Below, one piece after another: positions 1 through 64,000 of a stretch of DNA of 64,000 nt (positions are counted from its first letter, which is position 1; the number at the start of each line of letters is the position of its first letter). Both the position numbers and the translations under genes were made by a program. Source of the stretch: Bacillota bacterium (GTDB taxonomy: Bacteria; Bacillota; Sulfobacillia; JAJZYS01; JAJYTV01). The notes under the pieces are model-generated. The model did no database searches. It was not told the DNA's origin and saw only the letters and a list, made by a program, of their open reading frames with translations. The stretch spans positions 1-64,000 of the forward strand of contig JAJZAT010000017.1 in the NCBI GenBank assembly GCA_021799275.1, written 5' to 3'.

Positions 1-7
1 AAACTAA

Positions 8-359
8 CGCACGGGCTCTTACGCACCAAGGCGAACCGACCTCCACAAGGCGCAGGGCAACCTTCTACCTGGCCTGCCCATTTTCATGCCCGACGGTGCC
101 CCGCCCCGGGGCATGGTGAACTAACGGCGGCTACCTGTTCGGCTACCCCGACCAGGCCGGATCCATATGGTCAACGATGGGATGCGGCACGCTCAACGCC
201 TGGACCAACTACGCTACGGCGCTCGAGGATCTGCGGAATGCCGGTTGTGCCGGGGACGTAACGGGCGTCTACATCGTCGCAGACGCTAGCCAACCGGTAC
301 CGGCCACAGATACGATCACGAACATCCAATACGACGGGCACGCCTACACGCACCACTGA
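8..359 (+). pseudogene. Decayed 3' end of an unrecognised gene
   Basis: Two short open stretches in different frames look like one broken gene. Frame 2 is open from about base 8 to a stop near 115. The next frame is then open from about base 120 to a TGA at 357-359 and encodes a Gly/Tyr-rich piece followed by a segment ending in DGHAYTHH. The simplest reading is a frameshift near 112-120 in a gene entering from outside the window. I do not recognise the family. The composition, with many Thr, Asn, Gly and Tyr and two Cys, would fit a secreted protein. It sits in the chromosomal flank outside the integrated element. Bases 360-599 hold no gene that I can support. Confidence 0.3.
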
Positions 360-599
360 GTGGTAGGGACTCAAGGGAGCGTGATTGGGCCCATGGCCCA
401 GATCTCGTTCCCTTTCAAAGTGCGCAATTCCAGTCGGGTCGCGAAGTATGGGTTGGCCATAGCGGCATCTTACGCCGTTGGGATGCAAGGCGACGCTCCA
501 CCGTGTGCCGGATGCCTGGCACGCGGGCAAACGGCGTAACAGTGAAATAGACGCCACTCCCCAGACAACTGCTGGGGGTGGCGCCTTGGCGCCGCATTT

Positions 600-646
600 C
601 TGGAGCTGGTGGTCAGACTCGAACTGACGACCTGCGCATTACGAGT
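600..646. repeat. Left attachment site (attL), tRNA-Thr 3'-half remnant
   Basis: These 47 bp are identical to 15242-15288. They correspond, on the minus strand, to the tRNA-Thr sequence from the anticodon loop to the encoded CCA. Identity stops directly after the anticodon-loop region: the left copy continues with TGTTCTAAC where the tRNA has GCGCTGCTC. Strand exchange in the anticodon loop is usual for tyrosine integrases that use tRNA genes. Confidence 0.92.
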
Positions 647-766
647 TGTTCTAACGAAGTTACTAGAAATGGCCTCATACCGCAAGAAACCCGCTGCTTA
701 TGCGAGTTTCGGCGTTTTGCCGAAACTACTGCCCAGGACTAGTAAAGACCACATTTGACCCCAAAA

Positions 767-786
767 TGTCTGCAGGCGTGTCTGCA
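767..786 (+). repeat. Integrase arm-type site pair, left
   Basis: Two direct copies of TGTCTGCA (767-774 and 779-786) start 12 bp apart. The same pair with the same spacing and orientation occurs at 15176-15195 beside the other attachment site. Duplicated short repeats placed inside both ends of a tyrosine-recombinase element are typical of arm-type sites bound by the integrase N-terminal domain. Confidence 0.65.
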
Positions 787-790
787 AGGG

Positions 791-1291
791 TCACTCTTGG
801 TCTGTCCTAAAATTCGTTTGTGTAAGCGCGTTTGTGCCAGCGCGCATGGCGTCTTCTTTGGCCCTCGCCCTCGCGGTCGCGCGTTCCCTGCGGCGAATCG
901 CTTTCTCCTCTTCCCACTGGCGTTGTTCCTCCACCCATCGGCGCTGGCGGCGAATGTCCAGTTCGCCCAGACGGGCACGCGCCCAAGATGCAGCAGTAGT
1001 TAATTGGCGCCGATGGCCCGGCACTGTCACCCAGTTGTGCCGATCGGCAACGAAGACTAGCCAACTTTCGATGGTTTCTAGTACCGGCATGTCGGACTCG
1101 CCAAGCGTTACGGCGCCCTCTTGAAGCGTGCCCGTCTCTGCTGCCCTGATCGCCTCCAGCACGAACTGGCGCAGGGTTAGACCCCGCGCGTCCAAGACAG
1201 CCTGCAAGCGCAGGTTGTCGGCTTCTGACGGGAGCCGAACGCTTCTGACTGGATTCCGGCGGTCTCGGTCTGGTGCATGATAGTCCGTCAT
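791..1291 (-). CDS. Ribbon-helix-helix-like protein with basic C-terminal tail
   Basis: This is a 166-residue protein. Residues about 13-45 (VRSVRLPSEADN followed by LTLRQFVLEAIRAAE) look like a ribbon-helix-helix DNA-binding fold. The last 60 residues are very rich in Arg, Glu and Ala and probably form one long basic helix. ATG 1291 is preceded by TATACT nine bases upstream with no Shine-Dalgarno sequence, so the message may be leaderless. It is transcribed divergently from the HTH gene at 1388 across a palindromic operator. It lies just inside attL, a place where excision or copy-control regulators are often found. The function is not established; a repressor of the replication operon or an accessory recombination factor are possibilities. 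Confidence 0.6.
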   Translation of the reverse strand: MTDYHAPDRDRRNPVRSVRLPSEADNLRLQAVLDARGLTLRQFVLEAIRAAETGTLQEGAVTLGESDMPVLETIESWLVFVADRHNWVTVPGHRRQLTTAASWARARLGELDIRRQRRWVEEQRQWEEEKAIRRRERATARARAKEDAMRAGTNALTQTNFRTDQE

Positions 1292-1299
1292 GGTCAAGA

Positions 1300-1325
1300 G
1301 TATACCACAAATGCGGGGTATACCC
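1300..1325. promoter_or_regulatory. Palindromic operator between divergent genes
   Basis: The perfect palindrome GGGTATACCC (1316-1325) is paired with an inverted half copy, GTATACC, at 1300-1306. TATACT read on the minus strand and TATACC on the plus strand could both act as -10 boxes. A protein bound here would control both the RHH-like gene (minus) and the HTH-to-replication operon (plus). Confidence 0.5.
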
Positions 1326-1387
1326 ACATGACGGCAGCGTACACGGCTGCACTCGGGCGGATGGATGATGCGTCCGAGGTGATTCTG

Positions 1388-1678
1388 ATGGAACTGGCGC
1401 GGCCTGAGCGGACCCTGCTCTCGGAAGCTGAACTTGCTCGTACCTGGGGCGTCTGTCAGCGCACAGTGTCTCGTCTGCGCGCTGGAGGGCTGCCATATGT
1501 TGCGCTACACGTGCCAGGGCGCGCGCGTCCGCTGATCCGTTACGACTTCGAAGTTGTTCGCACGTGGCTAACGGCTCACAGTCGCGGCGAGGCGGCGACT
1601 TCGGAGGCTCCGCAGGTTGCGCCAACCAAACGCGGGCGTCCGAGGCGGTTGGTCACGAAGGGCGGGCGGCGGGCATGA
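1388..1678 (+). CDS. Helix-turn-helix protein, excisionase/MerR-like
   Basis: This is a 96-residue protein. Residues about 9-50 (LLSEAELARTWGV, then RTVSRLRAGGLP and RPLIRYDFEVV) match the helix-turn-helix plus wing of small excisionase-type or plasmid helix-turn-helix proteins. The C-terminal tail is basic. I chose ATG 1388 because GAGGTGAT at 1376-1383 is an excellent Shine-Dalgarno sequence at good spacing; an in-frame ATG at 1328 would add 20 residues but has no ribosome site. It is the first gene of a tightly overlapping run that continues into the helicase and replication initiator. It may regulate that operon or act as an excision factor. Confidence 0.65.
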   Translation: MELARPERTLLSEAELARTWGVCQRTVSRLRAGGLPYVALHVPGRARPLIRYDFEVVRTWLTAHSRGEAATSEAPQVAPTKRGRPRRLVTKGGRRA

Positions 1679-1923
1679 AACGGCCGCCCAACCTCTTCAG
1701 TCAGGCGGCGCCCCTACAACGCCAGTCTGACATGAGATCCATGACGCTGCAAGCCGTTGCCCTACGACGCCGCATCGGCGCAACGCAGTACCTCATTGAC
1801 GGTATCGCCCGCATCGAACCACCGCATGGCCCCTGTGTGCAGACCTGTCGGCGCGAGTGGACTCGCCTGCAAGCCGGGCGCCGCCGCGCCCTCGCGCGCC
1901 TCGAAGGGCGGCGCCTGCCATGA
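1675..1923 (+). CDS. Small basic protein coupled to the helicase gene
   Basis: This 82-residue, Arg-rich protein has no family I recognise. Its ATG overlaps the stop of the upstream gene (ATGA at 1675-1678), and its own TGA overlaps the ATG of the helicase gene (1920-1923). Translation of all three is therefore coupled. Residues about 27-80 are predicted to be mostly helical, with two Cys near the middle (PCVQTCRREW). Its position directly before a DnaB-like helicase suggests a replication accessory or helicase-loading role, but that is only inference. Confidence 0.55.
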   Translation: MKRPPNLFSQAAPLQRQSDMRSMTLQAVALRRRIGATQYLIDGIARIEPPHGPCVQTCRREWTRLQAGRRRALARLEGRRLP

Positions 1924-3464
1924 GCGCCGCACACGAGGTGCCAGAGGCTGAACGGGCAATCCTCGGCTGCATGCTGATCGAACGCGAAGCCATACCCCGC
2001 GCTATCGCTATCGCGCCACCAGAGGAGTTCAGCAACCCCACATACCGCGCGATTTACAGCGCCGTGTTACGGCTCTTCGAGCGTTCCGAGCCCGTCGAGT
2101 ACGACACGGTGGCGGTTGAGATTGGTGCCGACCGTGAGGAGATCAGTGGCGTCACCTATCTGATCAATCTCGCTCAGGGCGTCGCCACGGCGGCGAACGT
2201 TGGATTCCATGCCAAGAGAGTGCACGAAGCATACCTGCTGCGGCGGATTCGGACGCTGACGGATGTTTCGGCGCAGGCCCAGGATGAAGGCCGGGACGAG
2301 GAGGCACGGCAAGCATTTCAAGAGATCGCTCGCCTGCGCCTAATGCACGAGCACCGGCCCGCGTTCTTTGATGCGGACGAGGCCATTGAACGGATCGTGG
2401 CCGCCCGCGAAGGGCTCCCCACTGCATGGAGCGGGTTGAATGGCTTGGGCGTCTCGTTCGACCCAGGCGCCCTAAACATCGTCGCAGCATCTACATCGTC
2501 CGGCAAGACCACTTTGCAGTTGTGGCAGGTCCTTGATTGGCTCCGCACAACGGATACGGGTTGCATCGTCTTCTGGTCCTCCGAGATGAACCGGGACCAC
2601 CTCTTCGCACGGCTTGTCGGCATGATCGCAGGGACGAGCATGGGAGACGTACTGTCGCAGACGCGGCGCCTTTCGCTGTCGCCTGAAGTCTTCGCTGCCC
2701 TGGAGGAGTTTCGACGGATCGCTTCGCATCGGCTTGTGCTCCTGGACGAGCCAGTTGACGCAACCACCTTCGGCCGGCGCGTGGAGGCCCTTCATGCGGA
2801 AACGGGCGTCCTGGTCGCCTTTGTCGATTACCTTCAGCAGATGCCCCCCGTCGCGGCGAACGACCCTCTGGCGGGCTACTACGCGAAGACCCGCGAACAG
2901 GCGGTCGCCCAGACGGTCGTTATGCTCCGCCAGCTAGCCCAGCGCATCGAGATCCCTGTCATTGCAGCGGCGCAATTGAACCGTGAGGCCGCGAAGGCTG
3001 CTGACTACGTGCCCTCTCTCGCGCACCTGCGCGAATCTGGGCAGATTGAGCAGGAGGCCAGCGTCGTGCTCGCGCTCCGCAATGCGAATATGACCCGACT
3101 TTCTGCGGCCAGCGCAGTCGGCCAGAAGTTGGCTGGTGCGGACGTTTGCTACGCATCCCACAACGACGAGGACCTGCAATCTGCCCGCCTTGGGGCTTTA
3201 GCCGCATGCGATGATGCCTTTCCTGGGCGCACACTGCTTGAGGTGTTCGTCCTGAAGAACCGCGCCAATGGCCGTCCGCAGTGGGTCGCCCCACTGGCAA
3301 TGGACGGCCGTACGGGGCGCATCGAAGATCTTTCATGGCGGTACGGACGTGCGGATACGCCCCAGACGGGCAAGTCTACGCGCGGCAAACGCGACAACGG
3401 CCGCGCCTTGCGTGAGCGCGACGACGATGCGGGTTGGGTGCCCGTACCACAGTCGATGGCATGA
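1920..3464 (+). CDS. DnaB-like replicative helicase of the element
   Basis: This 514-residue protein has the DnaB layout: an N-terminal domain (residues 5-110; EAERAILGCMLIEREAIP) that closely echoes the chromosomal DnaB at 18003-19352, then a RecA-like ATPase. The Walker A motif at about residue 190 reads STSSGKTT where the host has RPSMGKTA. The Walker B-like FVDYLQQM is near 300, and the HLRESGQIEQEASVVLAL block is conserved. ATG 1920 overlaps the preceding stop, and its TGA overlaps the start of the initiator gene. Pairing a hexameric helicase with a RepC-type initiator recalls repA-repC of IncQ plasmids, although this helicase is DnaB-derived. It probably unwinds the element's origin in place of, or in competition with, the host helicase. 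Confidence 0.9.
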   Translation: MSAAHEVPEAERAILGCMLIEREAIPRAIAIAPPEEFSNPTYRAIYSAVLRLFERSEPVEYDTVAVEIGADREEISGVTYLINLAQGVATAANVGFHAKRVHEAYLLRRIRTLTDVSAQAQDEGRDEEARQAFQEIARLRLMHEHRPAFFDADEAIERIVAAREGLPTAWSGLNGLGVSFDPGALNIVAASTSSGKTTLQLWQVLDWLRTTDTGCIVFWSSEMNRDHLFARLVGMIAGTSMGDVLSQTRRLSLSPEVFAALEEFRRIASHRLVLLDEPVDATTFGRRVEALHAETGVLVAFVDYLQQMPPVAANDPLAGYYAKTREQAVAQTVVMLRQLAQRIEIPVIAAAQLNREAAKAADYVPSLAHLRESGQIEQEASVVLALRNANMTRLSAASAVGQKLAGADVCYASHNDEDLQSARLGALAACDDAFPGRTLLEVFVLKNRANGRPQWVAPLAMDGRTGRIEDLSWRYGRADTPQTGKSTRGKRDNGRALRERDDDAGWVPVPQSMA

Positions 3465-4342
3465 CATCGAAGCCGCAGAAGCGCGCGCTGCTCACGAACC
3501 ACGCGCGCCTAGAGCAGACACACGCACTAGCTGGACTGTTCAGTGCCATCCCGCGCGGCGAGAGACAGCGTCGCATCGTCCGGTACTCCCCACCGGGGAC
3601 TCGCGAGATATGGACCTTCGCTGAGTTTTGGAGTCTCGGTGCCGACGATCTGACCGTGCTCCTCACAGTGCTTTCGCTTGTGGCGCAACCGGAGGGGAAA
3701 CGGCTTACCGCCGACAAGGCCACACGAGTTCTGGCATTGGAGGGCGAGGCCAGGCAAGACACCCTTTCCCTTGCGACTACGAGGCGAACGCTCACTCGCG
3801 AAGCGGGATGGGAGTGGTCCGGCAAGCGGGGCCGTCTCCTGATTGAAAGCCTAGAACGCTTGGCTCATGTGACGCTCGATGTGGAGCGCGATGGAATCGT
3901 CATGTCGAGAGGGCAATTGCTCGCGCGGGCTGTTCGGACTGCTCACGATGGACCAATACTGATCGCCATTTCCCCATATCTGGCGCAGGTCATTGACGGT
4001 GGCAGGGCATGGGCGCGCATCAGTCTGGAGGAGCACAGGCAGTTGACAACTGACACTGCCCGTCTCCTTCACGCTTGGCTGTCTTCATGGCTCAGACCGG
4101 GACACCAGGGAAAGGCTTCTGTGACCACACTCTTGCAGCACGTATGGCCGGACGACGGACAGCCAATTCCCGAAGGCACATTGCGTCGCAGACGTCATGA
4201 CATTCGCGCCGCGCTACGAGAAATCAGCTGCCTGCATGGATGGCGTGTCGGCGTGCAGGACACGCGCGGGAGCATCCGCATCCATCGGCCCCGCGATGAG
4301 CGGCAGAGGGCTCCGCACCGACTGCGGCGATGGCAGAAATGA
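3461..4342 (+). CDS. RepC-like (IncQ-type) replication initiator
   Basis: This 293-residue protein is predicted to bind the iterons directly downstream and start plasmid replication. The C-terminal half (about residues 165-265) carries the pattern known from RSF1010 RepC: ISPYLAQVI, then a TARLLHAWLSSWL helix, GKASVTTLLQHVWPD, a basic stretch with RRRRHDIRAAL, and a final CLHGWRV strand. These are two winged-helix modules. ATG 3461 overlaps the helicase stop (ATGA), giving strict coupling; an upstream in-frame ATG at 3434 lies inside the helicase. The order helicase then initiator is the same as repA-repC in IncQ plasmids, but no primase gene of the repB type is visible. Confidence 0.8.
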   Translation: MTSKPQKRALLTNHARLEQTHALAGLFSAIPRGERQRRIVRYSPPGTREIWTFAEFWSLGADDLTVLLTVLSLVAQPEGKRLTADKATRVLALEGEARQDTLSLATTRRTLTREAGWEWSGKRGRLLIESLERLAHVTLDVERDGIVMSRGQLLARAVRTAHDGPILIAISPYLAQVIDGGRAWARISLEEHRQLTTDTARLLHAWLSSWLRPGHQGKASVTTLLQHVWPDDGQPIPEGTLRRRRHDIRAALREISCLHGWRVGVQDTRGSIRIHRPRDERQRAPHRLRRWQK

Positions 4343-4363
4343 CTGTCCAACGCAGAGGCGGGT

Positions 4364-4401
4364 GGGAACTATCGCGAACAAACCCGGGAACTATCGCGAA
4401 C
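4364..4401 (+). repeat. Iterons of the putative origin (oriV)
   Basis: There are two perfect copies of GGGAACTATCGCGAAC (4364-4379 and 4386-4401) with a 22-bp period, starting 21 bp after the initiator stop codon. Two-turn spacing and position next to repC are what is expected of initiator-binding iterons. Two repeats is a low number, and I see no clear third copy. Confidence 0.75.
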
Positions 4402-4465
4402 GCAGTCAATCCCCGAGATCCGCGCGCTGAGCGGCGTAGAAGGTGAAGGCGAGATGCCGTTAACA

Positions 4466-4518
4466 GATTCTCCACAGAGAATCCAAGGGAGGGGCCGTCC
4501 TAGCGGCTCGCCCCTCCC
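4466..4518. other. Two adjacent hairpins in the oriV region
   Basis: The first hairpin has a 7-bp stem GATTCTC/GAGAATC around CACA (4466-4483) and includes TTCTCCACA, one base off a DnaA box. The second has a 9-bp stem GGGAGGGGC/GCCCCTCCC with a 14-base loop (4487-4518). In IncQ plasmids, paired palindromes near the iterons serve as single-strand initiation sites. That role here is inference by analogy. No T-run follows, so simple terminators are less likely. Confidence 0.5.
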
Positions 4519-4681
4519 GGCTGGGCGCCGGAGCCTTACGGCCCGTCGCCAGCCGCCCTCCCCACCGGAACCCGAACAGATCGGTTCATCTGCGATTATC
4601 TGGCTTGCAATAGCTCCTCCCAGCCACTCCATCGCATCGAAACCACCCCTACGAGGCCGAACGGCGGAACGGCGGCGCCAA

Positions 4682-4813
4682 AGGTGGCGACAGCGTAGCA
4701 CCCAAAACGCGGGGGAGTGCAGAGGCGGATACGTAGCGGCGTTACGGCGTAGCGGACTGTCTCCACCCTTGCCCCAACGTGACTACTGGCGCGGTTTTCG
4801 CGCTGTCGCCACC
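4682..4813. repeat. Long-range 13-bp inverted repeat in the non-coding region
   Basis: GGTGGCGACAGCG (4682-4694) is the exact reverse complement of 4801-4813, 106 bp away. No gene lies between them. A 15-bp direct repeat (CTGTCTCCACCCTTG at 4757-4771 and 4854-4868) interlocks with it. This part of the 564-bp gene-free stretch 4343-4906 may be the distal origin, a transfer-like site or a regulatory leader. I cannot choose between these. Confidence 0.5.
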
Positions 4814-4838
4814 CCGCCGATAGCAAGGAGTCTTCCTG

Positions 4839-4916
4839 ATGGGCTTGCGCGACCTGTCTCCACCCTTGGCGACACCCCTGGCGCCATCTCGAAAGGAGCG
4901 ATGGAAATGGCCCTAG
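4839..4916 (+). CDS. 25-codon leader ORF overlapping the next start
   Basis: ATG 4839 is preceded by AAGGAG (4825-4830) at 8-nt spacing. The frame runs 25 codons to TAG at 4914-4916, across the ribosome site and start codon of the following gene. A well-translated short ORF in this position would keep the next ribosome site open or occluded. Translational coupling or attenuation is plausible. The peptide itself is Pro/Leu-rich and unrecognised. Confidence 0.35.
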   Translation: MGLRDLSPPLATPLAPSRKERWKWP

Positions 4917-5956
4917 AGACAAGCGGAAATCCGAAGTTCGAGACCCGTCTTCCCCAAGAGGTCCACGCTGACCTTGGCACCATGGCCGCCGCTGGCATTC
5001 CCGCGCGGGAGATCCTCTCTGCGGTCGCCGACACATGGAAGCGCGCCGGCCGCCCGGCTGACCTCCTGGCCCGCGTACGTACCCTCGCCGACGCAGGGCA
5101 GACGGAAAGCGCCCAGCGCAACGAGACGGAGCGCCTTCGGCAGAGGGCGCGCGAGCTGACGCTACGCGAGAAGGAACTCGCGGCGCGCGAACAGGAAACC
5201 GCCCACCTGCTGGCGGACGCCAAGGCCCGCGTTTTGCGCGCGCAGAACGAGACCGCCGCCGTGGAGGCGGGCTCGCGACTTCGCCGTCAGGTGATCGACG
5301 CGGGCGAGGCCCTGCTGCGTCAGGGTGCGAAGCCACAGGACGTGGCGGCAGTCTTCCGCGCCATCGCTGCTGCGAGTCTCGCACCCGAGGCCGTGGCACA
5401 TGAGATCGAACGGCTTGGCGGGCTCAACAAGGCCGTGGCGGCATGGAGCGAGCACGTCAGGAAGCTGCAAAGCGAGACGGCCCGCCTGCAGGGCGAGGTG
5501 GCCGCCCTACAGGAAGAACGCGCGAAGCTCCTCGGCGCCGTCCGCGATGCCGTCCGCGACGCCGCAGGCGAGGTGCGCCAGGGGCTTGCAGGCATCGATG
5601 CTGCGGCTGGACGTATCGACCGTGCCGCGACACGCGCCGAAACGAAAATGGAACAGGCGGGAAGGCAGGTTGCGGAGTACCTGTTGCGGCTCTCCGACGC
5701 GGACGCATTGGCCCGCGAAACCCTGGCGTCCCTGATCGAGACCGTGGGCCCCGTCGCCCTGGCGGCTCAGCTCCTTGCGCTGCACATTGAGCGAGCGGGC
5801 GACACCGAACTGCCCCGCGAACTGGGAGAGGATCGGCCCTATGCACCGCGCCTCTCTTGGGCAACCGACAAGTTGCGTAAGCTGGCCGCGCAGGTGGCCC
5901 CGAATGTGCTCGCGGTGCCCGAGCAGGGATCGCCCGAAGGGGGCGCGAGCGCATGA
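4907..5956 (+). CDS. Long coiled-coil plasmid protein (KfrA-like)
   Basis: This is a 349-residue protein. A short N-terminal region (residues 10-50, RLPQEVHADLGTMAAAG) looks like a compact helical domain. From about residue 70 to 250 the sequence is almost pure alanine/glutamate/arginine heptads (RARELTLREKELAARE and LQSETARLQGEVAAL), a long coiled coil. ATG 4907 is chosen over ATG 4901 because AAAGGAG (4892-4898) gives 8-nt spacing. Its stop overlaps the next gene. Plasmids such as RK2 carry KfrA, a coiled-coil DNA-binding protein that helps segregation, and the placement between rep and par genes fits that kind of role. Sequence identity to KfrA is not claimed. Confidence 0.6.
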   Translation: MALETSGNPKFETRLPQEVHADLGTMAAAGIPAREILSAVADTWKRAGRPADLLARVRTLADAGQTESAQRNETERLRQRARELTLREKELAAREQETAHLLADAKARVLRAQNETAAVEAGSRLRRQVIDAGEALLRQGAKPQDVAAVFRAIAAASLAPEAVAHEIERLGGLNKAVAAWSEHVRKLQSETARLQGEVAALQEERAKLLGAVRDAVRDAAGEVRQGLAGIDAAAGRIDRAATRAETKMEQAGRQVAEYLLRLSDADALARETLASLIETVGPVALAAQLLALHIERAGDTELPRELGEDRPYAPRLSWATDKLRKLAAQVAPNVLAVPEQGSPEGGASA

Positions 5957-6252
5957 AGCGGGGACTGCTCCTTCGTGCCGGTGACGCGTCCGAGGAGACT
6001 CTTGCAGAGATCCGAGCGCACGCCGAGGCCGGGGGCTTCACGGTAACAGTGCAGGCCCGCGTCGGACGCCTTCCCGTCACCGCCCGCCCTAACTTCGCCG
6101 AACGGCTCGCCGACGCGCTGGAAGAGATGCGCCGCGATAAGCTGTCTCTCCGCGCGACGGCGCGCAAGCTTGGCATCGGCGCCGCTACTCTGCACCGCCT
6201 GCTCCATGCAGAAGAACACTCGCCAGTCGATCCCCGTCCCCACCCACCATGA
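5953..6252 (+). CDS. Small protein with resolvase-type HTH
   Basis: This is a 99-residue protein. Residues about 58-87 (MRRDKLSLRATARKLGIGAATLHRLL) form a helix-turn-helix like that at the C-terminus of serine resolvases. The N-terminal half is too short for a recombinase catalytic domain and lacks the catalytic Ser context. ATG 5953 overlaps the stop of the coiled-coil gene (ATGA), so the two are translationally coupled. It ends 75 bp before the ParM gene, across an inverted repeat that could be its binding site. A DNA-binding partner of the coiled-coil protein or a regulator of the par operon is likely; it could also be a decayed resolvase. Confidence 0.6.
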   Translation: MKRGLLLRAGDASEETLAEIRAHAEAGGFTVTVQARVGRLPVTARPNFAERLADALEEMRRDKLSLRATARKLGIGAATLHRLLHAEEHSPVDPRPHPP

Positions 6253-6263
6253 CGGGCGCGAGC

Positions 6264-6314
6264 GTATGACAACATCGTTTCCAATGCGTTCGCCCCGCAG
6301 AAAAAGTGTCATAC
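6264..6314. promoter_or_regulatory. Candidate parC/operator inverted repeat upstream of parM
   Basis: GTATGACA (6264-6271) and its exact inverse TGTCATAC (6307-6314) flank 35 bp directly before the parM ribosome site AGGAGG. Type II partition systems place the ParR-bound centromere, which is also the operator, at this position. The repeat is only two half-sites, fewer than in classic parC. Confidence 0.45.
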
Positions 6315-6327
6315 AGGAGGACGGAAA

Positions 6328-7299
6328 ATGCTCGTTGCAGCCATCGACCTCGGATTCGGCCGTTGCAAGGGCGCGCTCGGCGAACGGCGCGCGGAGTTTC
6401 CGGCCATCGCGGCCCCCGCACCGACGCTCGACCTGGGAGAATTCGCCACCCGCCGCATCCTCACCGATCCGGACGGCGCACGCTGGCTCGTGGGCGATGA
6501 TGCCACAGGCGAGCAGGGGCGTATCGCATTCTCGGCGGGCAAGGCGGAGCAACCCGCCGAGCGCGCGAAGGCCCTACGCCTTCTGGCAGAGTTGATGCGC
6601 GACGTTCCCGAACTGCCGATCGACCGCGTTATAGCGGGGCTCCCGGTTCACGAACTCGCCGCGCAGAAGGATGCCGTCCGCCGCCTGCTCCTCGGGATAC
6701 ACCGCTTCACCTTCGACGGACGACGGTACACCGTGACGGTCGGTGACGTGCGGGTGATTCCGCAGGGCGCGGGTGCCTTCTACGCGGTGGCGCTTCGCGA
6801 CGGCCGCGCGCTACCGGACGCCCCTGCCGGCCGTGTGGCGGTGCTGGACTTGGGCTACAGAACCCTGAATGTCGTGGGGCTCGACGGCGGGCGCTACCTC
6901 GCTGACCGCAGCGGGACGCTGGACCTCGGCGTATCCCGCATCCACCTGGAGGCGCAGCGCCGCATCCTCGCCCGGCACGGCTTTGCGCCCGACCTTGGCG
7001 ACATGGACGCTATCTGCCGGGCGAAGACGCTCATGCTGGGCGGCAGGTCCATCGACGCGTCGGAGATCGTCTCTGGCGCCGCTCAGGCCGTGGCGGAACG
7101 CATCGCGGAAGAGACACAGGCGTTCCTCGGCGACCCACTCCGGTACACCGCAACGATCCTCGCAGGCGGCGGCGCCCAACTCGTGCGGCCGTGGCTCGAG
7201 CAGGCTTTCCCGGCTGTCATGGTCCCGCCGCAGCCACAGATGGCGAATGCCCTCGGCTATCTCGAATACGGGCTCCTGCTGGCCCGGCAAAGCGCGTGA
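6328..7299 (+). CDS. parM: ParM-like actin ATPase for plasmid segregation
   Basis: This 323-residue protein is of the actin/Hsp70 fold, ParM/Alp type. The phosphate-1 loop is AIDLGFGRCK at the N-terminus, the phosphate-2 loop is VLDLGYRTLNV near residue 172, and the adenosine motif is LAGGGAQLV near 290. Such proteins polymerise with ATP and push plasmid copies apart through ParR bound to parC. AGGAGG stands at 6315-6320, 7 nt before the ATG. A ParR-sized ribbon-helix-helix gene starts 6 bp after the stop, completing a type II partition cassette. Presence of partition genes on an integrated element implies a phase of life as a low-copy circle. Confidence 0.85.
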   Translation: MLVAAIDLGFGRCKGALGERRAEFPAIAAPAPTLDLGEFATRRILTDPDGARWLVGDDATGEQGRIAFSAGKAEQPAERAKALRLLAELMRDVPELPIDRVIAGLPVHELAAQKDAVRRLLLGIHRFTFDGRRYTVTVGDVRVIPQGAGAFYAVALRDGRALPDAPAGRVAVLDLGYRTLNVVGLDGGRYLADRSGTLDLGVSRIHLEAQRRILARHGFAPDLGDMDAICRAKTLMLGGRSIDASEIVSGAAQAVAERIAEETQAFLGDPLRYTATILAGGGAQLVRPWLEQAFPAVMVPPQPQMANALGYLEYGLLLARQSA

Positions 7300-7305
7300 G
7301 CCGGG

Positions 7306-7569
7306 ATGCGCGTCAATCTGCGCCTGCATTCGAAGCGAGATGCTGACCTGATCCGCCACCTGTCGCGCCTGCGGGATGGTGCACTGTCGGATGAGATACG
7401 GCGCCTGATCCGGGCCGGACTGAGCGGAGGGGGCACGATGGCGCCCCCCACGCCCTTTCCCTCCCGGCAACCGGCGGCCACCGATTCGCCGAAACCGCCC
7501 TTGCTGCAGGGCATTGCTGAGGACCTGTCGGACATCGAGCGCGCGATTGCTGATGCCGCGTGGGATTGA
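7306..7569 (+). CDS. parR: ParR-like centromere-binding protein
   Basis: This is an 87-residue protein. The N-terminal 40 residues (MRVNLRLHSKRDADLIRHL, ending in SDEIRRLIRAGL) fit a ribbon-helix-helix dimer like plasmid ParR, and the tail is Pro-rich and acidic. It starts 6 bp downstream of parM in the same operon, the usual parM-parR order. It should bind the inverted repeat upstream of parM and cap the ParM filament. ParR proteins are poorly conserved, so the call rests on size, fold and position. Confidence 0.7.
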   Translation: MRVNLRLHSKRDADLIRHLSRLRDGALSDEIRRLIRAGLSGGGTMAPPTPFPSRQPAATDSPKPPLLQGIAEDLSDIERAIADAAWD

Positions 7570-7676
7570 GACGAGCGCCGCTCCACCTCTCGGGTAGCAT
7601 TCCAGAGTCCACCCGCCAAAACAGGGTGATTATGCTACGCTCGGTCTGGAGAGCAGCAGCGAGAGAGGTTGATCGA

Positions 7677-8900
7677 ATGCGGAAGCTGCAGGGTCTCTTG
7701 GCTGGTGTCGTACTCGCGGCGAGCTTCGCGATTCCCGGCATCGCCGGGGCGCAGGCAGGACTTACCCATCAGCAGGTGGTGGCGCAGCTTGCGCCCTACC
7801 GCTACGTCTCTTACTGGCATACATCAGACGGTCATAGAGGAACGCTTGGCGCCGCTGAGGGCGTGTCCCCCTCCAACTCCCATCTCTACAGATTCGTCTT
7901 CTGGATCGGCAGTCATCGAGTGCGCGCGTTCACCCTCTACGCAGCGCGTATCACGCGCGCCGCACCCAACGCCGTCACGATCATGACGACGGATGTGGTC
8001 GGGAAGCCGCGCGCATACCTCGTCTTCCGTTGGAATGGCTCGGAGATCGTCCCCTACGCGCTGCCTTGGCAGCGCGCCCTCGGTCCCACGACAAGCAGCA
8101 ACGGAGGCGGTAACAGCAGCCCTGTCAACATCACGCCGAGCCAGCCCGGCTACCTCGGCGTCGAGACCACGGATGCGCCGAGCGACTGGACTGTGCAGGG
8201 TTGCGAGGTGCTGCACGTCTACCCTGGCACACCAGCAGCCATGATGGGCCTGGTTGGATCAGAGGACCGAACGGATCCGGTAGGTGACGTGATCTACTCG
8301 CTAGGCATCAATGGTACTGTGTACTACACACCAAACTGCACGGCGCTGACGCATGCGTTGTCCAAAACGGCACCCGGAGATGCCATACAGATTGACTACT
8401 ACCACCGGGACGTAAGTCTGCTGAGTGCCACTTGGGAAAACCGGATCGGCGTCGCAACCCTCACCACGCAACCCTGTCCGCCTGCGCTCACTGGCGCCAT
8501 TACGTCATCGCTCACGGGCAACCGCATCGACCTGACGGTGAAGGTCGTTGGACCGACTGGGAGTACCTCGCCGCAGACCGTCATTCTGGATACGGGCGGT
8601 GTCCACACTTCTTTCCCGGATGCGGTACTGCGTGGCCTGGGCTTTAGCCCCTACGGAACCACTTCGACGGGCGGTGCAGTATCTGGTGCCTATGAGACAA
8701 CTTACCTTTACCGGATTCCAGCGACGGACTTCCTGGTACTTGACAACGGGCTATACGTCCCGATCGCCACAGGCACTATTACAGTCTGGGGCTTCACCAA
8801 CTCCACAGACAAGGCGTTCGGCCCCGACATCCTCAAACTTGGCGACAGTTTCTCGAATAACGGCTCGTACTGGACGCTCACGCTAGCCTGCCCGCGCTGA
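7677..8900 (+). CDS. Secreted PDZ plus retropepsin-like protein
   Basis: This is a 407-residue protein with an N-terminal signal peptide (residues 1-27, ending AGAQA). Residues about 155-245 resemble a PDZ-like domain (GYLGVETTD, VYPGTPAAMMGL, then GDVIYSLGING). The C-terminal part (about 290-400) has VILDTGGVHTSF, with a D-T-G near 305-307 in the hydrophobic context of retroviral-type aspartic proteases, and FGPDILKLG near 381 that could be the matching C-terminal motif. A role in cleaving or sensing extracellular peptides is inferred. The start is set by the signal peptide; an ATG at 7560 in the same frame would put 39 unlikely residues before it. It is a cargo gene just after parR, with no evident operon partner. 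Confidence 0.6.
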   Translation: MRKLQGLLAGVVLAASFAIPGIAGAQAGLTHQQVVAQLAPYRYVSYWHTSDGHRGTLGAAEGVSPSNSHLYRFVFWIGSHRVRAFTLYAARITRAAPNAVTIMTTDVVGKPRAYLVFRWNGSEIVPYALPWQRALGPTTSSNGGGNSSPVNITPSQPGYLGVETTDAPSDWTVQGCEVLHVYPGTPAAMMGLVGSEDRTDPVGDVIYSLGINGTVYYTPNCTALTHALSKTAPGDAIQIDYYHRDVSLLSATWENRIGVATLTTQPCPPALTGAITSSLTGNRIDLTVKVVGPTGSTSPQTVILDTGGVHTSFPDAVLRGLGFSPYGTTSTGGAVSGAYETTYLYRIPATDFLVLDNGLYVPIATGTITVWGFTNSTDKAFGPDILKLGDSFSNNGSYWTLTLACPR

Positions 8901-8931
8901 CGCAGAATCGCATGTTGCCATCCTTTGGCAT

Positions 8932-8953
8932 AGGGCGGCTAGGATGCCGCCCT
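8932..8953. terminator. Hairpin between convergent genes
   Basis: An 8-bp perfect stem AGGGCGGC/GCCGCCCT with a 6-base loop lies between the convergent protease-like and membrane-protein genes. The flanking T content is weak (GTCATTCTCTGTCC). Confidence 0.55.
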
Positions 8954-9019
8954 GTCATTCTCTGTCCTGATGCACTTAGCGCCCGAAGGAAGGTCGGCGC
9001 CACCCCGAATTCAGACAAG

Positions 9020-9544
9020 TCAGGTCTGAACCGACGTCGCTATCTCCTGCCGGGCGGTAACGCTGCTCGGCATTGCGAGTGCGTCCCCTAGCGCAGCCAT
9101 GACCTCTCGGAGCTTCCCGGATTCCTGGTACCCCTTTGGCGCCAGGAGCACATTCTCACCGGACGTAAGCGTCACGTACACTGCTGTGCGACGGGAAGTG
9201 AGCAGAAGAATAATGCCAACTATGGCAATGACGAGGCCAAGTACCAATATGCTATAAGGCATGCCAATGAGATAACTTGCGGGGTAGTCTAAGTAGCGTA
9301 GTGCGCCAAGCGCATCTAGTGCAGCCAGCACAAGGCCGACCCCGAGCAGGAAGCCGCCCCATGCTCGCTGAGTCTCGTTCGTTGTAGTCACAGTTTGAAC
9401 GCTGGAAATGTGCTCAAGCGGCGCAACCGCACAGTTCTGTTGACCTTCGTAGATCACTAGGCGCCTGCTTGTCAGGTACACATTTCGGCTCCAAAGCTGC
9501 CACCGCTGGACCGTTCCCTCGTTCACCTGCAGGTGCAAGTCCAT
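9020..9544 (-). CDS. Membrane protein with PH-like N-terminus
   Basis: This is a 174-residue protein. Residues 1-50 form a short beta-rich stretch (WSRNVYLTSRRLVIYEG, then PLEHISSVQTV) like the bacterial PH-type domains found before membrane segments. Two transmembrane helices follow at about 62-80 (GGFLLGVGLVLAALDAL) and 92-115 (SILVLGLVIAIVGIILLL). The C-terminal 55 residues are cytoplasmic and beta-rich. ATG 9544 has only a weak purine-rich ribosome site and an upstream extension cannot be excluded. It lies downstream of the Xre gene on the same strand and may be co-transcribed. Its function is unknown. Confidence 0.55.
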   Translation of the reverse strand: MDLHLQVNEGTVQRWQLWSRNVYLTSRRLVIYEGQQNCAVAPLEHISSVQTVTTTNETQRAWGGFLLGVGLVLAALDALGALRYLDYPASYLIGMPYSILVLGLVIAIVGIILLLTSRRTAVYVTLTSGENVLLAPKGYQESGKLREVMAALGDALAMPSSVTARQEIATSVQT

Positions 9545-9722
9545 CGGCAGTTCTTCCACGTCATGCCACCTCCGCGCTGTGGATTCCGTTACCGCGCTCC
9601 AGTCTCCTGCCGGTGTGAAGCGATGATGAACCAGCCTACATATGTCCCTGTGGCGGTCACCGTGATAGAGCCACGGCAGATCAGTCAACACACAGGCAGA
9701 GGAAACAGCCCGTCCCAAGAGG

Positions 9723-10073
9723 CTAGGCCGAGGGCTCCGGTGGCCACTCCGCACGGATCGCCGCAACCATCCTGAGCGCGAGACGTAGCTGCGCCGCGTC
9801 ACATGCTGCGAGGAGTGCCACCACCTGCGCGCGCAAATCTGCCTCCTCGCTCTCCTGCGCCGCATCCAGCGCGGCCACCAAAGACGAGATCGGGACCGCA
9901 AGCGCGCTGGCGATGCGCGCCAGGGCCGCGATGCTCGGGACTGCCTTGCCGCCCTCTATCTGCGCGACGTAGGCGCCGCTCACGTCCGCTGCCTCCGCAA
10001 GCCGTTCCTGCGTCATTCCCCGCGCTAGCCGCACCTCACGAACCCGAGTACCAAGCCTTGTCGCATCATCCAT
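9723..10073 (-). CDS. Xre-family transcriptional regulator
   Basis: This is a 116-residue protein. Residues 7-65 are a typical cro/CI helix-turn-helix (VREVRLARGMTQERLAEAA, then SGAYVAQIEGGKAVPSIAALARIASAL). The C-terminal part is an Ala-rich helix of dimerisation type. It is divergent from the flavoprotein gene at 10179. Two tandem palindromes in the 105-bp gap are the obvious operators, so it probably represses itself and the flavoprotein. Confidence 0.85.
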   Translation of the reverse strand: MDDATRLGTRVREVRLARGMTQERLAEAADVSGAYVAQIEGGKAVPSIAALARIASALAVPISSLVAALDAAQESEEADLRAQVVALLAACDAAQLRLALRMVAAIRAEWPPEPSA

Positions 10074-10117
10074 ACGTGCATCGTCCCTAACCGTGAAATT
10101 GGGAGGAATGAACCCAC

Positions 10118-10156
10118 AGCTAGGAGAACCTAGCTCACATCTAGATTTCCCTAGAT
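10118..10156. promoter_or_regulatory. Twin palindromic operators
   Basis: AGCTAGG-AGAA-CCTAGCT (10118-10135) and ATCTAG-ATTTCC-CTAGAT (10139-10156) share a CTAG core. Their centres are 21 bp apart, two helical turns. They lie between the divergent Xre and flavoprotein genes, which fits cooperative repressor binding. Confidence 0.6.
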
Positions 10157-10178
10157 CGGGCTAAGGACGGCGACGAAC

Positions 10179-11279
10179 ATGGACGCGGATGTAATCATCA
10201 TCGGCTCCGGCCCCGCTGGCGGCATGTCGGCCTGCACGCTGGCGGGCTCCATGCGCGTCCTGCTGATCGAACGCTACAAGCTGCCGCGCGAGAAGCTCTG
10301 CAGTGGTGTCGTCACACCAAAGACGGCCGTCCAACTTGCGGGCGTGATCGACCTGCAAAGTGTCCTGATCGGGGAGAGTCACCGCTTCTGGATGGGACTG
10401 CGCGGGCGCGGCAAGGAGTTCGAGCATGACCCGCCCCTGCTCTTCGCCTCGCGGCCCCGGATGGACCTGGCCCTTGTGGAGGCCGCTGCGGCACGTGGCG
10501 CAGACGTGATCGAGGGCGCTGCGGTCGCCTCCGTGGACCCCGAGGCGGGCACCGTGACACTGCGCGACGGGCGCCGACTGGCGGCCCGCGTCGTGATCGG
10601 CGCGGACGGCGCTGCGGGCGTCGCACGGCGCGCGGTTGACCCTGCGCCTGCCGTTCGCGGCTTTGCGATGGAGGTCCGCATCCCCGATCCGCGCGGCGCG
10701 GGAGACCGCCCCAGCATCGCCGACTTTGGGGTGCCGCACGGATTCCTGTGGGCGTATCCGAAGCGAGACGGCACGCTCGCCATCGGCGGCGGCACCGCGC
10801 ACCGCTCCATGCCGGAACTCCCGGACATCGTGCGCGCCTTCGCGCGCCAGCGGTTCGGCGTCTCTCTGCCCGACCGCATCCCCGGCCACCTGATTCCCTT
10901 CCGCCCCGCGAGGCGCGTCAAGCGCGGCAAGGTGCTTCTCGCGGGAGACGCGGCGGGACTCGTGGACCCCATCATCGGCGAGGGCATTCCGTACGCCCTG
11001 TGGAGTGGTCGGCTTGCCGCAGAGTCTACGATGCGCCACATCTACGCGGGCGAATCGCTTGACCAGTACAACGAGCGTCTGCGCCGAGAGATAGGCGGAT
11101 TCACGCGCTGGCTTCACGTCTTCGGGCGTCTCGCCCCCGTCCTGCCGCTGCCGTTCCTCGCGGCGATGCGCTTCGACGTGACGAATCGCGCCCTGTGGGC
11201 CTACCTGGGCGGCCGCGTTCCTCTCATGCCGACTGGCTGCGTGAACACAAGCGCCCACAGGCGTTCGGTAGCTCTTTGA
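10179..11279 (+). CDS. Geranylgeranyl-reductase-like FAD oxidoreductase
   Basis: This 366-residue flavoprotein has the FAD-binding GxGxxG fold at the N-terminus (VIIIGSGPAGGMSA), the KLPREKLCSG segment common to the geranylgeranyl reductase family, RMDLALVEAA, and the second FAD motif VLLAGDAAGLVDPIIGEGI near residue 255-275. Members reduce isoprenoid double bonds in chlorophyll, archaeal lipid or quinone side chains; the substrate here is unknown. It is unusual cargo for a small plasmid. The promoter is shared with the Xre gene through twin palindromes. It may modify host isoprenoid lipids or quinones, which is inference. Confidence 0.75.
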   Translation: MDADVIIIGSGPAGGMSACTLAGSMRVLLIERYKLPREKLCSGVVTPKTAVQLAGVIDLQSVLIGESHRFWMGLRGRGKEFEHDPPLLFASRPRMDLALVEAAAARGADVIEGAAVASVDPEAGTVTLRDGRRLAARVVIGADGAAGVARRAVDPAPAVRGFAMEVRIPDPRGAGDRPSIADFGVPHGFLWAYPKRDGTLAIGGGTAHRSMPELPDIVRAFARQRFGVSLPDRIPGHLIPFRPARRVKRGKVLLAGDAAGLVDPIIGEGIPYALWSGRLAAESTMRHIYAGESLDQYNERLRREIGGFTRWLHVFGRLAPVLPLPFLAAMRFDVTNRALWAYLGGRVPLMPTGCVNTSAHRRSVAL

Positions 11280-11340
11280 GCATGAATCGGCCCCCGGCAC
11301 GGAGGAGGCAGACGGCCCGCGCTGGGGGCGAACCTGTATC

Positions 11341-12021
11341 TTAGTCCGACGCCAGGGACGACAACCCCGCGAAGCCAAATCGCTTGAGGAGCGGGGCGAA
11401 GTGCTGCTTGAAGAACTCCGCGCTCATGGAGACCTGCACGCCCTGGAAGTTGCAGTCGACGTTGCCTGCCGTGAGGTTCGTCACGACCACCTGCACTTCA
11501 GTCTGTGCAATCGAGTACTGCGAGAAGCTGACGACCTTGGGGCCGGTGAGGGGGACGGCGCTCGTTGCGCTCGGCCCCGCAACCGGGTTGCCGTCCACAA
11601 AGATCTGCACCGTTAGAAGCCCGCTCGCGTCATAGGCGCTTGCGGAGGCTGTAAGATCGCCGATGATCGCTGTGGGGCGGCTGTAGGTGGGGAAGATCTG
11701 CACGACCGTTGCGCCTGCCCCAACCGTGATGATGTAGTCGTTGTCATAGACCGCCAGGTTGCCGGTGTCGCCCGATTCGACGGCGCTGCGCAGGATGTCG
11801 TTGACCGTCAGAGGCAGACGCACCATCGCGACGGGTGCCGGCGCCGTGGTGACGCTAGGGGTTGTCGGGTTGACCGCCCCGATGCTCGCGGCGAGCGCCT
11901 GCTGCCCCGCAGCCATCTGCTCGACTGCTTGGGCGAGGCGGTCCTGTCCTTGCGCGATGCGCTGCAGGAGCGGTACCACACCCGGCACCTGAAACTCTTC
12001 CCAGGGTGTCTGCTTCGACAT
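11341..12021 (-). CDS. Unknown beta-rich protein with helical N-terminus
   Basis: This 226-residue protein is not recognised. GGAGG sits 7 nt before ATG 12021. The first 50 residues are a Gln/Ala-rich amphipathic helix (LLQRIAQGQDRLAQAVEQM), followed by a Pro/Thr linker. Residues about 68-200 alternate short hydrophobic strands (VYDNDYIITVGAG, LTVQIFVDG, TEVQVVVTN) like a beta-sandwich. No signal peptide is present. The layout of trimer-like helix plus beta-sandwich resembles phage baseplate or surface-display proteins, but no other virion genes are present. It is monocistronic on the minus strand. Confidence 0.5.
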   Translation of the reverse strand: MSKQTPWEEFQVPGVVPLLQRIAQGQDRLAQAVEQMAAGQQALAASIGAVNPTTPSVTTAPAPVAMVRLPLTVNDILRSAVESGDTGNLAVYDNDYIITVGAGATVVQIFPTYSRPTAIIGDLTASASAYDASGLLTVQIFVDGNPVAGPSATSAVPLTGPKVVSFSQYSIAQTEVQVVVTNLTAGNVDCNFQGVQVSMSAEFFKQHFAPLLKRFGFAGLSSLASD

Positions 12022-12227
12022 TTCGTAGCCTCCTCGCAACCCATGCTAGGCGAACCCGGCTTGCTGCATTGGCGCTGCCGTGAAGGGCCATCTTCTTTAG
12101 TCTTAGGCAGTTCTCATTGTGTAATATGCCTTGTACGCAGGTGGTATGCTTCGTGCGCCTAATGCGTCGAATGAACTTCCTTGACTCTCACTGTCATTAC
12201 TTCATCATGGCATTGGAGGTGTTCCAT

Positions 12228-12416
12228 ATGGAGAACAGGACTGGCATCATAGCGGATTGGATGGGGGCGATTATCGGACTGCACCCCGATGCGGCTACCT
12301 TGATTGCGCATCTCCTGCCTCGCCTCCTAGAGGAGGTCCATGCCGACCGCGACTTAGCGAGCCTTGCGGTAGTGGCCACTCGGTCCGCTGCGGAGGTCAG
12401 TGAGGCAATCGCCTGA
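12228..12416 (+). CDS. Small helical protein, unknown
   Basis: This 62-residue protein has GGAGG at 12215-12219, 8 nt before ATG 12228. It is mostly helical (LHPDAATLIAHLLPRLLEEV) with an acidic middle. Its family is unknown. It is followed 59 bp later by another small gene with its own ribosome site, so the two may form a short operon. The 206 bp upstream (12022-12227) contain no other gene; they probably hold divergent promoters for this gene and the minus-strand gene. Confidence 0.5.
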   Translation: MENRTGIIADWMGAIIGLHPDAATLIAHLLPRLLEEVHADRDLASLAVVATRSAAEVSEAIA

Positions 12417-12475
12417 CGGCAGCGCTCCCGCCCGTCCGCCCAATGCCCTACCTTGGATTGCGAGGAGGAATTGTC

Positions 12476-12682
12476 TTGGACGACGAGACGCAGACGACGC
12501 AGCAACCCGAGGCCCCGACTGTGGAGACCGTCGAGATCGCGGCCGTCGCGGTCGAGCAGGACGAAGTTGGCGAAGTGATCGTCTCGACGGCGGACGGATC
12601 GGCTGTCGCGACCATGAGCCCCGAGGCGTTCGCCAGGTTCACCGCACACCTCGCGAAGCTGCAGACTGGCGCGCAGAAGTAG
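12476..12682 (+). CDS. Small acidic protein, unknown
   Basis: This 68-residue acidic protein has runs of Val, Glu and Thr (TVETVEIAAVAVEQDEVGEV) and a short C-terminal helix (SPEAFARFTAHLAKLQ). AGGAGG (12463-12468) points to TTG 12476 with 7-nt spacing; ATG 12443 in the same frame would place that ribosome site inside the gene. A strong terminator follows. Low complexity and acidity could fit a DNA-mimic or chaperone-like role, but nothing in the sequence shows it. Confidence 0.5.
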   Translation: MDDETQTTQQPEAPTVETVEIAAVAVEQDEVGEVIVSTADGSAVATMSPEAFARFTAHLAKLQTGAQK

Positions 12683-12696
12683 ATCCAAAGGAGACA

Positions 12697-12719
12697 GGGC
12701 GGCGCAGGCCGCCCTTTTT
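12697..12719 (+). terminator. Rho-independent terminator
   Basis: A perfect 7-bp stem GGGCGGC/GCCGCCC with loop GCAG is followed by TTTTT. It is 15 bp after the small acidic gene. Confidence 0.85.
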
Positions 12720-12880
12720 CCTGCCTGACCTGTTCCTTTTTCGTTTTGGAACATGCTTTCTCCTTGGACATATGCCAGCATACCCCGCACCTGCGCGAGG
12801 TGCTTCCGCTCGCCCGCGCAGGGCACCTGTGGGAGGTAGGAAAGCAGACTCTGAATGGATTCTGCTTATACCCTACAGGG

Positions 12881-12926
12881 TTGCCAGGGTGGCCCATACA
12901 AGGTATGGTGTACGTACAGGCGTACA
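12881..12926 (+). promoter_or_regulatory. Promoter overlapped by two palindromes
   Basis: TTGCCA (12881-12886) and TATGGT (12904-12909) are spaced by 17 bp. CCATAC-AAG-GTATGG (12894-12908) and TGTACG-6-CGTACA (12909-12926) cover the -10 box and start site. Two more palindromes lie upstream (TGTTCC/GGAACA at 12731-12753 and TATGC-CA-GCATA at 12771-12782). A repressor site for the gene at 12941 is likely. Confidence 0.55.
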
Positions 12927-12940
12927 TCGGAGGCGATGCC

Positions 12941-13540
12941 GTGCTTAAGGACCAGCGGCTCATTGCGCGCCTTACTTCTGGCGAGAAAGCCCTGCTCGTT
13001 GCCCTGCGTCGTCAGGACTACGTAGGCGAGGGCGACCTGCTGGCCACGCTCCTCGTAGCCGAGGCGCGACGGCGGATCGCTGATCGTCGCGCGACGGACG
13101 AGATCCGCCGAGCATTGGCCCACGTGGAACAGGAGCCACCCAAGGCGACGAACCGGCCACCTGCGCTGCCGAGGGAGGTGGCACTGGAGCCGACCGACGA
13201 GTCCGTAGCGAAGCGGCGAGGACGAGCGCGATCAGCGATGGCGCAGCAGGAACCTGCACAGGATACGCCCCCGCAGGAGCAGCGCGCGGAGGGGCGAACG
13301 CTCGACCGTACGGAACATGCGATCCTTGTTAGCGCCGTTGAGCCGAAGGGGCTACCCCTAGCCCGCAAGTCAAGGCGCGTCCTTCAGACGGTGCGCGCCA
13401 TGCGCGACGAGGGATTGCTCACCGTTCGAACCGAAGGCGACGACGAGAGGGCACATGCAACGGAGGCAGGTAGGGCCGCGCTATGGGCGAGCTTCGCCCG
13501 CAAGCGCGATCCCGGAGCGCTGAGGGAGGTAGAGGCATGA
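12941..13540 (+). CDS. Predicted DNA-binding protein with C-terminal winged helix
   Basis: This is a 199-residue protein. Residues about 10-60 are helical (TSGEKALLVALRRQ, LLATLLVAEARRRIAD). A Pro/Gln-rich linker covers about 62-115. Residues 118-190 look like a winged helix of MarR type (RTEHAILVSAV, RVLQTVRAMRDEGLLTV, ATEAGRAALW). GGAGG at 12929-12933 favours GTG 12941; a longer in-frame start at 12746 exists. The stop overlaps the next ATG. It precedes the integrase gene and may regulate it through the palindromic promoter region. Confidence 0.55.
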   Translation: MLKDQRLIARLTSGEKALLVALRRQDYVGEGDLLATLLVAEARRRIADRRATDEIRRALAHVEQEPPKATNRPPALPREVALEPTDESVAKRRGRARSAMAQQEPAQDTPPQEQRAEGRTLDRTEHAILVSAVEPKGLPLARKSRRVLQTVRAMRDEGLLTVRTEGDDERAHATEAGRAALWASFARKRDPGALREVEA

Positions 13541-13962
13541 AGCGGTCGCCAGTTGGGCTTCTGATCGTCGCCGTCCTTTTTGGCATGATGCTCTACTGGT
13601 CTGGCGTCTGGACGTGGCACGCGACACCTTGGGAGACGCATGCAGCCAAGACGGTGCAGCAGACCGTGCGTAAGGCCGCGAAGTCCATCGGTATCAGGGT
13701 CCACGTTCCGCCGAAGCCACCCGGCGTTTCGCCGGCGCCAACGCAGAACACGCCCAACACGACGCAGACGCCTTCGCCTGCCACGCCGAAGGCGACGACA
13801 GAGAGCACGGCGCAGACGCAGAGCCTAGCGACGCTCTACCCAACCGGTAGCGGACAGGCGATCCCAGCACCGACGACCTCGCAGGCAGTGACGAGCGCCT
13901 TCTGTGCACTGGAGCATGTGAGCGCGGCCACCTGCCAGCAGGCGGTAGCGCAGGCGCAGTGA
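13537..13962 (+). CDS. Membrane-anchored Thr/Pro-rich surface protein
   Basis: This is a 141-residue protein with one N-terminal transmembrane segment (residues 5-24, PVGLLIVAVLFGMMLYWSGV). After it comes an extracytoplasmic stretch very rich in Thr, Pro, Ala and Gln, and a short C-terminal part with two Cys (FCALEHV and TCQQAVA) that could form a disulfide. ATG 13537 overlaps the stop of the preceding gene. The integrase follows 15 bp later, so the three genes form one operon. A cell-surface role such as exclusion is possible; no family is recognised. Confidence 0.55.
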   Translation: MKRSPVGLLIVAVLFGMMLYWSGVWTWHATPWETHAAKTVQQTVRKAAKSIGIRVHVPPKPPGVSPAPTQNTPNTTQTPSPATPKATTESTAQTQSLATLYPTGSGQAIPAPTTSQAVTSAFCALEHVSAATCQQAVAQAQ

Positions 13963-13977
13963 GAGGAGGCTAGTCAA

Positions 13978-15153
13978 GTGGCGGTTGTTAGGCGCGGCGA
14001 CGTATGGCAAGTTCAGGTACGCATCGGGAAGGACCCGCGAACAGGAAAGTGGATTCGTAGGAGCGCCACCTGTGACACAAAGGCCGAGGCACAGCGCGTT
14101 GAGCGCCGACTTCTGGCTGAAGCGGAGGCGAACCGCGCTAGCTGGGTGGAGCCGACCAAGTTGACTGTCGAGCAATACCTGATTGAATGGCTAGAGCGGA
14201 AGCGCGCCGAAGGGCGAACATCAAGCACACTGTTCCACTATGGCGACTTGGTAAAGCGCCTGATTGTGCCCGCATTCGGCAAGCTACAGTTGTCCGACCT
14301 TGGCCCCGCAGTCATTCAGCGTTGGCAGGACGGGCTCGCACCGAGCACGGACGCACCGGGCGCCAGCCAAGCTGCGTATGCGCATCGCGTCTTAAGGAGC
14401 GCGCTATCGGATGCCGTGCGGCTGGGACTCCTGCCCCGCAACCCTGCGCAGGCCGCTCGTCCGGCCCGGCGCACGCCGCGCAAGCGGGGCGGGGTATCTA
14501 TCGACCAAGCGCAGGCCCTGTTCGCGGCTACAGAAGCCAGATGGGCGCCTCTATTCCGCTTCTTGTACTACACCGGGCTTCGACCAGGAGAGGCGCTGGC
14601 TCTGCGATGGGGCGACTTGGACATGGAGGCGGGAATCCTCAGTGTCAGTCGAAGCCGCGTTCTCGTAGGCCCTGACATGGTCGAAGGCGCGCCAAAGACT
14701 GCGGCGGGAATCCGGACGTTTGCGTTGCCTGCGCCTGCGCGCGATGCTCTCCGGGCGCAGTGGGCCATTCAGGCGCAGGACCGCCTCGCGGCTGGCCCGG
14801 ACTGGCGCAATGAGGAATGGGTCTTCTCAAGCCGGATTGGCGGAGCATTGGACCTCAATAACGTGAACCGCGCTTATCGCCGCGCACGAAAGGCCGCAGA
14901 CATTCCCGCCGACCTGCCCTTGTACTCCTTGCGTCACGGTGCAGCATCCGTGCTGTTGGGTTCTGGTGTGCCGCTGGGAGTGGCTGCTAAGCTCATGGGT
15001 CATTCGCAGGTCGCCATCTTCGCCGATACCTATGCCAGCTTGCTCCTGGAGGCGAGTCAGGAGGCCGCGCGGCGAGTGGAAGAGTTTGTGGCCGACCGCG
15101 CAGAGAAGACGGGCACGGACTTGCGGCAGGAGCGACCCCGGCGAGTTCGTTGA
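13978..15153 (+). CDS. int: Tyrosine-type site-specific integrase
   Basis: This 391-residue integrase has an N-terminal arm-binding domain (residues 1-60, GDVWQVQVRIGKDPRTGKW), a core-binding SAM-like domain (about 60-150) and a catalytic domain. Catalytic residues lie in YTGLRPGEAL (Arg near 202), LYSLRHG (near 318), LMGHSQ (His near 341) and the nucleophile in FADTYASLL (Tyr near 352). It starts with GTG and has GAGGAGG upstream. It lies 88 bp from the attachment repeat in tRNA-Thr and is the recombinase expected to integrate and excise the element. TGTCTGCA pairs at both ends are its probable arm sites. Confidence 0.95.
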   Translation: MAVVRRGDVWQVQVRIGKDPRTGKWIRRSATCDTKAEAQRVERRLLAEAEANRASWVEPTKLTVEQYLIEWLERKRAEGRTSSTLFHYGDLVKRLIVPAFGKLQLSDLGPAVIQRWQDGLAPSTDAPGASQAAYAHRVLRSALSDAVRLGLLPRNPAQAARPARRTPRKRGGVSIDQAQALFAATEARWAPLFRFLYYTGLRPGEALALRWGDLDMEAGILSVSRSRVLVGPDMVEGAPKTAAGIRTFALPAPARDALRAQWAIQAQDRLAAGPDWRNEEWVFSSRIGGALDLNNVNRAYRRARKAADIPADLPLYSLRHGAASVLLGSGVPLGVAAKLMGHSQVAIFADTYASLLLEASQEAARRVEEFVADRAEKTGTDLRQERPRRVR

Positions 15154-15175
15154 CTGCGCTCGTAGCAGATCCGGA

Positions 15176-15195
15176 TGTCTGCAAACGTGTCTGCA
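15176..15195 (+). repeat. Integrase arm-type site pair, right
   Basis: Two TGTCTGCA copies (15176-15183 and 15188-15195) with a 12-bp period match the left pair in sequence, spacing and orientation. They lie between the integrase stop and the attachment repeat. Confidence 0.65.
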
Positions 15196-15241
15196 AAATG
15201 ATGAGCGCCCCAAGCAGGGCGCCCTGGAATCCTTGGTACGA

Positions 15242-15288
15242 CTGGAGCTGGTGGTCAGACTCGAACTGACGACCTGCGCATTACGAGT
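15242..15288. repeat. Right attachment site (attR) inside tRNA-Thr
   Basis: This copy of the 47-bp repeat restores the 3' half of the functional tRNA-Thr after integration. Confidence 0.92.
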
Positions 15289-15318
15289 GCGCTGCTCTAC
15301 CAACTGAGCTACACCAGC
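15243..15318 (-). tRNA. tRNA-Thr (anticodon CGU)
   Basis: This 76-nt cloverleaf has a GCTGGTG/CACCAGC acceptor stem, anticodon stem GCGCA/TGCGC with loop CTCGTAA (anticodon CGT), GTTCGAGTC T-loop and encoded CCA. Discriminator base is T. It is the integration target of the element and is intact because the element supplies an identical 3' half. Confidence 0.95.
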
Positions 15319-15323
15319 AAAAC

Positions 15324-15398
15324 TGGAGCGGGAGACGGGATTCGAACCCGCGACCCTCGGCTTGGGAAGCCGATATTCTACCGCTGAACTACTCCCGC
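15324..15398 (-). tRNA. tRNA-Gly (anticodon CCC)
   Basis: This 75-nt cloverleaf has acceptor GCGGGAG/CTCCCGC, anticodon stem TCGGC/GCCGA with loop TTCCCAA (anticodon CCC), GTTCGAATC T-loop and encoded CCA. It lies 5 bp upstream of tRNA-Thr on the same strand, so the two are one transcript. Confidence 0.95.
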
Positions 15399-15451
15399 GC
15401 AAAGGCCATTATACCGATCGCCCTGCGTCGCGGCAAGCGCACGCCGGCGAT

Positions 15452-16513
15452 TCAGGCGATGCCGGCCCAGAGCAGACCGATGACCACGCCGACGACGCCG
15501 CCCACCACGGTCAGATAGGTGGCGAGTCGCCGCTGTGCCTTGAGGAGCGGGAAGATCGCGTCGCCATGCTGGCTCAAGGTATTGGCGAGCAGCGCCGCGA
15601 ACGGCAGGTCGCCGCTCACGAAGAGCGTCGCGACCACGATCTGCGGTCCGCAGCCCGGGATCAACCCAACGGCGGCCGCCAGCAGCACGTCGATCAGGAC
15701 GTTTCCTTGCAGCATCTGGACGAGGATACCGCCCGACAGCGCATTGCCGAGCTGGAACAGGACGTCGGCCGCCACCACCCAGATGATGATCTCCGCCGCG
15801 TCGCGCACGGAGGACTGGAGCGCCTGCCAAAGCGGCGCAGAGGGCACTGACGCCGGCGGCAGTCTCAGCATCACGATGCCGAGCAGGACCAGCACAACGC
15901 CGACGCCTCCGGCGAGCGCGATCGCGTGAGGCAGCAGCAGGGCGCCCGCGAGACCGACCACCAGCAGGGCCGGCCACAGCACCACCGCCCACATGGGCAG
16001 ATGGTTCGGCACCGGGCAACTGAAGCTCGCGTCGTCCAGCCGCAGGAACCTCGCAGCCGCGCTCGATTGCACCAGGTAGCCGAACGCCGCACCCACCGCC
16101 GCAACGATCAGGGTAAGTCCCAGCGTATCGAGAGGCTTGGCGCTCCAAAGCACGAATGCCGCGTCGCCCAGGGTGGCGACATGCGCGGCATAGAGTGTCC
16201 CCGCCGTCACGGCCCCCAGGCCATACAGGCGTGTCATGGTGATGCTGCCCGCACAGCCTGGGACAGCCGACGCCAGGGCTCCCAGCGCGGGCTGGAGGCC
16301 GCGTGTCTTTGCAAAGAGGCGCTCAAAGTTCAGATACCCTGCGGCTTCTATATACGCTACAGCAAAGAGCAGAACGGCAACCGGTAGCGCAACGCTAATT
16401 AGAGCATCCTTGGATGTCGCAAGAGTTAACTGAACCAAATGCACTATGTCCCCACCCCGAGATACAAGTTCGTCACGCCTAGATAGATATGACGGACACA
16501 CTTGCATTGCCAC
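15452..16513 (-). CDS. Putative 10-TM metal exporter (ArsP_2-like)
   Basis: This 353-residue integral membrane protein has about ten hydrophobic segments. Two conserved-looking Cys motifs, ASAVPGCAGS near residue 87 and LIPGCGPQIV near 300, sit at symmetric positions. They match the family often named putative manganese transporter or arsenic efflux protein. The first 23 residues are hydrophilic and doubtful; GTG 16444 is an alternative start. Two DtxR/MntR-like boxes lie in its promoter region, which supports a role in metal (Mn or Fe-linked) export. It is the last gene on the left replichore before the tRNA pair. Confidence 0.6.
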   Translation of the reverse strand: MAMQVCPSYLSRRDELVSRGGDIVHLVQLTLATSKDALISVALPVAVLLFAVAYIEAAGYLNFERLFAKTRGLQPALGALASAVPGCAGSITMTRLYGLGAVTAGTLYAAHVATLGDAAFVLWSAKPLDTLGLTLIVAAVGAAFGYLVQSSAAARFLRLDDASFSCPVPNHLPMWAVVLWPALLVVGLAGALLLPHAIALAGGVGVVLVLLGIVMLRLPPASVPSAPLWQALQSSVRDAAEIIIWVVAADVLFQLGNALSGGILVQMLQGNVLIDVLLAAAVGLIPGCGPQIVVATLFVSGDLPFAALLANTLSQHGDAIFPLLKAQRRLATYLTVVGGVVGVVIGLLWAGIA

Positions 16514-16533
16514 TGTAGTCGTGGACAGTGTGC

Positions 16534-16606
16534 TTAGGACAGACTAAAAGTTAAGCGGCCCACACTTCTTTTGGTGTGTGCTGCTTGAGTTTAGGTGATC
16601 CTAACC
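16534..16606 (-). promoter_or_regulatory. DtxR/MntR-like operator boxes
   Basis: TTAGGTGATCCTAACC (16591-16606) matches about 15 of 19 positions of the DtxR/IdeR box when extended by three bases. A second half-site palindrome, TTAG-6-CTAA, lies at 16534-16547. They stand between purA and the downstream metal-exporter gene, in front of the latter. Confidence 0.55.
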
Positions 16607-16611
16607 CAGGA

Positions 16612-17895
16612 TTAGGAGAACATTTCCTCGACGTAAATCGTCTCGCCCTGGTCTCGCCCCACCGAAATCACCGCGGCCTTCGCGTGGGTGATCTGCTCGA
16701 TGCGCTGGACGTAGCGCTCAAGGCTGTGCGGAATCTCATTGCGGTTCGCCGGCGTGCCGAGTTCACCCCAGCCGTCGAGTTCCTCGTAGATCGGCTTGCA
16801 TCTGGCGAAGTCCCTGAGGGTCGCCGGCGGGTCCTCGATGCGCCGACCGTCCAGGTCATACGCGACAGCGATCTTGATCTTGTCGAAGCCGGCCAGGACG
16901 TCCACCGAATTGATGGCCAGGTGCGTCAGGCCGTTGATCCTCGCGGCGTAGCCCAAGAGCACCCCGTCGACCCAGCCGATGCGCCGTGGGCGGCCGGTGG
17001 TCGTGCCGTACTCCTTGCCCCGCTCGCGGATGGCGTCACCCTGCTCGTTCAAAAGCTCTGTCGGGAAGGGCCCGTCGCCCACCCGTGACGTGTACGCCTT
17101 GAGCACACCGAGCACCTTGTCGATCTTGGTCGGCCCTACCCCGGACCCGATCGTCACGCCACCAGCGATCGGGTGCGACGAGGTCACGTAGGGATAGGTG
17201 CCATGATCCACGTCAAGGAGGGAGCCCTGCGCCCCTTCGAAGACCACGCGCTCGCCCGCGTCGATCGCCTCGTTGACCAGGCGTGCGGTGTCGGCGGCGT
17301 ACGGCCTTAGGCGCTCGGCGTATCCGAGGTACTCCTCGTAGACGGCGGCCGCCGAAAGCGGCTCCTGGCCGTAGACCTTCTGCAGGAGGTCGTTCTTGAG
17401 AGCGACATTCTCCTCGATCATCTCGCGCAGGCCCTCGGGGTCAAGGAGGTCCGCGACGCGGATGCCGAGGCGCGCATTCTTGTCCATGTAAGCGGGCCCG
17501 ATGCCGCGCCGCGTCGTACCAATGCGCCGAAGCCCGCGCCTATCCTCGTCGAGACCGTCCAGCATCTTGTGGTACGGCATGATGAGGTGCGCGCGGTCGG
17601 AGAGGACGAGACGGCTGGTGTCCACGCCTTCGGATCGCAGGTAGTCGATCTCCTGCAACAGGACCTCGGGGTCCACCACGACGCCGTTGCCGATGACGCT
17701 TGTGCATTCGGGATAAAGGACGCCGGACGGAACGATGTGCACGCGGAAGACCTTGCCGCCCACGACGACCGTGTGCCCCGCGTTGTTGCCGCCCTGCGTG
17801 CGAACCACCATGTGCGCCTGACGGGCGAGGTAGTGGCTGACCTTTCCCTTGCCTTCGTCGCCGAACTGGGCGCCGACCACCGCGATGGCTGGCAC
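16612..17895 (-). CDS. purA: Adenylosuccinate synthetase
   Basis: This 427-residue cytosolic enzyme condenses IMP with aspartate using GTP, the first step from IMP to AMP. It shows the N-terminal P-loop VVGAQFGDEGKGK, GGNNAGHTVV, the IMP site RRGIGPAYMDK, GAQGSLLDVDHGTYPYVTSS, and the C-terminal GRPRRIGW. Length is normal for the family. GTG 17895 is chosen because GGAGG lies 7 nt upstream; the longer ATG start would add 13 residues with no ribosome site. It follows dnaB, a common Firmicutes neighbour, across a hairpin. Confidence 0.98.
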   Translation of the reverse strand: MPAIAVVGAQFGDEGKGKVSHYLARQAHMVVRTQGGNNAGHTVVVGGKVFRVHIVPSGVLYPECTSVIGNGVVVDPEVLLQEIDYLRSEGVDTSRLVLSDRAHLIMPYHKMLDGLDEDRRGLRRIGTTRRGIGPAYMDKNARLGIRVADLLDPEGLREMIEENVALKNDLLQKVYGQEPLSAAAVYEEYLGYAERLRPYAADTARLVNEAIDAGERVVFEGAQGSLLDVDHGTYPYVTSSHPIAGGVTIGSGVGPTKIDKVLGVLKAYTSRVGDGPFPTELLNEQGDAIRERGKEYGTTTGRPRRIGWVDGVLLGYAARINGLTHLAINSVDVLAGFDKIKIAVAYDLDGRRIEDPPATLRDFARCKPIYEELDGWGELGTPANRNEIPHSLERYVQRIEQITHAKAAVISVGRDQGETIYVEEMFS

Positions 17896-17942
17896 TCTAC
17901 CGCCTCCTCGAGTCGGCCTAACGGGCCGCCGCAAGGATAGCA

Positions 17943-17970
17943 GAGCCCCTTGACCGGTGTCAAAGGGCTC
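17943..17970 (-). terminator. Hairpin between dnaB and purA
   Basis: An interrupted stem GAGCCC..TTGAC/GTCAA..GGGCTC lies between the dnaB stop and the purA start. No long T-run follows on the minus strand, so it may be an attenuator or processing site instead of a full terminator. Confidence 0.45.
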
Positions 17971-18002
17971 TTTGGCTGGGCGATGGGAGCCAAGAGCGCC
18001 CC

Positions 18003-19352
18003 TTAGCGCGGCTCTTCCACCTCGCGCAGGTCGAAGCGGCCGTATTCCTTCTGGAAGTGGAGGTACACCTTCCCAACCGGACCGTTGCGCTGCTTCGCGA
18101 TGTTGATCTGGGCGATGTTCTGCTGCTCCGGCGGCAGTTCCTGGTTGTAGTAGTCGTCGCGGTAGATGAACGCCACCACGTCGGCGTCCTGTTCGATCGC
18201 CCCGGACTCCCGGAGGTCGGACAGCATGGGCTGCTTGTCCTGCCTGGACTCGACGGCGCGCGAGAGCTGCGAGAGGGCCACGACGGGCACGCTCAGCTCA
18301 CGCGCCAGGGCCTTCAGAGACCTCGAAATCGCGGAGATCTCCTGCTGGCGGTTCTCCGTGCGATTCCGTGCCTCCATCAGCTGCAGATAGTCGATCAGGA
18401 TGAGGCCGATGTGGTGCTCCGCCTTGAGCCGCCTCGCCCTGGCACGCAGGTCGAGGGCGGTCAGCGACGGCGTGTCGTCGATGAAAATCGGCGCGCTCGA
18501 AAGTCGGTCGACGGCGAGGGCGAAGTTCTTCCACTCGTCGTCGCTCATGCGTCCCGTGCGCAGGTTGTTCTGGTTGATGAAGCCCTCAGAGCAGACGAGG
18601 CGCAGGGCCAGCTGTTCGCGCGACATCTCGAGCGAGAAGACCGCGACCGGCACCCCTTCCACCGCCACGTTGCGGGCGAGGTTCAACGCGAACGCCGTCT
18701 TGCCCATCGAGGGGCGCGCCGCGACGATGATGAGGTCGGCCGGCTGCAGACCCGCCGTCAGGTCGTCGAGGCGAGGGAAACCTGTCCGGACGCCCGTGAC
18801 GCCGCCGCCCTCACGATAGATCGAATTCATCTTGCTGATCGTCTCGAGCAGCACGTCCTTGAGCGGCGCGTAGCTGCGGGTGCTGCGGCTCTGGGCGATC
18901 TGGAAGATCTTTGCTTCGGCCTCGTCCAAAAGCTCGTCCGCAGGCAACTGCGGGTCGAAGCCGCGCGCGACGATCTCGGTGCCGGCGCGGATCACCTGGC
19001 GCGCCAGGGAGCGGTCGCGCACCATCTGCGCGTAGCGCTCGACGTGCGCCGCCGTCGCCACACCCGCGGCCAGGGACGTGAGATAGGCGATGCCCCCGGC
19101 GGCCTCGAGCCTGCCGGTCTTACGCAGTTCCTCGGAGAGGGTCACGAGGTCGATCGGCTCGCTGCGCTCGAAGAGCGTCAACATCGCCTCGTAGATGGCG
19201 CGGTTGGCTTCGCGGTAGAAGTCCTCCGGCTGCAGGATGGTGAGCGCCTGCGGAATGGCCTCCGTCTCGATCAGCATGGAGCCGAGCACTCCGCGCTCGG
19301 CCTCGATGCTCTGGGGTGGTGTACGGCCTACGGCGGCCTCAGGCGTTGCCAC
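18003..19352 (-). CDS. dnaB: Replicative DNA helicase DnaB
   Basis: This 449-residue hexameric helicase of the chromosomal replisome has the N-terminal primase-interacting domain (SIEAERGVLGSMLIETEA) and a C-terminal RecA-like domain with Walker A ARPSMGKTAFA, Walker B ILIDYLQLM and the LRESGAIEQDADVV block. Start is GTG 19352, 3 bp after the rplI stop, the usual rplI-dnaB pair. The mobile element carries a second, divergent copy of this family at 1920-3464. Full length and all motifs are intact. Confidence 0.98.
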   Translation of the reverse strand: MATPEAAVGRTPPQSIEAERGVLGSMLIETEAIPQALTILQPEDFYREANRAIYEAMLTLFERSEPIDLVTLSEELRKTGRLEAAGGIAYLTSLAAGVATAAHVERYAQMVRDRSLARQVIRAGTEIVARGFDPQLPADELLDEAEAKIFQIAQSRSTRSYAPLKDVLLETISKMNSIYREGGGVTGVRTGFPRLDDLTAGLQPADLIIVAARPSMGKTAFALNLARNVAVEGVPVAVFSLEMSREQLALRLVCSEGFINQNNLRTGRMSDDEWKNFALAVDRLSSAPIFIDDTPSLTALDLRARARRLKAEHHIGLILIDYLQLMEARNRTENRQQEISAISRSLKALARELSVPVVALSQLSRAVESRQDKQPMLSDLRESGAIEQDADVVAFIYRDDYYNQELPPEQQNIAQINIAKQRNGPVGKVYLHFQKEYGRFDLREVEEPR

Positions 19353-19355
19353 GGT

Positions 19356-19799
19356 CTACGCTCGGACGACCGTGATGCGCAGGCGCGCCGTCACCTTGGC
19401 GTGCGGGCACACCTCGACGACGTATTCCCCAAGCTGGCGGATCGGTGCAGGGATCTCGATGCGGCGCTTGTCGACCTCGACGCCCCGCTCCGCGAGCGCC
19501 GACGCGATGTCCTGCGCCGTCACCGACCCAAACGGCTTGCCGTTCTCCCCCACCTTGAGCTTCAACTCGATCGCCATCGCCGAGATGCGCTCACCCAGGG
19601 CCTGCGCTTCCTGGAACAGCCTGTCCTGGCGCCCTTGCGCCTTGCGCTGCTCCACTTGCGCCTGCTTCATGCGCCCCTCGGACAGATCGTCGGCGAGGCC
19701 GCGTGGGAACAGGAAGTTGCGGGCGTAGCCGTCTGCGACTTTGACGATCTCCCCACGCTTGCCGAGATTCTTAACGTCTTCGCGCAAGATCACCTGCAT
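19356..19799 (-). CDS. rplI: Ribosomal protein bL9
   Basis: This 147-residue 50S protein has the N-terminal L9 domain (MQVILREDVKNLGKRGEIV, DGYARNFLFPRG), a long connecting helix (about 41-75) and the C-terminal rRNA-binding domain (GENGKPFGSVTAQDIA). It is coupled to dnaB. Confidence 0.98.
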   Translation of the reverse strand: MQVILREDVKNLGKRGEIVKVADGYARNFLFPRGLADDLSEGRMKQAQVEQRKAQGRQDRLFQEAQALGERISAMAIELKLKVGENGKPFGSVTAQDIASALAERGVEVDKRRIEIPAPIRQLGEYVVEVCPHAKVTARLRITVVRA

Positions 19800-19835
19800 G
19801 CTGTACGGCCGCCCAGGGCGGCCACACCTCCCGCC

Positions 19836-20744
19836 TTAGCTACTCGTGGAACCACGAATCCGACGTAGGTCGATGAAGACGTCGAGAATGCCGATCCAGA
19901 TCAGGAGCTCCGCGAAGGCTGGCGTCAGAAGCAGGATCCCGAGCACGACGACCCGGATGACCGGCGGAATGCCGAGGCGCGCTAGCCAGAAGCTCAGGAT
20001 CGCGAGCCCAATGACCAGGAGCGGAACTTCGCTCCATAGGACCGCAAATCCGATCCACCGCTGCACGTCCGCCGAAAGCCCGAGGAGCCCTGAGCCAAGC
20101 TGCGCCGCGAAAAGCACGAGGTAGACCGGCGGCAGCCATTCCGGTGCCGTCCACCTCAGGAATGGCCGGATCTCGGGAAGGCTGCGGTGACGCGCCAGCA
20201 GGGTCCAACGGGTGAAGTAGAAGCCCTCGAACAGCATGAAACCGCCATAGAGCGGCGCGACGGCCGGCAACATCGCCCCCACCTGCGCCGTGATGCTGCG
20301 TACCTCGCGCGCCGGCAGACCGAACATCTGCCCGAGGGCATGTGCCTGCTGCGCGCTGATTTGCAGCTGCTGCCCGCCGAACAGGGTTGGCAGCATGAAG
20401 TAGCAGGCGACGGCGGCCGTGGCGAGCAGGAAGGCCGGACCAACCTGACGCAGCAGTGGCGCCGCCCGACGGATCTCGGCGCCCAGGACCGCCGCCGCGA
20501 CGAAGAGCAGCGCGGCCGGTAGGCTCAAGGCCCCTCCGACCAACAGAATGACCAGCAGTCCGACCGCCGCCGCGATCAGCGACTCCAGCACCCCGTCCTC
20601 GAAGGCGACGACGGCGATGGGCAACAGCGCCGCTCCGCCCAGGAGCACCGGAAGAAGGACGAAGTAGCCGAGACCCGCGAGCGCGCCCCAGCCGAACCAG
20701 GCCGCGACCCGGCGCCATGCGGCCTGACGCTCAGGTGTTGCCAT
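19836..20744 (-). CDS. DUF2232 (YybS-type) membrane protein
   Basis: This 302-residue protein has about eight transmembrane segments. Size, hydropathy and position between rpsR and rplI match the YybS/DUF2232 family of Firmicutes, whose biochemical role is unknown. ATG 20744 lies inside the end of the MazG-like gene, giving a 14-bp overlap and probable coupling. The longer in-frame extension to 20888 is a hydrophilic shadow of the upstream gene. Confidence 0.7.
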   Translation of the reverse strand: MATPERQAAWRRVAAWFGWGALAGLGYFVLLPVLLGGAALLPIAVVAFEDGVLESLIAAAVGLLVILLVGGALSLPAALLFVAAAVLGAEIRRAAPLLRQVGPAFLLATAAVACYFMLPTLFGGQQLQISAQQAHALGQMFGLPAREVRSITAQVGAMLPAVAPLYGGFMLFEGFYFTRWTLLARHRSLPEIRPFLRWTAPEWLPPVYLVLFAAQLGSGLLGLSADVQRWIGFAVLWSEVPLLVIGLAILSFWLARLGIPPVIRVVVLGILLLTPAFAELLIWIGILDVFIDLRRIRGSTSS

Positions 20745-21084
20745 GTGTTTCGAAGTGTTGCTCCAACGCGCTGAGATCCCCGTACGCCCGCTCCACCTCG
20801 TGGCCGGACAGGGCGAGTTCGCGCGCCCGCAGGGCCACCCGCGCCTCGATCTGCGCAAATGGTACGCCGAGCCTGCGCCCGAGGACATAGGTCGTGAGCA
20901 CGATCGATGCGAGGGCGTCGGTCATCGCGTCCTGCGAGCTGAGCGCCACCGCCTTGAAGAGCGCGGCCACGCCGCCCACGAGCTCCGCTTTGAGCCAATC
21001 CATGATCTTCAGATGCCGGGCGAGCGTTTGGCTCTGGCCGAACGGCGGCACGTACGTCATCCTCTCTGCGGCCTTCTTCGTCAC
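20731..21084 (-). CDS. MazG-like protein
   Basis: This is a 117-residue all-alpha protein. Residues about 28-90 (DWLKAELVGGVAALFKAV, then DALASIVLTTYVLGRRLG) match the MazG-like family, related to nucleotide pyrophosphohydrolases. The usual E..E..D metal cluster is not clearly complete, so enzymatic activity is uncertain. It lies between rpsR and the DUF2232 gene in the ribosomal/replication operon, a common Firmicutes arrangement. Confidence 0.7.
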   Translation of the reverse strand: MTKKAAERMTYVPPFGQSQTLARHLKIMDWLKAELVGGVAALFKAVALSSQDAMTDALASIVLTTYVLGRRLGVPFAQIEARVALRARELALSGHEVERAYGDLSALEQHFETHGNT

Positions 21085-21124
21085 GTCGGCTTGGCCATCC
21101 TCCCGCTACGAAGGCCGTAGTGCT

Positions 21125-21154
21125 GGAAGGGAGGCGCCGAGGCGCCTCCCTTCC
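21125..21154. terminator. Strong 13-bp hairpin after rpsR
   Basis: GGAAGGGAGGCGC/GCGCCTCCCTTCC closes over CGAG, a perfect 13-bp stem in the 75-bp gap between rpsR and the MazG-like gene. No T-run follows on the minus strand, so partial termination or mRNA processing is as likely as full termination. Confidence 0.5.
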
Positions 21155-21159
21155 GGATG

Positions 21160-21390
21160 TCAGTCGATGGTGAACGGCAGGAGCGCGAGGTTGCGTGCCC
21201 GCTTGATCGCCACGGTCAACTGGCGCTGGTGATGCGCGCAGTTGCCGCTGATCCGTCGCGGCAGGATCTTGCCGCGCTCTGTAATGTATCGCCTGAGCTT
21301 CTGGGCCTCACGGTAATCCACCTCGACAACCTTGTCGACGCAGAAGCTGCAGACGCGCCGCTTCGAGCGGCGTCCGCGCTCTCGGCGCAT
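21160..21390 (-). CDS. rpsR: Ribosomal protein bS18
   Basis: This 76-residue 30S protein has the family pattern [20 protein letters not shown] and ARNLALLPF. The N-terminal CSFC and the later NCAHH supply four possible metal ligands, marking it as the Cys-rich (zinc-type) form. It belongs to the rpsF-ssb-rpsR set. Confidence 0.97.
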
Positions 21391-21410
21391 CGCGTCATCT
21401 CCTTTTGAGA

Positions 21411-21827
21411 TCAGAACGGAACCGGTTCGTCGTCCTCACCGAAGTCTTCGGGCTCGGCGCTGTAGGGGTCGCCCTCCACCTCGCCACCACCCGGACCACC
21501 GGAGGTGCCTGGACGGTCGAGGAACCGCACATCGTCCGCGACGACCTCGTAGACCCGCCGTCGCTGGCCATCCTGGCCATCGAACGACCGGACCTCGAGG
21601 CGTCCTTCCACCGCGATCAGGCGCCCCTTCTTGAGGTGCGCCGCGCAGGTCTCGGCTAGCTTGCGCCAGGCCCGCAGATCGATGAAGTCAGTCTCGCGCT
21701 CGCCCTGCTGATTGGCGAACGGCCGCTGCACCGCGATCGACATCCGTACAGATGCGATTCCGCTCGGGGTGTAACGCATTTCCGGGTCGCGCACAAGCCG
21801 GCCGATCAGGATCACGCGGTTCAGCAT
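21411..21827 (-). CDS. ssb: Single-stranded DNA-binding protein
   Basis: This is a 138-residue protein. The OB-fold covers residues 1-105 ([38 protein letters not shown]). After a Gly/Pro linker the acidic tail ends in DDEPVPF, the tip that recruits replication and repair partners. It lies between rpsF and rpsR as in Bacillus. Confidence 0.98.
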
Positions 21828-21842
21828 CGGCCGCCCTCCTTT

Positions 21843-22370
21843 CTACTCCTCGGCAGTTTCCTGGGCTGGTTCCTGCTCCGCAGGAGCCGGCGCAGCCTCG
21901 GTGCTCTCGGTCGCAGGCTCGGTTTCCTGGGCCTGTGCCTGAGCGGCCTGTGCAGCCTGGATCTCGCTGCGGCGAACCGGCAGACCGGGGCTCTGCCTCT
22001 CTCCGGCGGGAACAGGGCCGCTGCGGACGCCATCGGCGCGCGGTCCGGCCTCAGGCATCGGGGACGGCTTGGGCGGATTCGGACGTGGACGAATGACGAC
22101 GAGGTGCCGAAGCACGTTCTCGTCGATGCGCAGAAGCCGGTCCAGTTCGGCGTTCGCCGTGGACTCAGCCGTGAAGGGCACGAAGACGTAGATCCCTTCC
22201 TGCTGATCGTTGATCTCATAGGCCAGCCTGCGTTTGCCCCATACGTTCGGCTCCTCTACGGTGCCGCCGTGACGTTCAATCACCTGACGGTAGCGCGTCA
22301 GCACTGCCGCCTGACGCTCTTCGTCCAGCTCCGGGCGCAGGACGAGCGCCATTTCGTACTCCTTGGCCAT
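21843..22370 (-). CDS. rpsF: Ribosomal protein bS6 with long acidic tail
   Basis: This is a 175-residue protein. Residues 1-95 are the normal S6 domain (YEMALVLRPELDEERQAA, VWGKRRLAYEI, LLRIDENVLRHLVV). About 80 extra C-terminal residues are low-complexity Ala/Gln/Glu/Pro (AQAAQAQAQETEPATE), far longer than the usual 95-100-residue protein. The start at ATG 22370 is set by homology. It is the first gene of the rpsF-ssb-rpsR operon. Confidence 0.95.
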   Translation of the reverse strand: MAKEYEMALVLRPELDEERQAAVLTRYRQVIERHGGTVEEPNVWGKRRLAYEINDQQEGIYVFVPFTAESTANAELDRLLRIDENVLRHLVVIRPRPNPPKPSPMPEAGPRADGVRSGPVPAGERQSPGLPVRRSEIQAAQAAQAQAQETEPATESTEAAPAPAEQEPAQETAEE

Positions 22371-22496
22371 AATCTCTCTTTTCACCTCCTCCCCTTGGAC
22401 ACGCTTGCGCATGCGCGAAGCGAGGCTCCGGTGTTCCGGAGCGGGGAGCGCCCAGAAGTATATCAGACAGGCACAAAGACGGCAATGCTGCGCGTT

Positions 22497-22712
22497 TCAG
22501 GACGTGGACTCGGGCCCGCGCGTGACGAAGGCCCTGATCCGCTGTTCAAGCTTGATTCGCGGCACGAACACATGCCGGCCGCACTTGGTGCAGCGAATGC
22601 CGATGTCGGCGCCGGTGCGAGTGATCTCCCAGGTGTCGTTGCCGCATGGGTGAGGTTTGCGTGTGCGGACCACGTCGCCGACGCGCAACTCGAGCGGGGG
22701 CCGCCGGCTCAT
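22497..22712 (-). CDS. DUF951 (YyzM) zinc-ribbon-like protein
   Basis: This is a 71-residue protein. LRVGDVVRTRKPHPCG, followed by WEITRTGADIGIRCTKCGR, carries Cys residues in a CxxC plus upstream Cys pattern, as in the DUF951 family found near rpsF and spo0J in Firmicutes. Its ATG lies inside the end of the CvpA gene (4-bp overlap). The function is unknown. Confidence 0.8.
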   Translation of the reverse strand: MSRRPPLELRVGDVVRTRKPHPCGNDTWEITRTGADIGIRCTKCGRHVFVPRIKLEQRIRAFVTRGPESTS

Positions 22713-23284
22713 GGCAGCTTCTCCAGGAGCGGCGCGAAGTGCTGACCGAGGCGCCAAAGCTCTGTCGCCCACGACGCGTTGACGATGTAGGGCGACAGGC
22801 TGCCAAGCATGCCCGAGTGGGCGAGTGGCTCCAGGAGCAGCAGCAGGGCGGCCACCACCGCAACGTTTTCGAGCGCCCCGAAGACGCCACCGGCCAGTCG
22901 GTTCATCGGTCCGATGAGCGGCAGGTGATTGGGCAGGCGTCCGATGGTGCCGGCCACGACGCCGATCACAGCCTCCGCGGCGAACATGATCGCCAGGAAG
23001 GCGATGGCCCCCACCACCGCCGCGGCCGTCAGATGCAGAACCGTTCCGCCGCCGAGAAGCGCTGTCCCGGCCGGGGCGACACGGCCCAGCTCCATCTGGA
23101 TGGCATGCTGCAGGTGCCAGTGCCGATCCATGAAGGTCGCGAGCTGCCCGTAGAAGACGCGCGCGACCACAATGGCCAGGATGAAGCCGGCAAGGCCGGC
23201 CGCCATCGCGAGAAGCCCGCGCCCCCAACCACGCAGGGCGCCCAGGGCCAAGTAGCAGAGCACCACGATGTCGAACGGCTGCAT
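22709..23284 (-). CDS. CvpA-family membrane protein
   Basis: This is a 191-residue protein with four to five transmembrane segments. The N-terminal FDIVVLCYLALGALRGWGRG is the CvpA-family signature, and GPMNRLAGGVFGALENVAVV is the second conserved block. The family includes colicin V production accessory protein; the exact role in Gram-positives is unclear. ATG 23284 is preceded by a GGGGGTGA-type ribosome site. It is followed by the overlapping DUF951 gene. Confidence 0.8.
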   Translation of the reverse strand: MQPFDIVVLCYLALGALRGWGRGLLAMAAGLAGFILAIVVARVFYGQLATFMDRHWHLQHAIQMELGRVAPAGTALLGGGTVLHLTAAAVVGAIAFLAIMFAAEAVIGVVAGTIGRLPNHLPLIGPMNRLAGGVFGALENVAVVAALLLLLEPLAHSGMLGSLSPYIVNASWATELWRLGQHFAPLLEKLP

Positions 23285-23288
23285 CGAG

Positions 23289-23609
23289 TCACCCCCTGCG
23301 CAGAGGTCGCCAAAGGTCCACGAAGGGCCAAGCGAGGGCCGGCAAAAGCGGCGAAGGCGCACGGCCGTGCCCGAAGGCGCGCACGGCGAGCAGCATGATC
23401 ACGCCGAGGGCAAGCGCTGTGAGGAGATCGCCGAGGTAGACCCGCGAGTGGTGGGGCGGCAGGTTCCAGAGCTCACGGACGGCACCGGCCGCAAGCGCTG
23501 CCGCCAGGAACGCGAGCAGGACCTGCATCGGGTAGCTCAAATCGTGGCCGACCCACAGGGCGAGCCACGCCGCGACGGCCGCCACCGCGAGGCGGCTCAG
23601 CGTCATCAT
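23289..23609 (-). CDS. Small membrane protein, unknown
   Basis: This is a 106-residue protein with about three transmembrane segments (residues 5-22, 28-45 and 60-78) and a short cytoplasmic end. No family is recognised. Its start overlaps the stop of the TPR gene by 4 bp and it precedes CvpA, so it is part of the same operon. Confidence 0.6.
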   Translation of the reverse strand: MMTLSRLAVAAVAAWLALWVGHDLSYPMQVLLAFLAAALAAGAVRELWNLPPHHSRVYLGDLLTALALGVIMLLAVRAFGHGRAPSPLLPALAWPFVDLWRPLRRG

Positions 23610-24115
23610 CGCCAGAAAGCCGCCATCTGCAGCAGGCCCACCGCGACCAGGAACACCGTCGTCGTCCCTCCCCGGCCCATGCAGCCGGTCATGTCCTTGC
23701 GCACGTTTTGGCGCTCGGACTCCCGGAACGCCCGCTGAGCATCCTTGAGATGCTGGACCATCGGCCTGATGCGGCCGAGCTTCTTCATCGCGGCGGCCAT
23801 GTTGTGGTGCGCGGAGGAGTAGTTCGGGTCGTAGGTCAGCGCTTCCTCGTAGAAGCGCAAGGCCTCCTCCGGGTTACCCTGCTCCAGGAAGACGTTGCCG
23901 AGATTCGTCAGGGCAGGCGCAAATTTCGCGTCCAGATCGAGAGATTTACGGAACAACTGTTCGGCTGCGTCGAACTGCCCCAGGAGGGCCTGCAGCACGC
24001 CAAGTTTATTCGGACCCCGCGGGTCCTGCGGCCGCAGTTCCATGAACTGCAGATAGAGCGCCCGCGCCTGCCCGACATTGCCGCGCCGCTCCTCGTTTTG
24101 CGCTTCCAGGTACAA
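23606..24115 (-). CDS. TPR-repeat protein with C-terminal membrane anchor
   Basis: This is a 169-residue protein. Three tetratricopeptide repeats cover about residues 8-112 (GQARALYLQFMELRPQDPRG, FRKSLDLDAKFAPALTNLG, LRFYEEALTYDPNYSSAHHN). The C-terminus (about 150-168, TTTVFLVAVGLLQMAAFW) is a single membrane segment. It starts with TTG 24115, 32 bp after the permease stop, with only a weak ribosome site; upstream in-frame sequence is open but has no better start. It is probably a scaffold protein at the membrane. Confidence 0.65.
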   Translation of the reverse strand: MYLEAQNEERRGNVGQARALYLQFMELRPQDPRGPNKLGVLQALLGQFDAAEQLFRKSLDLDAKFAPALTNLGNVFLEQGNPEEALRFYEEALTYDPNYSSAHHNMAAAMKKLGRIRPMVQHLKDAQRAFRESERQNVRKDMTGCMGRGGTTTVFLVAVGLLQMAAFWR

Positions 24116-24146
24116 GCTTTCCGCTTCGTCCCGCGGCAGGGTACCT

Positions 24147-25112
24147 TCACCGTCCTTGTCGGTTCGGTCCGCCTCGGTCTGCCAGAGCAGACGGCCAGAC
24201 CAGTGCCAGCAGCCATATTAGAGCCAGGAGCGCCATGGCGGGATAGGCCCGGTCCACGATCGCCTGCACGCCCAGCATCGACGCAAGCCAGGCCAGACCC
24301 GCCGTCGTCCAGACGCCGCCGAAGAGGTCCGTGGCAGCTTGGAGAAACGACGCCGCGGCGGAAAGGCTGGCAAGGCCGATCGCCAGTTCAACGCCCAGGG
24401 CCAGGGCGCCGTGGACCCGCAAGGCGATCTCGCGCAGGGGCAGGTCCGCGCCGGCCACGGTCATGCCGGACCGCGCCAGCACTGCCGCCTCCAACGTTAG
24501 CAGGAGACCGGCGGCGAGTCCACCTAGCAAGGCACCGCGCTGGCCGCGGACGCCCTGCCCGGTCGCTGAGCGGCGCACGCCATCGCTGGCAAGCGCGATG
24601 TTGTAGGCTGCATAGCCGAACACGGCCAGGATGGCCTGGAGCGGAGCTACGGCATGCGGCAATTCTTCGGCGGGCAGGCGCACGACGCCGAGCAGAGCCG
24701 TCACGGCGACCGCCAGCACGACCAGCAGCAGCATGAGACCTTGCCAGCGGCGCAAGGCGGACGTTCCGTGCCGCTGCACAATCGCCGTGAACGTGGCGGC
24801 CGCCGCGCCACCCAGGACGGGGCTCAGACCGAACCTGGCATGCGCGAGGCTCGCGAGGGCGGCGAGGACGGCGGAGAGGGTGACGAAGCTGAAGGCGGCG
24901 ATCACCGCGCTCCAGATCGGAGCGACGCGAGGCACAAAGGCGGCCGTCTGCGCCGTGCGCCAGGCCCCGAGGCCGAGCAGCAGTGCGGCGCCCAAGGCCA
25001 AGAGGGTCCCCGCGGCCCCGTGCATGGCGAAGAACACCCAGATCTCCCGTCCGGAGACGAATCCGGCCCCCACAACGGCTGCAAACGCGGCGATCGCGGA
25101 CTCCCAGGCCAT
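24147..25112 (-). CDS. YkvI-type membrane transporter
   Basis: This is a 321-residue protein with ten or so transmembrane segments. The N-terminal GAGFVSGREIWVFF followed by HGAAG is the hallmark of the YkvI family, a branch of the amino-acid/polyamine transporter superfamily with unknown substrate. ATG 25112 is the start that gives the normal N-terminus; further in-frame codons to 25184 encode an unlikely basic leader. It is divergent from the yyaC gene. Confidence 0.75.
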   Translation of the reverse strand: MAWESAIAAFAAVVGAGFVSGREIWVFFAMHGAAGTLLALGAALLLGLGAWRTAQTAAFVPRVAPIWSAVIAAFSFVTLSAVLAALASLAHARFGLSPVLGGAAAATFTAIVQRHGTSALRRWQGLMLLLVVLAVAVTALLGVVRLPAEELPHAVAPLQAILAVFGYAAYNIALASDGVRRSATGQGVRGQRGALLGGLAAGLLLTLEAAVLARSGMTVAGADLPLREIALRVHGALALGVELAIGLASLSAAASFLQAATDLFGGVWTTAGLAWLASMLGVQAIVDRAYPAMALLALIWLLALVWPSALADRGGPNRQGR

Positions 25113-25182
25113 GCCCACCACCCTGGCAAGGCTATGCGATCGCAGGTGTATACCTGCCGGAGGGCGGCCATATACTCGCGAC

Positions 25183-25779
25183 ATGCAAGAGCACCACGGC
25201 CGTCAGCAGAGGATGCGCGTGCGGCCGGAAGACCCGCGCGCCGCGGCCTTGCTGGCCGCGCACCTGCAGCGTGAACTCAGCGCCCTGCGCAGACTCGGCG
25301 GACCGGCGACGGTCGTCTGCGTAGGTACAGACAGATCTACCGGCGATGCACTTGGCCCGCTCGTCGGCACCTTGTTGACGCAGTCCATGGAGCCGCTACC
25401 GTTTACCGTTCTCGGCAATCTCCAGGCGCCGGTGCACGCTGGCAACCTGCACGAGCTTCTGCCCCGTCTGCAAACGGCAGCCGCCCAGGGCCCTGTCGTG
25501 GCCATCGACGCCTGCCTCGGCAGCTTTGAGAGCGTTGGCAGCGTGCAGGTGCAGCGCGGACCGCTCAGGCCCGGAGCGGGGGTGCGCAAGGAATTGCCCC
25601 CGATCGGCGACGTCGCCGTCATGGCGACCGTCAACGTCGGGGGCTTCATGGAGTATGTGGTCCTGCAGAATACCCGGCTCGGCCTCGTCTACGACATGGC
25701 CGCGATGATCGCGGACTCGCTCAGGATCGCTCTGGGCGCGGTTCGTTCTCCAAGCGGTGCAGTATTTCCTCCGCCGTGA
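25183..25779 (+). CDS. yyaC: Spore protease YyaC
   Basis: This is a 198-residue protein. VVCVGTDRSTGDALGPLVG, APVHAGNLHELL and VAIDACLGSFESVG match YyaC, a relative of the GPR germination protease found only in spore formers. CATATACT at 25169-25176 with GTATA 16 bp upstream resembles a sporulation-sigma promoter. That would put the start site very near ATG 25183, so ATG 25213 is a possible alternative start. The gene sits alone on the plus strand among minus-strand genes near spo0J. Confidence 0.85.
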   Translation: MQEHHGRQQRMRVRPEDPRAAALLAAHLQRELSALRRLGGPATVVCVGTDRSTGDALGPLVGTLLTQSMEPLPFTVLGNLQAPVHAGNLHELLPRLQTAAAQGPVVAIDACLGSFESVGSVQVQRGPLRPGAGVRKELPPIGDVAVMATVNVGGFMEYVVLQNTRLGLVYDMAAMIADSLRIALGAVRSPSGAVFPPP

Positions 25780-25969
25780 GTCCCTGGGCCTGAATCACCG
25801 GGACATCAAGCTCGATGGTCTCGTCGCCGAATAGATCGTCATCCTCACCCGTCAGAACGACGGCGTCCACCGCAGCCTCCCAGGCCTCTTCAAGCGGAAC
25901 CACCTGCCAGCCCCGGGCCTCGACGGCCCTGCGGACCTGGCTCAGCCCGTCTTCAATGGCCACGCGCAA
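25721..25969 (-). CDS. UPF0180 (YkuS) family protein
   Basis: This 82-residue protein resembles YkuS: an N-terminal IEDGLSQVRRAVEARGWQVV, a DAVVLTGEDDDLFG segment and a C-terminal PVIQAQGLTAEEIL. The function is unknown. It is convergent with yyaC and overlaps its 3' end by 59 bp, which is unusual but both frames look real. Confidence 0.75.
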   Translation of the reverse strand: MRVAIEDGLSQVRRAVEARGWQVVPLEEAWEAAVDAVVLTGEDDDLFGDETIELDVPVIQAQGLTAEEILHRLENEPRPERS

Positions 25970-25987
25970 AGCCTCATCACCCCGGGC

Positions 25988-26947
25988 TTATTCTGCCTGC
26001 GGGGCTCCGGCTCCATGCAGGGCCATCGCGGGCAAGGCGGCCGGGACTGCCCTCTGCGGGCCATAAACGAAGTTCACTGCCCCAGGAATGATGCCAAACT
26101 CTACGGGTGTCGTCCCGTTCAACTCGCCATCGCGGTGGACCGATGCGGCTGGTTCGGCCTCGATCGTCAAGGTCCGACAGCGGATGACGCGAACCTTGGG
26201 GCTGCTGAGATGCCCCCCGCTATACACGCGAGGGAGCAGGGCAAGCGTCTGCGGCACGCTATAATCGCCCGCCAGCATCACGTCGAGCATACCGTCGTCC
26301 AGGCTGGCCGTGGGAACGATGCGCATGCCGCCGCCGTAGTACTGGGCGTTGCCGACCGCGACGAGCAGAAATCGGCCGTCGAAGACGCTGCCGTCGGCGA
26401 CGACCCGCATCTCCCGCGCGCGATACTGCCACAGCACATGCATGACCGCGCGGATGTACGGGACAGTACCGGTCGAGCTGTAGCGGTCGCGCAGGCGGTG
26501 GTCCTCCGCCGCGACCTCCGCGTCGAAGCCGACGCCGGCGACATTGAGGAACGTCGTGCCGCCGACCGTGCCGAGGTCGGCGGGACTCGCCGTGCCGGTC
26601 AAGGCGAACCGGGCTGCCGCCAGCACGTCCGAAGGGACGCCGGACGTGCGGCGGAAGTCGCATCCGGCCCCCGTAGGCACGAAGGCGAGGCTCGTGCGCC
26701 CCTGCGCGTGCCGCAGGCCGTCCGCGACCTCGGCTAGGGTGCCGTCGCCACCGACGGCTGCCACGCGGCCGTAGCCTTCCGCCTGCGCCTGCTGCGCGAT
26801 GCGGGTGGCGTCGAGCGGCGCGGCTGTCACGGTCATCTCGATCTCATCGCTGCCATGGGCCTGCTGAAGCTGCTGCCACACGAGCGGCCAACTGCGCTGG
26901 GTGCGACCACGTCCCGCGACATAGTTGACGATGAAAAGCGTCTTCAC
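25988..26947 (-). CDS. Diacylglycerol/lipid kinase family protein
   Basis: This 319-residue lipid kinase catalyses ATP-dependent phosphorylation of diacylglycerol or a related lipid. It has the nucleotide motif [14 protein letters not shown] near residue 65, [10 protein letters not shown] near 90 and a C-terminal beta-sandwich ([17 protein letters not shown]). It starts 4 bp inside the end of the DUF4446 gene. DgkB and YegS are the closest named relatives. Confidence 0.88.
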
Positions 26948-27459
26948 ACGGCGTGCACCTCGTGCTTCGAGTCAATAGCTGCCCCTATCGCCGCCCGCTC
27001 CTCCTCCGACAGGGGGTAGCGGGAGGCGCCAGACGCCACAGGCTTGGCGTAGATGCGGGTTTCCTCGCGACCGTAGAGCCCCGAGATGACGACCCCGTCG
27101 TCCTCTGCGTCGAGCAGCGCCACGCTGAACGAAAGCTCCGCCCCGGCTCCGGGGAAGGCGTTGTAGCGCACCACCCCGACGCGCTGGAGCGCACTGCGCA
27201 TGAGCACCTCCACGCCGTCCAGCCTGGCCGATGCGCTGGCCACACCTGCTTGCGCCTCACGCAGGGCCTGCCACTGTTCATGCAGCAGGGTCTCCACGTC
27301 CGTAGCCTGCCCACCTCGCAGCAGGTGGTCGAGTCGACGCCGCAGACGGCGCGCCGCGGCAAGACTCACAAGGCCCGCAATGAGGGCGATGACTCCTACG
27401 ACCAGCCCTGCCGCACCGATCAGCGCCAGCCAGGGCGCCAGTCGGATCAACTCAGGCAA
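26944..27459 (-). CDS. DUF4446 membrane protein
   Basis: This is a 171-residue protein. One N-terminal membrane segment (about 10-35) is followed by a soluble domain with [41 protein letters not shown] and YPLSEEER, the signature of DUF4446 proteins that follow parB in many Firmicutes. The function is unknown. Confidence 0.85.
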
Positions 27460-27476
27460 CCCGCTTCCCCCTCGAA

Positions 27477-27492
27477 TGTTTCACGTGAAACA
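27477..27492. promoter_or_regulatory. Perfect parS site
   Basis: TGTTTCACGTGAAACA, the exact 16-bp parS palindrome, lies 2 bp beyond the parB stop codon and 17 bp before the DUF4446 start. It is the loading site for Spo0J/ParB about 5 kb from oriC. Confidence 0.97.
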
Positions 27493-28302
27493 ATTTAGTC
27501 CTCCTCGGGAACGAAGCGCGCCACAAGCCGCGCCAGATCCTCCTCGCTGCGGAACCGAATCTCCACCGCACCGCCGCGAGCACCGGCCCGGATGCGCACC
27601 GGCATCTCGAGGGCGCCGCTGAGACGCTCCTCCCACCGCGCGACCCGCCCCGCGGGTTTCGCCGGCCTCGGCCGCGCCTGCGTGGCCGGCTTGCGCGCCA
27701 GTTCCTCCACCTCGCGCACGCTGAGCTGCCGGGAGACCGCCTCCATGGCCTCGGCGACCTGGCGGCCCGGCGGCAATCCCAGAATCGCACGCGCGTGGCC
27801 CGCAGACAAGGACCCTTTGCGGACCAGATCCTTAACTTCTTCTGGAAGCCCGAGCAGGCGGAGGCTGTTCGCCACGGCGGAGCGGCTCCTGCCGATCACC
27901 TGCGCCAGCTCCTCCTGGCGAAGGTCGCGCGTGTCGGCTAGCCGCTGGATCGCCTCCGCCTCCTCGAGCGGATTCAGGTCCTCACGTTGCAGGTTCTCCA
28001 CAAGCGCAATTTCAAGGAGTCGCCCATCGTCGCAGGCCCGCAGGACCACGGGAACCTCGCTGAGTCCCGCCATCTGCGCGGCGCGCCAGCGCCGCTCGCC
28101 CGCGATCAGTTCGTATCCCGTGGCCGCGGCCCGGACCACCAGCGGCTGCAGAACCCCATGGCGCGAAATCGAGTCGGCCAGTTCCCTCAGCGCCGCCTCG
28201 TCGAACTCCCGCCGCGGCTGGTATGGGTTAGGGCGGATCGCGCTGACCGCGACCTGCTGCAGTCCCTCGTCCGGCGCCACCCGCACCTCGGGGATCAGCG
28301 CC

Positions 28303-29088
<786 letters not shown>

Positions 29089-29100
29089 GGCCAATCCTCC

Positions 29101-29850
29101 TCAGCGCCGCGGTATGCGCAGACGCAGTTCAAGCGCATCCTCGGTCGCCTCTTCCGCCAGCTCTACGGCCACTCCGGCTGCCTGCAGCCGCTGCACGCTC
29201 TCACGCAACGCGTTGACCACAATGCGAACGTCCTTGACATAGCGACGGGGCATTTCCCGGGAAATAGTTCGTACGCGCTCCTCGAGCTCTCTCGCCGTCC
29301 AACCCTCGCGCGCGGCTTGCCGGGCCAGTTCGACCCGGGTCACGCCGGCAACACGAAGCAGCGCGCGCAAATGACGCTCGCCGAGGCCACCTGCCTGCGC
29401 CAGCTCCCGGATCTCGTCCCCGAGGCGGAGCAGCCGGAGCTTGTTGGCGATGGCAGCCTGGCTCTTTCCGACCCGCTTACCGAGCTCCGTCTGCGACAGG
29501 CCGAACTCCTGCATCACGCGCCGGTAGCCCTCGGCCTCCTCGAACACGCCGAGGTCGCTGCGCTGCAGGTTCTCCACGAGCCCCCGCACGGCGCTCTCGA
29601 GCGACGTTGCCTCCTCGACGATCGCAGGGATGCTGGTCAGGCCGGCAGCGAGTGCCGCCCGCAGCCGCCGTTCGCCCGCGATCAGCTCGAGCCCGTCCTC
29701 GCCCCGGCGGACCACGATCGGCTGCAGCATGCCGTGCAGGCGCAAAGACTGCGCGAGCCCTTCGAGCGCTCGCGCATCAAAGTCCTTCCGCGCCTGATGC
29801 GGACTCCGCCGGACATCCTGCGGGGCCACCGCGATCAGTTCGGGCGGCAC
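29101..29850 (-). CDS. noc: Nucleoid occlusion protein Noc
   Basis: This is a 249-residue ParB-family protein. It has AGERRLRAALAAGL, VENLQRSDLGVFEEAEG and an HTH (TELGKRVGKSQAAIANKLRLL). Its place between rsmG and soj is the noc locus of Bacillus, and a perfect Noc-binding sequence is inside the gene. GTG 29850 has GGGAGG 7 nt upstream. It should bind Noc sites, join the membrane and block division over DNA. The usual extreme N-terminal membrane helix is not obvious. Confidence 0.9.
   Translation of the reverse strand: MPPELIAVAPQDVRRSPHQARKDFDARALEGLAQSLRLHGMLQPIVVRRGEDGLELIAGERRLRAALAAGLTSIPAIVEEATSLESAVRGLVENLQRSDLGVFEEAEGYRRVMQEFGLSQTELGKRVGKSQAAIANKLRLLRLGDEIRELAQAGGLGERHLRALLRVAGVTRVELARQAAREGWTARELEERVRTISREMPRRYVKDVRIVVNALRESVQRLQAAGVAVELAEEATEDALELRLRIPRR
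29252..29265. promoter_or_regulatory. Noc-binding sequence inside noc
   Basis: ATTTCCCGGGAAAT is the exact consensus of the Noc-binding site known from Bacillus subtilis. It lies within the noc reading frame. Confidence 0.7.
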
Positions 29851-29874
29851 AGGCAAACCTCCCAATGACTTGGG

Positions 29875-30624
29875 CTATTCGCCTTCTCCGGCGCCTTCCC
29901 TTTCCGCGGAAGGCCTTTGCGACGGGAACTCCCGCTTGAGCCGCGCGAAAGATATCGGGCGACCGGCCGGCGTCGGCCGCTCCTTGCGATAGATCAGCAG
30001 GGTACGCTCAATACCCTCCGCGAGTCGGTAGCTCCTGCGGTCGACTCCACCGAAACCCATGCGCGCCGCGACAGCCGCCGCCGCGACCGCTTCCTCTGCG
30101 GCCCTGCCCGGCTCGCCCTTGAGAAGACAGAGCAGCCCGCCTGGGCGCACGAGACCACCGCATACCTCGACGGCCACCGGAGCGCTCGCCACGGCCCGCG
30201 CCGTCACGAGGGAAACACCGTCCCGCATCGTCCCGCGGGCCTCGTCCTCGGCCCGCGCCCAGCAGACGCCCACGTCGAGCCCCATCTGCTCGACCACAGA
30301 CCGCAGGAACTCGACCTTGCGCTTCTCGGCCTCGACCAACGTCGCCCGCGGCGCATAGCCTGCCGCCAGCCAGACGATCGCCGGCAAGCCCCCGCCGCTG
30401 CCTACGTCCAGGATGTCCTGTGGGGCTACCCCCAAGGTCCGCCACGCCAAGAGGCTATCAAGGATCCCCTCGCGCAGAAAAACATCGGGCGAGCGCAGCG
30501 CAGTGAGATTCTGCGTCGCGTTCGCCTCCGCGAGTAACGCCTGGTACCTGAGGACCCGCCCGATGGCCGCCTCGTCCAGAATGAGCCCAGACTCCAGCAG
30601 GAGGGCGGAGAGCTGCGCCTTCAC
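29875..30624 (-). CDS. rsmG: 16S rRNA (guanine-N7) methyltransferase RsmG
   Basis: This is a 249-residue SAM-dependent enzyme that methylates a 16S rRNA guanine in the 530 loop. It has the family signatures NLTALRSPDVFLREGILDSL, DILDVGSGGGLPAIVWL (SAM site), LVEAEKRKVEFLRSVVEQMG and VTARAVASAP. GTG 30624 overlaps the stop of khpB. Its C-terminal about 35 residues are Arg/Glu-rich and variable. It lies between khpB and noc as usual. Confidence 0.95.
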   Translation of the reverse strand: MKAQLSALLLESGLILDEAAIGRVLRYQALLAEANATQNLTALRSPDVFLREGILDSLLAWRTLGVAPQDILDVGSGGGLPAIVWLAAGYAPRATLVEAEKRKVEFLRSVVEQMGLDVGVCWARAEDEARGTMRDGVSLVTARAVASAPVAVEVCGGLVRPGGLLCLLKGEPGRAAEEAVAAAAVAARMGFGGVDRRSYRLAEGIERTLLIYRKERPTPAGRPISFARLKREFPSQRPSAEREGAGEGE

Positions 30625-31235
30625 CTCTTCTGCACGACCACCTGCCGGTGCGGATCCTCGCCACGGCTCTGGCTCTGCAGGTCGGGGTACTCCTGGATCA
30701 CGCTGTGGATGATGCGCCGCTCGCTGGCGGGCATCACCTCCAGCACCGACTCCTCGCCCGACTCGCGCACGCGCGTCGCGACCTCGCGGGCCATCTTCTC
30801 GAGCGCCTCGCGGCGCTGGGCACGGTAACCGCCGACGTCGAGCACGATGCGCTCGCCGCCCTTCTTGCCGACGGCCGCCGCCACCACGTACTGCAAGGCG
30901 TCGAGGGCCTCGCCGCGCCGACGCACGAACCAACCGAAGTCTCCGTCGACCGCAATCAGGACATGGTCTTCGTCCCGGCTGACGCTCGGCTCCACCTCGG
31001 CGCCAAGCTCCTTGAAGAAGCCCTTGACGAGGTCGGCCGCACGCTCCCCGACGGACTCCCTGCGGCGCGCGCGAACGCGCCAGGGACGCGAAAACAGGCC
31101 GAGCATGCCGGCCTTGCCCTCTTGAAGGATCGTAAACTCAATGTCCTCCATGAGCGCACCAAGTCGGCCTTCGGCCCGGATCTTCGCTTCTTCGAGCGTC
31201 TGCCCTTCGACCTCAATCTCTTCCAGTTCGTCCAT
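30621..31235 (-). CDS. khpB: RNA-binding protein KhpB (Jag/SpoIIIJ-associated)
   Basis: This is a 204-residue protein with three parts: the Jag N-terminal domain (residues 1-50, EVEGQTLEEAKIRAEGRLG), a KH domain (about 75-140; LIAVDGDFGWFVRRRGEALDAL) and an R3H domain (about 145-200; MAREVATRVRESGEESVLEVM). It binds RNA and works with YidC/SpoIIIJ upstream in the same operon. Confidence 0.95.
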   Translation of the reverse strand: MDELEEIEVEGQTLEEAKIRAEGRLGALMEDIEFTILQEGKAGMLGLFSRPWRVRARRRESVGERAADLVKGFFKELGAEVEPSVSRDEDHVLIAVDGDFGWFVRRRGEALDALQYVVAAAVGKKGGERIVLDVGGYRAQRREALEKMAREVATRVRESGEESVLEVMPASERRIIHSVIQEYPDLQSQSRGEDPHRQVVVQKR

Positions 31236-31236
31236 G

Positions 31237-31890
31237 CTACTTCTGCACCTTTGCCGCCGACGCTTGCGGTCTGCCGACTCCGCTCAAGTAGCTCTGGCCC
31301 ACCGTGAACAGGGTGGCCACGGCCCAATAGAGCGAAAGTCCGCTGGCGTAGCGCATGCTGATGAAGAACAGCAAGGCCGGCATCATGATGTACGTGATCA
31401 TCTGCTGCGAGCGGTCCGTTCCCGTCCTGGGCATCGTCACGAACGTCTGCCACAGGGTGGTGCCGGCCACGATGACCGGCAGGATGTAGTAGGGATCCGG
31501 CAGCGACAGGCTCGGCAGCCAGAGGAACGCCTTGGAACCGATGTAGTTGAAGTGCTCGAGACCCGCAAACAGAGCGTAAAGGATCGGCAACTGCACGATC
31601 ATCGGGATGCACCCCGACAGCGGGTTCGTACCGACCCGCTTGTAGAGGTCCATCATCTCCTGGTTGAGGCGCTGCGGGTCCTTCTTGTACTTCTCCTGCA
31701 GGCGCTTCATCTCGGGCTGCAATTCCTGCATCTTGCGCATGTAGCGCAACTGACCATGGTACAGCGGCATGATGACCACGCGCACCACGATCGTAAGCAG
31801 GATGATCGCGAGGCCGTAACTGTGGGTAATGTTGTAGAAGAACTGCATCACCCACTGCATACCCGAGACCAGCGCGTTGAACAGCGCCAA
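31237..31890 (-). CDS. yidC: Membrane protein insertase YidC/Oxa1
   Basis: This 217-residue insertase is the short Gram-positive form, lacking the large periplasmic domain of Proteobacteria. About five transmembrane segments are present, with a cytoplasmic hairpin (QLRYMRKMQELQPEMKRLQ) and the hydrophilic-groove Arg in LLTIVVRVVIMPLYHGQL. No lipobox is evident at the N-terminus, unlike many Bacillus copies. It is in the rpmH-rnpA-yidD-yidC-khpB operon. Confidence 0.95.
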   Translation of the reverse strand: MALFNALVSGMQWVMQFFYNITHSYGLAIILLTIVVRVVIMPLYHGQLRYMRKMQELQPEMKRLQEKYKKDPQRLNQEMMDLYKRVGTNPLSGCIPMIVQLPILYALFAGLEHFNYIGSKAFLWLPSLSLPDPYYILPVIVAGTTLWQTFVTMPRTGTDRSQQMITYIMMPALLFFISMRYASGLSLYWAVATLFTVGQSYLSGVGRPQASAAKVQK

Positions 31891-31911
31891 GACTGTATCT
31901 CCTTCCGCCTG

Positions 31912-32235
31912 CTAGGGAACAGGGTCCCATCCGCCAGGATGGAACGGGTGACACCGCAACAGTCTCTTGATGGCCATGAGCCCGCCCTTGCGCGCGCCGT
32001 AGCGCTCGATGGCTGTAAGGGCGTATTGCGAGCAGGTTGGCGTGTAACGACAGTGCGGTCCGGATAGGGGTGAGATGTAGCGTCGATAGAAACGGATCAG
32101 GGAGGTCAGAGCTACGACGGCGACGCCGTGCGCCGAACCTCCTCCGCCTTGCGCAGCAGCTCGCGGAGAGCCGAGCAGAGGTCCTCGAAGGAGGCCATGC
32201 CCGTCTCCGGCCTGGCCAGAAGCACCAGATCGCAT
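31912..32235 (-). CDS. yidD: Membrane protein insertion factor YidD
   Basis: The conserved part is about 68 residues: [33 protein letters not shown], then [20 protein letters not shown]. This is the YidD family, which assists YidC. The only canonical in-frame start is ATG 32235, which adds about 40 non-conserved residues lying inside rnpA. The family normally begins just a few residues before the first conserved block, where only CTG 32109 or GTC/GTA codons are available. The gene overlaps rnpA in either case. The protein is certain; the start is not. Confidence 0.9.
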
Positions 32236-32465
32236 CCGCGCAAAAACTCCTTCCGCTCTCTTCTGTACGCCTCGCGCATCCTGCGCCGAAGCCGGTTCCG
32301 CTGCACCGCCCCGCCCAGCTTCTTGCCGGCCGCAAAAGCACAGCGCCGCCGGCCTTCCTCTCCCTCGCTGACGAAGAGGATAAGGCGGCGGTTCGCGAAG
32401 CGGACTCCGCGAGCGAAAACCGACTGCACGGCAGCCGGCCGGCGCAGCCTCTCCTCCTGAATCAC
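32112..32465 (-). CDS. rnpA: Ribonuclease P protein component
   Basis: This is a 117-residue basic protein that assists the RNase P RNA in 5' maturation of tRNA. The RNR box [16 protein letters not shown] and the N-terminal [19 protein letters not shown] match the family. Start is GTG 32465, 1 bp after the rpmH stop. The 3' end overlaps yidD. Confidence 0.96.
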
Positions 32466-32466
32466 G

Positions 32467-32601
32467 CTAGGCGGAGAGACGCTTGCGCTTCTTGAGCCGG
32501 CGTGCCCGCAGCACGTTGCGCCCGTTCTTGGTCTTCATGCGCAGGCGGAAGCCATGCACCTTCGAGCGACGGCGCCTGTTCGGCTGGAATGTCCTCTTCA
32601 C
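32467..32601 (-). CDS. rpmH: Ribosomal protein bL34
   Basis: This is a 44-residue, very basic 50S protein (begins [18 protein letters not shown], ends KRKRLSA). GTG 32601 is preceded by GGAGGTG. It is the first gene of the minus-strand operon that starts at the origin, with rnpA 1 bp downstream. Confidence 0.97.
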
Positions 32602-32632
32602 CCTGTCCACCTCCGGGAGCAAAAGCATAAGA

Positions 32633-32662
32633 ATTGTAGTGGTCGGATACGGCCCGTGTCAA
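32633..32662 (-). promoter_or_regulatory. Promoter of the rpmH operon
   Basis: On the minus strand TTGACA (32662-32657) and TACAAT (32638-32633) are spaced by 18 bp, a near-consensus sigma-A promoter 31 bp before the rpmH start codon. Confidence 0.8.
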
Positions 32663-32939
32663 GGCAGGGCACGCCTTCCACTTCTTGCCCCGAGACCGCG
32701 CGTTTGCTATCATCGGGGGGCCACCCTCGTGACAACAACGGGCGGCCATTTTCATTATCCACAGCTTGTGGACAACGCTGTTGATAAGGTGTGGGTTTCT
32801 TATGAGGCCTGGGAACCGTGCCCGAATGCCCGATCCGTCCGAGATACTGCCGCTTCTGAGCGATGCGGAGATGCCCAAGCCCCCTGCATACGATTATAAC
32901 CCGCAGGCGATCCCGCCAAACGAGGAGGGTCAGGCACAC
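32663..32939. other. oriC, upstream part (rpmH-dnaA)
   Basis: The consensus DnaA box TTATCCACA (32755-32763) is followed by an inverted box TGTGGACAA (32767-32775), with TTGATAAGG nearby. Together with the boxes downstream of dnaA this forms a bipartite Firmicutes-type origin. Gene orientation switches here: minus-strand genes to the left, plus-strand genes to the right. Confidence 0.85.
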
Positions 32940-34286
32940 ATGGAAGACCGCGCTGAGGTCGTATGGTCCAAGGCGCGGGCTCTGCTGCAGCGCATCCTGC
33001 CCAGGCCAAGCTATGAAACATGGGTGCATCCCATGCGGCCGGTTGCCATAGAGGATGGAGTCCTTCTGCTGGCCGCGCCGTCCGAATCGACGCTCGGGGC
33101 GCTGGACGACCACCTCAGGGGGCAAATCGCCCAAGCCGTACGGGACGCTGCCGAGGCGCCGTACGACGTCCGCCTGACGGTCCAGGCGGGGGACCATCGT
33201 CCGGTCCCCACACCGCTCTCGCCGATGCCCCAGGTGCAACCGTCGCCGCCCGTCAGCGGCGCACGGGTGACCATGCACCCGCGCTTCACCTTCGACAGTT
33301 ACGTGGTGGGCAACTCGAACCGCCTTGCTCACGCCGCCTCCCTGGCCGTGGCCGAGATGCCCGGCCGGGCCTACAACCCGCTCTTCATCTACGGCGGCGT
33401 CGGTCTCGGCAAGACGCACCTGATGCAGGCGATCGGCAACCTCGCGCTGCAGCGGCGTCCGAATCTCAAGGTTTTGTACGTCCCGGCGGAGACCTTCACC
33501 AACGACATGATCAACTCCGTCATGGATGGCAAGGGGTATGAATTTCGGAACCGCTACCGCTCCATTGACCTCCTGCTGATCGACGACATCCAGTTCATCT
33601 CCGGCAAGGTCGGCACGCAGGAAGAGTTCTTCCACACCTTCGAAGCCCTTTACGGAGCACAGAAACAGATTGTGATCTCCTCGGACAGGACCCCGAAGGA
33701 GATCACAACCCTCGAGAGCCGTCTCAGATCCCGCTTCGAGTGGGGCCTTATCACCGACATCCAGCCACCGGACTTCGAGATGCGTCTCGCCATCCTGCGC
33801 AAGAAGGCCCTGGCAGACAACCTCGACGTCGACCACGCCGCCCTCGAGTTCATCGCGACGCACATCGAGACGAACATTCGCGAACTCGAGGGAGCACTTA
33901 TACGTTTCATTGCATACTGCTCCGTGCATCACGTACCGTTCACCCGGGACTACGCCCCTGTCGCCCTGCACGACCTCCTGCCGGCCCAGAAGGTCCGCAA
34001 GGTGACGATTCCCATGATCCAGCAGCAGGTGGCGGAGTACTACAGCCTCGACATCCAGGATTTCAGCGCCAAGAAGCGTACCCGGGCCGTCTCCTATCCT
34101 CGGCAGATCGCCATGTACCTCGCCCGCGAGCTCACCGACAGCTCTCTGCCCAAGATCGGCGAGGAATTCGGTGGCCGCGACCACTCCACAGTCATGCACG
34201 CGTGCGACAAGATCTCCAGCGATCTGCGCGCAGATCCCCAATTCCGCCAGGTAGTCGACTCGATCATCGACAGGATCCGTTCCTGA
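32940..34286 (+). CDS. dnaA: Replication initiator DnaA
   Basis: This is a 448-residue AAA+ initiator. Domain I covers residues 1-75 ([20 protein letters not shown]), followed by a Pro-rich linker. Domain III has Walker [11 protein letters not shown] near 152 and Walker [13 protein letters not shown]. Domain IV contains the box-binding [18 protein letters not shown] 32940 gives the normal domain I and has GAGGAGGG upstream; in-frame starts at 32766 or 32826 would add a poorly conserved leader. Flanking DnaA boxes suggest autoregulation. Confidence 0.98.
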
Positions 34287-34525
34287 TCGACCTGTGCACA
34301 AAGGTGTGGAAAGGGTTGCGGATATGCAGTGCACCCATTGGGGACAAGTCCCGTCCTGTGGACAGGCTCCGAGTTCATCCGCAAGTTGTCCACTTTCCAT
34401 CCCAGCCCGAAATCCCTTCGCCTAGAGCTTCGTGGGGGATATCCACACTATCCCGTCCTCTACTGCTCCTGCTTCTTTGATTGATCAAGAGAGTCCAAGC
34501 AGTTCTTACGCGGGGTGAATACACG
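34287..34525. other. oriC, downstream part (dnaA-dnaN)
   Basis: This 239-bp gap contains a cluster of DnaA boxes, perfect or near perfect: TGTGCACAA (near 34293), GTGTGGAAA, CTGTGGACA, TTGTCCACT and ATATCCACA (near 34440), then an AT-richer stretch with TTTGATTGATCAAG before dnaN. It is the likely unwinding side of the bipartite origin. Confidence 0.85.
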
Positions 34526-35638
34526 ATGCTCATCTTCGAGACGCCGGCCCAGATCCTGTCCGATGCCCTCGTCCTCGTCTCACGTGCCGTCGCGCAGCGC
34601 GACCAGGTACCGTCCATGACAGGGGTGCTCCTGCGAGCCGCGGCAGGGGAGGTTGAACTGACCGCCACGGACGGGGAGCTTGCGATGCGCGTGGCCGTTC
34701 CCGCCGAGGTCGAGGCGGAGGGATCCGTCCTGGTGCCGGCCCGCACGTTCGCGGACCTGCTGCGCCTCGTGCCGCCCGAAACCTCGGTCCAGTTCCGCGG
34801 CCTCGACGGACAGGTCGGCATCCGCTTCCTGCGGTCGCGCTTCGACCTGCCGACACTGCGCAGCGAGGAGTTCCCGCCGCTTGACTTCGAGAGCCCGGCC
34901 GAGCCCTTCATGGTGCGCGGCGACTCCTTCAAGGAACTCGTGCGCAAGACGAGCTATGCCGTATCCGCGCGGGATGACGGACGCCTATTTACGATCGGCA
35001 TGTCTCTGACCCTGCGCGAGGGCTACCTGTCCGCCGCGACAACCGACAACCATCGGCTCGCATGGGCGAGGGTACCCGTCGCCAGCGAGGGACCGGACCA
35101 GGAGATCCTGTTGCCGGCGCGAGCGCTCGCCGAGATCGTCCGCGCTCTGCCGGACGACGAGGTCGAGGTTCGCTTCGAGCCGAACAGGATGCTGCTGCGA
35201 ACCCCCGGCGGCCTGACGACGTTCCTGACGGCGATCAGGGCCCAGTTCCCGGACACTCGTCGGGTGGTGTTCGACAGCTACGCCACCACGGTCCGGTTCG
35301 ATCTCGGTCCGGTGCTGGCCGCCGTCGAGCGCACCCAGCTCGTCGCAGACCAGAAGAACGCGCGCCTTCGCCTGAAGGTTGAGGAGAAACTCGTACGCAT
35401 CAGCGCCAGCTCGAGCGAGGGAGGGCAGGGTGCGGAGGAGGTGCCCGTCGAGATGAGCGGCGATCCTGTCGAGCTTGTCTTCGGACCCAAGTACCTTGTC
35501 GATGGCCTGCGCTCGCTGCCGGACGGCCCGGCGGTGCTCGAGGTGATGCACGCGGAGAGCCCGGCGCGCTTCAGGCCGGACATCGAGCGCCGCGACCAGT
35601 TCGCCATCGTCATGCCGCTCAGGCAGACCGAATCCTGA
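34526..35638 (+). CDS. dnaN: DNA polymerase III beta (sliding clamp)
   Basis: This 370-residue protein forms the dimeric ring that tethers DNA polymerase. It is three repeats of the clamp fold, with TGVLLRAAAGEVELTATDGEL in domain 1, FTIGMSLTLREGYLSAATTDNHRL in the middle and the C-terminal AIVMPLR. ATG 34526 is the expected N-terminus (LIFETPAQILSDAL); an ATG at 34481 would add 15 residues. The stop overlaps the next start. Confidence 0.98.
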   Translation: MLIFETPAQILSDALVLVSRAVAQRDQVPSMTGVLLRAAAGEVELTATDGELAMRVAVPAEVEAEGSVLVPARTFADLLRLVPPETSVQFRGLDGQVGIRFLRSRFDLPTLRSEEFPPLDFESPAEPFMVRGDSFKELVRKTSYAVSARDDGRLFTIGMSLTLREGYLSAATTDNHRLAWARVPVASEGPDQEILLPARALAEIVRALPDDEVEVRFEPNRMLLRTPGGLTTFLTAIRAQFPDTRRVVFDSYATTVRFDLGPVLAAVERTQLVADQKNARLRLKVEEKLVRISASSSEGGQGAEEVPVEMSGDPVELVFGPKYLVDGLRSLPDGPAVLEVMHAESPARFRPDIERRDQFAIVMPLRQTES

Positions 35639-35862
35639 TGCGATCTCTGCCGATCCGTGACGCCGCGCAGGGACTGCCTTTGCAGGCGGCCGTGCAGATT
35701 GCCGGCTGGGCGGAGACCGGCGGACAGGCGAAGATCCTGGTGCAGCAGGGTCTTGTGACGGTGAACGGGCAGGTGGAGACGCGCCGCAGCCACTTCGTGC
35801 GCCTTGGCGACGTGCTCTCCTACTCCGGGGAAGAAGTGGAGATCACGAGCGATGATCGTTGA
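35638..35862 (+). CDS. yaaA: S4-domain RNA-binding protein YaaA
   Basis: This is a 74-residue S4-like domain (LQAAVQIAGWAETGGQAKIL, then GLVTVNGQVETRR). It overlaps the dnaN stop and the recF start, in the conserved dnaN-yaaA-recF order. It is a ribosome-associated RNA-binding protein in Bacillus. Confidence 0.93.
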   Translation: MRSLPIRDAAQGLPLQAAVQIAGWAETGGQAKILVQQGLVTVNGQVETRRSHFVRLGDVLSYSGEEVEITSDDR

Positions 35863-36925
35863 GACGCTCTCGCTCGAGAACTGGCGCAATGTCCGTGCAG
35901 CCCAGGTGGAGTTCGATCCGGGCCTGACCCTGTTCACGGGTCCGAACGCGCAGGGCAAGACGAACCTGCTCGAAGCCGTCTTCCTCCTGGCCACAGGCCG
36001 CTCCCACCGGACGTCGCGTCCGGAGGAACTGGTTTCGTTCGAAGGTGATCACGCCTACCTGCGCGCGCGGATCCGGCGCCCGAGCGGCGGGTACCAGCTC
36101 ACGGCGCGCATCGATGGGGGCCGCGTCACGCGCCAGCGCGAAGGCAAACTCTTCCGGCGAGGGCAGGACCCTCTCGGCGATTTCGCCGCGGTGCTGTTTG
36201 CGCCGGAGGACCTTTTGGCCCTCAAGGGCGCTCCAGCCGATCGCCGGCGCCTTCTGGACCTCGATGTCGGACAGGCGTCCCTGTCCTACCGCCAGGCTCA
36301 CGTGCGCTATGGGCAGGTTCTGCGCCAGCGCAACGCCCTCTTGCGGACCTACGAGCGCCCCCCCAGGGAACTGCTCGCCACCTGGGATTCCGCCTGGGCC
36401 CAGGCGGCGGTCGCCCTTACGCGTGAGCGGCAGAAGCTGGTTGAGCGACTGGCTCCGCATTTCTCAGCGCGCTATGGGGAGATTTCCGGCGTTGATCCGG
36501 CAAGCCTCGAATACGAGCCGTCCCTCAAGGCCTCCGACTCCGCGCACGCCCTCGAGCTTCTCGCGGAGCGCCGTGAGGATGAGCTTCGGCGCAGGACCAG
36601 CCTTTTGGGGCCGCATCGCGACGATTTCAAGGCCGGGGTTGACGGACGCGATCTGAGACTCTACGGCTCGCAGGGCGAGCAGCGTACCGTTCTTGTGGCG
36701 TTCAAGCTTGCGGCCGTCTCGCTGCTGGGGGAGGGGTCCGACGGACCACCGGTTCTGCTGCTCGATGACGTGCTGTCGGAACTCGACCAAGACCGCAGGA
36801 GAAATCTTCTTCTGGCCGCCACAGGCACGCAGACCATCGTCACGACCACGGAATCCGCCCTTGCCGGCATGCAGCCCGGCATGACGTACGCAGTGCGTGA
36901 CGGAGAGTACGTAAGGACATGGTAG
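35852..36925 (+). CDS. recF: DNA replication and repair protein RecF
   Basis: This 357-residue SMC-like ATPase acts in loading RecA on gapped DNA. It has the N-terminal LENWRNVRAAQVEF, Walker A TGPNAQGKTNLLEA, the signature YGSQGEQRTVLVAFKLA and Walker B VLLLDDVLSELDQDRR. ATG 35852 overlaps yaaA. Confidence 0.97.
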   Translation: MIVETLSLENWRNVRAAQVEFDPGLTLFTGPNAQGKTNLLEAVFLLATGRSHRTSRPEELVSFEGDHAYLRARIRRPSGGYQLTARIDGGRVTRQREGKLFRRGQDPLGDFAAVLFAPEDLLALKGAPADRRRLLDLDVGQASLSYRQAHVRYGQVLRQRNALLRTYERPPRELLATWDSAWAQAAVALTRERQKLVERLAPHFSARYGEISGVDPASLEYEPSLKASDSAHALELLAERREDELRRRTSLLGPHRDDFKAGVDGRDLRLYGSQGEQRTVLVAFKLAAVSLLGEGSDGPPVLLLDDVLSELDQDRRRNLLLAATGTQTIVTTTESALAGMQPGMTYAVRDGEYVRTW

Positions 36926-37345
36926 AATCGAGACTGGGGGAGATCATCAAGGGATTTGTCGCGAGCAGCGGCTTCGTCCGGCAGATGCGACTCTACAGCG
37001 CCTATGGCCACTGGGAGGCGATCGTCGGAGCCGAGGTCGCGCGGCACGTGCGCCCGCTGCGCATTGAGCGCGGCATCCTCTGGCTTGTCGCCGATTCCGG
37101 CGTCTGGGCCGAGGAAACGTCGTTCGCAAGGCCCGTCATTCTTGAGGCCTTGAAGCGGCATGGCGTCGATGTGCGTGACATTCGCCTGCGTCAGGGCACC
37201 CTGCCGCGGCCGGAGTCTCTTGCGGATCTGCCGCACAGGCAACTCGCGCCGCCACCGCCACCTTCGCCGGCGGCGGAACTCATCCGGGATCCGGACCTGC
37301 GCCAGGCATTCACGGCTCTTGGCCCGCGCAAGGAGGGAGATCCGC

Positions 37346-37368
<23 letters not shown>
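36919..37368 (+). CDS. DUF721 (DciA-like) protein
   Basis: This is a 149-residue protein. Residues 20-95 contain YSAYGHWEAIVGAEVARHVRP, ILWLVADSGVWAEE and the strand that precedes DVRDIRLRQG, matching DUF721. DciA proteins of this fold load DnaB in many bacteria, although Firmicutes with DnaI-type loaders also carry relatives. Its start overlaps recF by 7 bp and its 3' end overlaps remB. The tail is Pro-rich. Confidence 0.75.
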
Positions 37369-39489
<2,121 letters not shown>

Positions 39490-39501
39490 CGGACGAACGC
39501 C

Positions 39502-39535
39502 GCCGGCCGCCCTTTTCTGGGGCGGCCGGCTTCTC
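39502..39535. terminator. Terminator after gyrB
   Basis: An 11-bp perfect stem GCCGGCCGCCC/GGGCGGCCGGC around TTTTCTG is followed by TTCTC. It lies between convergent gyrB and the CDF gene, so it may serve both directions. Confidence 0.75.
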
Positions 39536-39606
39536 TGTCCATCGCTGGGCGTGCAGGCCGGCATGCGCGTCGCGGCCTGCCGGTTGAGCCCGCATCAGGT
39601 TTCATC

Positions 39607-40527
39607 CTACGAGGCGCAGTCCCCGCCGCCGCAGGGGCGGCTCTGGCTCTCCACCTGGAAGGTGCAGTGGGCGATGCCGAAACGCTGCTCGAGCAGATCC
39701 GTGGCACGGGCGATGACGGTGCCCGTCTCCGCCAGAGGCATGTCGGCCAGCACCAGGTGCGCCGACAGGGCACGCTCGCCGCTGCCGATGCTCCAGACGT
39801 GCATGTGATGGCAGGAGCGCACCGCCGTATCCAACTCGATCGCCTTGCACAGAGCATCGAGGTCGACATCGCCTGGCGTCGCCTCCATAAGGATCGCGAC
39901 GGTCTCGCGCAGGATGCCCCAGGCGAAGCGCACGATCAGCAGCGACACGACGATCGAGGCGATCGGGTCGGCCACGCGCCAGCCTGTGAGGGCGATGACC
40001 AGGCCGGACAGGAGCACCGTGGCGGAGGCCGCGGCGTCCGTCATCACGTGCAGCCAGGCGCTCCGCACGTTGAGGCTCTCGTGGTGGTGCCCGCCCTGCA
40101 GCCTGAGACCGATGTAGAGATTGCCGAGCATGCCCAGGAGGGCCACCACCCACACGATGGTCCCCTGCACGGCGACGGGGTGCAGAAGGCGCCCGATCGC
40201 CTCGACGACGATGGCGCCCGAGACGAGCAGCAAGGTCGAAGCGTTGAAGAGCGCCGCGAGGATGCCGGCGCGCGAGAAGCCGTAGCTCCATCGCCCTGCG
40301 GCCGGGCGCCTTTCAAGGCGTGTCGAGAAGAGCGAGGCGCCGAGCGCCAGGACGTCGGTGAGGACATGACCCGCGTCGCCCAGGAGGCCCAGGCTGTGCG
40401 CGATGAAGCCGCCGACCGCCTCGATCAGCAGGATCAAGACCGCCAGCGTGAACGCTGCGCGCAGGAAGCGCTCCCCGGAAGCGTGGTCATGGGACGCTCC
40501 GTGCGGATGCTCGTGCTGCACGCCCAT
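39607..40527 (-). CDS. Cation diffusion facilitator transporter
   Basis: This 306-residue CDF protein has an N-terminal His-rich start (HEHPHGASHDHASGE) and six transmembrane segments. The metal motifs are SLGLLGDAGHVLTDV, which has an H-x3-D pair in TM2, and HVMTDAAAS in TM5 (HxxxD). A cytoplasmic C-terminal domain ends in the Cys-containing CGGGDCAS. Zn, Cd or Co export driven by the proton gradient is expected. It sits between gyrB and gyrA on the opposite strand, an insertion into an otherwise conserved block. Confidence 0.93.
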   Translation of the reverse strand: MGVQHEHPHGASHDHASGERFLRAAFTLAVLILLIEAVGGFIAHSLGLLGDAGHVLTDVLALGASLFSTRLERRPAAGRWSYGFSRAGILAALFNASTLLLVSGAIVVEAIGRLLHPVAVQGTIVWVVALLGMLGNLYIGLRLQGGHHHESLNVRSAWLHVMTDAAASATVLLSGLVIALTGWRVADPIASIVVSLLIVRFAWGILRETVAILMEATPGDVDLDALCKAIELDTAVRSCHHMHVWSIGSGERALSAHLVLADMPLAETGTVIARATDLLEQRFGIAHCTFQVESQSRPCGGGDCAS

Positions 40528-40646
40528 GAACCTCTCCCTTCCGGGTCCACCCCTGCGCCGACTGCCCTACATTCTAGTCCCGGGGCTCGTGGCGCGTCCA
40601 ACCGCCTGGACACTGCGGGGACGCAAAGGATATGCTAAGATCGGTT

Positions 40647-40668
40647 TGGGGCGTGTCCCCATTTTTTT
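40647..40668 (+). terminator. Terminator-like hairpin before gyrA
   Basis: A 5-bp stem TGGGG/CCCCA with loop CGTGT is followed by seven Ts, 26 bp before the gyrA start. The stem is short, so a regulatory attenuator is possible but unproven. Confidence 0.4.
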
Positions 40669-40693
40669 GCGTACGCATGGTGGAGGGACCTGA

Positions 40694-43147
<2,454 letters not shown>

Positions 43148-43161
43148 CGCGATCTGAACCT

Positions 43162-43190
43162 GGGGCTCTCCGCGAGGGGAGCCCTTATCT
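43162..43190 (+). terminator. Terminator after gyrA
   Basis: Stem GGGCTC/GAGCCC with an extended inner pairing (CC/GG) is followed by TTATCTTAT, 15 bp after the gyrA stop. Confidence 0.75.
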
Positions 43191-43327
43191 TATCCGCACG
43201 CCGGACCTACGCGCACGTGCCCAACCTTGCATTGCATCCCGGCGCCACGCTCTTCAAGAAAGGCGGAGGGCCGCCCCCGGCAGCCTAGACTGCCTCGGGA
43301 CGGCCCCGCCCGCTACCGCTCCTCGGT

Positions 43328-44134
43328 TCAGTGGCGACGGGTGTGCGTGGGTTCTAGGTCTGGCGCGGCGTATTGCACGCCGGCGCGCTCTCCCGGGTAG
43401 CTGTACTCGTTGCGGCCCGAGGCCTGGTATCCGTGGCTCGCGCCGGCGGCCGTCCGGCCGAAGCCGGACTGCGTCTGCGCATATCCGCGGCTAGCGAAGG
43501 TCTCGGGGGTCCTGCCAGTGGCACCGGTATAGGTCGTGCCGCGGTTGGCGGACGCATACGTCGCGCCGTACTGCGAGACCCCCTGATGCGTGGGCGGCAG
43601 GTGCGTCGAGCGCAACCATTCCGCCGGAGAGTCTTGGGGTTTGAGGCTGGGGTACCAGCCGTGCTGCTCCGCGATCTTGTAGAGCTCGTAGGCCTGCTCA
43701 AGGTGCTGGCGCGAGATGTCTGCCAGGGTCCGGCGCAACTGGGGCTGCGAGGCCTCCGTGGCCACTTCCATGAACTTCGTCGCCGCAGTCTTGCAGTCGA
43801 CGAGGCAGTCCAGGACCATGGTGCGGTCTTCGATGCGGCCGGTCGGTTCCGGGCGAACCGTCTGCCGGCTCGGCTTTTGGCCGCTTTCCCCACGGAAGTG
43901 CGAACCGTACTGCGTCATGCCTGTCTCATGCGTGCCAGGCTCGTGAGCGTAGCCGATGAGCTCCTGGTAGGTCCTCTCCGCGTTGCGCTGATGCGCGTGG
44001 AACACGGTCTCAAGCTCGTGATCCCTCGTCTCCTCGGCGTAGAACGCGAGCTTGTCGACGGAGTTCGACGTTGAGAGCAGGACCTCGTGCAGACCCATCG
44101 CCTCGGACACGGTCAGCTGATGCGAACCGACCAA
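43328..44134 (-). CDS. Spore coat protein CotF-like, two coat domains
   Basis: This is a 268-residue protein. Two CotF-type four-helix segments are visible: residues about 7-62 (TVSEAMGLHEVLLSTSNSVD) and about 103-165 (DRTMVLDCLVDCKTAATKFM, then LEQAYELYKIAEQHGWYPS). After residue 170 the sequence is Gly/Ser/Thr/Tyr-rich and repetitive (QYGATYASANRGTTYTGATG). TTG 44134 has GGAGGGGG upstream. The C-terminal low-complexity tail is longer than in Bacillus CotF. It is expected in the spore coat. Confidence 0.8.
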   Translation of the reverse strand: MVGSHQLTVSEAMGLHEVLLSTSNSVDKLAFYAEETRDHELETVFHAHQRNAERTYQELIGYAHEPGTHETGMTQYGSHFRGESGQKPSRQTVRPEPTGRIEDRTMVLDCLVDCKTAATKFMEVATEASQPQLRRTLADISRQHLEQAYELYKIAEQHGWYPSLKPQDSPAEWLRSTHLPPTHQGVSQYGATYASANRGTTYTGATGRTPETFASRGYAQTQSGFGRTAAGASHGYQASGRNEYSYPGERAGVQYAAPDLEPTHTRRH

Positions 44135-44300
44135 CGGGCAGCCCCCTCCCTCGAATCACCCGCCGTCTCCGACGGGCAAGCCTAGGTTCTGCCGACCTTC
44201 GCCCGTTATGTTGGTACATGCTGCGCCAAGATCGAAGCATCTGCCAACGCCGCTTCGGGCGCGCGTTGCGCGTTGCGCGCGGAGACCGCGGCGCCTTGGG

Positions 44301-46145
44301 CTAATAGAGGGCGCGCAGGGCCGAGATGAGGTTCGCGACGTCCGGCCAGCCGATGCCGGTGCGCGAGTCGTAGGTGGTGTTGTTCGGATTGTGCAGGGCG
44401 CCTGGCCCATAGCGCGATGCGGCGACATTGTAGAGGGCCTGCGACGCCGAAGGCACGTACGGTACGGCGGCCCGGCAAAGCGCCCAGATCGCCGCCCAGG
44501 CCGGCGCGCCGAGACTCGTGCCGCCTTGCTGCCACCAGCCGCCCATGTAGACGGCGACGCCCGTGGCCGGATTGCCGACGAACGCGACATCGGGCACCTG
44601 GCGCTGCGCTCTGCCCGTTACGCGCTGCTGCCAGTAGGGAGCGGGGAACGACGTCGGTCCAAAGGTGGAGGTCACGGGCGGCTGGTTCCAGTACGTCTCG
44701 AAAAACGAGGCCTGGTTGCGCTCGATCAGGGTTGTGCCGCCAACCGCCACGGCGCTCGGGTCTACGCCCGGCCAGATGAGCGGCGGCGGTCCGGACTGCC
44801 CCAGGTTGTCCCCGCCCGCGGCGAACAGCGAGAAGCCCTCCGCCTGGAGCGCGGCGAGTTCCTGGCTTGCGCCCTGGAACGAGCCCTGATTCGCGAAGAC
44901 GCCCCAGGAGACCGACGCGATGTCCGCGCCGTTGCGTGCCTGGCCCGAGAGAGCCGCGACAAGATCCGAGGGGAAGTCCTGGGCGGAACCGCTGGCGCTG
45001 TCCTCCACGACGATCAGCTGGCTGAGTGGCGCCAAGGCGTGCGCCCACTCGATGTCCATCGTCGCCTCGAGGCCGGGCGCAAGGCTCTGGCCGGAAAGGC
45101 TCTCCACGCGGATGCTTGGCGCCGGCAGGCCGAAGGCGTTGTCGAATGTGGCGATGTCCTGGTAGGAGAAGCCCTGGCGCACATAAAGCACGATGGCCTG
45201 GCCTTGGCCGAAGTCCCCGCCGACCCAGGTGTTGTAGATGTCGTAGGCGCGCGCGATCTTCTGCGGTGTGAAGACGAAGGACGGGACGGTGAGCCCGGCC
45301 GGCGGCAGGCCACGCACGTGCACGTCGGCGAACGCGGTGGTGCGCTGTCCGGTGCGGCCGTCGGTGACCGTCACGCCGAGACGGTAGGTACCGCGCGCCG
45401 CGTTGGCGCCGAACGGGATCTGCTCCTGCCTCGCGCTGTTTCCGCCCATCAGCGGCACGAGGTTCCCTTCCGGGTTGTGCATCGTCCAGGTGAAGCCGAG
45501 CGGATCGCTGGCGAGCACCCCGCCGACGATCGCGGCGACGCTCAGAACGCTGCCCGGCTGCAGTGTCGAGACCGCAAGGGAGATGCGCGCGTAAAGCCCT
45601 GTGGGTGTGGGCGTCCTGTGGGGCGGCCATGTCTCTTTGAGCCCGAGCGCGGTCGCCAGAAGCGACGTAGGCATGTACATCGTGCGGTCGGCATAGAGTG
45701 CATCAGGCAGCCGTTCGCTTCCGATCTGCAGCGAGCGGCCGGCGGGCGTCCACTCCTTGCGGCGCACGACGAGCCGCACGTGACGGATCTGCACCCGGAC
45801 GGCCCCATGGAACGAGCCGGACCGCGCCAGGGTCGCCATCAGGGCCCGGGGCGGCGCACCGCCGAGGACGACCATCTGGCTTTTCCGCACCCAGCGGATC
45901 GAGAGGTGCGCGAGCGAGGCGGCGTAGCGCGCGGCCGTATAAAGCCTTCCCCGGTAGACGATGGAGACTGGGGCAAGGTTCGTGCCGTTCCAGAAGGCGT
46001 TGTTGTCCGGCGTCACGCTGTGCCCCGCGAGCAGCAGCGTCTGAGCGCTCGCGTATGCGGTGACGTAGCTCGCCGCCAGGGCGGGAGTCGCGGCCGCGAG
46101 GCAGAGGGCGCCGCCAAGGGTCGCGCCAAGGAGCTTGCGCTTCAT
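44301..46145 (-). CDS. Secreted S53 (sedolisin) peptidase
   Basis: This is a 614-residue pre-proenzyme. A signal peptide (1-25, ends ALA) is followed by a large non-catalytic region (25-300) that includes a stalk-like domain with YADRTMYMPTSLLATALG, similar to copper amine oxidase N-terminal domains. The catalytic domain carries the S53 residues: Glu and Asp in LEATMDIEWAH (near 358-362), Asp in FAAGGDNLG (near 444) and Ser in GGTSLGAPAWAA (near 542). These enzymes work at acid pH. ATG 46145 overlaps the DUF192 stop. An acidophilic habitat is implied. Confidence 0.88.
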   Translation of the reverse strand: MKRKLLGATLGGALCLAAATPALAASYVTAYASAQTLLLAGHSVTPDNNAFWNGTNLAPVSIVYRGRLYTAARYAASLAHLSIRWVRKSQMVVLGGAPPRALMATLARSGSFHGAVRVQIRHVRLVVRRKEWTPAGRSLQIGSERLPDALYADRTMYMPTSLLATALGLKETWPPHRTPTPTGLYARISLAVSTLQPGSVLSVAAIVGGVLASDPLGFTWTMHNPEGNLVPLMGGNSARQEQIPFGANAARGTYRLGVTVTDGRTGQRTTAFADVHVRGLPPAGLTVPSFVFTPQKIARAYDIYNTWVGGDFGQGQAIVLYVRQGFSYQDIATFDNAFGLPAPSIRVESLSGQSLAPGLEATMDIEWAHALAPLSQLIVVEDSASGSAQDFPSDLVAALSGQARNGADIASVSWGVFANQGSFQGASQELAALQAEGFSLFAAGGDNLGQSGPPPLIWPGVDPSAVAVGGTTLIERNQASFFETYWNQPPVTSTFGPTSFPAPYWQQRVTGRAQRQVPDVAFVGNPATGVAVYMGGWWQQGGTSLGAPAWAAIWALCRAAVPYVPSASQALYNVAASRYGPGALHNPNNTTYDSRTGIGWPDVANLISALRALY

Positions 46146-46504
46146 CGAGATGCCTCCGGCACCATGCGGATGACGTCCCCTGGTGCCGTCGCCGCAGCGG
46201 CGATGGTGCCGTAGGGAAGCTCGAGGACGAGATGGGCGGCGGGCACGACGGGCGAAAAACGCCAGGGCATGAGCTGCATTGCATGCCGTACGACGCCGGA
46301 CCGGTCAAGAAAGAGCACGTCGATGGGAAAGCGCATGAAGGCCGCGTGCACGCTCTTGCAGGGCACGATCACGAGCCCTTCCCCTTGGGGAAGAGCGCTC
46401 CGCCCGAGGAGTCCGCGCATGCGCGAGAAGAAGCCGTCCGCCACGGTGGCGCGGGTGGCCAGATCCGTCGCCCTGGTCTGGTTGACGATACGGACGATGG
46501 CCAA
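46142..46504 (-). CDS. DUF192 family protein
   Basis: This is a 120-residue protein. GLLGRSALPQGEGLVIVPCKSVHAAF, followed by FPIDVLFLDRSGVVRHAMQL, matches the DUF192 fold. No signal peptide is seen, although many relatives are secreted or anchored. TTG 46504 has GGGAGG upstream; ATG 46591 in frame would add a leader. It overlaps the S53 start by 4 bp and is in one operon with it. The function is unknown. Confidence 0.8.
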   Translation of the reverse strand: MAIVRIVNQTRATDLATRATVADGFFSRMRGLLGRSALPQGEGLVIVPCKSVHAAFMRFPIDVLFLDRSGVVRHAMQLMPWRFSPVVPAAHLVLELPYGTIAAAATAPGDVIRMVPEASR

Positions 46505-46653
46505 TGGTGGACGCCTCCCCGGAAGTGAGTACGCCACCCAGCGGACAAAGCCTTCTGGTATTGTTCGGCAACGCGCCATGGACGCCCGCACATGCTAAAA
46601 TGATGTCGACCACAAGAACGCGGCCCATGGTCGCGCACGAGTTTCGGAGGCAT

Positions 46654-46682
46654 GGCCTGCCCCGTGGCAGGCCGTCTATTTT
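46654..46682 (+). terminator. Hairpin with T-run in the pdxS leader
   Basis: The perfect 8-bp stem GGCCTGCC/GGCAGGCC with loop CCGT is followed by GTCTATTTT, 19 bp before ATG 46701 (pdxS). TAAAAT is present at about 46596 as a possible -10. This may be an attenuator of pdxST. Confidence 0.45.
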
Positions 46683-46700
46683 CGAGGGGGTCAAAGGGGA

Positions 46701-47588
46701 ATGGAGCGAGAGGTAGGCACCTTCAGGGTGAAGGCGGGCCTGGCGGAGATGCTCAAGGGCGGCGTCATCATGGACGTGACGACGCCGGAGCAGGCGGTGA
46801 TCGCCGAGCGCGCAGGCGCCGTGGCCGTCATGGCGCTCGAGCGGGTGCCGGCGGACATCCGCGCGGCCGGCGGTGTCGCCCGCATGGCGGATCCTCACAT
46901 CGTCCGCGAGATCATGGACGCCGTGACGATTCCGGTGATGGCGAAGGCCCGCATCGGCCACTTCGTCGAGGCGCAGATCCTCGAGGCCCTGGGCGTGGAC
47001 TACATCGACGAGTCCGAGGTTCTGACGCCGGCGGATGAGCAGTACCACATCGACAAGGCGAAGTTCAAGGTCCCCTTCGTCTGCGGCGCGCGCAACCTCG
47101 GGGAGGCCCTCCGGCGGATCGCCGAGGGCGCCGCGATGATCCGCACCAAGGGCGAGCCGGGCACCGGTAACGTGGTCGAGGCGGTCCGCCACGCGCGCAC
47201 CGTCAACGCCGACATCCGGCGTGTCGTCGCAGCGCCTGAGGACGAGCTCGGCACGATCGCCAAGGAACTCGGCGCGCCGCTCGAGCTGGTGCGCGAGGTG
47301 CACGAGCTGGGCCGGCTGCCGGTGGTGAACTTCTCCGCGGGCGGCATCGCGACGCCGGCGGACGCCGCCTTGATGATGCAGCTCGGCGTCGACGGCATCT
47401 TCGTCGGCTCGGGCATCTTCAAGTCCCAGGACCCCGAGGCGCGCGCCCGCGCGGTCGTGCGCGCGACGACGCACTTCCAGGACCCCGCGGTGCTTGCGGA
47501 GGTCTCGGTGGGACTTGGCGAGGCGATGCCCGGGATCGAGATCTCGAAGATCGCGCCGGCGGAGCGCATGCAGGAGCGTGGCTGGTAG
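46701..47588 (+). CDS. pdxS: Pyridoxal 5'-phosphate synthase subunit PdxS
   Basis: This 295-residue enzyme makes PLP from ribose 5-phosphate, glyceraldehyde 3-phosphate and ammonia. The TIM-barrel motifs include [13 protein letters not shown], the catalytic lysine in [30 protein letters not shown] and [19 protein letters not shown]. It forms the dodecameric complex with the glutaminase PdxT encoded 1 bp downstream. The pdxS-pdxT-serS order is conserved. Confidence 0.98.
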
Positions 47589-47589
47589 A

Positions 47590-48171
47590 GTGGCGACGAT
47601 CGGAGTCCTGGCCCTGCAGGGGGCCGTGCGCGAGCACGCGCGCGTGCTCGCGTCGCTCGGTGCCGAGGTGCGCCTCGTGAAGCGCCCCGGGGACCTTGAA
47701 GGCCTGGGCGGCATCGTGCTGCCGGGCGGCGAGTCGACCACCATCGGCATGTTGCTCGAGGAATACGAGCTCGCTCCTGTGCTGCGCGCGGGAGAGATCC
47801 CGATCTTCGGCACCTGCGCCGGCATGATCCTGATGGCCGACGAGATCGAGGACTCGGACCAGCCGCGTCTCGGCGTGATGCGCATATCGGTGCGTCGCAA
47901 CGCCTTTGGCCGGCAGCGCGAGAGCTTCGAGGAAGCCATCGACGGAGCGCCCGTCACGGGTGATCCCTTGCGTGGTGTCTTCATTCGGGCACCATACGTC
48001 ACGGACGTGGGTCCCGATGTGGAGATCCTGGGCCGCGTCGACGGCAAGATCGTGCTCTGCCGGCAGGGTCGTTTCCTCGCGGCCTCGTTCCATCCCGAAC
48101 TCACCGATGACCGTCGCCTGCACCGGTACTTCCTCGAGGAGATCGTGCAGCGCGCCGCGCACCTTGCCTAG
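47590..48171 (+). CDS. pdxT: PLP synthase glutaminase subunit PdxT
   Basis: This is a 193-residue class-I glutaminase. The catalytic Cys is in FGTCAGMIL and the His/Glu in SFHPELTDD, with PGGESTTIGML earlier. Start is GTG 47590, directly after the pdxS stop. It delivers ammonia to PdxS. Confidence 0.97.
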   Translation: MATIGVLALQGAVREHARVLASLGAEVRLVKRPGDLEGLGGIVLPGGESTTIGMLLEEYELAPVLRAGEIPIFGTCAGMILMADEIEDSDQPRLGVMRISVRRNAFGRQRESFEEAIDGAPVTGDPLRGVFIRAPYVTDVGPDVEILGRVDGKIVLCRQGRFLAASFHPELTDDRRLHRYFLEEIVQRAAHLA

Positions 48172-48192
48172 GCGGCCCCGTGCCGCTACAAT
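48164..48192 (+). promoter_or_regulatory. Promoter of the T-box operon
   Basis: TTGCCT (48164-48169) and TACAAT (48187-48192) have 17-bp spacing. The promoter overlaps the end of pdxT, so the T-box leader starts at about 48199. Confidence 0.65.
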
Positions 48193-48198
48193 GATGGA

Positions 48199-48416
48199 TA
48201 CCACAGCATCGGGCGAAGATGGGGAAGGCCCCGCGCGAGCGCAGGAGAGAGCCGGCGGCAGGTGCGAGCCGGTGCGCAGTACGGCAGGCTTCCGCCCCTG
48301 AGCTGCCGGCGACGAGTCGGACGCGTGGCGCACGTGACAGCGCCGGGAGGATGCACGACGTGCATTGAAAAAGGGTGGCACAGCGGCCGTTCGCCCCTTG
48401 GGCGAGGGCCGCTTTT
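48199..48416 (+). ncRNA. Serine T-box leader
   Basis: The T-box sequence AGGGTGGCACAGCGG is at 48372-48386, followed by a terminator stem GCGGCC/GGCCGC (48383-48412) and TTTT. Stem I apical elements (GAGAGAG, then GGTGCGAGCC) are at about 48245-48270. UCC at 48291-48293 is a candidate specifier. The UGGC of the T-box pairs with G-CCA ends, and both tRNA-Ser genes in this window carry discriminator G. The downstream operon is mtnA-serS. Confidence 0.9.
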
Positions 48417-48437
48417 GCATTCCCTTCGAGGGAGGCG

Positions 48438-49436
48438 ATGGCGGTGCAGGCGGTGGACTTCAGAGACGGCAAACTGCGGCTCCTCGATCAGCGTGAACTG
48501 CCGCAGGCGGTCCGGTACCTCGAGATCGGCGACGCCGAGGGCGCTGCGGAGGCCATTCGCGATATGGCCGTGCGCGGCGCGCCCGCGATCGGACTGGCGG
48601 CCGCATACGCGATGGCGCTCGCCGCACGCGAGGCGACCGGCACGGCGGACCCCGCGGCCACGCTCGGGACCCTGTCCGGCCTCATCGCGCAGGCCCGGCC
48701 CACGGCGATCAACCTGCGCCACGAAGTGGAGCGTTCCCTCGGACTGCTCACGGGCAGCCCAGCCACCTGGTACGAGACCGCCCTCAGGCACGCCGAGGCG
48801 ATGAAGGAGGGTCAGCGCCTCGAGGACGAGGCTCTCGCGCGGAACGCCCTGCCGCTCTTCAGCAAAGGCATGCGCGTCCTGACGCATTGCAACACGGGAT
48901 CTCTCGCGACCGGCGGGCTAGGCACCGCGTTCGCCGCGATCGTGCTGGCGCATCGCGAACTCGGCCTCGCAGAGGTGCTGGCCGACGAGACCAGGCCCCG
49001 CCTGCAGGGCGCGCGCCTCACCGCGTTCGAGCTCGGCCAGGCCGGCGTGCCCCATCGCGTGATCGTGGACGGCGCCGCGGCGTACTGCATGGCGAGCGGT
49101 CTCGTGGACCTCGTCATCGTCGGTGCCGACCGCATCGGCAGCGATGGGCGCACGGCGAACAAGATCGGCACCTACGGCCTCGCGGTGCTGGCGAAGCATC
49201 ACGGGATCCCCTTTGCGGTGGTGGCGCCGCGATCTAGCTGCGACCCTCTCTGGCCCGGCGCCAGGGAGGTGGAGATCGAGCAGCGCGATCCGCTCGAGGT
49301 GCTCGAAGTCATGGGGCAGCGCGTCGCCAGCGCCGGCAGCGACGCCTTGAACCCGGCGTTCGACGTCACCCCGGGTGAGCTGGTGACGGCGATCGTGCGC
49401 GAGGATGGCCTCTACAGGCCGCCGTACGCCTTCTGA
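48438..49436 (+). CDS. mtnA: Methylthioribose-1-phosphate isomerase
   Basis: This 332-residue enzyme isomerises methylthioribose 1-phosphate in methionine salvage. DMAVRGAPAIGLAAAYAMA, THCNTGSLATGGLGTA and VGADRIGSDGRTANKIGTYG match MtnA. GTG 48444 has better spacing from GGAGG than ATG 48438, so the start may be two codons later. It lies between the Ser T-box and serS, so its expression is tied to serine tRNA charging. No other methionine-salvage gene is in the window. Confidence 0.93.
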   Translation: MAVQAVDFRDGKLRLLDQRELPQAVRYLEIGDAEGAAEAIRDMAVRGAPAIGLAAAYAMALAAREATGTADPAATLGTLSGLIAQARPTAINLRHEVERSLGLLTGSPATWYETALRHAEAMKEGQRLEDEALARNALPLFSKGMRVLTHCNTGSLATGGLGTAFAAIVLAHRELGLAEVLADETRPRLQGARLTAFELGQAGVPHRVIVDGAAAYCMASGLVDLVIVGADRIGSDGRTANKIGTYGLAVLAKHHGIPFAVVAPRSSCDPLWPGAREVEIEQRDPLEVLEVMGQRVASAGSDALNPAFDVTPGELVTAIVREDGLYRPPYAF

Positions 49437-49466
49437 GGAGCCGCGAAAGGCAAGGGGGACGAACAG

Positions 49467-50723
49467 ATGCATGACCCGAGAAAGCTGCGGGAAGAGGCGG
49501 ACGAATACAGGCGCAGGCTCCGCCGCCGCGGGGCCGACGGCCTCCTGGACGACGCGCTCAAGGTGGATGAGGAGCGGCTATCCGTCCTGCGCCGCGTGGA
49601 GGAACTGAGGGCCGAGCGCAACCGCGCGAGCCAGGAGATCGCTGGCCTGCGCAAGGCCGGCAAGGACGCGCAGGCCGAGATCGAGCGCATGCGCGGCGTC
49701 GGCGAAGAGCTGAAGACCAAGGAGGCGGAACTCGCCGAACTCGAAGGGAAGGTCCAGGAGCTCTGGCTGCAGATCCCGAACGTGCCCTCGGACGACATGC
49801 CCGACGGGCTCGAGCCGCGGGAGGAGCGCGTCATCTTCGAGCGGCCCCGCTTCGACTTCGAACCGAAGGCGCACTGGGAGATCGGCACGAATCTCGGCAT
49901 TCTGGACTTCGACCGCGCGACGCGCATGTCCGGCTCGCGGTTCGCCCTGCAGCGCGGACTCGGCGCCAAGCTCGAGCGCGCCCTGATCGACTTCATGATC
50001 GACGTGCACACGTCACGGGGCTACACGGAGATCTTCCCGCCCTTCCTCGTGCAGGAGCCTGCGCTCTACGGCACGGGCCAGCTGCCGAAGTTCCGCGAGG
50101 AGATGTTCCAGACCCAGACCGGGCACTTCCTCATCTCGACCGCCGAGGTGCCGGTGACGAACATGCACCGGGACGAGATCCTACCGGACGACGAACTCCC
50201 GATCCACTACTGCGCCTACAGCGCCTGCTTCCGCGCCGAGGCCGGGGCGGCCGGACGCGACACGCGCGGGCTCATCCGCCTGCACCAGTTCAACAAGGTG
50301 GAGATCGTGCATTTTGTGCGTCCGGAGGACTCGGACAGCGAGCTCGACGTGATCGTGGACGAGGCGGAGGAGATCCTGCGCCGCCTCGAACTCCACTACC
50401 GCGTCGTGACGCTGCCGACGATGGACTACGGCTTCTCCGCGTACAAGACGCTCGATCTCGAGGTGTGGCTGCCGTCGCAGGACATGTTCCGCGAGATCTC
50501 CTCGGCCACGAACTTCCGCGACTTCCAGGCGCGGCGCGCCAACATCCGCTATCGCGACCAGGACGGCAAGGTGCACTTCGTCCACACCCTGAACGCCTCG
50601 GGCCTCGCCATCGGGCGCACCATGGCGGCGATCCTCGAGCAATACCAGGACGAGGATGGCAGCGTGCGCGTGCCGCAGGCCCTGCGGCCCTATATGGGCG
50701 TCGAGCGCATCGGGCCGCGATAA
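49467..50723 (+). CDS. serS: Seryl-tRNA synthetase
   Basis: This is a 418-residue class-II synthetase. A long N-terminal coiled-coil arm (about residues 30-100) is followed by the catalytic domain with motif 2 FRAEAGAAGRDTRGLIRLHQ and motif 3 LAIGRTMAAILEQY. Coupled to mtnA behind the T-box leader; a tRNA-Ser gene follows 26 bp downstream. Confidence 0.98.
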   Translation: MHDPRKLREEADEYRRRLRRRGADGLLDDALKVDEERLSVLRRVEELRAERNRASQEIAGLRKAGKDAQAEIERMRGVGEELKTKEAELAELEGKVQELWLQIPNVPSDDMPDGLEPREERVIFERPRFDFEPKAHWEIGTNLGILDFDRATRMSGSRFALQRGLGAKLERALIDFMIDVHTSRGYTEIFPPFLVQEPALYGTGQLPKFREEMFQTQTGHFLISTAEVPVTNMHRDEILPDDELPIHYCAYSACFRAEAGAAGRDTRGLIRLHQFNKVEIVHFVRPEDSDSELDVIVDEAEEILRRLELHYRVVTLPTMDYGFSAYKTLDLEVWLPSQDMFREISSATNFRDFQARRANIRYRDQDGKVHFVHTLNASGLAIGRTMAAILEQYQDEDGSVRVPQALRPYMGVERIGPR

Positions 50724-50749
50724 GCCTCGTGCTATAATGGCGAAGCGCC

Positions 50750-50838
50750 GGAGGGGTGGCCGAGCGGTTTAAGGCGGCGGTCTTGAAAACCGCTGAGGTG
50801 ATGAGCCTCCGTGGGTTCGAATCCCACCCCCTCCGCCA
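50750..50838 (+). tRNA. tRNA-Ser (anticodon UGA)
   Basis: This 89-nt type-II tRNA has acceptor GGAGGGG/CCCCTCC, anticodon stem GCGGT/ACCGC with loop CTTGAAA (TGA), a long variable arm, GTTCGAATC T-loop, discriminator G and encoded CCA. TATAAT lies at 50733-50738. Confidence 0.96.
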
Positions 50839-50889
50839 GCTTTGCGGCACGGCGGGAGGCTTTCGAGGTTGCGCACCGCGGGACAGGGC

Positions 50890-51591
50890 ATGGGCTTCGG
50901 CGACGTGCTCGACGCAGGGTTCCAGGTCTTCCGCAGCGCGTTCTGGCAGCTGGCCCTTGCACAGGCCATCGTTGCCATACCGGTCGCGATCATCCAAGGA
51001 CTCTGGCTGCCACACAGCGTGCCGACAAGCCTGCAGCAGTCCATCGGTCTCTTCTCCGCGCATGCGCCGATCTCGCTGCTGATCGGCGTGCTCGGCATTC
51101 TCCAGGCGAGCGCCGTGGTGGTCGTCGCGCGGCAGACCGCCAGCGGTGTGCCGGCCAGCGCCCTCAAGGCCTATCGGCAAGCCTTCAGCCGTTTCCCCGA
51201 GGCGCTCGGCTTCGGGCTGATCTTTGGGGTCCTGGTCGGCGTCGGCCTCGCGATCGTGATCATCCCTGGCGTCGTCGTGGCGATCTGGCTGTCGCAGGGC
51301 CTCTTCCTGATTGTGCTCGGCAATCGCGGCATCATCCAGGGCATCGTCGAAAGCTATCGCCTGGTGTCGGGGTACTTCTGGCGCGTGCTCGGCATCGCCC
51401 TGGTCGCGTTCCTGATGGAGACCGTCGTGAGCCTTCTTGTGACGATGCTCTTCACGGCAGCAACCGGACATGGCGAGGTGACGGCGGTCGTCACGACGCT
51501 CCTCGGCATCCTGATCGGCAGCTTCCCGCTCGTGGTGCTGTACATCCAGTATCGTGACCTTTTGCAGCGCCGCGGCCTCAACCGGGGCTGA
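50890..51591 (+). CDS. Integral membrane protein, unknown
   Basis: This is a 233-residue protein with about six transmembrane segments. It starts MGFGDVLDAGFQVFRSAFWQL, a pattern seen in a broad family of Gram-positive membrane proteins with GFGDVLDAAF-type N-termini. No catalytic motif is visible. ATG 50890 lies 51 bp after tRNA-Ser; the upstream in-frame ATG 50842 overlaps the tRNA border. It is monocistronic between two tRNA-Ser genes. Confidence 0.65.
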   Translation: MGFGDVLDAGFQVFRSAFWQLALAQAIVAIPVAIIQGLWLPHSVPTSLQQSIGLFSAHAPISLLIGVLGILQASAVVVVARQTASGVPASALKAYRQAFSRFPEALGFGLIFGVLVGVGLAIVIIPGVVVAIWLSQGLFLIVLGNRGIIQGIVESYRLVSGYFWRVLGIALVAFLMETVVSLLVTMLFTAATGHGEVTAVVTTLLGILIGSFPLVVLYIQYRDLLQRRGLNRG

Positions 51592-51598
51592 TTCGCGA

Positions 51599-51628
51599 TT
51601 GATCAGGCCCGAGGCCACGTGGTACAAT
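51599..51628 (+). promoter_or_regulatory. Promoter of tRNA-Ser(GCU)
   Basis: TTGATC (51599-51604) and TACAAT (51623-51628) with 18-bp spacing, 14 bp before the tRNA. Confidence 0.6.
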
Positions 51629-51642
51629 GCGGAGTGCTTCGC

Positions 51643-51738
51643 GGAGGGATACCCAAGTGGCTGAAGGGGCGGTCCTGCTAAGACTGTAGGGGGTTAACAA
51701 AAAGCCCCGCGAGGGTTCAAATCCCTCTCCCTCCGCCA
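51643..51738 (+). tRNA. tRNA-Ser (anticodon GCU)
   Basis: This 96-nt type-II tRNA has acceptor GGAGGGA/TCCCTCC, anticodon stem CGGTC/GACTG with loop CTGCTAA (GCT), a long variable arm with GGGG/CCCC, discriminator G and encoded CCA. Confidence 0.95.
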
Positions 51739-52143
51739 GAATATTCCTGCGCCTCCAGGATTGGAGGCGCCATTTCTCTTTGCTTGGGTCAACAAAACCG
51801 CGCGACAAGGCGTTCGCCCGCGCCCGATGGTCACGACGTCCAAATGGACCATGGTAGCGGGTCCAAGTGGACCATCTTGGTCATCGAAGTGCCTTCCAGG
51901 AGGGTAAGCGCAATCTGGCATAAAGGAGATTGCGGCGTCTTAGCGAATTCTCACGGCAACGCGCGACTGCCTGACGGCGGGAGAGCGGGGCAGATCATAC
52001 AGAGCGGAGGGAGGGTCGAACGGGCCTCAGGGCCGTGTTTCACGTGCCGTCGCAGCCTGGGCGCGATAAGGAATTTGAGATCGGCGCCCCGACCGCGGCG
52101 AGTTCTAATTTCCCCCCCCCACTGAAGGGAGGACACCGGATTT
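51739..52143. other. Gene-free stretch before the permease
   Basis: These 405 bp hold no gene I can support. They contain two 15-bp repeats, GTCCAAATGGACCAT (51838-51852) and GTCCAAGTGGACCAT (51861-51875), each with a palindromic GTCCA/TGGAC core and 23-bp period, and a half-matching parS-like TGTTTCACGTG (52036-52046). The paired repeats could be a regulator site or the end of a vanished insertion sequence. Confidence 0.4.
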
Positions 52144-53784
52144 ATGGCAACTGCGCAAGCCAATGTGCGCGCCAGCGGTCAACTGAAGCATGAACTGAGA
52201 TTTGTTGACCTGCTGATGGCCTCGGTAGGCGGAATCATCGGATCGGGCTGGCTCTACGGCTCCTGGAAGGGCGGCTTCATGGCCGGTCCGGCCGCGGACC
52301 TGTCGTGGCTGATCGGTGCCGTCGCGGTTCTCTTGATCGGGCTCGTCTTCGCGGAACTCGGCGGCGCCCTGCCTGAGGCGGGCGCGATCGTTCGTTATCC
52401 GCAGTACTCGCACGGAACGTTCGTCAGCTACATCATGGGCTGGGGCGCCCTGATCGCCTACGCCTCCGTGCCTCCGATCGAGGCTGAGGCCGCGGTGCAG
52501 TTCATGGGCTACTACTGGCCCGCCGTGTACTCGAACTCGGCAGGCGCCCTGACGACCCTCGGCATCTTCGTGTCCGTCGCCTTCATGCTCCTATTCTTCC
52601 TGATCAACTACTTCGGCGTCGGCGTGTTCGGCAAGACGAACACCTACTGGACCTGGCTGAAGATCGTGATCCCGACCCTGGCGGTCGTCGTCCTGTTCTT
52701 CGGCGGCCACTTCAACGCCGCGAACTTCACCCACTACGGCGGCTTCACGCCGCTCGGCACCTCCGGCATCTTCGCGGCGGTCCCGCTGGGCGGCATCGTG
52801 TTCGCCTACCTGGGCTTCCGGCAGTCCCTGGACCTCGCGGGCGAGGCGAAGAACCCGCAGCGCGACATGCCACGGGCGGTCATCTTCTCGATCATCATCG
52901 GCGGCGTTCTCTACCTCCTCCTGCAGACCGTCTGGATCGGCAACGTCGGCGCCGCTCAGCTGGCGCACGGCTGGGCCGGCACGCAGAAGGAGTTTACCGC
53001 TCCGTTCTCCGACCTCTCCAAGTTCGCCGGCTTCGGCTGGCTCGCGGTGATCCTGCTGCTCGACGGCATCTGGTCCCCGGCCGGTACCGGCAACGTGTAC
53101 CTCGCCTCCACCTCGCGCGTCATGTTCGCCATGGGCAAGAACCGCTACTTCCCGCGGTTCCTGCTCTGGGTCCACCCGAAGAGCGGCGTGCCTCTCTGGG
53201 CGCTCGTCTTCACCGTCGTCATCGGCCTCGCGTTCCTGCTGCCGCTCCCGTCGTGGTCGGCGCTCGTCGGTCTCGTTTCGAACGCGACCGTATTCACCTA
53301 CATCATCGGCCCGGTGTCCGCCGCCGTACTGCGCAGGACGATGCCGAACATGCCGCGTCCGTTCAAGCTGGGCGGCATGGGCTTCTTCGCGCCGGCCGCG
53401 TTCGTCGTGGCCTCGCTGATCCTCTACTGGTCCGGCTGGTCGATCGACGCGCCGGTCGCGCTGATCCTCCTCGTCGGCGTCCTCCTCTACGCGTACGGCG
53501 TGACCACCTTCGCGCCGGACGAGCAGATCTACTCCTGGAAGTACGTCAAGGCCGGCATCTGGCTCGTCGTGTACATCATCGTGATGCTGGTCCTGACCTA
53601 CATCGGTTCCTCGGAGTTCGGCGCGCCGCACCAGATCATCCCCTACGGCTTGGACATGTTGGTCGTGGCGATCGTCGCCTTGTTCTTCTTCTACTGGGGC
53701 GTCCGGAGCGGTATCCCGACCTTCGAGTCGGAAGCCAAGCTCAAGGAGTTCGCCCAGCAGGGTCACAGCGCGTCCGCAGACTGA
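52144..53784 (+). CDS. APC-family amino-acid permease
   Basis: This is a 546-residue transporter with about 12-14 transmembrane segments. The N-terminal MASVGGIIGSGWLYG is the unwound TM1 substrate-binding motif of the APC family, and LPEAGAIVRYPQYSHG and GFRQSLDLAGEAKNPQRDMP follow the expected pattern. The substrate is not predictable. AGGGAGG is seen at 52128-52134 and a strong terminator follows. Confidence 0.88.
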   Translation: MATAQANVRASGQLKHELRFVDLLMASVGGIIGSGWLYGSWKGGFMAGPAADLSWLIGAVAVLLIGLVFAELGGALPEAGAIVRYPQYSHGTFVSYIMGWGALIAYASVPPIEAEAAVQFMGYYWPAVYSNSAGALTTLGIFVSVAFMLLFFLINYFGVGVFGKTNTYWTWLKIVIPTLAVVVLFFGGHFNAANFTHYGGFTPLGTSGIFAAVPLGGIVFAYLGFRQSLDLAGEAKNPQRDMPRAVIFSIIIGGVLYLLLQTVWIGNVGAAQLAHGWAGTQKEFTAPFSDLSKFAGFGWLAVILLLDGIWSPAGTGNVYLASTSRVMFAMGKNRYFPRFLLWVHPKSGVPLWALVFTVVIGLAFLLPLPSWSALVGLVSNATVFTYIIGPVSAAVLRRTMPNMPRPFKLGGMGFFAPAAFVVASLILYWSGWSIDAPVALILLVGVLLYAYGVTTFAPDEQIYSWKYVKAGIWLVVYIIVMLVLTYIGSSEFGAPHQIIPYGLDMLVVAIVALFFFYWGVRSGIPTFESEAKLKEFAQQGHSASAD

Positions 53785-53791
53785 ACCACAT

Positions 53792-53833
53792 CGCCCGGGG
53801 CCGGCCTCACCTGAGGCCGGCCCCGGGCGTTTT
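53792..53833 (+). terminator. Very strong terminator after the permease
   Basis: An 18-bp perfect GC-rich stem (53792-53809 with 53812-53829) with loop CC is followed by TTTT. It is shared with the convergent LigD-polymerase gene. Confidence 0.9.
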
Positions 53834-53850
53834 GCTAGGCGCCCGCGCCG

Positions 53851-54723
53851 CTACCGGCCGGGGGCCGCCGCCACGAGGCGCAGGAGGGGACCTGGGTCTT
53901 GCGGCGGGAGAGGCTCGGCCCAGATGTCGCCGACGGCCCGCAGACGCGAGGGCATGGTGCACAGGGTGAAGTCTCCCGGCCGGATGTGGCCGAGTTCCTC
54001 CGGCCTGATCGGACAGCTCACGGGCGCGCCGGGCACGGCGCGCAGGCTGTAGGGAGCGGCGAGCGTATGCCCCGCGGCGCTCTGGCCGAAATCGAAGTAG
54101 ACGCCGTGGCGGCGCGCCTTGAGCCGCTCCAGCGAGACGAGGTCCGGCCGCACGCGCCGGATCTCCGCGCCGAGCCCCTTGAAGGCGAGGAAGAGATCGT
54201 GCGGCGTCGGTCCTGGGCGGATCGGCAGGAAGAGGTGCAGGCCGCGCTTGCCGGAGGTCTTGAGGAGGGCTTTGAGGCCGATGGCGTCCAGGGCGGAAAG
54301 GGTCAGCCTTGCGAGAGCGACGGCGTCGTCGAAGCCGCAGGGGGGCATCGGGTCGAGGTCCAACCAGGCGAGGTCCGGATGCTCGGAGTCGGGATGGCGC
54401 AGCGGCGAGATGTGGAACTCGAGACCGCCGAGGCCGACGGCGTAGGCGATCGTGCGCTCATCCTGCAGCATGATGTAGCGCGTCCCTTCGATCGGCCAGG
54501 TGGCGAGCCAGGGCGGCGCGCCGCTCGGGGGGTTCTTCTGGAAGAACCCCTTTTGCTCGATGCCGTCCGGGTAGCGGATCTGCGTCAACGGCCGGTCGCG
54601 GGTGAAGCGGAGGAGTGGTCCCGAGACCGCGAGGTAGTAGCGCAGCACATCCTGGCGCGTGATCGCGTCCTGCGGGTAGCAGACCTTCTCCGGGTGCTTC
54701 AGGGAAAACCCCAAGTTCTCCAT
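53851..54723 (-). CDS. LigD-type DNA polymerase/primase domain protein
   Basis: This is a 290-residue stand-alone archaeo-eukaryotic primase fold of the LigD polymerase family. It has HPEKVCYPQDAITRQDVLRYY, LTQIRYPDGIEQKGFFQKN, the metal-binding LAWLDLDPM, LKTSGKRGLHLFLPI and a final FTLCTMPSRL. It fills gaps during end joining. ATG 54723 gives the family N-terminus. It is divergent from the ligase gene across 67 bp. Confidence 0.92.
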   Translation of the reverse strand: MENLGFSLKHPEKVCYPQDAITRQDVLRYYLAVSGPLLRFTRDRPLTQIRYPDGIEQKGFFQKNPPSGAPPWLATWPIEGTRYIMLQDERTIAYAVGLGGLEFHISPLRHPDSEHPDLAWLDLDPMPPCGFDDAVALARLTLSALDAIGLKALLKTSGKRGLHLFLPIRPGPTPHDLFLAFKGLGAEIRRVRPDLVSLERLKARRHGVYFDFGQSAAGHTLAAPYSLRAVPGAPVSCPIRPEELGHIRPGDFTLCTMPSRLRAVGDIWAEPLPPQDPGPLLRLVAAAPGR

Positions 54724-54790
54724 GCCTGTAGCCTGCGGCAGCCTTGGCCGTTCCACGCATGCTTCTTCAGACTGCCGGGACGCTAGCAGT

Positions 54791-55594
54791 ATGGACGAAC
54801 CTCTGCAGCCGATGGAGCCGGTGATCTGGCAGACGCCGTTCGACGACCCCCAGTGGCAGTTCGAGATCAAGTGGGATGGCGTGCGCTGCCTCGCGTACGC
54901 CGATGGTGATGACGTACGCATCTACGGGCGCCGCGGAACCAACTGGTCCGCACGCTTTCCCGAGTTGCGCGCGGCCCTCAAGGGCTGTGGCAAGGTGCTC
55001 GACGGAGAGCTCGTCGTGCTGCAAGACGGGCGCCCAAGCTTTCCGGCCGTGATGCGCCGCCTGCACCGAAACGATGGCCCGGCGCACCTCATGGTCTTCG
55101 ACTGCCTCTGCGATGGCGGCCGAGACCTGCGCCGGGAACCGACCGCCGTGCGCCAGGAGAAACTCCTGGCGCTGCCGGCCAGCTCCCTCGTGCATCGCGT
55201 GGAGCCGGTGACGGGCGCGGGCCGGGCGCTCTTCGAGGTGGCCCGCGAAAGCGGTCTCGAAGGCGTCGTCGCCAAACGGCGCGATGCACCCTACGTGGGC
55301 GGCAAGAGCGATCTCTGGCGCAAGGTGAAGTGCTGGCGCGAGCTGCGCTGCGTCGTCCTGGGACTCGACGAGGAGAAGGGTGAGATCAGAAGTGTTCGCC
55401 TTGGCGCCGAGCAGGACGGTCAGGTTGTGCCCATCGGTTCGGTCGGTAACATCGCGCGCGGTGCGCAGCAGGAACTGAGGCGAGCGCTCGCCCGCGGCAA
55501 GACGCTCGTGGACGTGGCGTACCTCGAGTGGACGGAAGACGGGAGCCTCAGGCATCCGCGCTGGCTGCGCGTCGCGCATCCCTCAGGACACTGA
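54791..55594 (+). CDS. ATP-dependent DNA ligase (LigD-type)
   Basis: This is a 267-residue ligase. The adenylated lysine is in EIKWDGVRCLAY, with GRRGTNWSARFPEL, LDGELVVLQDG, LEGVVAKRRDAPY and the final WRKVKCW. A short OB-fold domain occupies about residues 190-265. It seals breaks in non-homologous end joining with Ku and the polymerase protein. No clear ribosome site precedes ATG 54791; the start is set by homology. Confidence 0.93.
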   Translation: MDEPLQPMEPVIWQTPFDDPQWQFEIKWDGVRCLAYADGDDVRIYGRRGTNWSARFPELRAALKGCGKVLDGELVVLQDGRPSFPAVMRRLHRNDGPAHLMVFDCLCDGGRDLRREPTAVRQEKLLALPASSLVHRVEPVTGAGRALFEVARESGLEGVVAKRRDAPYVGGKSDLWRKVKCWRELRCVVLGLDEEKGEIRSVRLGAEQDGQVVPIGSVGNIARGAQQELRRALARGKTLVDVAYLEWTEDGSLRHPRWLRVAHPSGH

Positions 55595-55599
55595 GATCT

Positions 55600-56379
55600 T
55601 CAGGCGTGTGCGCCCTCGAGCTCGAGCGACGCCCGCAGGCGTTCGAGCAGCTGCCCCATGTCCTCCCCGACCGGACGCTCCACCGCGGCCGGCGCCTCGG
55701 CGGCCTTGCGCTCCAGGAGAGCCGCCAGCCGCTCGCGGTAGGCGTCCGGGTGATCGAGGGGCACGAAGGGGCCCGCGAGCGTGTCGATCAGGGCCTCGGC
55801 CAGGCGCAGTTCCGGTTCGCTCGGCGCGACCTCGTCGCCGAGGTCGAGGTCCGAGACGTCGCGCACCTCGTCGGGGGCGTGCATCGTCTCGAGCGCCATC
55901 GCCTGGCCCTGGTACGGCCGCAGGGTGGCAAGCCGCGTGCGCCGGCGCAGGACGAAGCGGCAGAGCGCCACGCGCGAGGCGCCGACGAGCGCCTGGCGCA
56001 GGAGCTGATAGGCCCGGTGGCCGCCTTTCTGCGGTTCGAGGTAGTAGGGCTTCATGAAGTAGACGGCGTCGAGTTCCGCCTCGCGCGGGAACTGCAGGAT
56101 CTCGATGCGACGGTCCTGCGGCTCCTCCGCCGCGACCTCCGCCATCTCCTCCTTCTCGACGAGCACATACTGGCCGGGGGCGAACTCGTGGCCCAGGGCC
56201 AGCTCGCTCTCCGGGACCTCCTGGCCGCAGGCGCTGCAGACCTTCTTGTAGCGCACCGGCTGGAGGCACGACCGATGAATGTAGTGCATGCGCGGATCCC
56301 GGTCCTCGCTGGCGCCGTAGAGCTTGACGGGAATCGAGACGAGGCCGAAGGCCAAGGTGCCCTGCCAGATGCTGCGCAC
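55600..56379 (-). CDS. ku: Ku DNA end-binding protein
   Basis: This is a 259-residue homodimeric ring protein. FGLVSIPVKLYGASE, CSACGQEVPESELALGHEF, FPREAELDAVYFMKPYYLEPQ, LCRFVLRRRTRLATLRPY match bacterial Ku. It threads onto broken DNA ends and recruits the ligase and polymerase encoded beside it. It is convergent with the ligase gene 6 bp away. Confidence 0.97.
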   Translation of the reverse strand: MRSIWQGTLAFGLVSIPVKLYGASEDRDPRMHYIHRSCLQPVRYKKVCSACGQEVPESELALGHEFAPGQYVLVEKEEMAEVAAEEPQDRRIEILQFPREAELDAVYFMKPYYLEPQKGGHRAYQLLRQALVGASRVALCRFVLRRRTRLATLRPYQGQAMALETMHAPDEVRDVSDLDLGDEVAPSEPELRLAEALIDTLAGPFVPLDHPDAYRERLAALLERKAAEAPAAVERPVGEDMGQLLERLRASLELEGAHA

Positions 56380-56678
56380 GGCATTCCCTCCCGTAGCTAG
56401 CTTGCAGGGCTCGGGGTCAGGCGATACGGCCTTATGTCCTCTTCGTCATGCACCGCGTCGCGAGGATGCGCCGGGACAGTAAAAGGCGGCGTCACAGCCG
56501 CCTGGCGCGACCGTGCGGGGCCGTCCGGCGCGCTCGTCAGTGGGCCTTGCGTGCGTTGGGCCACCTTCCGGCCCTTTTCGGGTCTGAGGATCGTCGAGCA
56601 TGCTGAGGTCGAGCGAGGTGTCAGAAAACGGAGGTTCAAGCCGTGGTGACACGCGCGGGTGGGGGCAGGTCTGACACC
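56380..56678. other. Gap between ku and the nickel/cobalt permease
   Basis: These 299 bp have no gene I can support. A perfect 7-bp hairpin AGGCGGC/GCCGCCT lies at 56484-56503, without T-run. I looked for cobalamin or NiCo riboswitch patterns and saw none that I could defend. Confidence 0.35.
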
Positions 56679-57701
56679 ATGCGGACTTTGGCCTTGATGG
56701 GGGCCGCGATCGGTGTCCTGCACCTCCTGGGCTTAGGACTCTTCGCCGCGGCGGGCTCCAACCGGGCTCTCGCGTTCGGCGTCGCATTGACGGCCTACAC
56801 GCTCGGCATGCGTCACGCGTTTGACGCCGACCATATCGCGGCGATCGACAACACGACGCGCAAACTGCGCGAGGACGGACGTGAGCCACTCAGCGTCGGA
56901 CTCTGGTTCTCCCTGGGCCATTCGACCATCGTGCTCGTGCTCGCCTCCGCCTTGGCCCTCGCGGCCGGCCGCATGCACGTCGCCATCGCTGCCCCGGCTT
57001 CCTGGCTCCATGGCGTGGGCGGCCCCGTCGGCGCTCTTGTGTCCATGATGTTTCTCTACACCATCGCCGCCCTGAATCTGCAGGGGCTCAGGGACACCCT
57101 GCGGCGAGGTGGGGACTTGACTCGATCCCCCACCCTCGGTGGTCCGCTCTTTAGGATCTTCGGCCGGGTCGTGCGCAGGATCCGGCGGCCATCCGGCATG
57201 TACCCGGTGGGCGTGCTGTTTGGGCTTGGCTTCGACACGGCGACCGAGATTGCGCTGCTCGCGACCACGGCGGGTGCCGCCATGGCGCCGCTGCCCTGGT
57301 ACGGCATCCTGTCGCTGCCGTGCCTCTTCGCGGCCGGAATGAGTCTGTGCGACAGCATCGACGGCGTATCGATGCGGTTCGCCTACGACTGGTCGCTGCT
57401 GCAGCCTGCGCGGCGTCGGCTATGGAACATCTGCGTAACGGGTCTATCCGTGGGCGTGGCGTTCGGCGTGGGCACGATCGAACTGCTTGGGCTCGCCAGC
57501 GGCTGGTCGACGAGGGCGGCCCGCGCCCTGGCGCCCTTGGCGCACCTTGACCTCACGCGGCTGGGTTTCAGCGTTGCTGTGGCGCTGATCGCGCTGTGGC
57601 TGCTGGCCCTGCTCCTCTGGCGTGAACGTGGTCGCGGTAGGCGCGGGCCTGTCCGCCACGGGGCTGCGCAAGGCGGTGACGCGGCAGCAGGGGACCTGTG
57701 A
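56679..57701 (+). CDS. NiCoT nickel/cobalt permease
   Basis: This is a 340-residue transporter with eight transmembrane segments. TM2 carries GMRHAFDADHIAAIDNTTR, the H-x4-D-H signature of nickel/cobalt permeases, and a second motif is LGFDTATEIALL. ATG 56679 is preferred; GTG 56643 would add 12 residues. It lies 1.2 kb upstream of the hydrogenase operon and presumably supplies its nickel. Confidence 0.93.
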   Translation: MRTLALMGAAIGVLHLLGLGLFAAAGSNRALAFGVALTAYTLGMRHAFDADHIAAIDNTTRKLREDGREPLSVGLWFSLGHSTIVLVLASALALAAGRMHVAIAAPASWLHGVGGPVGALVSMMFLYTIAALNLQGLRDTLRRGGDLTRSPTLGGPLFRIFGRVVRRIRRPSGMYPVGVLFGLGFDTATEIALLATTAGAAMAPLPWYGILSLPCLFAAGMSLCDSIDGVSMRFAYDWSLLQPARRRLWNICVTGLSVGVAFGVGTIELLGLASGWSTRAARALAPLAHLDLTRLGFSVAVALIALWLLALLLWRERGRGRRGPVRHGAAQGGDAAAGDL

Positions 57702-57805
57702 GAGGTTGCGCCTGGGGGCCGATGGCCTGGACTCCCTCTGCAACGTCGCCTGAGGGCGGTGCGCCAGACGGCGCAGTCCGCAACGGCGCACCTTGGGCAG
57801 GCACC

Positions 57806-58411
57806 TTACTGCGCTGCGGGAGTCCCTTGGGCTAGGCTCCAGCCATCGTGCATGCTGCTTTGCGCGATCCTGATCAGCGCTGGTTGCCACTGCCGAAGGT
57901 CGACCGACGCCCTTGGTTGATGCGGATAGTTCACCTGCTCCCAGATCCATGTCGCCTGGTTCAGGCTCACGGCCTCAAAGTAGAGGCCGTACAGCGTGGT
58001 CGGGCCATCGTAGTAGACGCAGTAGATCGCGCGCGCGTCGGCGTTCAGCGCGACGACGGTTCGTAGCGCCGTGCAGAGGCCCGAGAGGGACGGCGGGCGA
58101 CTCACGTACTCCTGAAACCACAGCCCCGCCGGGCCGTATCGGTCGATCTTGGGCGCGATGTAGTCCAGGGCGACTTCGTTATTGCCAAAGATGCGAACAT
58201 CCTCCCCGGTGAAGCCCGGCGGAATGTAGGTCGGAAACGGCAAGTAGAGCTGCGCGTGCACGTTGAAGGTCACGGGCGGGGCAGTGGCATGTTTGGACCT
58301 GTGTACGGTCTCGGCGGTCTCTTTCTCCGCGACATGACGGGCGCTCTGTGCGCCGCAAGCGCCGAGCGCGATCGCGCTCGCCAAGAGGACGGCGGTCATT
58401 GCGAGCTTCAC
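57806..58411 (-). CDS. Lipoprotein, unknown
   Basis: This is a 201-residue protein. The signal peptide ends with lipobox LGAC (near residue 20). The mature part has PTYIPPGFTGEDVRIFGNNE, LCTALRTVVAL and a Trp/Tyr-rich end, and no known catalytic motif. GTG 58411 is set by the signal peptide. It lies alone between the nickel permease and the hydrogenase operon, on the opposite strand. Confidence 0.65.
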   Translation of the reverse strand: MKLAMTAVLLASAIALGACGAQSARHVAEKETAETVHRSKHATAPPVTFNVHAQLYLPFPTYIPPGFTGEDVRIFGNNEVALDYIAPKIDRYGPAGLWFQEYVSRPPSLSGLCTALRTVVALNADARAIYCVYYDGPTTLYGLYFEAVSLNQATWIWEQVNYPHQPRASVDLRQWQPALIRIAQSSMHDGWSLAQGTPAAQ

Positions 58412-58867
58412 GGCGATCCCCCTGTCCCAGAATACGCCAGTGCCCGCACGGACGGTAGCGCCGTCGCCGGGCGGGCAAAACTGCGTTCTTCCTGGCCGCG
58501 TTGTGCCGATGCGGTAGAAGGGGAAGCGCGCGAGGGCCAGCCGGGAGAGACAGGCCCCGGACGGGCGGATGGGCGAAAACCCTTTCCCTGTGCTGTCCGG
58601 CCGGCCAAGCAGGAGCGGGGGCCTGCATCGGACTATCGACGTCCAGGTTGGCATAGGCAGGGGCTATGACAATCACGGTGCGCGCTACCCCCAACGTGGA
58701 TCAAAGAAGGCCTGCTCCGCCGGGTGTCGCGACTCTGCCCCAAGGGGTTGCGGCGAAGGGCCTTCGGGCGTTATCTGACGAGTGGGGAGGGATCGCCGGT
58801 GCAGCTGCCTGCTCCTGCGCCCAGCCTTGTTCAGGAGTTCACATTCTTTCAGCGAGAGGGATGCAGC
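58412..58867. other. Intergenic region upstream of the hydrogenase operon
   Basis: These 456 bp separate the divergent lipoprotein and hydrogenase genes and should hold both promoters. I see a short GC-rich hairpin near 58755 and GAGAGGGA before ATG 58868. In-frame starts upstream of 58868 exist from 58724 but encode a basic leader with no family match. Confidence 0.35.
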
Positions 58868-60925
58868 ATGCGCGTGATCAAGGTCGAGGAGACCCAGATC
58901 GCCTCCTGGACCCGCACGCTCCTTGCCCAGCAGCGCGTCGTGGCGGTCCAGGAGCGCGATGAGCGCTTCGTCTTCGACGACCTGCACCAGGCCGAGGACC
59001 TGCGCCTGGACCACGATGTCACCCTGGAGCCCCCGCTCCGCTACTTCCTGCCTCAGCGGGAGGAGCTCGTCTCCTACGAGCGCCCGGGCCGCTACGCCCA
59101 ACCGGAGCTGGGCGCGAGGCCCTTCGTATTGCTCGGCTTGCACCCGTACGACGTCGCGGCGATCCGTCAGATGGACGAAGTCTTCGCGCGGGGCGTGCCC
59201 GACCCGCACTACCAGCGCAGGCGCTCTCTCGCCACCTTGGTGGCGTGCGACGTCGAGACACCGTCGAGCAATGTTTTCGCGGGCGCCATGGGCACCGCGG
59301 TGGTGCGCGAGGGTTACGATCTCCTGCTCACCCGCATCGGGCGAACATACCTGGTCGAAAGCCGGACAGCCAAGGGCGACGGTCTCCTGGCCCTCTTCGG
59401 CGATGACGCCCTGGACGCCCCGCCCGCGGATCTCAGACGCCGCGAGGCCGTTTGGCGGCGCAATCGCCAGGGTTTGCGCCAGCACGAGCTCGACTGCCCG
59501 CCCGAAGCCCTGCCACGCCTCCTCCTCGCGAGCTACAACGACGAACTCTGGCAGGAGCGCTCGGAGCTCTGTCTCTCCTGTGGCGCCTGCAACCTCGTCT
59601 GCCCGACCTGCTACTGCTTCGATGTCCAGGACGTTGTCGACTGGGACCTCAAATCCGGCAGGCGCTTTCGGCTCTGCGACTCCTGCATGCTGCAGGACTT
59701 CGCCAAGGTGGCCGGCGGCCACCAGTTCCGCCTGCGCCGCGACCGCTACCGCCACCGCTTCTACCGCAAGGGTCTCTACATGCCCGAGCGCTTCGGTTTT
59801 GTCGCCTGCGTCGGCTGCGGCCGCTGCATCGACAGCTGCATCGCCGGTGTCGCGAGCCCCGTGGACGTCTACAACGCCCTGCTCGATCGTCACCCCGAGG
59901 TACTCACGGAGCCGGTGGAGGGACTCGGCAAGAAGAGCCTCGGCCAGGCCATCGAGGCCCTGCTCGGCCGCGAGGGACTGGAGGAGGCGGGTCCCGGGGC
60001 CAGGGTGCAGGTTCAGACCAGGGCGACGCGCCTGCAGGCCGAGGAGCCGGCCGTGGCACTGCCGCAGGCGGCGACGGCCATCCTGCCGCTCGAGCAGCTC
60101 GCAGCCAAGGACCCCTACGTTCCGGAGCAGGCGACGATCGTCGAGATGCGCCCCTTGACCCAAAGCGAGACCTTCTACCGCCTGCGTCTTGAATCCGGGC
60201 GCCCGCTCGGGCATGAGAGCGGCCAGTTCGTCCAGATCTCGCTCATGGGCATCGGCGAGGCGCCGATCTCCGTGAGCTCGGATCCCGGTCAGGAGACTGC
60301 CTTCGAGATCGTGGTGCGCCGGGTCGGCAACGTCACGGAGGCCCTCGAGCGGCTGCGGCCGGGAGACACCGTCGGTGTGCGGGGACCGTACGGTACAGCG
60401 TTCCCGATGGCGGATCTGCGCGGCAAGGACATTCTGGTCGTGGCGGGGGGCATCGGCATCGTGCCCGTTCGCTCGGCCATCCAGGAGGTGCTCCGCAATC
60501 GCGGCGACTATGGCAGGCTCACGATCGCCTACGGCATGCGGGCGCCCGAGGACCGCCTGTTCGGCGACGAGATCGAGCTCTGGCGCCAGGAGCCCGGTGT
60601 GACGGTGCTCGAGACGGTGGACCACCTCGAGGGGCTCTGGCATGGCCAGGTGGGGCCGGTGACGACCCTCCTGCCGGGTTGCGGCATCGATCCGGGTCAT
60701 ACCGCGGCGCTCGTCTGCGGGCCGCCCGTAATGTACCGCTACGTGCTCTCCGATCTCATCGCTGCCGGCATGCGGCCCGAGGACATCTACGTCTCGCTCG
60801 AGCGGAAGATGAAGTGCGGCATCGGCAAGTGCGGCCACTGCCAGATCAACGGCGTCTACGTCTGCCAGGAGGGACCGGTCTTCACGTATGCGCAGGTAAG
60901 AAACCTGCCGGAGGCCCTGCAATGA
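58868..60925 (+). CDS. Fused hydrogenase beta-gamma subunit (group 3b type)
   Basis: This is a 685-residue fusion. Residues 1-about 345 correspond to the iron-sulfur beta (HydB-like) subunit, with ferredoxin motifs CLSCGACNLVCPTC near 235 and CVGCGRCIDSC near 314. Residues about 415-685 are the gamma (HydG-like) flavoprotein: an FNR-type FAD domain (FVQISLMGIGEAPISVSS), NAD(P) site VVAGGIGIVPVRSA, and a C-terminal [2Fe-2S] motif CGIGKCGHC near 650. In Pyrococcus-type sulfhydrogenase these are two genes. It should pass electrons between the [NiFe] site and NAD(P)H. The next gene overlaps by 4 bp. ATG 58868 is favoured by GAGAGGGA. Confidence 0.92.
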   Translation: MRVIKVEETQIASWTRTLLAQQRVVAVQERDERFVFDDLHQAEDLRLDHDVTLEPPLRYFLPQREELVSYERPGRYAQPELGARPFVLLGLHPYDVAAIRQMDEVFARGVPDPHYQRRRSLATLVACDVETPSSNVFAGAMGTAVVREGYDLLLTRIGRTYLVESRTAKGDGLLALFGDDALDAPPADLRRREAVWRRNRQGLRQHELDCPPEALPRLLLASYNDELWQERSELCLSCGACNLVCPTCYCFDVQDVVDWDLKSGRRFRLCDSCMLQDFAKVAGGHQFRLRRDRYRHRFYRKGLYMPERFGFVACVGCGRCIDSCIAGVASPVDVYNALLDRHPEVLTEPVEGLGKKSLGQAIEALLGREGLEEAGPGARVQVQTRATRLQAEEPAVALPQAATAILPLEQLAAKDPYVPEQATIVEMRPLTQSETFYRLRLESGRPLGHESGQFVQISLMGIGEAPISVSSDPGQETAFEIVVRRVGNVTEALERLRPGDTVGVRGPYGTAFPMADLRGKDILVVAGGIGIVPVRSAIQEVLRNRGDYGRLTIAYGMRAPEDRLFGDEIELWRQEPGVTVLETVDHLEGLWHGQVGPVTTLLPGCGIDPGHTAALVCGPPVMYRYVLSDLIAAGMRPEDIYVSLERKMKCGIGKCGHCQINGVYVCQEGPVFTYAQVRNLPEALQ

Positions 60926-61653
60926 AGAAGCCAAGGGTTGCGATCTTCGATTTCGCGGGCTGCGAGGGCTGCCAGCTCCAGATCGTCAACCTCGAGGAGG
61001 AGCTCCTGCAGCTCCTCGAGGTGGTGGACGTCGTGGAGTGGCGGGAGGGCATCTCCGATCAGAGTCCCGAGTTCGACATCGCCATCGTCGAGGGGGCGAT
61101 CACGAGGCCCCAGGACGTCCGGCGCCTCGAGCAGATCCGGGCCAGGGCCAAAGTGCTCGTGGCCCTTGGCGCCTGCGCAAGCCATGGCGGTGTCAACAAA
61201 CTGCGCCAGCGCCTGGACCTCGCGGCCGCGAAGCGCATCGTCTACGGCACCGCCGCGCGCGAGGAGTTCCTCGTGTCCGGGCCCGTGCAGGCCGTAGACG
61301 AGGTGGTCTCGATCGACGCGCGCGTCGAGGGCTGCCCCATCGACCGCCAGGAGCTCGGCAACGTCCTGCGCACGCTCGTGCTCGGCGGCGAGCCGAAGGT
61401 GCCGAACTACCCGGTCTGCGTCGAGTGCAAGCGGGCGGGCAACATCTGCCGCTACGAGCGCGGCGAGATCTGCCTCGGTCCCGTGACGCGGGGCGGTTGC
61501 GGCGCGCGCTGCCCGTCCTTCGGCATGTGGTGCTACGGCTGCAGGGGGTCGGTGGATGAGCCGAACATCCACGCCGCGCGCGCCGTGATGGAGCGTTACG
61601 GCCGGACCGTGCAGGAGCTCGAGGAACGCCTCGCGCTCTTCGGCAGCCGGTGA
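60922..61653 (+). CDS. [NiFe] hydrogenase small subunit (delta)
   Basis: This is a 243-residue electron-transfer subunit. FDFAGCEGCQLQIVNLEEEL holds the proximal-cluster Cys pair (14 and 17), LGACASHGG and VEGCPIDRQEL follow, and the C-terminal part has CVECKRAGNICRYERGEICLG and further Cys for the medial and distal [4Fe-4S] clusters. No Tat signal is present, so it is cytoplasmic. ATG 60922 overlaps the fusion gene stop. Confidence 0.95.
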   Translation: MKKPRVAIFDFAGCEGCQLQIVNLEEELLQLLEVVDVVEWREGISDQSPEFDIAIVEGAITRPQDVRRLEQIRARAKVLVALGACASHGGVNKLRQRLDLAAAKRIVYGTAAREEFLVSGPVQAVDEVVSIDARVEGCPIDRQELGNVLRTLVLGGEPKVPNYPVCVECKRAGNICRYERGEICLGPVTRGGCGARCPSFGMWCYGCRGSVDEPNIHAARAVMERYGRTVQELEERLALFGSR

Positions 61654-61666
61654 GGAGGGCCTAGAC

Positions 61667-62983
61667 ATGGCAAGGCACATCGAGGTCCACCACGTCACGC
61701 GCATCGAGGGTCACGGCAGCATCGTGCTGGACGTGGACGAGGGCCGCATCGAGAAGATCGCCTGGCAGGTGCCCGAGGCGCCGCGCTTCTTCGAGGCGAT
61801 GGTGCTCGGCAAGTCCTGGCGCGACATGCAGACCATCGTCAGCCGCATCTGCGGCATCTGTTCGATCAGTCACTCCCTGGCCTGCGTCAAGGGCGTCGAG
61901 GCGGCCCTGGGTTTCGAGGTGAGCAAGCAGACCGGGCGCCTCCGGCGTCTCGCCCACTACTCCGAGCTGATGCAGAGCCACGTGCTGCACGTCGGTTACC
62001 TGGTCGCCCCGGACCTCCTCGGCCAGACGTCGGTGGTGCCCTTGACGCGGAGCCATCCCCAGCTCGTGGAGCTGATCGTGGGCCTCCATCGCCTCGCGAA
62101 CCGCTGGTCCGATCTCGTGACCGGCCGCACGACGCACCCCATCACCCTCCAGCCCGGGCGCATGACGCATCTTCCGTCGCCAGGGGACCTCGTGCAGCTC
62201 CAGCATGACCTCGAGTCCGCGCGGGAAGGCGTCTGGCGCCTGGTGGACGCGGTAGGGGACCTCCTCCAGGCCTTGCCGGCCTTCGACCGCCCGACCGAAT
62301 ACGTCGCGCTCGTGAACGGGCCGGAGTACGCGCTCTACGAAGGGGAGATCGGCAGCAGCGACGGCGAGACCGTGCCCGTAAGCCGCTTCGAGCAGGTCTG
62401 CAACGAATATGTCGCCAAGGACTCGACCGCCAAGTGGGCCCGCTGGCACCGCGACGCCTACGCCGTCGGTGCGAGGGCCCGCTTCAACCTGAACGGAGCG
62501 TATCTGTCGCCGCTCGCCCGCAAGGTGGCGGAGGCTCTCAGTCTCCCGGAGCACCGCGACAACCCCTACTACAACACGGTCGCGCAACTCGGGGAGCTCG
62601 GCCAGCTGCTCGACGACGCGAGCGTCCTGATCGACAAGATCCTGGCGGCCGGGCTCAAGGCCGAGCATCGCGACCTCGTGCCGCACGCCGGCGAAGGCGT
62701 CGGCTGCGTCGAGGCCCCGCGCGGCATCCTCTTCCACCGGTACGCCTTCGACGCCAAGGGCCGCTGCGAGGCGGCGAACCTCGTCATCCCGACCAACCAG
62801 AACCATGGCAATCTCCAGCGCGACATGGAGGAGCTTGTCCCGCGCATCCTGGACCGGTCCGAGGCCGAGATCACCCTGCTGCTCGAGATGCTGGTGAGGG
62901 CCTACGACCCCTGTGTCTCCTGCTCGACGCACTTCCTCGATGTCCGCTTCAAGGGCGGCAGGGCGCCCGGGGAGGGCGCCTGA
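61667..62983 (+). CDS. [NiFe] hydrogenase large subunit (alpha)
   Basis: This is a 438-residue catalytic subunit. The nickel ligands are in RICGICSISHSLA (L1, near 60) and DPCVSCSTHFLDV (L2, near 414-422). About 16 residues after the last His form the C-terminal extension that a hydrogenase endopeptidase would remove. N-terminal HHVTRIEGHG is typical. Subunit set and length fit group 3b bidirectional enzymes. AGGAGGG is present upstream. Confidence 0.95.
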   Translation: MARHIEVHHVTRIEGHGSIVLDVDEGRIEKIAWQVPEAPRFFEAMVLGKSWRDMQTIVSRICGICSISHSLACVKGVEAALGFEVSKQTGRLRRLAHYSELMQSHVLHVGYLVAPDLLGQTSVVPLTRSHPQLVELIVGLHRLANRWSDLVTGRTTHPITLQPGRMTHLPSPGDLVQLQHDLESAREGVWRLVDAVGDLLQALPAFDRPTEYVALVNGPEYALYEGEIGSSDGETVPVSRFEQVCNEYVAKDSTAKWARWHRDAYAVGARARFNLNGAYLSPLARKVAEALSLPEHRDNPYYNTVAQLGELGQLLDDASVLIDKILAAGLKAEHRDLVPHAGEGVGCVEAPRGILFHRYAFDAKGRCEAANLVIPTNQNHGNLQRDMEELVPRILDRSEAEITLLLEMLVRAYDPCVSCSTHFLDVRFKGGRAPGEGA

Positions 62984-62984
62984 G

Positions 62985-63227
62985 ATGTGCCTCGCGGTGC
63001 CGGGCAGGGTGCTCGAGATCACCGAGGACAACATGGCGGTCGTCGACGTGGGCGGGGTGCGCCGCATGGTCTGCCTCGACCTCGTGACGGACGTGCGGGT
63101 CGACGACTACGTGCTCGTCCATGTCGGCTTCGCGCTGCAGAGGATCGACCAGCAGGAGGCTGCGCGGCAGGCGGAGCAGCTCCAGGCGATGTTCGCCAGG
63201 GAGCCCGGCGGGGCGGACGGGACATGA
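62985..63227 (+). CDS. hypC: Hydrogenase maturation chaperone HypC
   Basis: This is an 80-residue protein. It begins MCLAVPGRVLEI with the essential Cys2, and has VDVGGVRRMVCLDLVTD and YVLVHVGFALQRID. With HypD it carries the Fe(CN)2CO group to the large subunit. One base separates it from the large-subunit stop. Confidence 0.96.
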   Translation: MCLAVPGRVLEITEDNMAVVDVGGVRRMVCLDLVTDVRVDDYVLVHVGFALQRIDQQEAARQAEQLQAMFAREPGGADGT

Positions 63228-64000
63228 GATATGTCGACGAGTACCGCGAGCCCAAGGCGGCCCAGGGGCTCCTCGCCGCGATCAGGGACCTCGCGGCGGG
63301 ACCTCTCCGCGTCATGGAGATCTGCGGCGGGCACACCCACGCCATCTACCGGAGCGGCCTCGACCAGCTCCTGCCTGCGGAGATCCGCTTCCTGCACGGC
63401 CCGGGCTGTCCCGTCTGCGTCACACCGGCGGTCCGGGTGGACCAGGCGATCGCCCTGGCCGAGCGCGGCTGCATCGTCTGCACCTACGGCGACATGCTCC
63501 GCGTGCCCGGCTCGCGGGGGAGCCTCAGGCAGGCGGCGGCCCGCGGAGCCGACGTGCGCATCGTGTACGGCAGCCTCGACGCGGTGGAGATCGCCCGGCG
63601 CGAAAGCGGGCGGGAGGTGGTGTTCCTGGCCGTCGGCTTCGAGACGACGGCGCCTGCCAATGCCTGCGCCATCCTGCGCGCCAGGGCCCTTGACCTTCGC
63701 AACTTCAGCGTGCTCGGCAGCCACGTGCTGGTACCGCCCGTGCTGCGTCACCTGCTCAAGGCGCCGGACACCGGGATCGATGCCTTCATCGGGCCGGGGC
63801 ACGTCTCGACGGTGGTCGGCAGCGAGGACTACCGCTTCCTGCCCGAGGAGTACGGAAAGCCGGTGGTGATCACCGGCTTCGAGCCGCTCGATCTCCTGGA
63901 GGCGGTGCTCATGCTCTTGCGCCAGAAAGCCGAAGGTCGCTGCGAGGTGGAGGTGCAGTACCGCCGCGCGGTGCGGGCGGAGGGCAGCCCGAAGGCGAGG
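63224..64000 (+). CDS. hypD: Hydrogenase maturation factor HypD (partial)
   Basis: 259 residues are visible; the gene runs off the right edge. ICGGHTHAIYRSGLDQLLP, LHGPGCPVCVTPAVRVDQAI, CTYGDMLRVPGS, FLAVGFETTAPANA and FIGPGHVSTVVGS are all family motifs. ATG 63224 overlaps the hypC stop (ATGA). It builds the Fe(CN)2CO centre with HypC. The remaining third, including the C-terminal [4Fe-4S] region, is outside the window. Confidence 0.96.
   Translation, partial: MRYVDEYREPKAAQGLLAAIRDLAAGPLRVMEICGGHTHAIYRSGLDQLLPAEIRFLHGPGCPVCVTPAVRVDQAIALAERGCIVCTYGDMLRVPGSRGSLRQAAARGADVRIVYGSLDAVEIARRESGREVVFLAVGFETTAPANACAILRARALDLRNFSVLGSHVLVPPVLRHLLKAPDTGIDAFIGPGHVSTVVGSEDYRFLPEEYGKPVVITGFEPLDLLEAVLMLLRQKAEGRCEVEVQYRRAVRAEGSPKAR

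Follow-up and report, generated by a model that had tools for sequence, protein, structure and literature searches.

A putative integrative plasmid with an IncQ-type initiator and an actin-like partition gene in a tRNA-Thr gene of a Bacillota bacterium

In the stretch of DNA analysed here (the window, 64,000 nucleotides of a Bacillota contig), an element of 14,642 bp occupies a tRNA-Thr(CGT) gene between two identical 47-bp sites. The element is probably an integrative plasmid that would depend on a helper for its spread. By sequence it has its own initiator with an adjacent putative origin, and its features are collected in the table below. A preliminary description of the same DNA had proposed an integrative plasmid with a replicon, partition genes and an integrase, but no transfer genes. 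This reading is upheld by the empty sites of relatives, by a sibling at the same tRNA gene and by a relaxase-bearing comparator, and a named relative of the same genus agrees with the Bacillota host.

No exact direct repeat in the window is longer than the 47-bp pair, the runner-up having 20 bp; a chance origin of the pair was rejected. Because relatives G005 and G007 show an uninterrupted tRNA-Thr site, and because the joined flanks of the window rebuild this empty site, the repeats can be regarded as recombination sites, as had been supposed. In a third relative, G001, a contig continues past tRNA-Thr with a flank of this type, and the rebuilt site aligns with all three relatives, including the downstream hairpin. 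Insertion would have kept the tRNA intact and pushed the chromosomal terminator to the far side, with a replacement terminator coming from the element; the sibling element L043 has a similar hairpin at the equivalent place after tRNA-Thr. The paired arm sites described earlier were also recovered: TGTCTGCA-N4-TGTCTGCA lies inside both element ends, with a chance expectation of 0. Since the contig begins at window base 1, the left flank is limited to 599 bp. This flank terminates in a repeat common to another contig, and its gene fragment at 129-356 has no relative among 12 related genomes.

A search for syntenic elements, proposed in the preliminary description, found a decayed sibling remnant in the same tRNA-Thr gene of G008, which belongs to a second genus; six genes, the arm site and att are common to this remnant and the element. 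Compared with the chromosome, the element differs in GC content (64.3 vs 67.1%) and in dinucleotide distance (64 vs 15-46). Across relatives the tRNA-Thr site is seen empty, with a decayed sibling or with an unrelated element, which makes it well suited for asking how elements without visible transfer genes spread. As a separate observation, G001 has a second att copy (C193) near a transposase-like gene.

Features of the element and its insertion site (window coordinates)
Feature	Position	Strand	Evidence or remark
attL, 47 bp	600..646	.	identity to 15242-15288; chromosome side matches the sequence downstream of the tRNA in empty sites of relatives
Left arm-type integrase site	766..787	+	
178-aa protein	791..1327	-	no family match
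Small HTH protein, excisionase/regulator-like	1328..1678	+	HTH_17 E=7e-5 (below cut-off); phrog_66 excisionase/regulator E=3e-5
82-aa ORF	1675..1923	+	no family match
DnaB-type replicative helicase with N-terminal domain	1920..3464	+	PF00772 E=2e-21; PF03796 E=8.5e-35
RepC-family replication initiator	3461..4342	+	PF06504 E=1.5e-34
Putative oriV, largest intergenic region	4343..4900	.	a further pair of repeats, at 4752 and at 4849
Two 16-bp iterons GGGAACTATCGCGAAC, 22-bp spacing	4364..4401	+	copies at 4364 and 4386; putative oriV start
351-aa coiled-coil protein, KfrA-like by appearance	4901..5956	+	coiled-coil models only; homologue in L043
99-aa weak HTH protein	5953..6252	+	homologue in L043
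ParM-type actin-like protein	6328..7299	+	PF17989 E=2.7e-22; phrog_691 partition protein E=1e-44; ParM structures in PDB
Candidate ParR adaptor, 87 aa	7306..7569	+	position right after parM; N-terminal sequence
Secreted protein, PDZ/aspartyl-protease-like by sequence	7677..8900	+	signal-like N-terminus; weak PDZ; 46% identical homologue in L043
DUF6232 membrane protein	9020..9553	-	homologue in L043
Cro/CI-type regulator	9723..10073	-	
FAD-dependent geranylgeranyl-reductase family protein	10179..11279	+	TIGR02032, 170 bits (cut-off 158.8)
232-aa protein, N-terminal coil and probable beta domain, possibly virion-type	11341..12039	-	49% identical homologue
62-aa ORF	12228..12416	+	no family match
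68-aa acidic ORF	12476..12682	+	no family match
264-aa ORF	12746..13540	+	no family match
141-aa protein with N-terminal membrane segment	13537..13962	+	homologue in L043
Tyrosine integrase	13978..15153	+	PF00589 E=2e-20; phrog_1 E=3e-71
Right arm-type integrase site	15175..15196	+	recurs at same place in sibling element
Terminator-like hairpin directly past tRNA-Thr, element-supplied	15203..15224	-	
attR, 47 bp	15242..15288	.	overlaps tRNA-Thr 3' end
tRNA-Thr(CGT), target gene, left intact	15243..15318	-	ARAGORN; Rfam
tRNA-Gly(CCC), upstream of tRNA-Thr	15324..15398	-	promoter-like site at 15436-15408

The initiator-helicase pair named in the preliminary description is evident from the family matches of both proteins. 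RepC is 33-36% identical to IncQ RepC, and the helicase is 38% identical to the chromosomal DnaB of the host; the pairing of RepC with DnaB is new here. The iterons were likewise borne out, directly after repC, but there are only two copies, which is few for an IncQ-type origin. Within the class, only 4 of 154 genomes carry RepC, and none of the other 60 relatives that were searched has it; RepC scans of genome contigs and viral contigs yielded nothing useful.

As for the type II partition cassette that had been claimed, its ParM is clear, whereas ParR was assigned from gene position and the N-terminus. The 87-aa gene after parM, which has no significant family in Pfam or PHROGs, is likely ParR to judge from these features. 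No repeat array that could represent parC was found upstream of parM (6180-6400) or at 7560-7700, a search that a degenerate or distant parC could escape. The earlier statement that the element is complete is unproven, given the weak ParR and a parC that was not found. ParM homologues of 44-47% identity in G006-G009 were considered as sibling elements and rejected, being lone genes; two of them neighbour genes for a respiratory oxidase on long contigs.

The integrase, as predicted, is a tyrosine recombinase, with its closest homologue (43%) within the same genus. The first His of its HxxR motif is replaced by Tyr, a residue also present in the nearest homologue. Weak matches of the small HTH protein to the small-terminase families phrog_57 and phrog_141 reflect shared HTH motifs. 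Neither a defence-family scan nor PDB sequence searches with the unknown proteins of the element gave anything useful.

Relaxase, coupling, secretion, terminase, portal and capsid families were not recognised in any of the 19 ORFs with Pfam, PHROGs and NCBIfam, the outcome of the HMM search for relaxase and terminase families suggested earlier; the same Pfam scan picks up a TrwC relaxase in the comparable element of the same class (G121), which serves as positive control. Hence the element is neither an ICE (no relaxase, coupling protein or type IV secretion genes) nor a prophage (no terminase, portal or capsid genes in PHROGs and Pfam), in agreement with the earlier view that it is no textbook example of either. 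An AICE of the pSAM2 type was also rejected, since no Pfam or NCBIfam match to an FtsK-like TraSA transfer protein was obtained. Genes redirecting or decorating helper capsids, as in P4 and PICI satellites, were represented by no known family; one protein is shared with a phage-like cluster. The earlier statement that transfer and virion genes are missing stands insofar as none was recognised, but the homologue of the 232-aa protein in that cluster leaves the virion part less secure.

On the reading as an integrative plasmid, recombination between attL and attR by the integrase would release a 14,642-bp circle and leave the target site restored. RepC may then bind the iterons and load the element's own DnaB, which would recruit primase and polymerase of the host; ParM together with the small downstream protein would segregate the circle, which could reintegrate into tRNA-Thr. 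As genes for a relaxase, a coupling protein, secretion or virions were not recognised, cell-to-cell spread probably depends on a helper; the element might be mobilised in trans through an oriT that escaped recognition, be packaged by a phage or enter cells by DNA uptake.

Alternatively, the element may be a stranded derivative of a RepC-ParM-TrwC integrative mobilisable plasmid that no longer has its relaxase and passes only from parent to offspring cells, with replication and partition genes that are vestigial or act transiently. The G121 element, in which RepC, ParM and an integrase occur together with a TrwC relaxase, is consistent with such an origin, as are the scarcity of RepC noted above and the decayed state of the G008 sibling. 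However, the main genes are all intact open frames in an element that is 88% coding, the att and arm sites are intact, and the presence of siblings at one site in two genera implies that the element has moved in the past, so that we consider this origin possible but rather unlikely.

A phage satellite or phage-plasmid derivative, which would travel in helper-virus particles and retain a virion-type gene, appears quite improbable. This link is kept in play because the convergent unit of the FAD reductase and the coil-and-beta protein recurs in the same arrangement on a phage-like contig (L054/L059) of a sister species, where the homologue of the 232-aa protein sits in a phage-like structural gene cluster and that of the reductase is 46% identical. 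A 460-aa protein of this contig hits a tail family in PHROGs (E=7e-39), and seven IMG/VR viral contigs encode proteins that are 54-64% identical to it. The occurrence of this unit on both plasmid and phage-like contig is new here, and makes virus-plasmid exchange directly testable. Against a satellite, terminase, capsid, portal and known satellite genes are absent, and L054/L059 is a short MAG contig which could be misbinned. Moreover, the reductase is a metabolic-type enzyme, and the pair may therefore simply be exchanged cargo. The 232-aa protein has no homologue in phage or viral collections; nothing useful came from scanning viral contigs and phage records for its cluster, or viral contigs for the reductase. 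Two structure predictions, one of them for the 232-aa protein, had mean pLDDT of 44 and 30, too low for any statement on the fold. It is a very doubtful speculation that an undescribed virus of the genus has the 232-aa protein in common with the element, as a virion-type protein, and that the circle spreads in the particles of this virus while RepC/DnaB and ParM keep it in cells. Least probable of all is a common genomic island, which would use its integrase for insertion and have no plasmid replication at any stage, so that RepC, DnaB and ParM would be relics: the element is seen integrated only and no centromere was found, but initiator, helicase, iterons and actin gene are intact in a compact layout.

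The combination of integrase, replication and partition genes in this integrative plasmid appears unusual rather than a new kind, because similar combinations are known in ICEs and archaeal integrative plasmids. The integrated G121 element, on a chromosome-size contig of 3.6 Mb, resembles it in RepC (33%), in ParM (28%) followed by a small gene, and in a homologue of the integrase (33%) at a distance of about 20 kb. It differs in its IncQ RepA-like AAA_25 helicase, its TrwC relaxase and its GC content (54%), and no tRNA gene was seen in its neighbourhood. In SXT/R391 ICEs, which are able to replicate and possess the srpMRC system of ParM type (PMC4489591), an integrase, ParM-type partition and plasmid-like replication on excision recall the element, for which such replication is predicted. 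Unlike the element, in which no relaxase, coupling or secretion family was recognised, they are fully conjugative and replicate from oriT via the relaxase TraI (PMC4489591). Archaeal integrative plasmids such as pSSVi, which usually target tRNA genes and are amplified with virus help, also combine a tyrosine recombinase with a tRNA target, but have unrelated replication genes and archaeal hosts, and the integrase gene of the element is not split (PMC8371274). The relaxase-less iOriT hitchers, which are defined by an oriT, are likewise integrated without their own relaxase or mating apparatus (PMC11389934). With IncQ plasmids of the RSF1010 type the element shares the RepC-family initiator, an adjoining helicase gene and repeats beside repC. 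It is not an IncQ plasmid, as the helicase is DnaB-type rather than RepA and no MobA/RepB relaxase-primase was matched in the 19 ORFs. An IncQ-type initiator is found here outside its usual partners: its neighbour is a helicase for which the primase of the host could suffice, and the same element, in a Bacillota host, also carries an integrase and an actin-type gene for segregation.

The two 47-bp repeats that bound the element are identical, lie 14,642 bp apart and make up the longest exact direct repeat in the window (the next is 20 bp). The right copy forms the 3' end of tRNA-Thr(CGT), and a tRNA-Gly lies upstream of this gene. Furthermore, one arm-type site, TGTCTGCA-N4-TGTCTGCA, lies inside each element end, where none is expected by chance; thus, the attachment repeats and paired arm sites of the preliminary description are both present. 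In two comparison genomes, G005 of the same genus and G007 of the sister genus, tRNA-Thr is directly followed by chromosomal sequence that bears a terminator-like hairpin, and in G001 it is followed by a similar flank, with the contig ending 50 bp further. When joined across the 47-bp site, the two flanks of the element align with these three uninterrupted sites over the tRNA, a conserved TTT that precedes the site, and the region of the hairpin, which indicates that the 47-bp repeats are recombination sites, as had been claimed. The alignment also indicates that the original chromosomal hairpin now lies on the opposite side of the element, which supplies a new one in its place. A similar hairpin is found at the matching place in a sibling element of G008.

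Features of the element and its surroundings (window positions)
Feature	Position	Strand	Remark
Contig-start repeat	1-130		
47-bp repeats	600-646; 15242-15288		
Arm-type sites	766-787; 15175-15196		
Helicase gene	1920-3464		both DnaB domains; 4-bp overlap with repC
repC	3461-4342		Pfam RepC, E=1.5e-34
Coiled-coil gene	4901-5956		
99-aa HTH gene	5953-6252		
parM	6328-7299		
87-aa gene	7306-7569		
Secreted PDZ-like protein gene	7677-8900		
DUF6232 gene	9020-9553		
Cro-type regulator gene	9723-10073		
Geranylgeranyl-reductase family gene	10179-11279		
232-aa protein gene	11341-12039	-	
141-aa protein gene	13537-13962		
Integrase gene	13978-15153		HxxR region, 14800-15050
Terminator-like hairpin	15203-15224		
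tRNA-Thr(CGT)	15243-15318	-	
Host dnaB	18168-19307		
dnaN-, recF-, gyrB-like genes	34481-39489		

The sibling in G008, a genome of another genus in the same family, is a decayed relative at tRNA-Thr. Of the coiled-coil gene it keeps the C-terminal part, and of the integrase the last 21 codons (86% identity); the genes for the 99-aa HTH protein, the DUF6232 protein and the secreted protein (46% identity) are also present, together with an inverted copy of the N-terminal part of the 141-aa gene, the arm site and the att. The secreted PDZ-like protein is among the best conserved between the two siblings (46%). parM is absent from the sibling locus (L043), and in its place (1832-2466) are a DUF4258 gene and a small zinc-finger-like neighbour that look like a toxin-antitoxin pair, the latter a candidate antitoxin by appearance. 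A different integrative element occupies the same tRNA-Thr in G002, of the same genus (locus L041 on contig C320, 2936-6638); its integrase and Cro-type regulator are 32% and 48% identical to those of the window element, and its 377-aa protein resembles a rolling-circle Rep by motif, with no confirmation from Pfam. Because both the sibling and this element sit at one tRNA-Thr, the site is reused by different elements. The dnaN-, recF- and gyrB-like genes, identified by eye, are ~19-24 kb from the element, which probably places its insertion site near the chromosomal origin of replication. The window genome is assembled as a draft in 61 contigs, and this contig begins at window base 1. Another contig of this genome, C33, begins with the same 130 bp (99%), which also occur in G002 (96%); this repeat probably broke the assembly.

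The proposed initiator-helicase pair and iterons are borne out by matches to the RepC and DnaB families and by two exact 16-bp repeats with 22-bp spacing directly after repC. They lie in the largest gap between genes, of 558 bp, which contains another repeat pair further along. The repC product is 33-36% identical to IncQ RepC proteins, and the helicase shares 38% identity with the chromosomal DnaB of the host. RepC was found in four of the 154 genomes of the class, including the window genome, and in none of the 60 other relatives searched. IncQ plasmids carry repBAC with a RepA helicase and a fused relaxase-primase, and their oriV has iterons (PMC7557826), whereas the window element has neither RepA nor RepB; the DnaB N-terminal domain would let it use the host primase instead of RepB.

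The type II partition cassette stands in part. The parM product is clearly assigned to ParM by its matches to ALP_N (E=2.7e-22), the partition protein family phrog_691 (E=1e-44) and pCBH ParM in PDB (E=4e-13), but the 87-aa gene that follows is a candidate ParR by position only, and a search for repeats around the partition genes found no centromere repeats. The closest relatives of this ParM (44-47%; L046-L049) are lone chromosomal genes of the sister genus, adjoining respiratory oxidase genes in two genomes.

Searches of the element ORFs with Pfam, PHROGs and NCBIfam (the last covering ten proteins) matched no relaxase, coupling protein, secretion, terminase, portal or capsid family, in agreement with the reported lack of relaxase, coupling protein, capsid and portal genes. 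As a positive control, the same library gives a TrwC relaxase (E=4e-75) in a comparable element of G121 (other family, same class), whose 3.6-Mb contig contains RepC, a RepA-like AAA_25 helicase, ParM and, ~20 kb away, an integrase homologue. In the window integrase, as in its closest homologues, Tyr replaces the first His of the HxxR motif.

The geranylgeranyl-reductase family gene and the 232-aa protein gene recur in the same convergent order (46% and 49% identity) on a 10.75-kb contig of G005 (Bacillota bacterium SKS1.bin49 in the GTDB collection). This contig is a series of genes for beta-rich, coiled-coil and membrane proteins. One product, of 460 aa, matches a tail family in PHROGs (E=7e-39) and has relatives of 54-64% identity in seven IMG/VR viral contigs, where the other proteins of the contig have no match. 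Based on this make-up and these matches, the contig is probably viral, although it could be misbinned. The 232-aa protein may be a virion part. The phage-like structural cluster (L054/L059, 1-10753) includes a candidate capsid protein of 419 aa and others with no known family match, and possibly represents an undescribed virus.

In the sources consulted, we found no earlier description of an integrative plasmid that pairs a RepC initiator with a DnaB helicase dedicated to it. Like the window element, SXT/R391 ICEs join an integrase and replication with partition of the ParM type (PMC4489591). In archaeal integrative plasmids, the recombinases are of the tyrosine type and the target is mostly a tRNA gene (PMC8371274). 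A conjugative plasmid region is integrated in Sulfobacillus thermotolerans (PMC6803676), and hitchers that lack a relaxase already have a class name (PMC11389934). Therefore, the element is a variant within a known kind.
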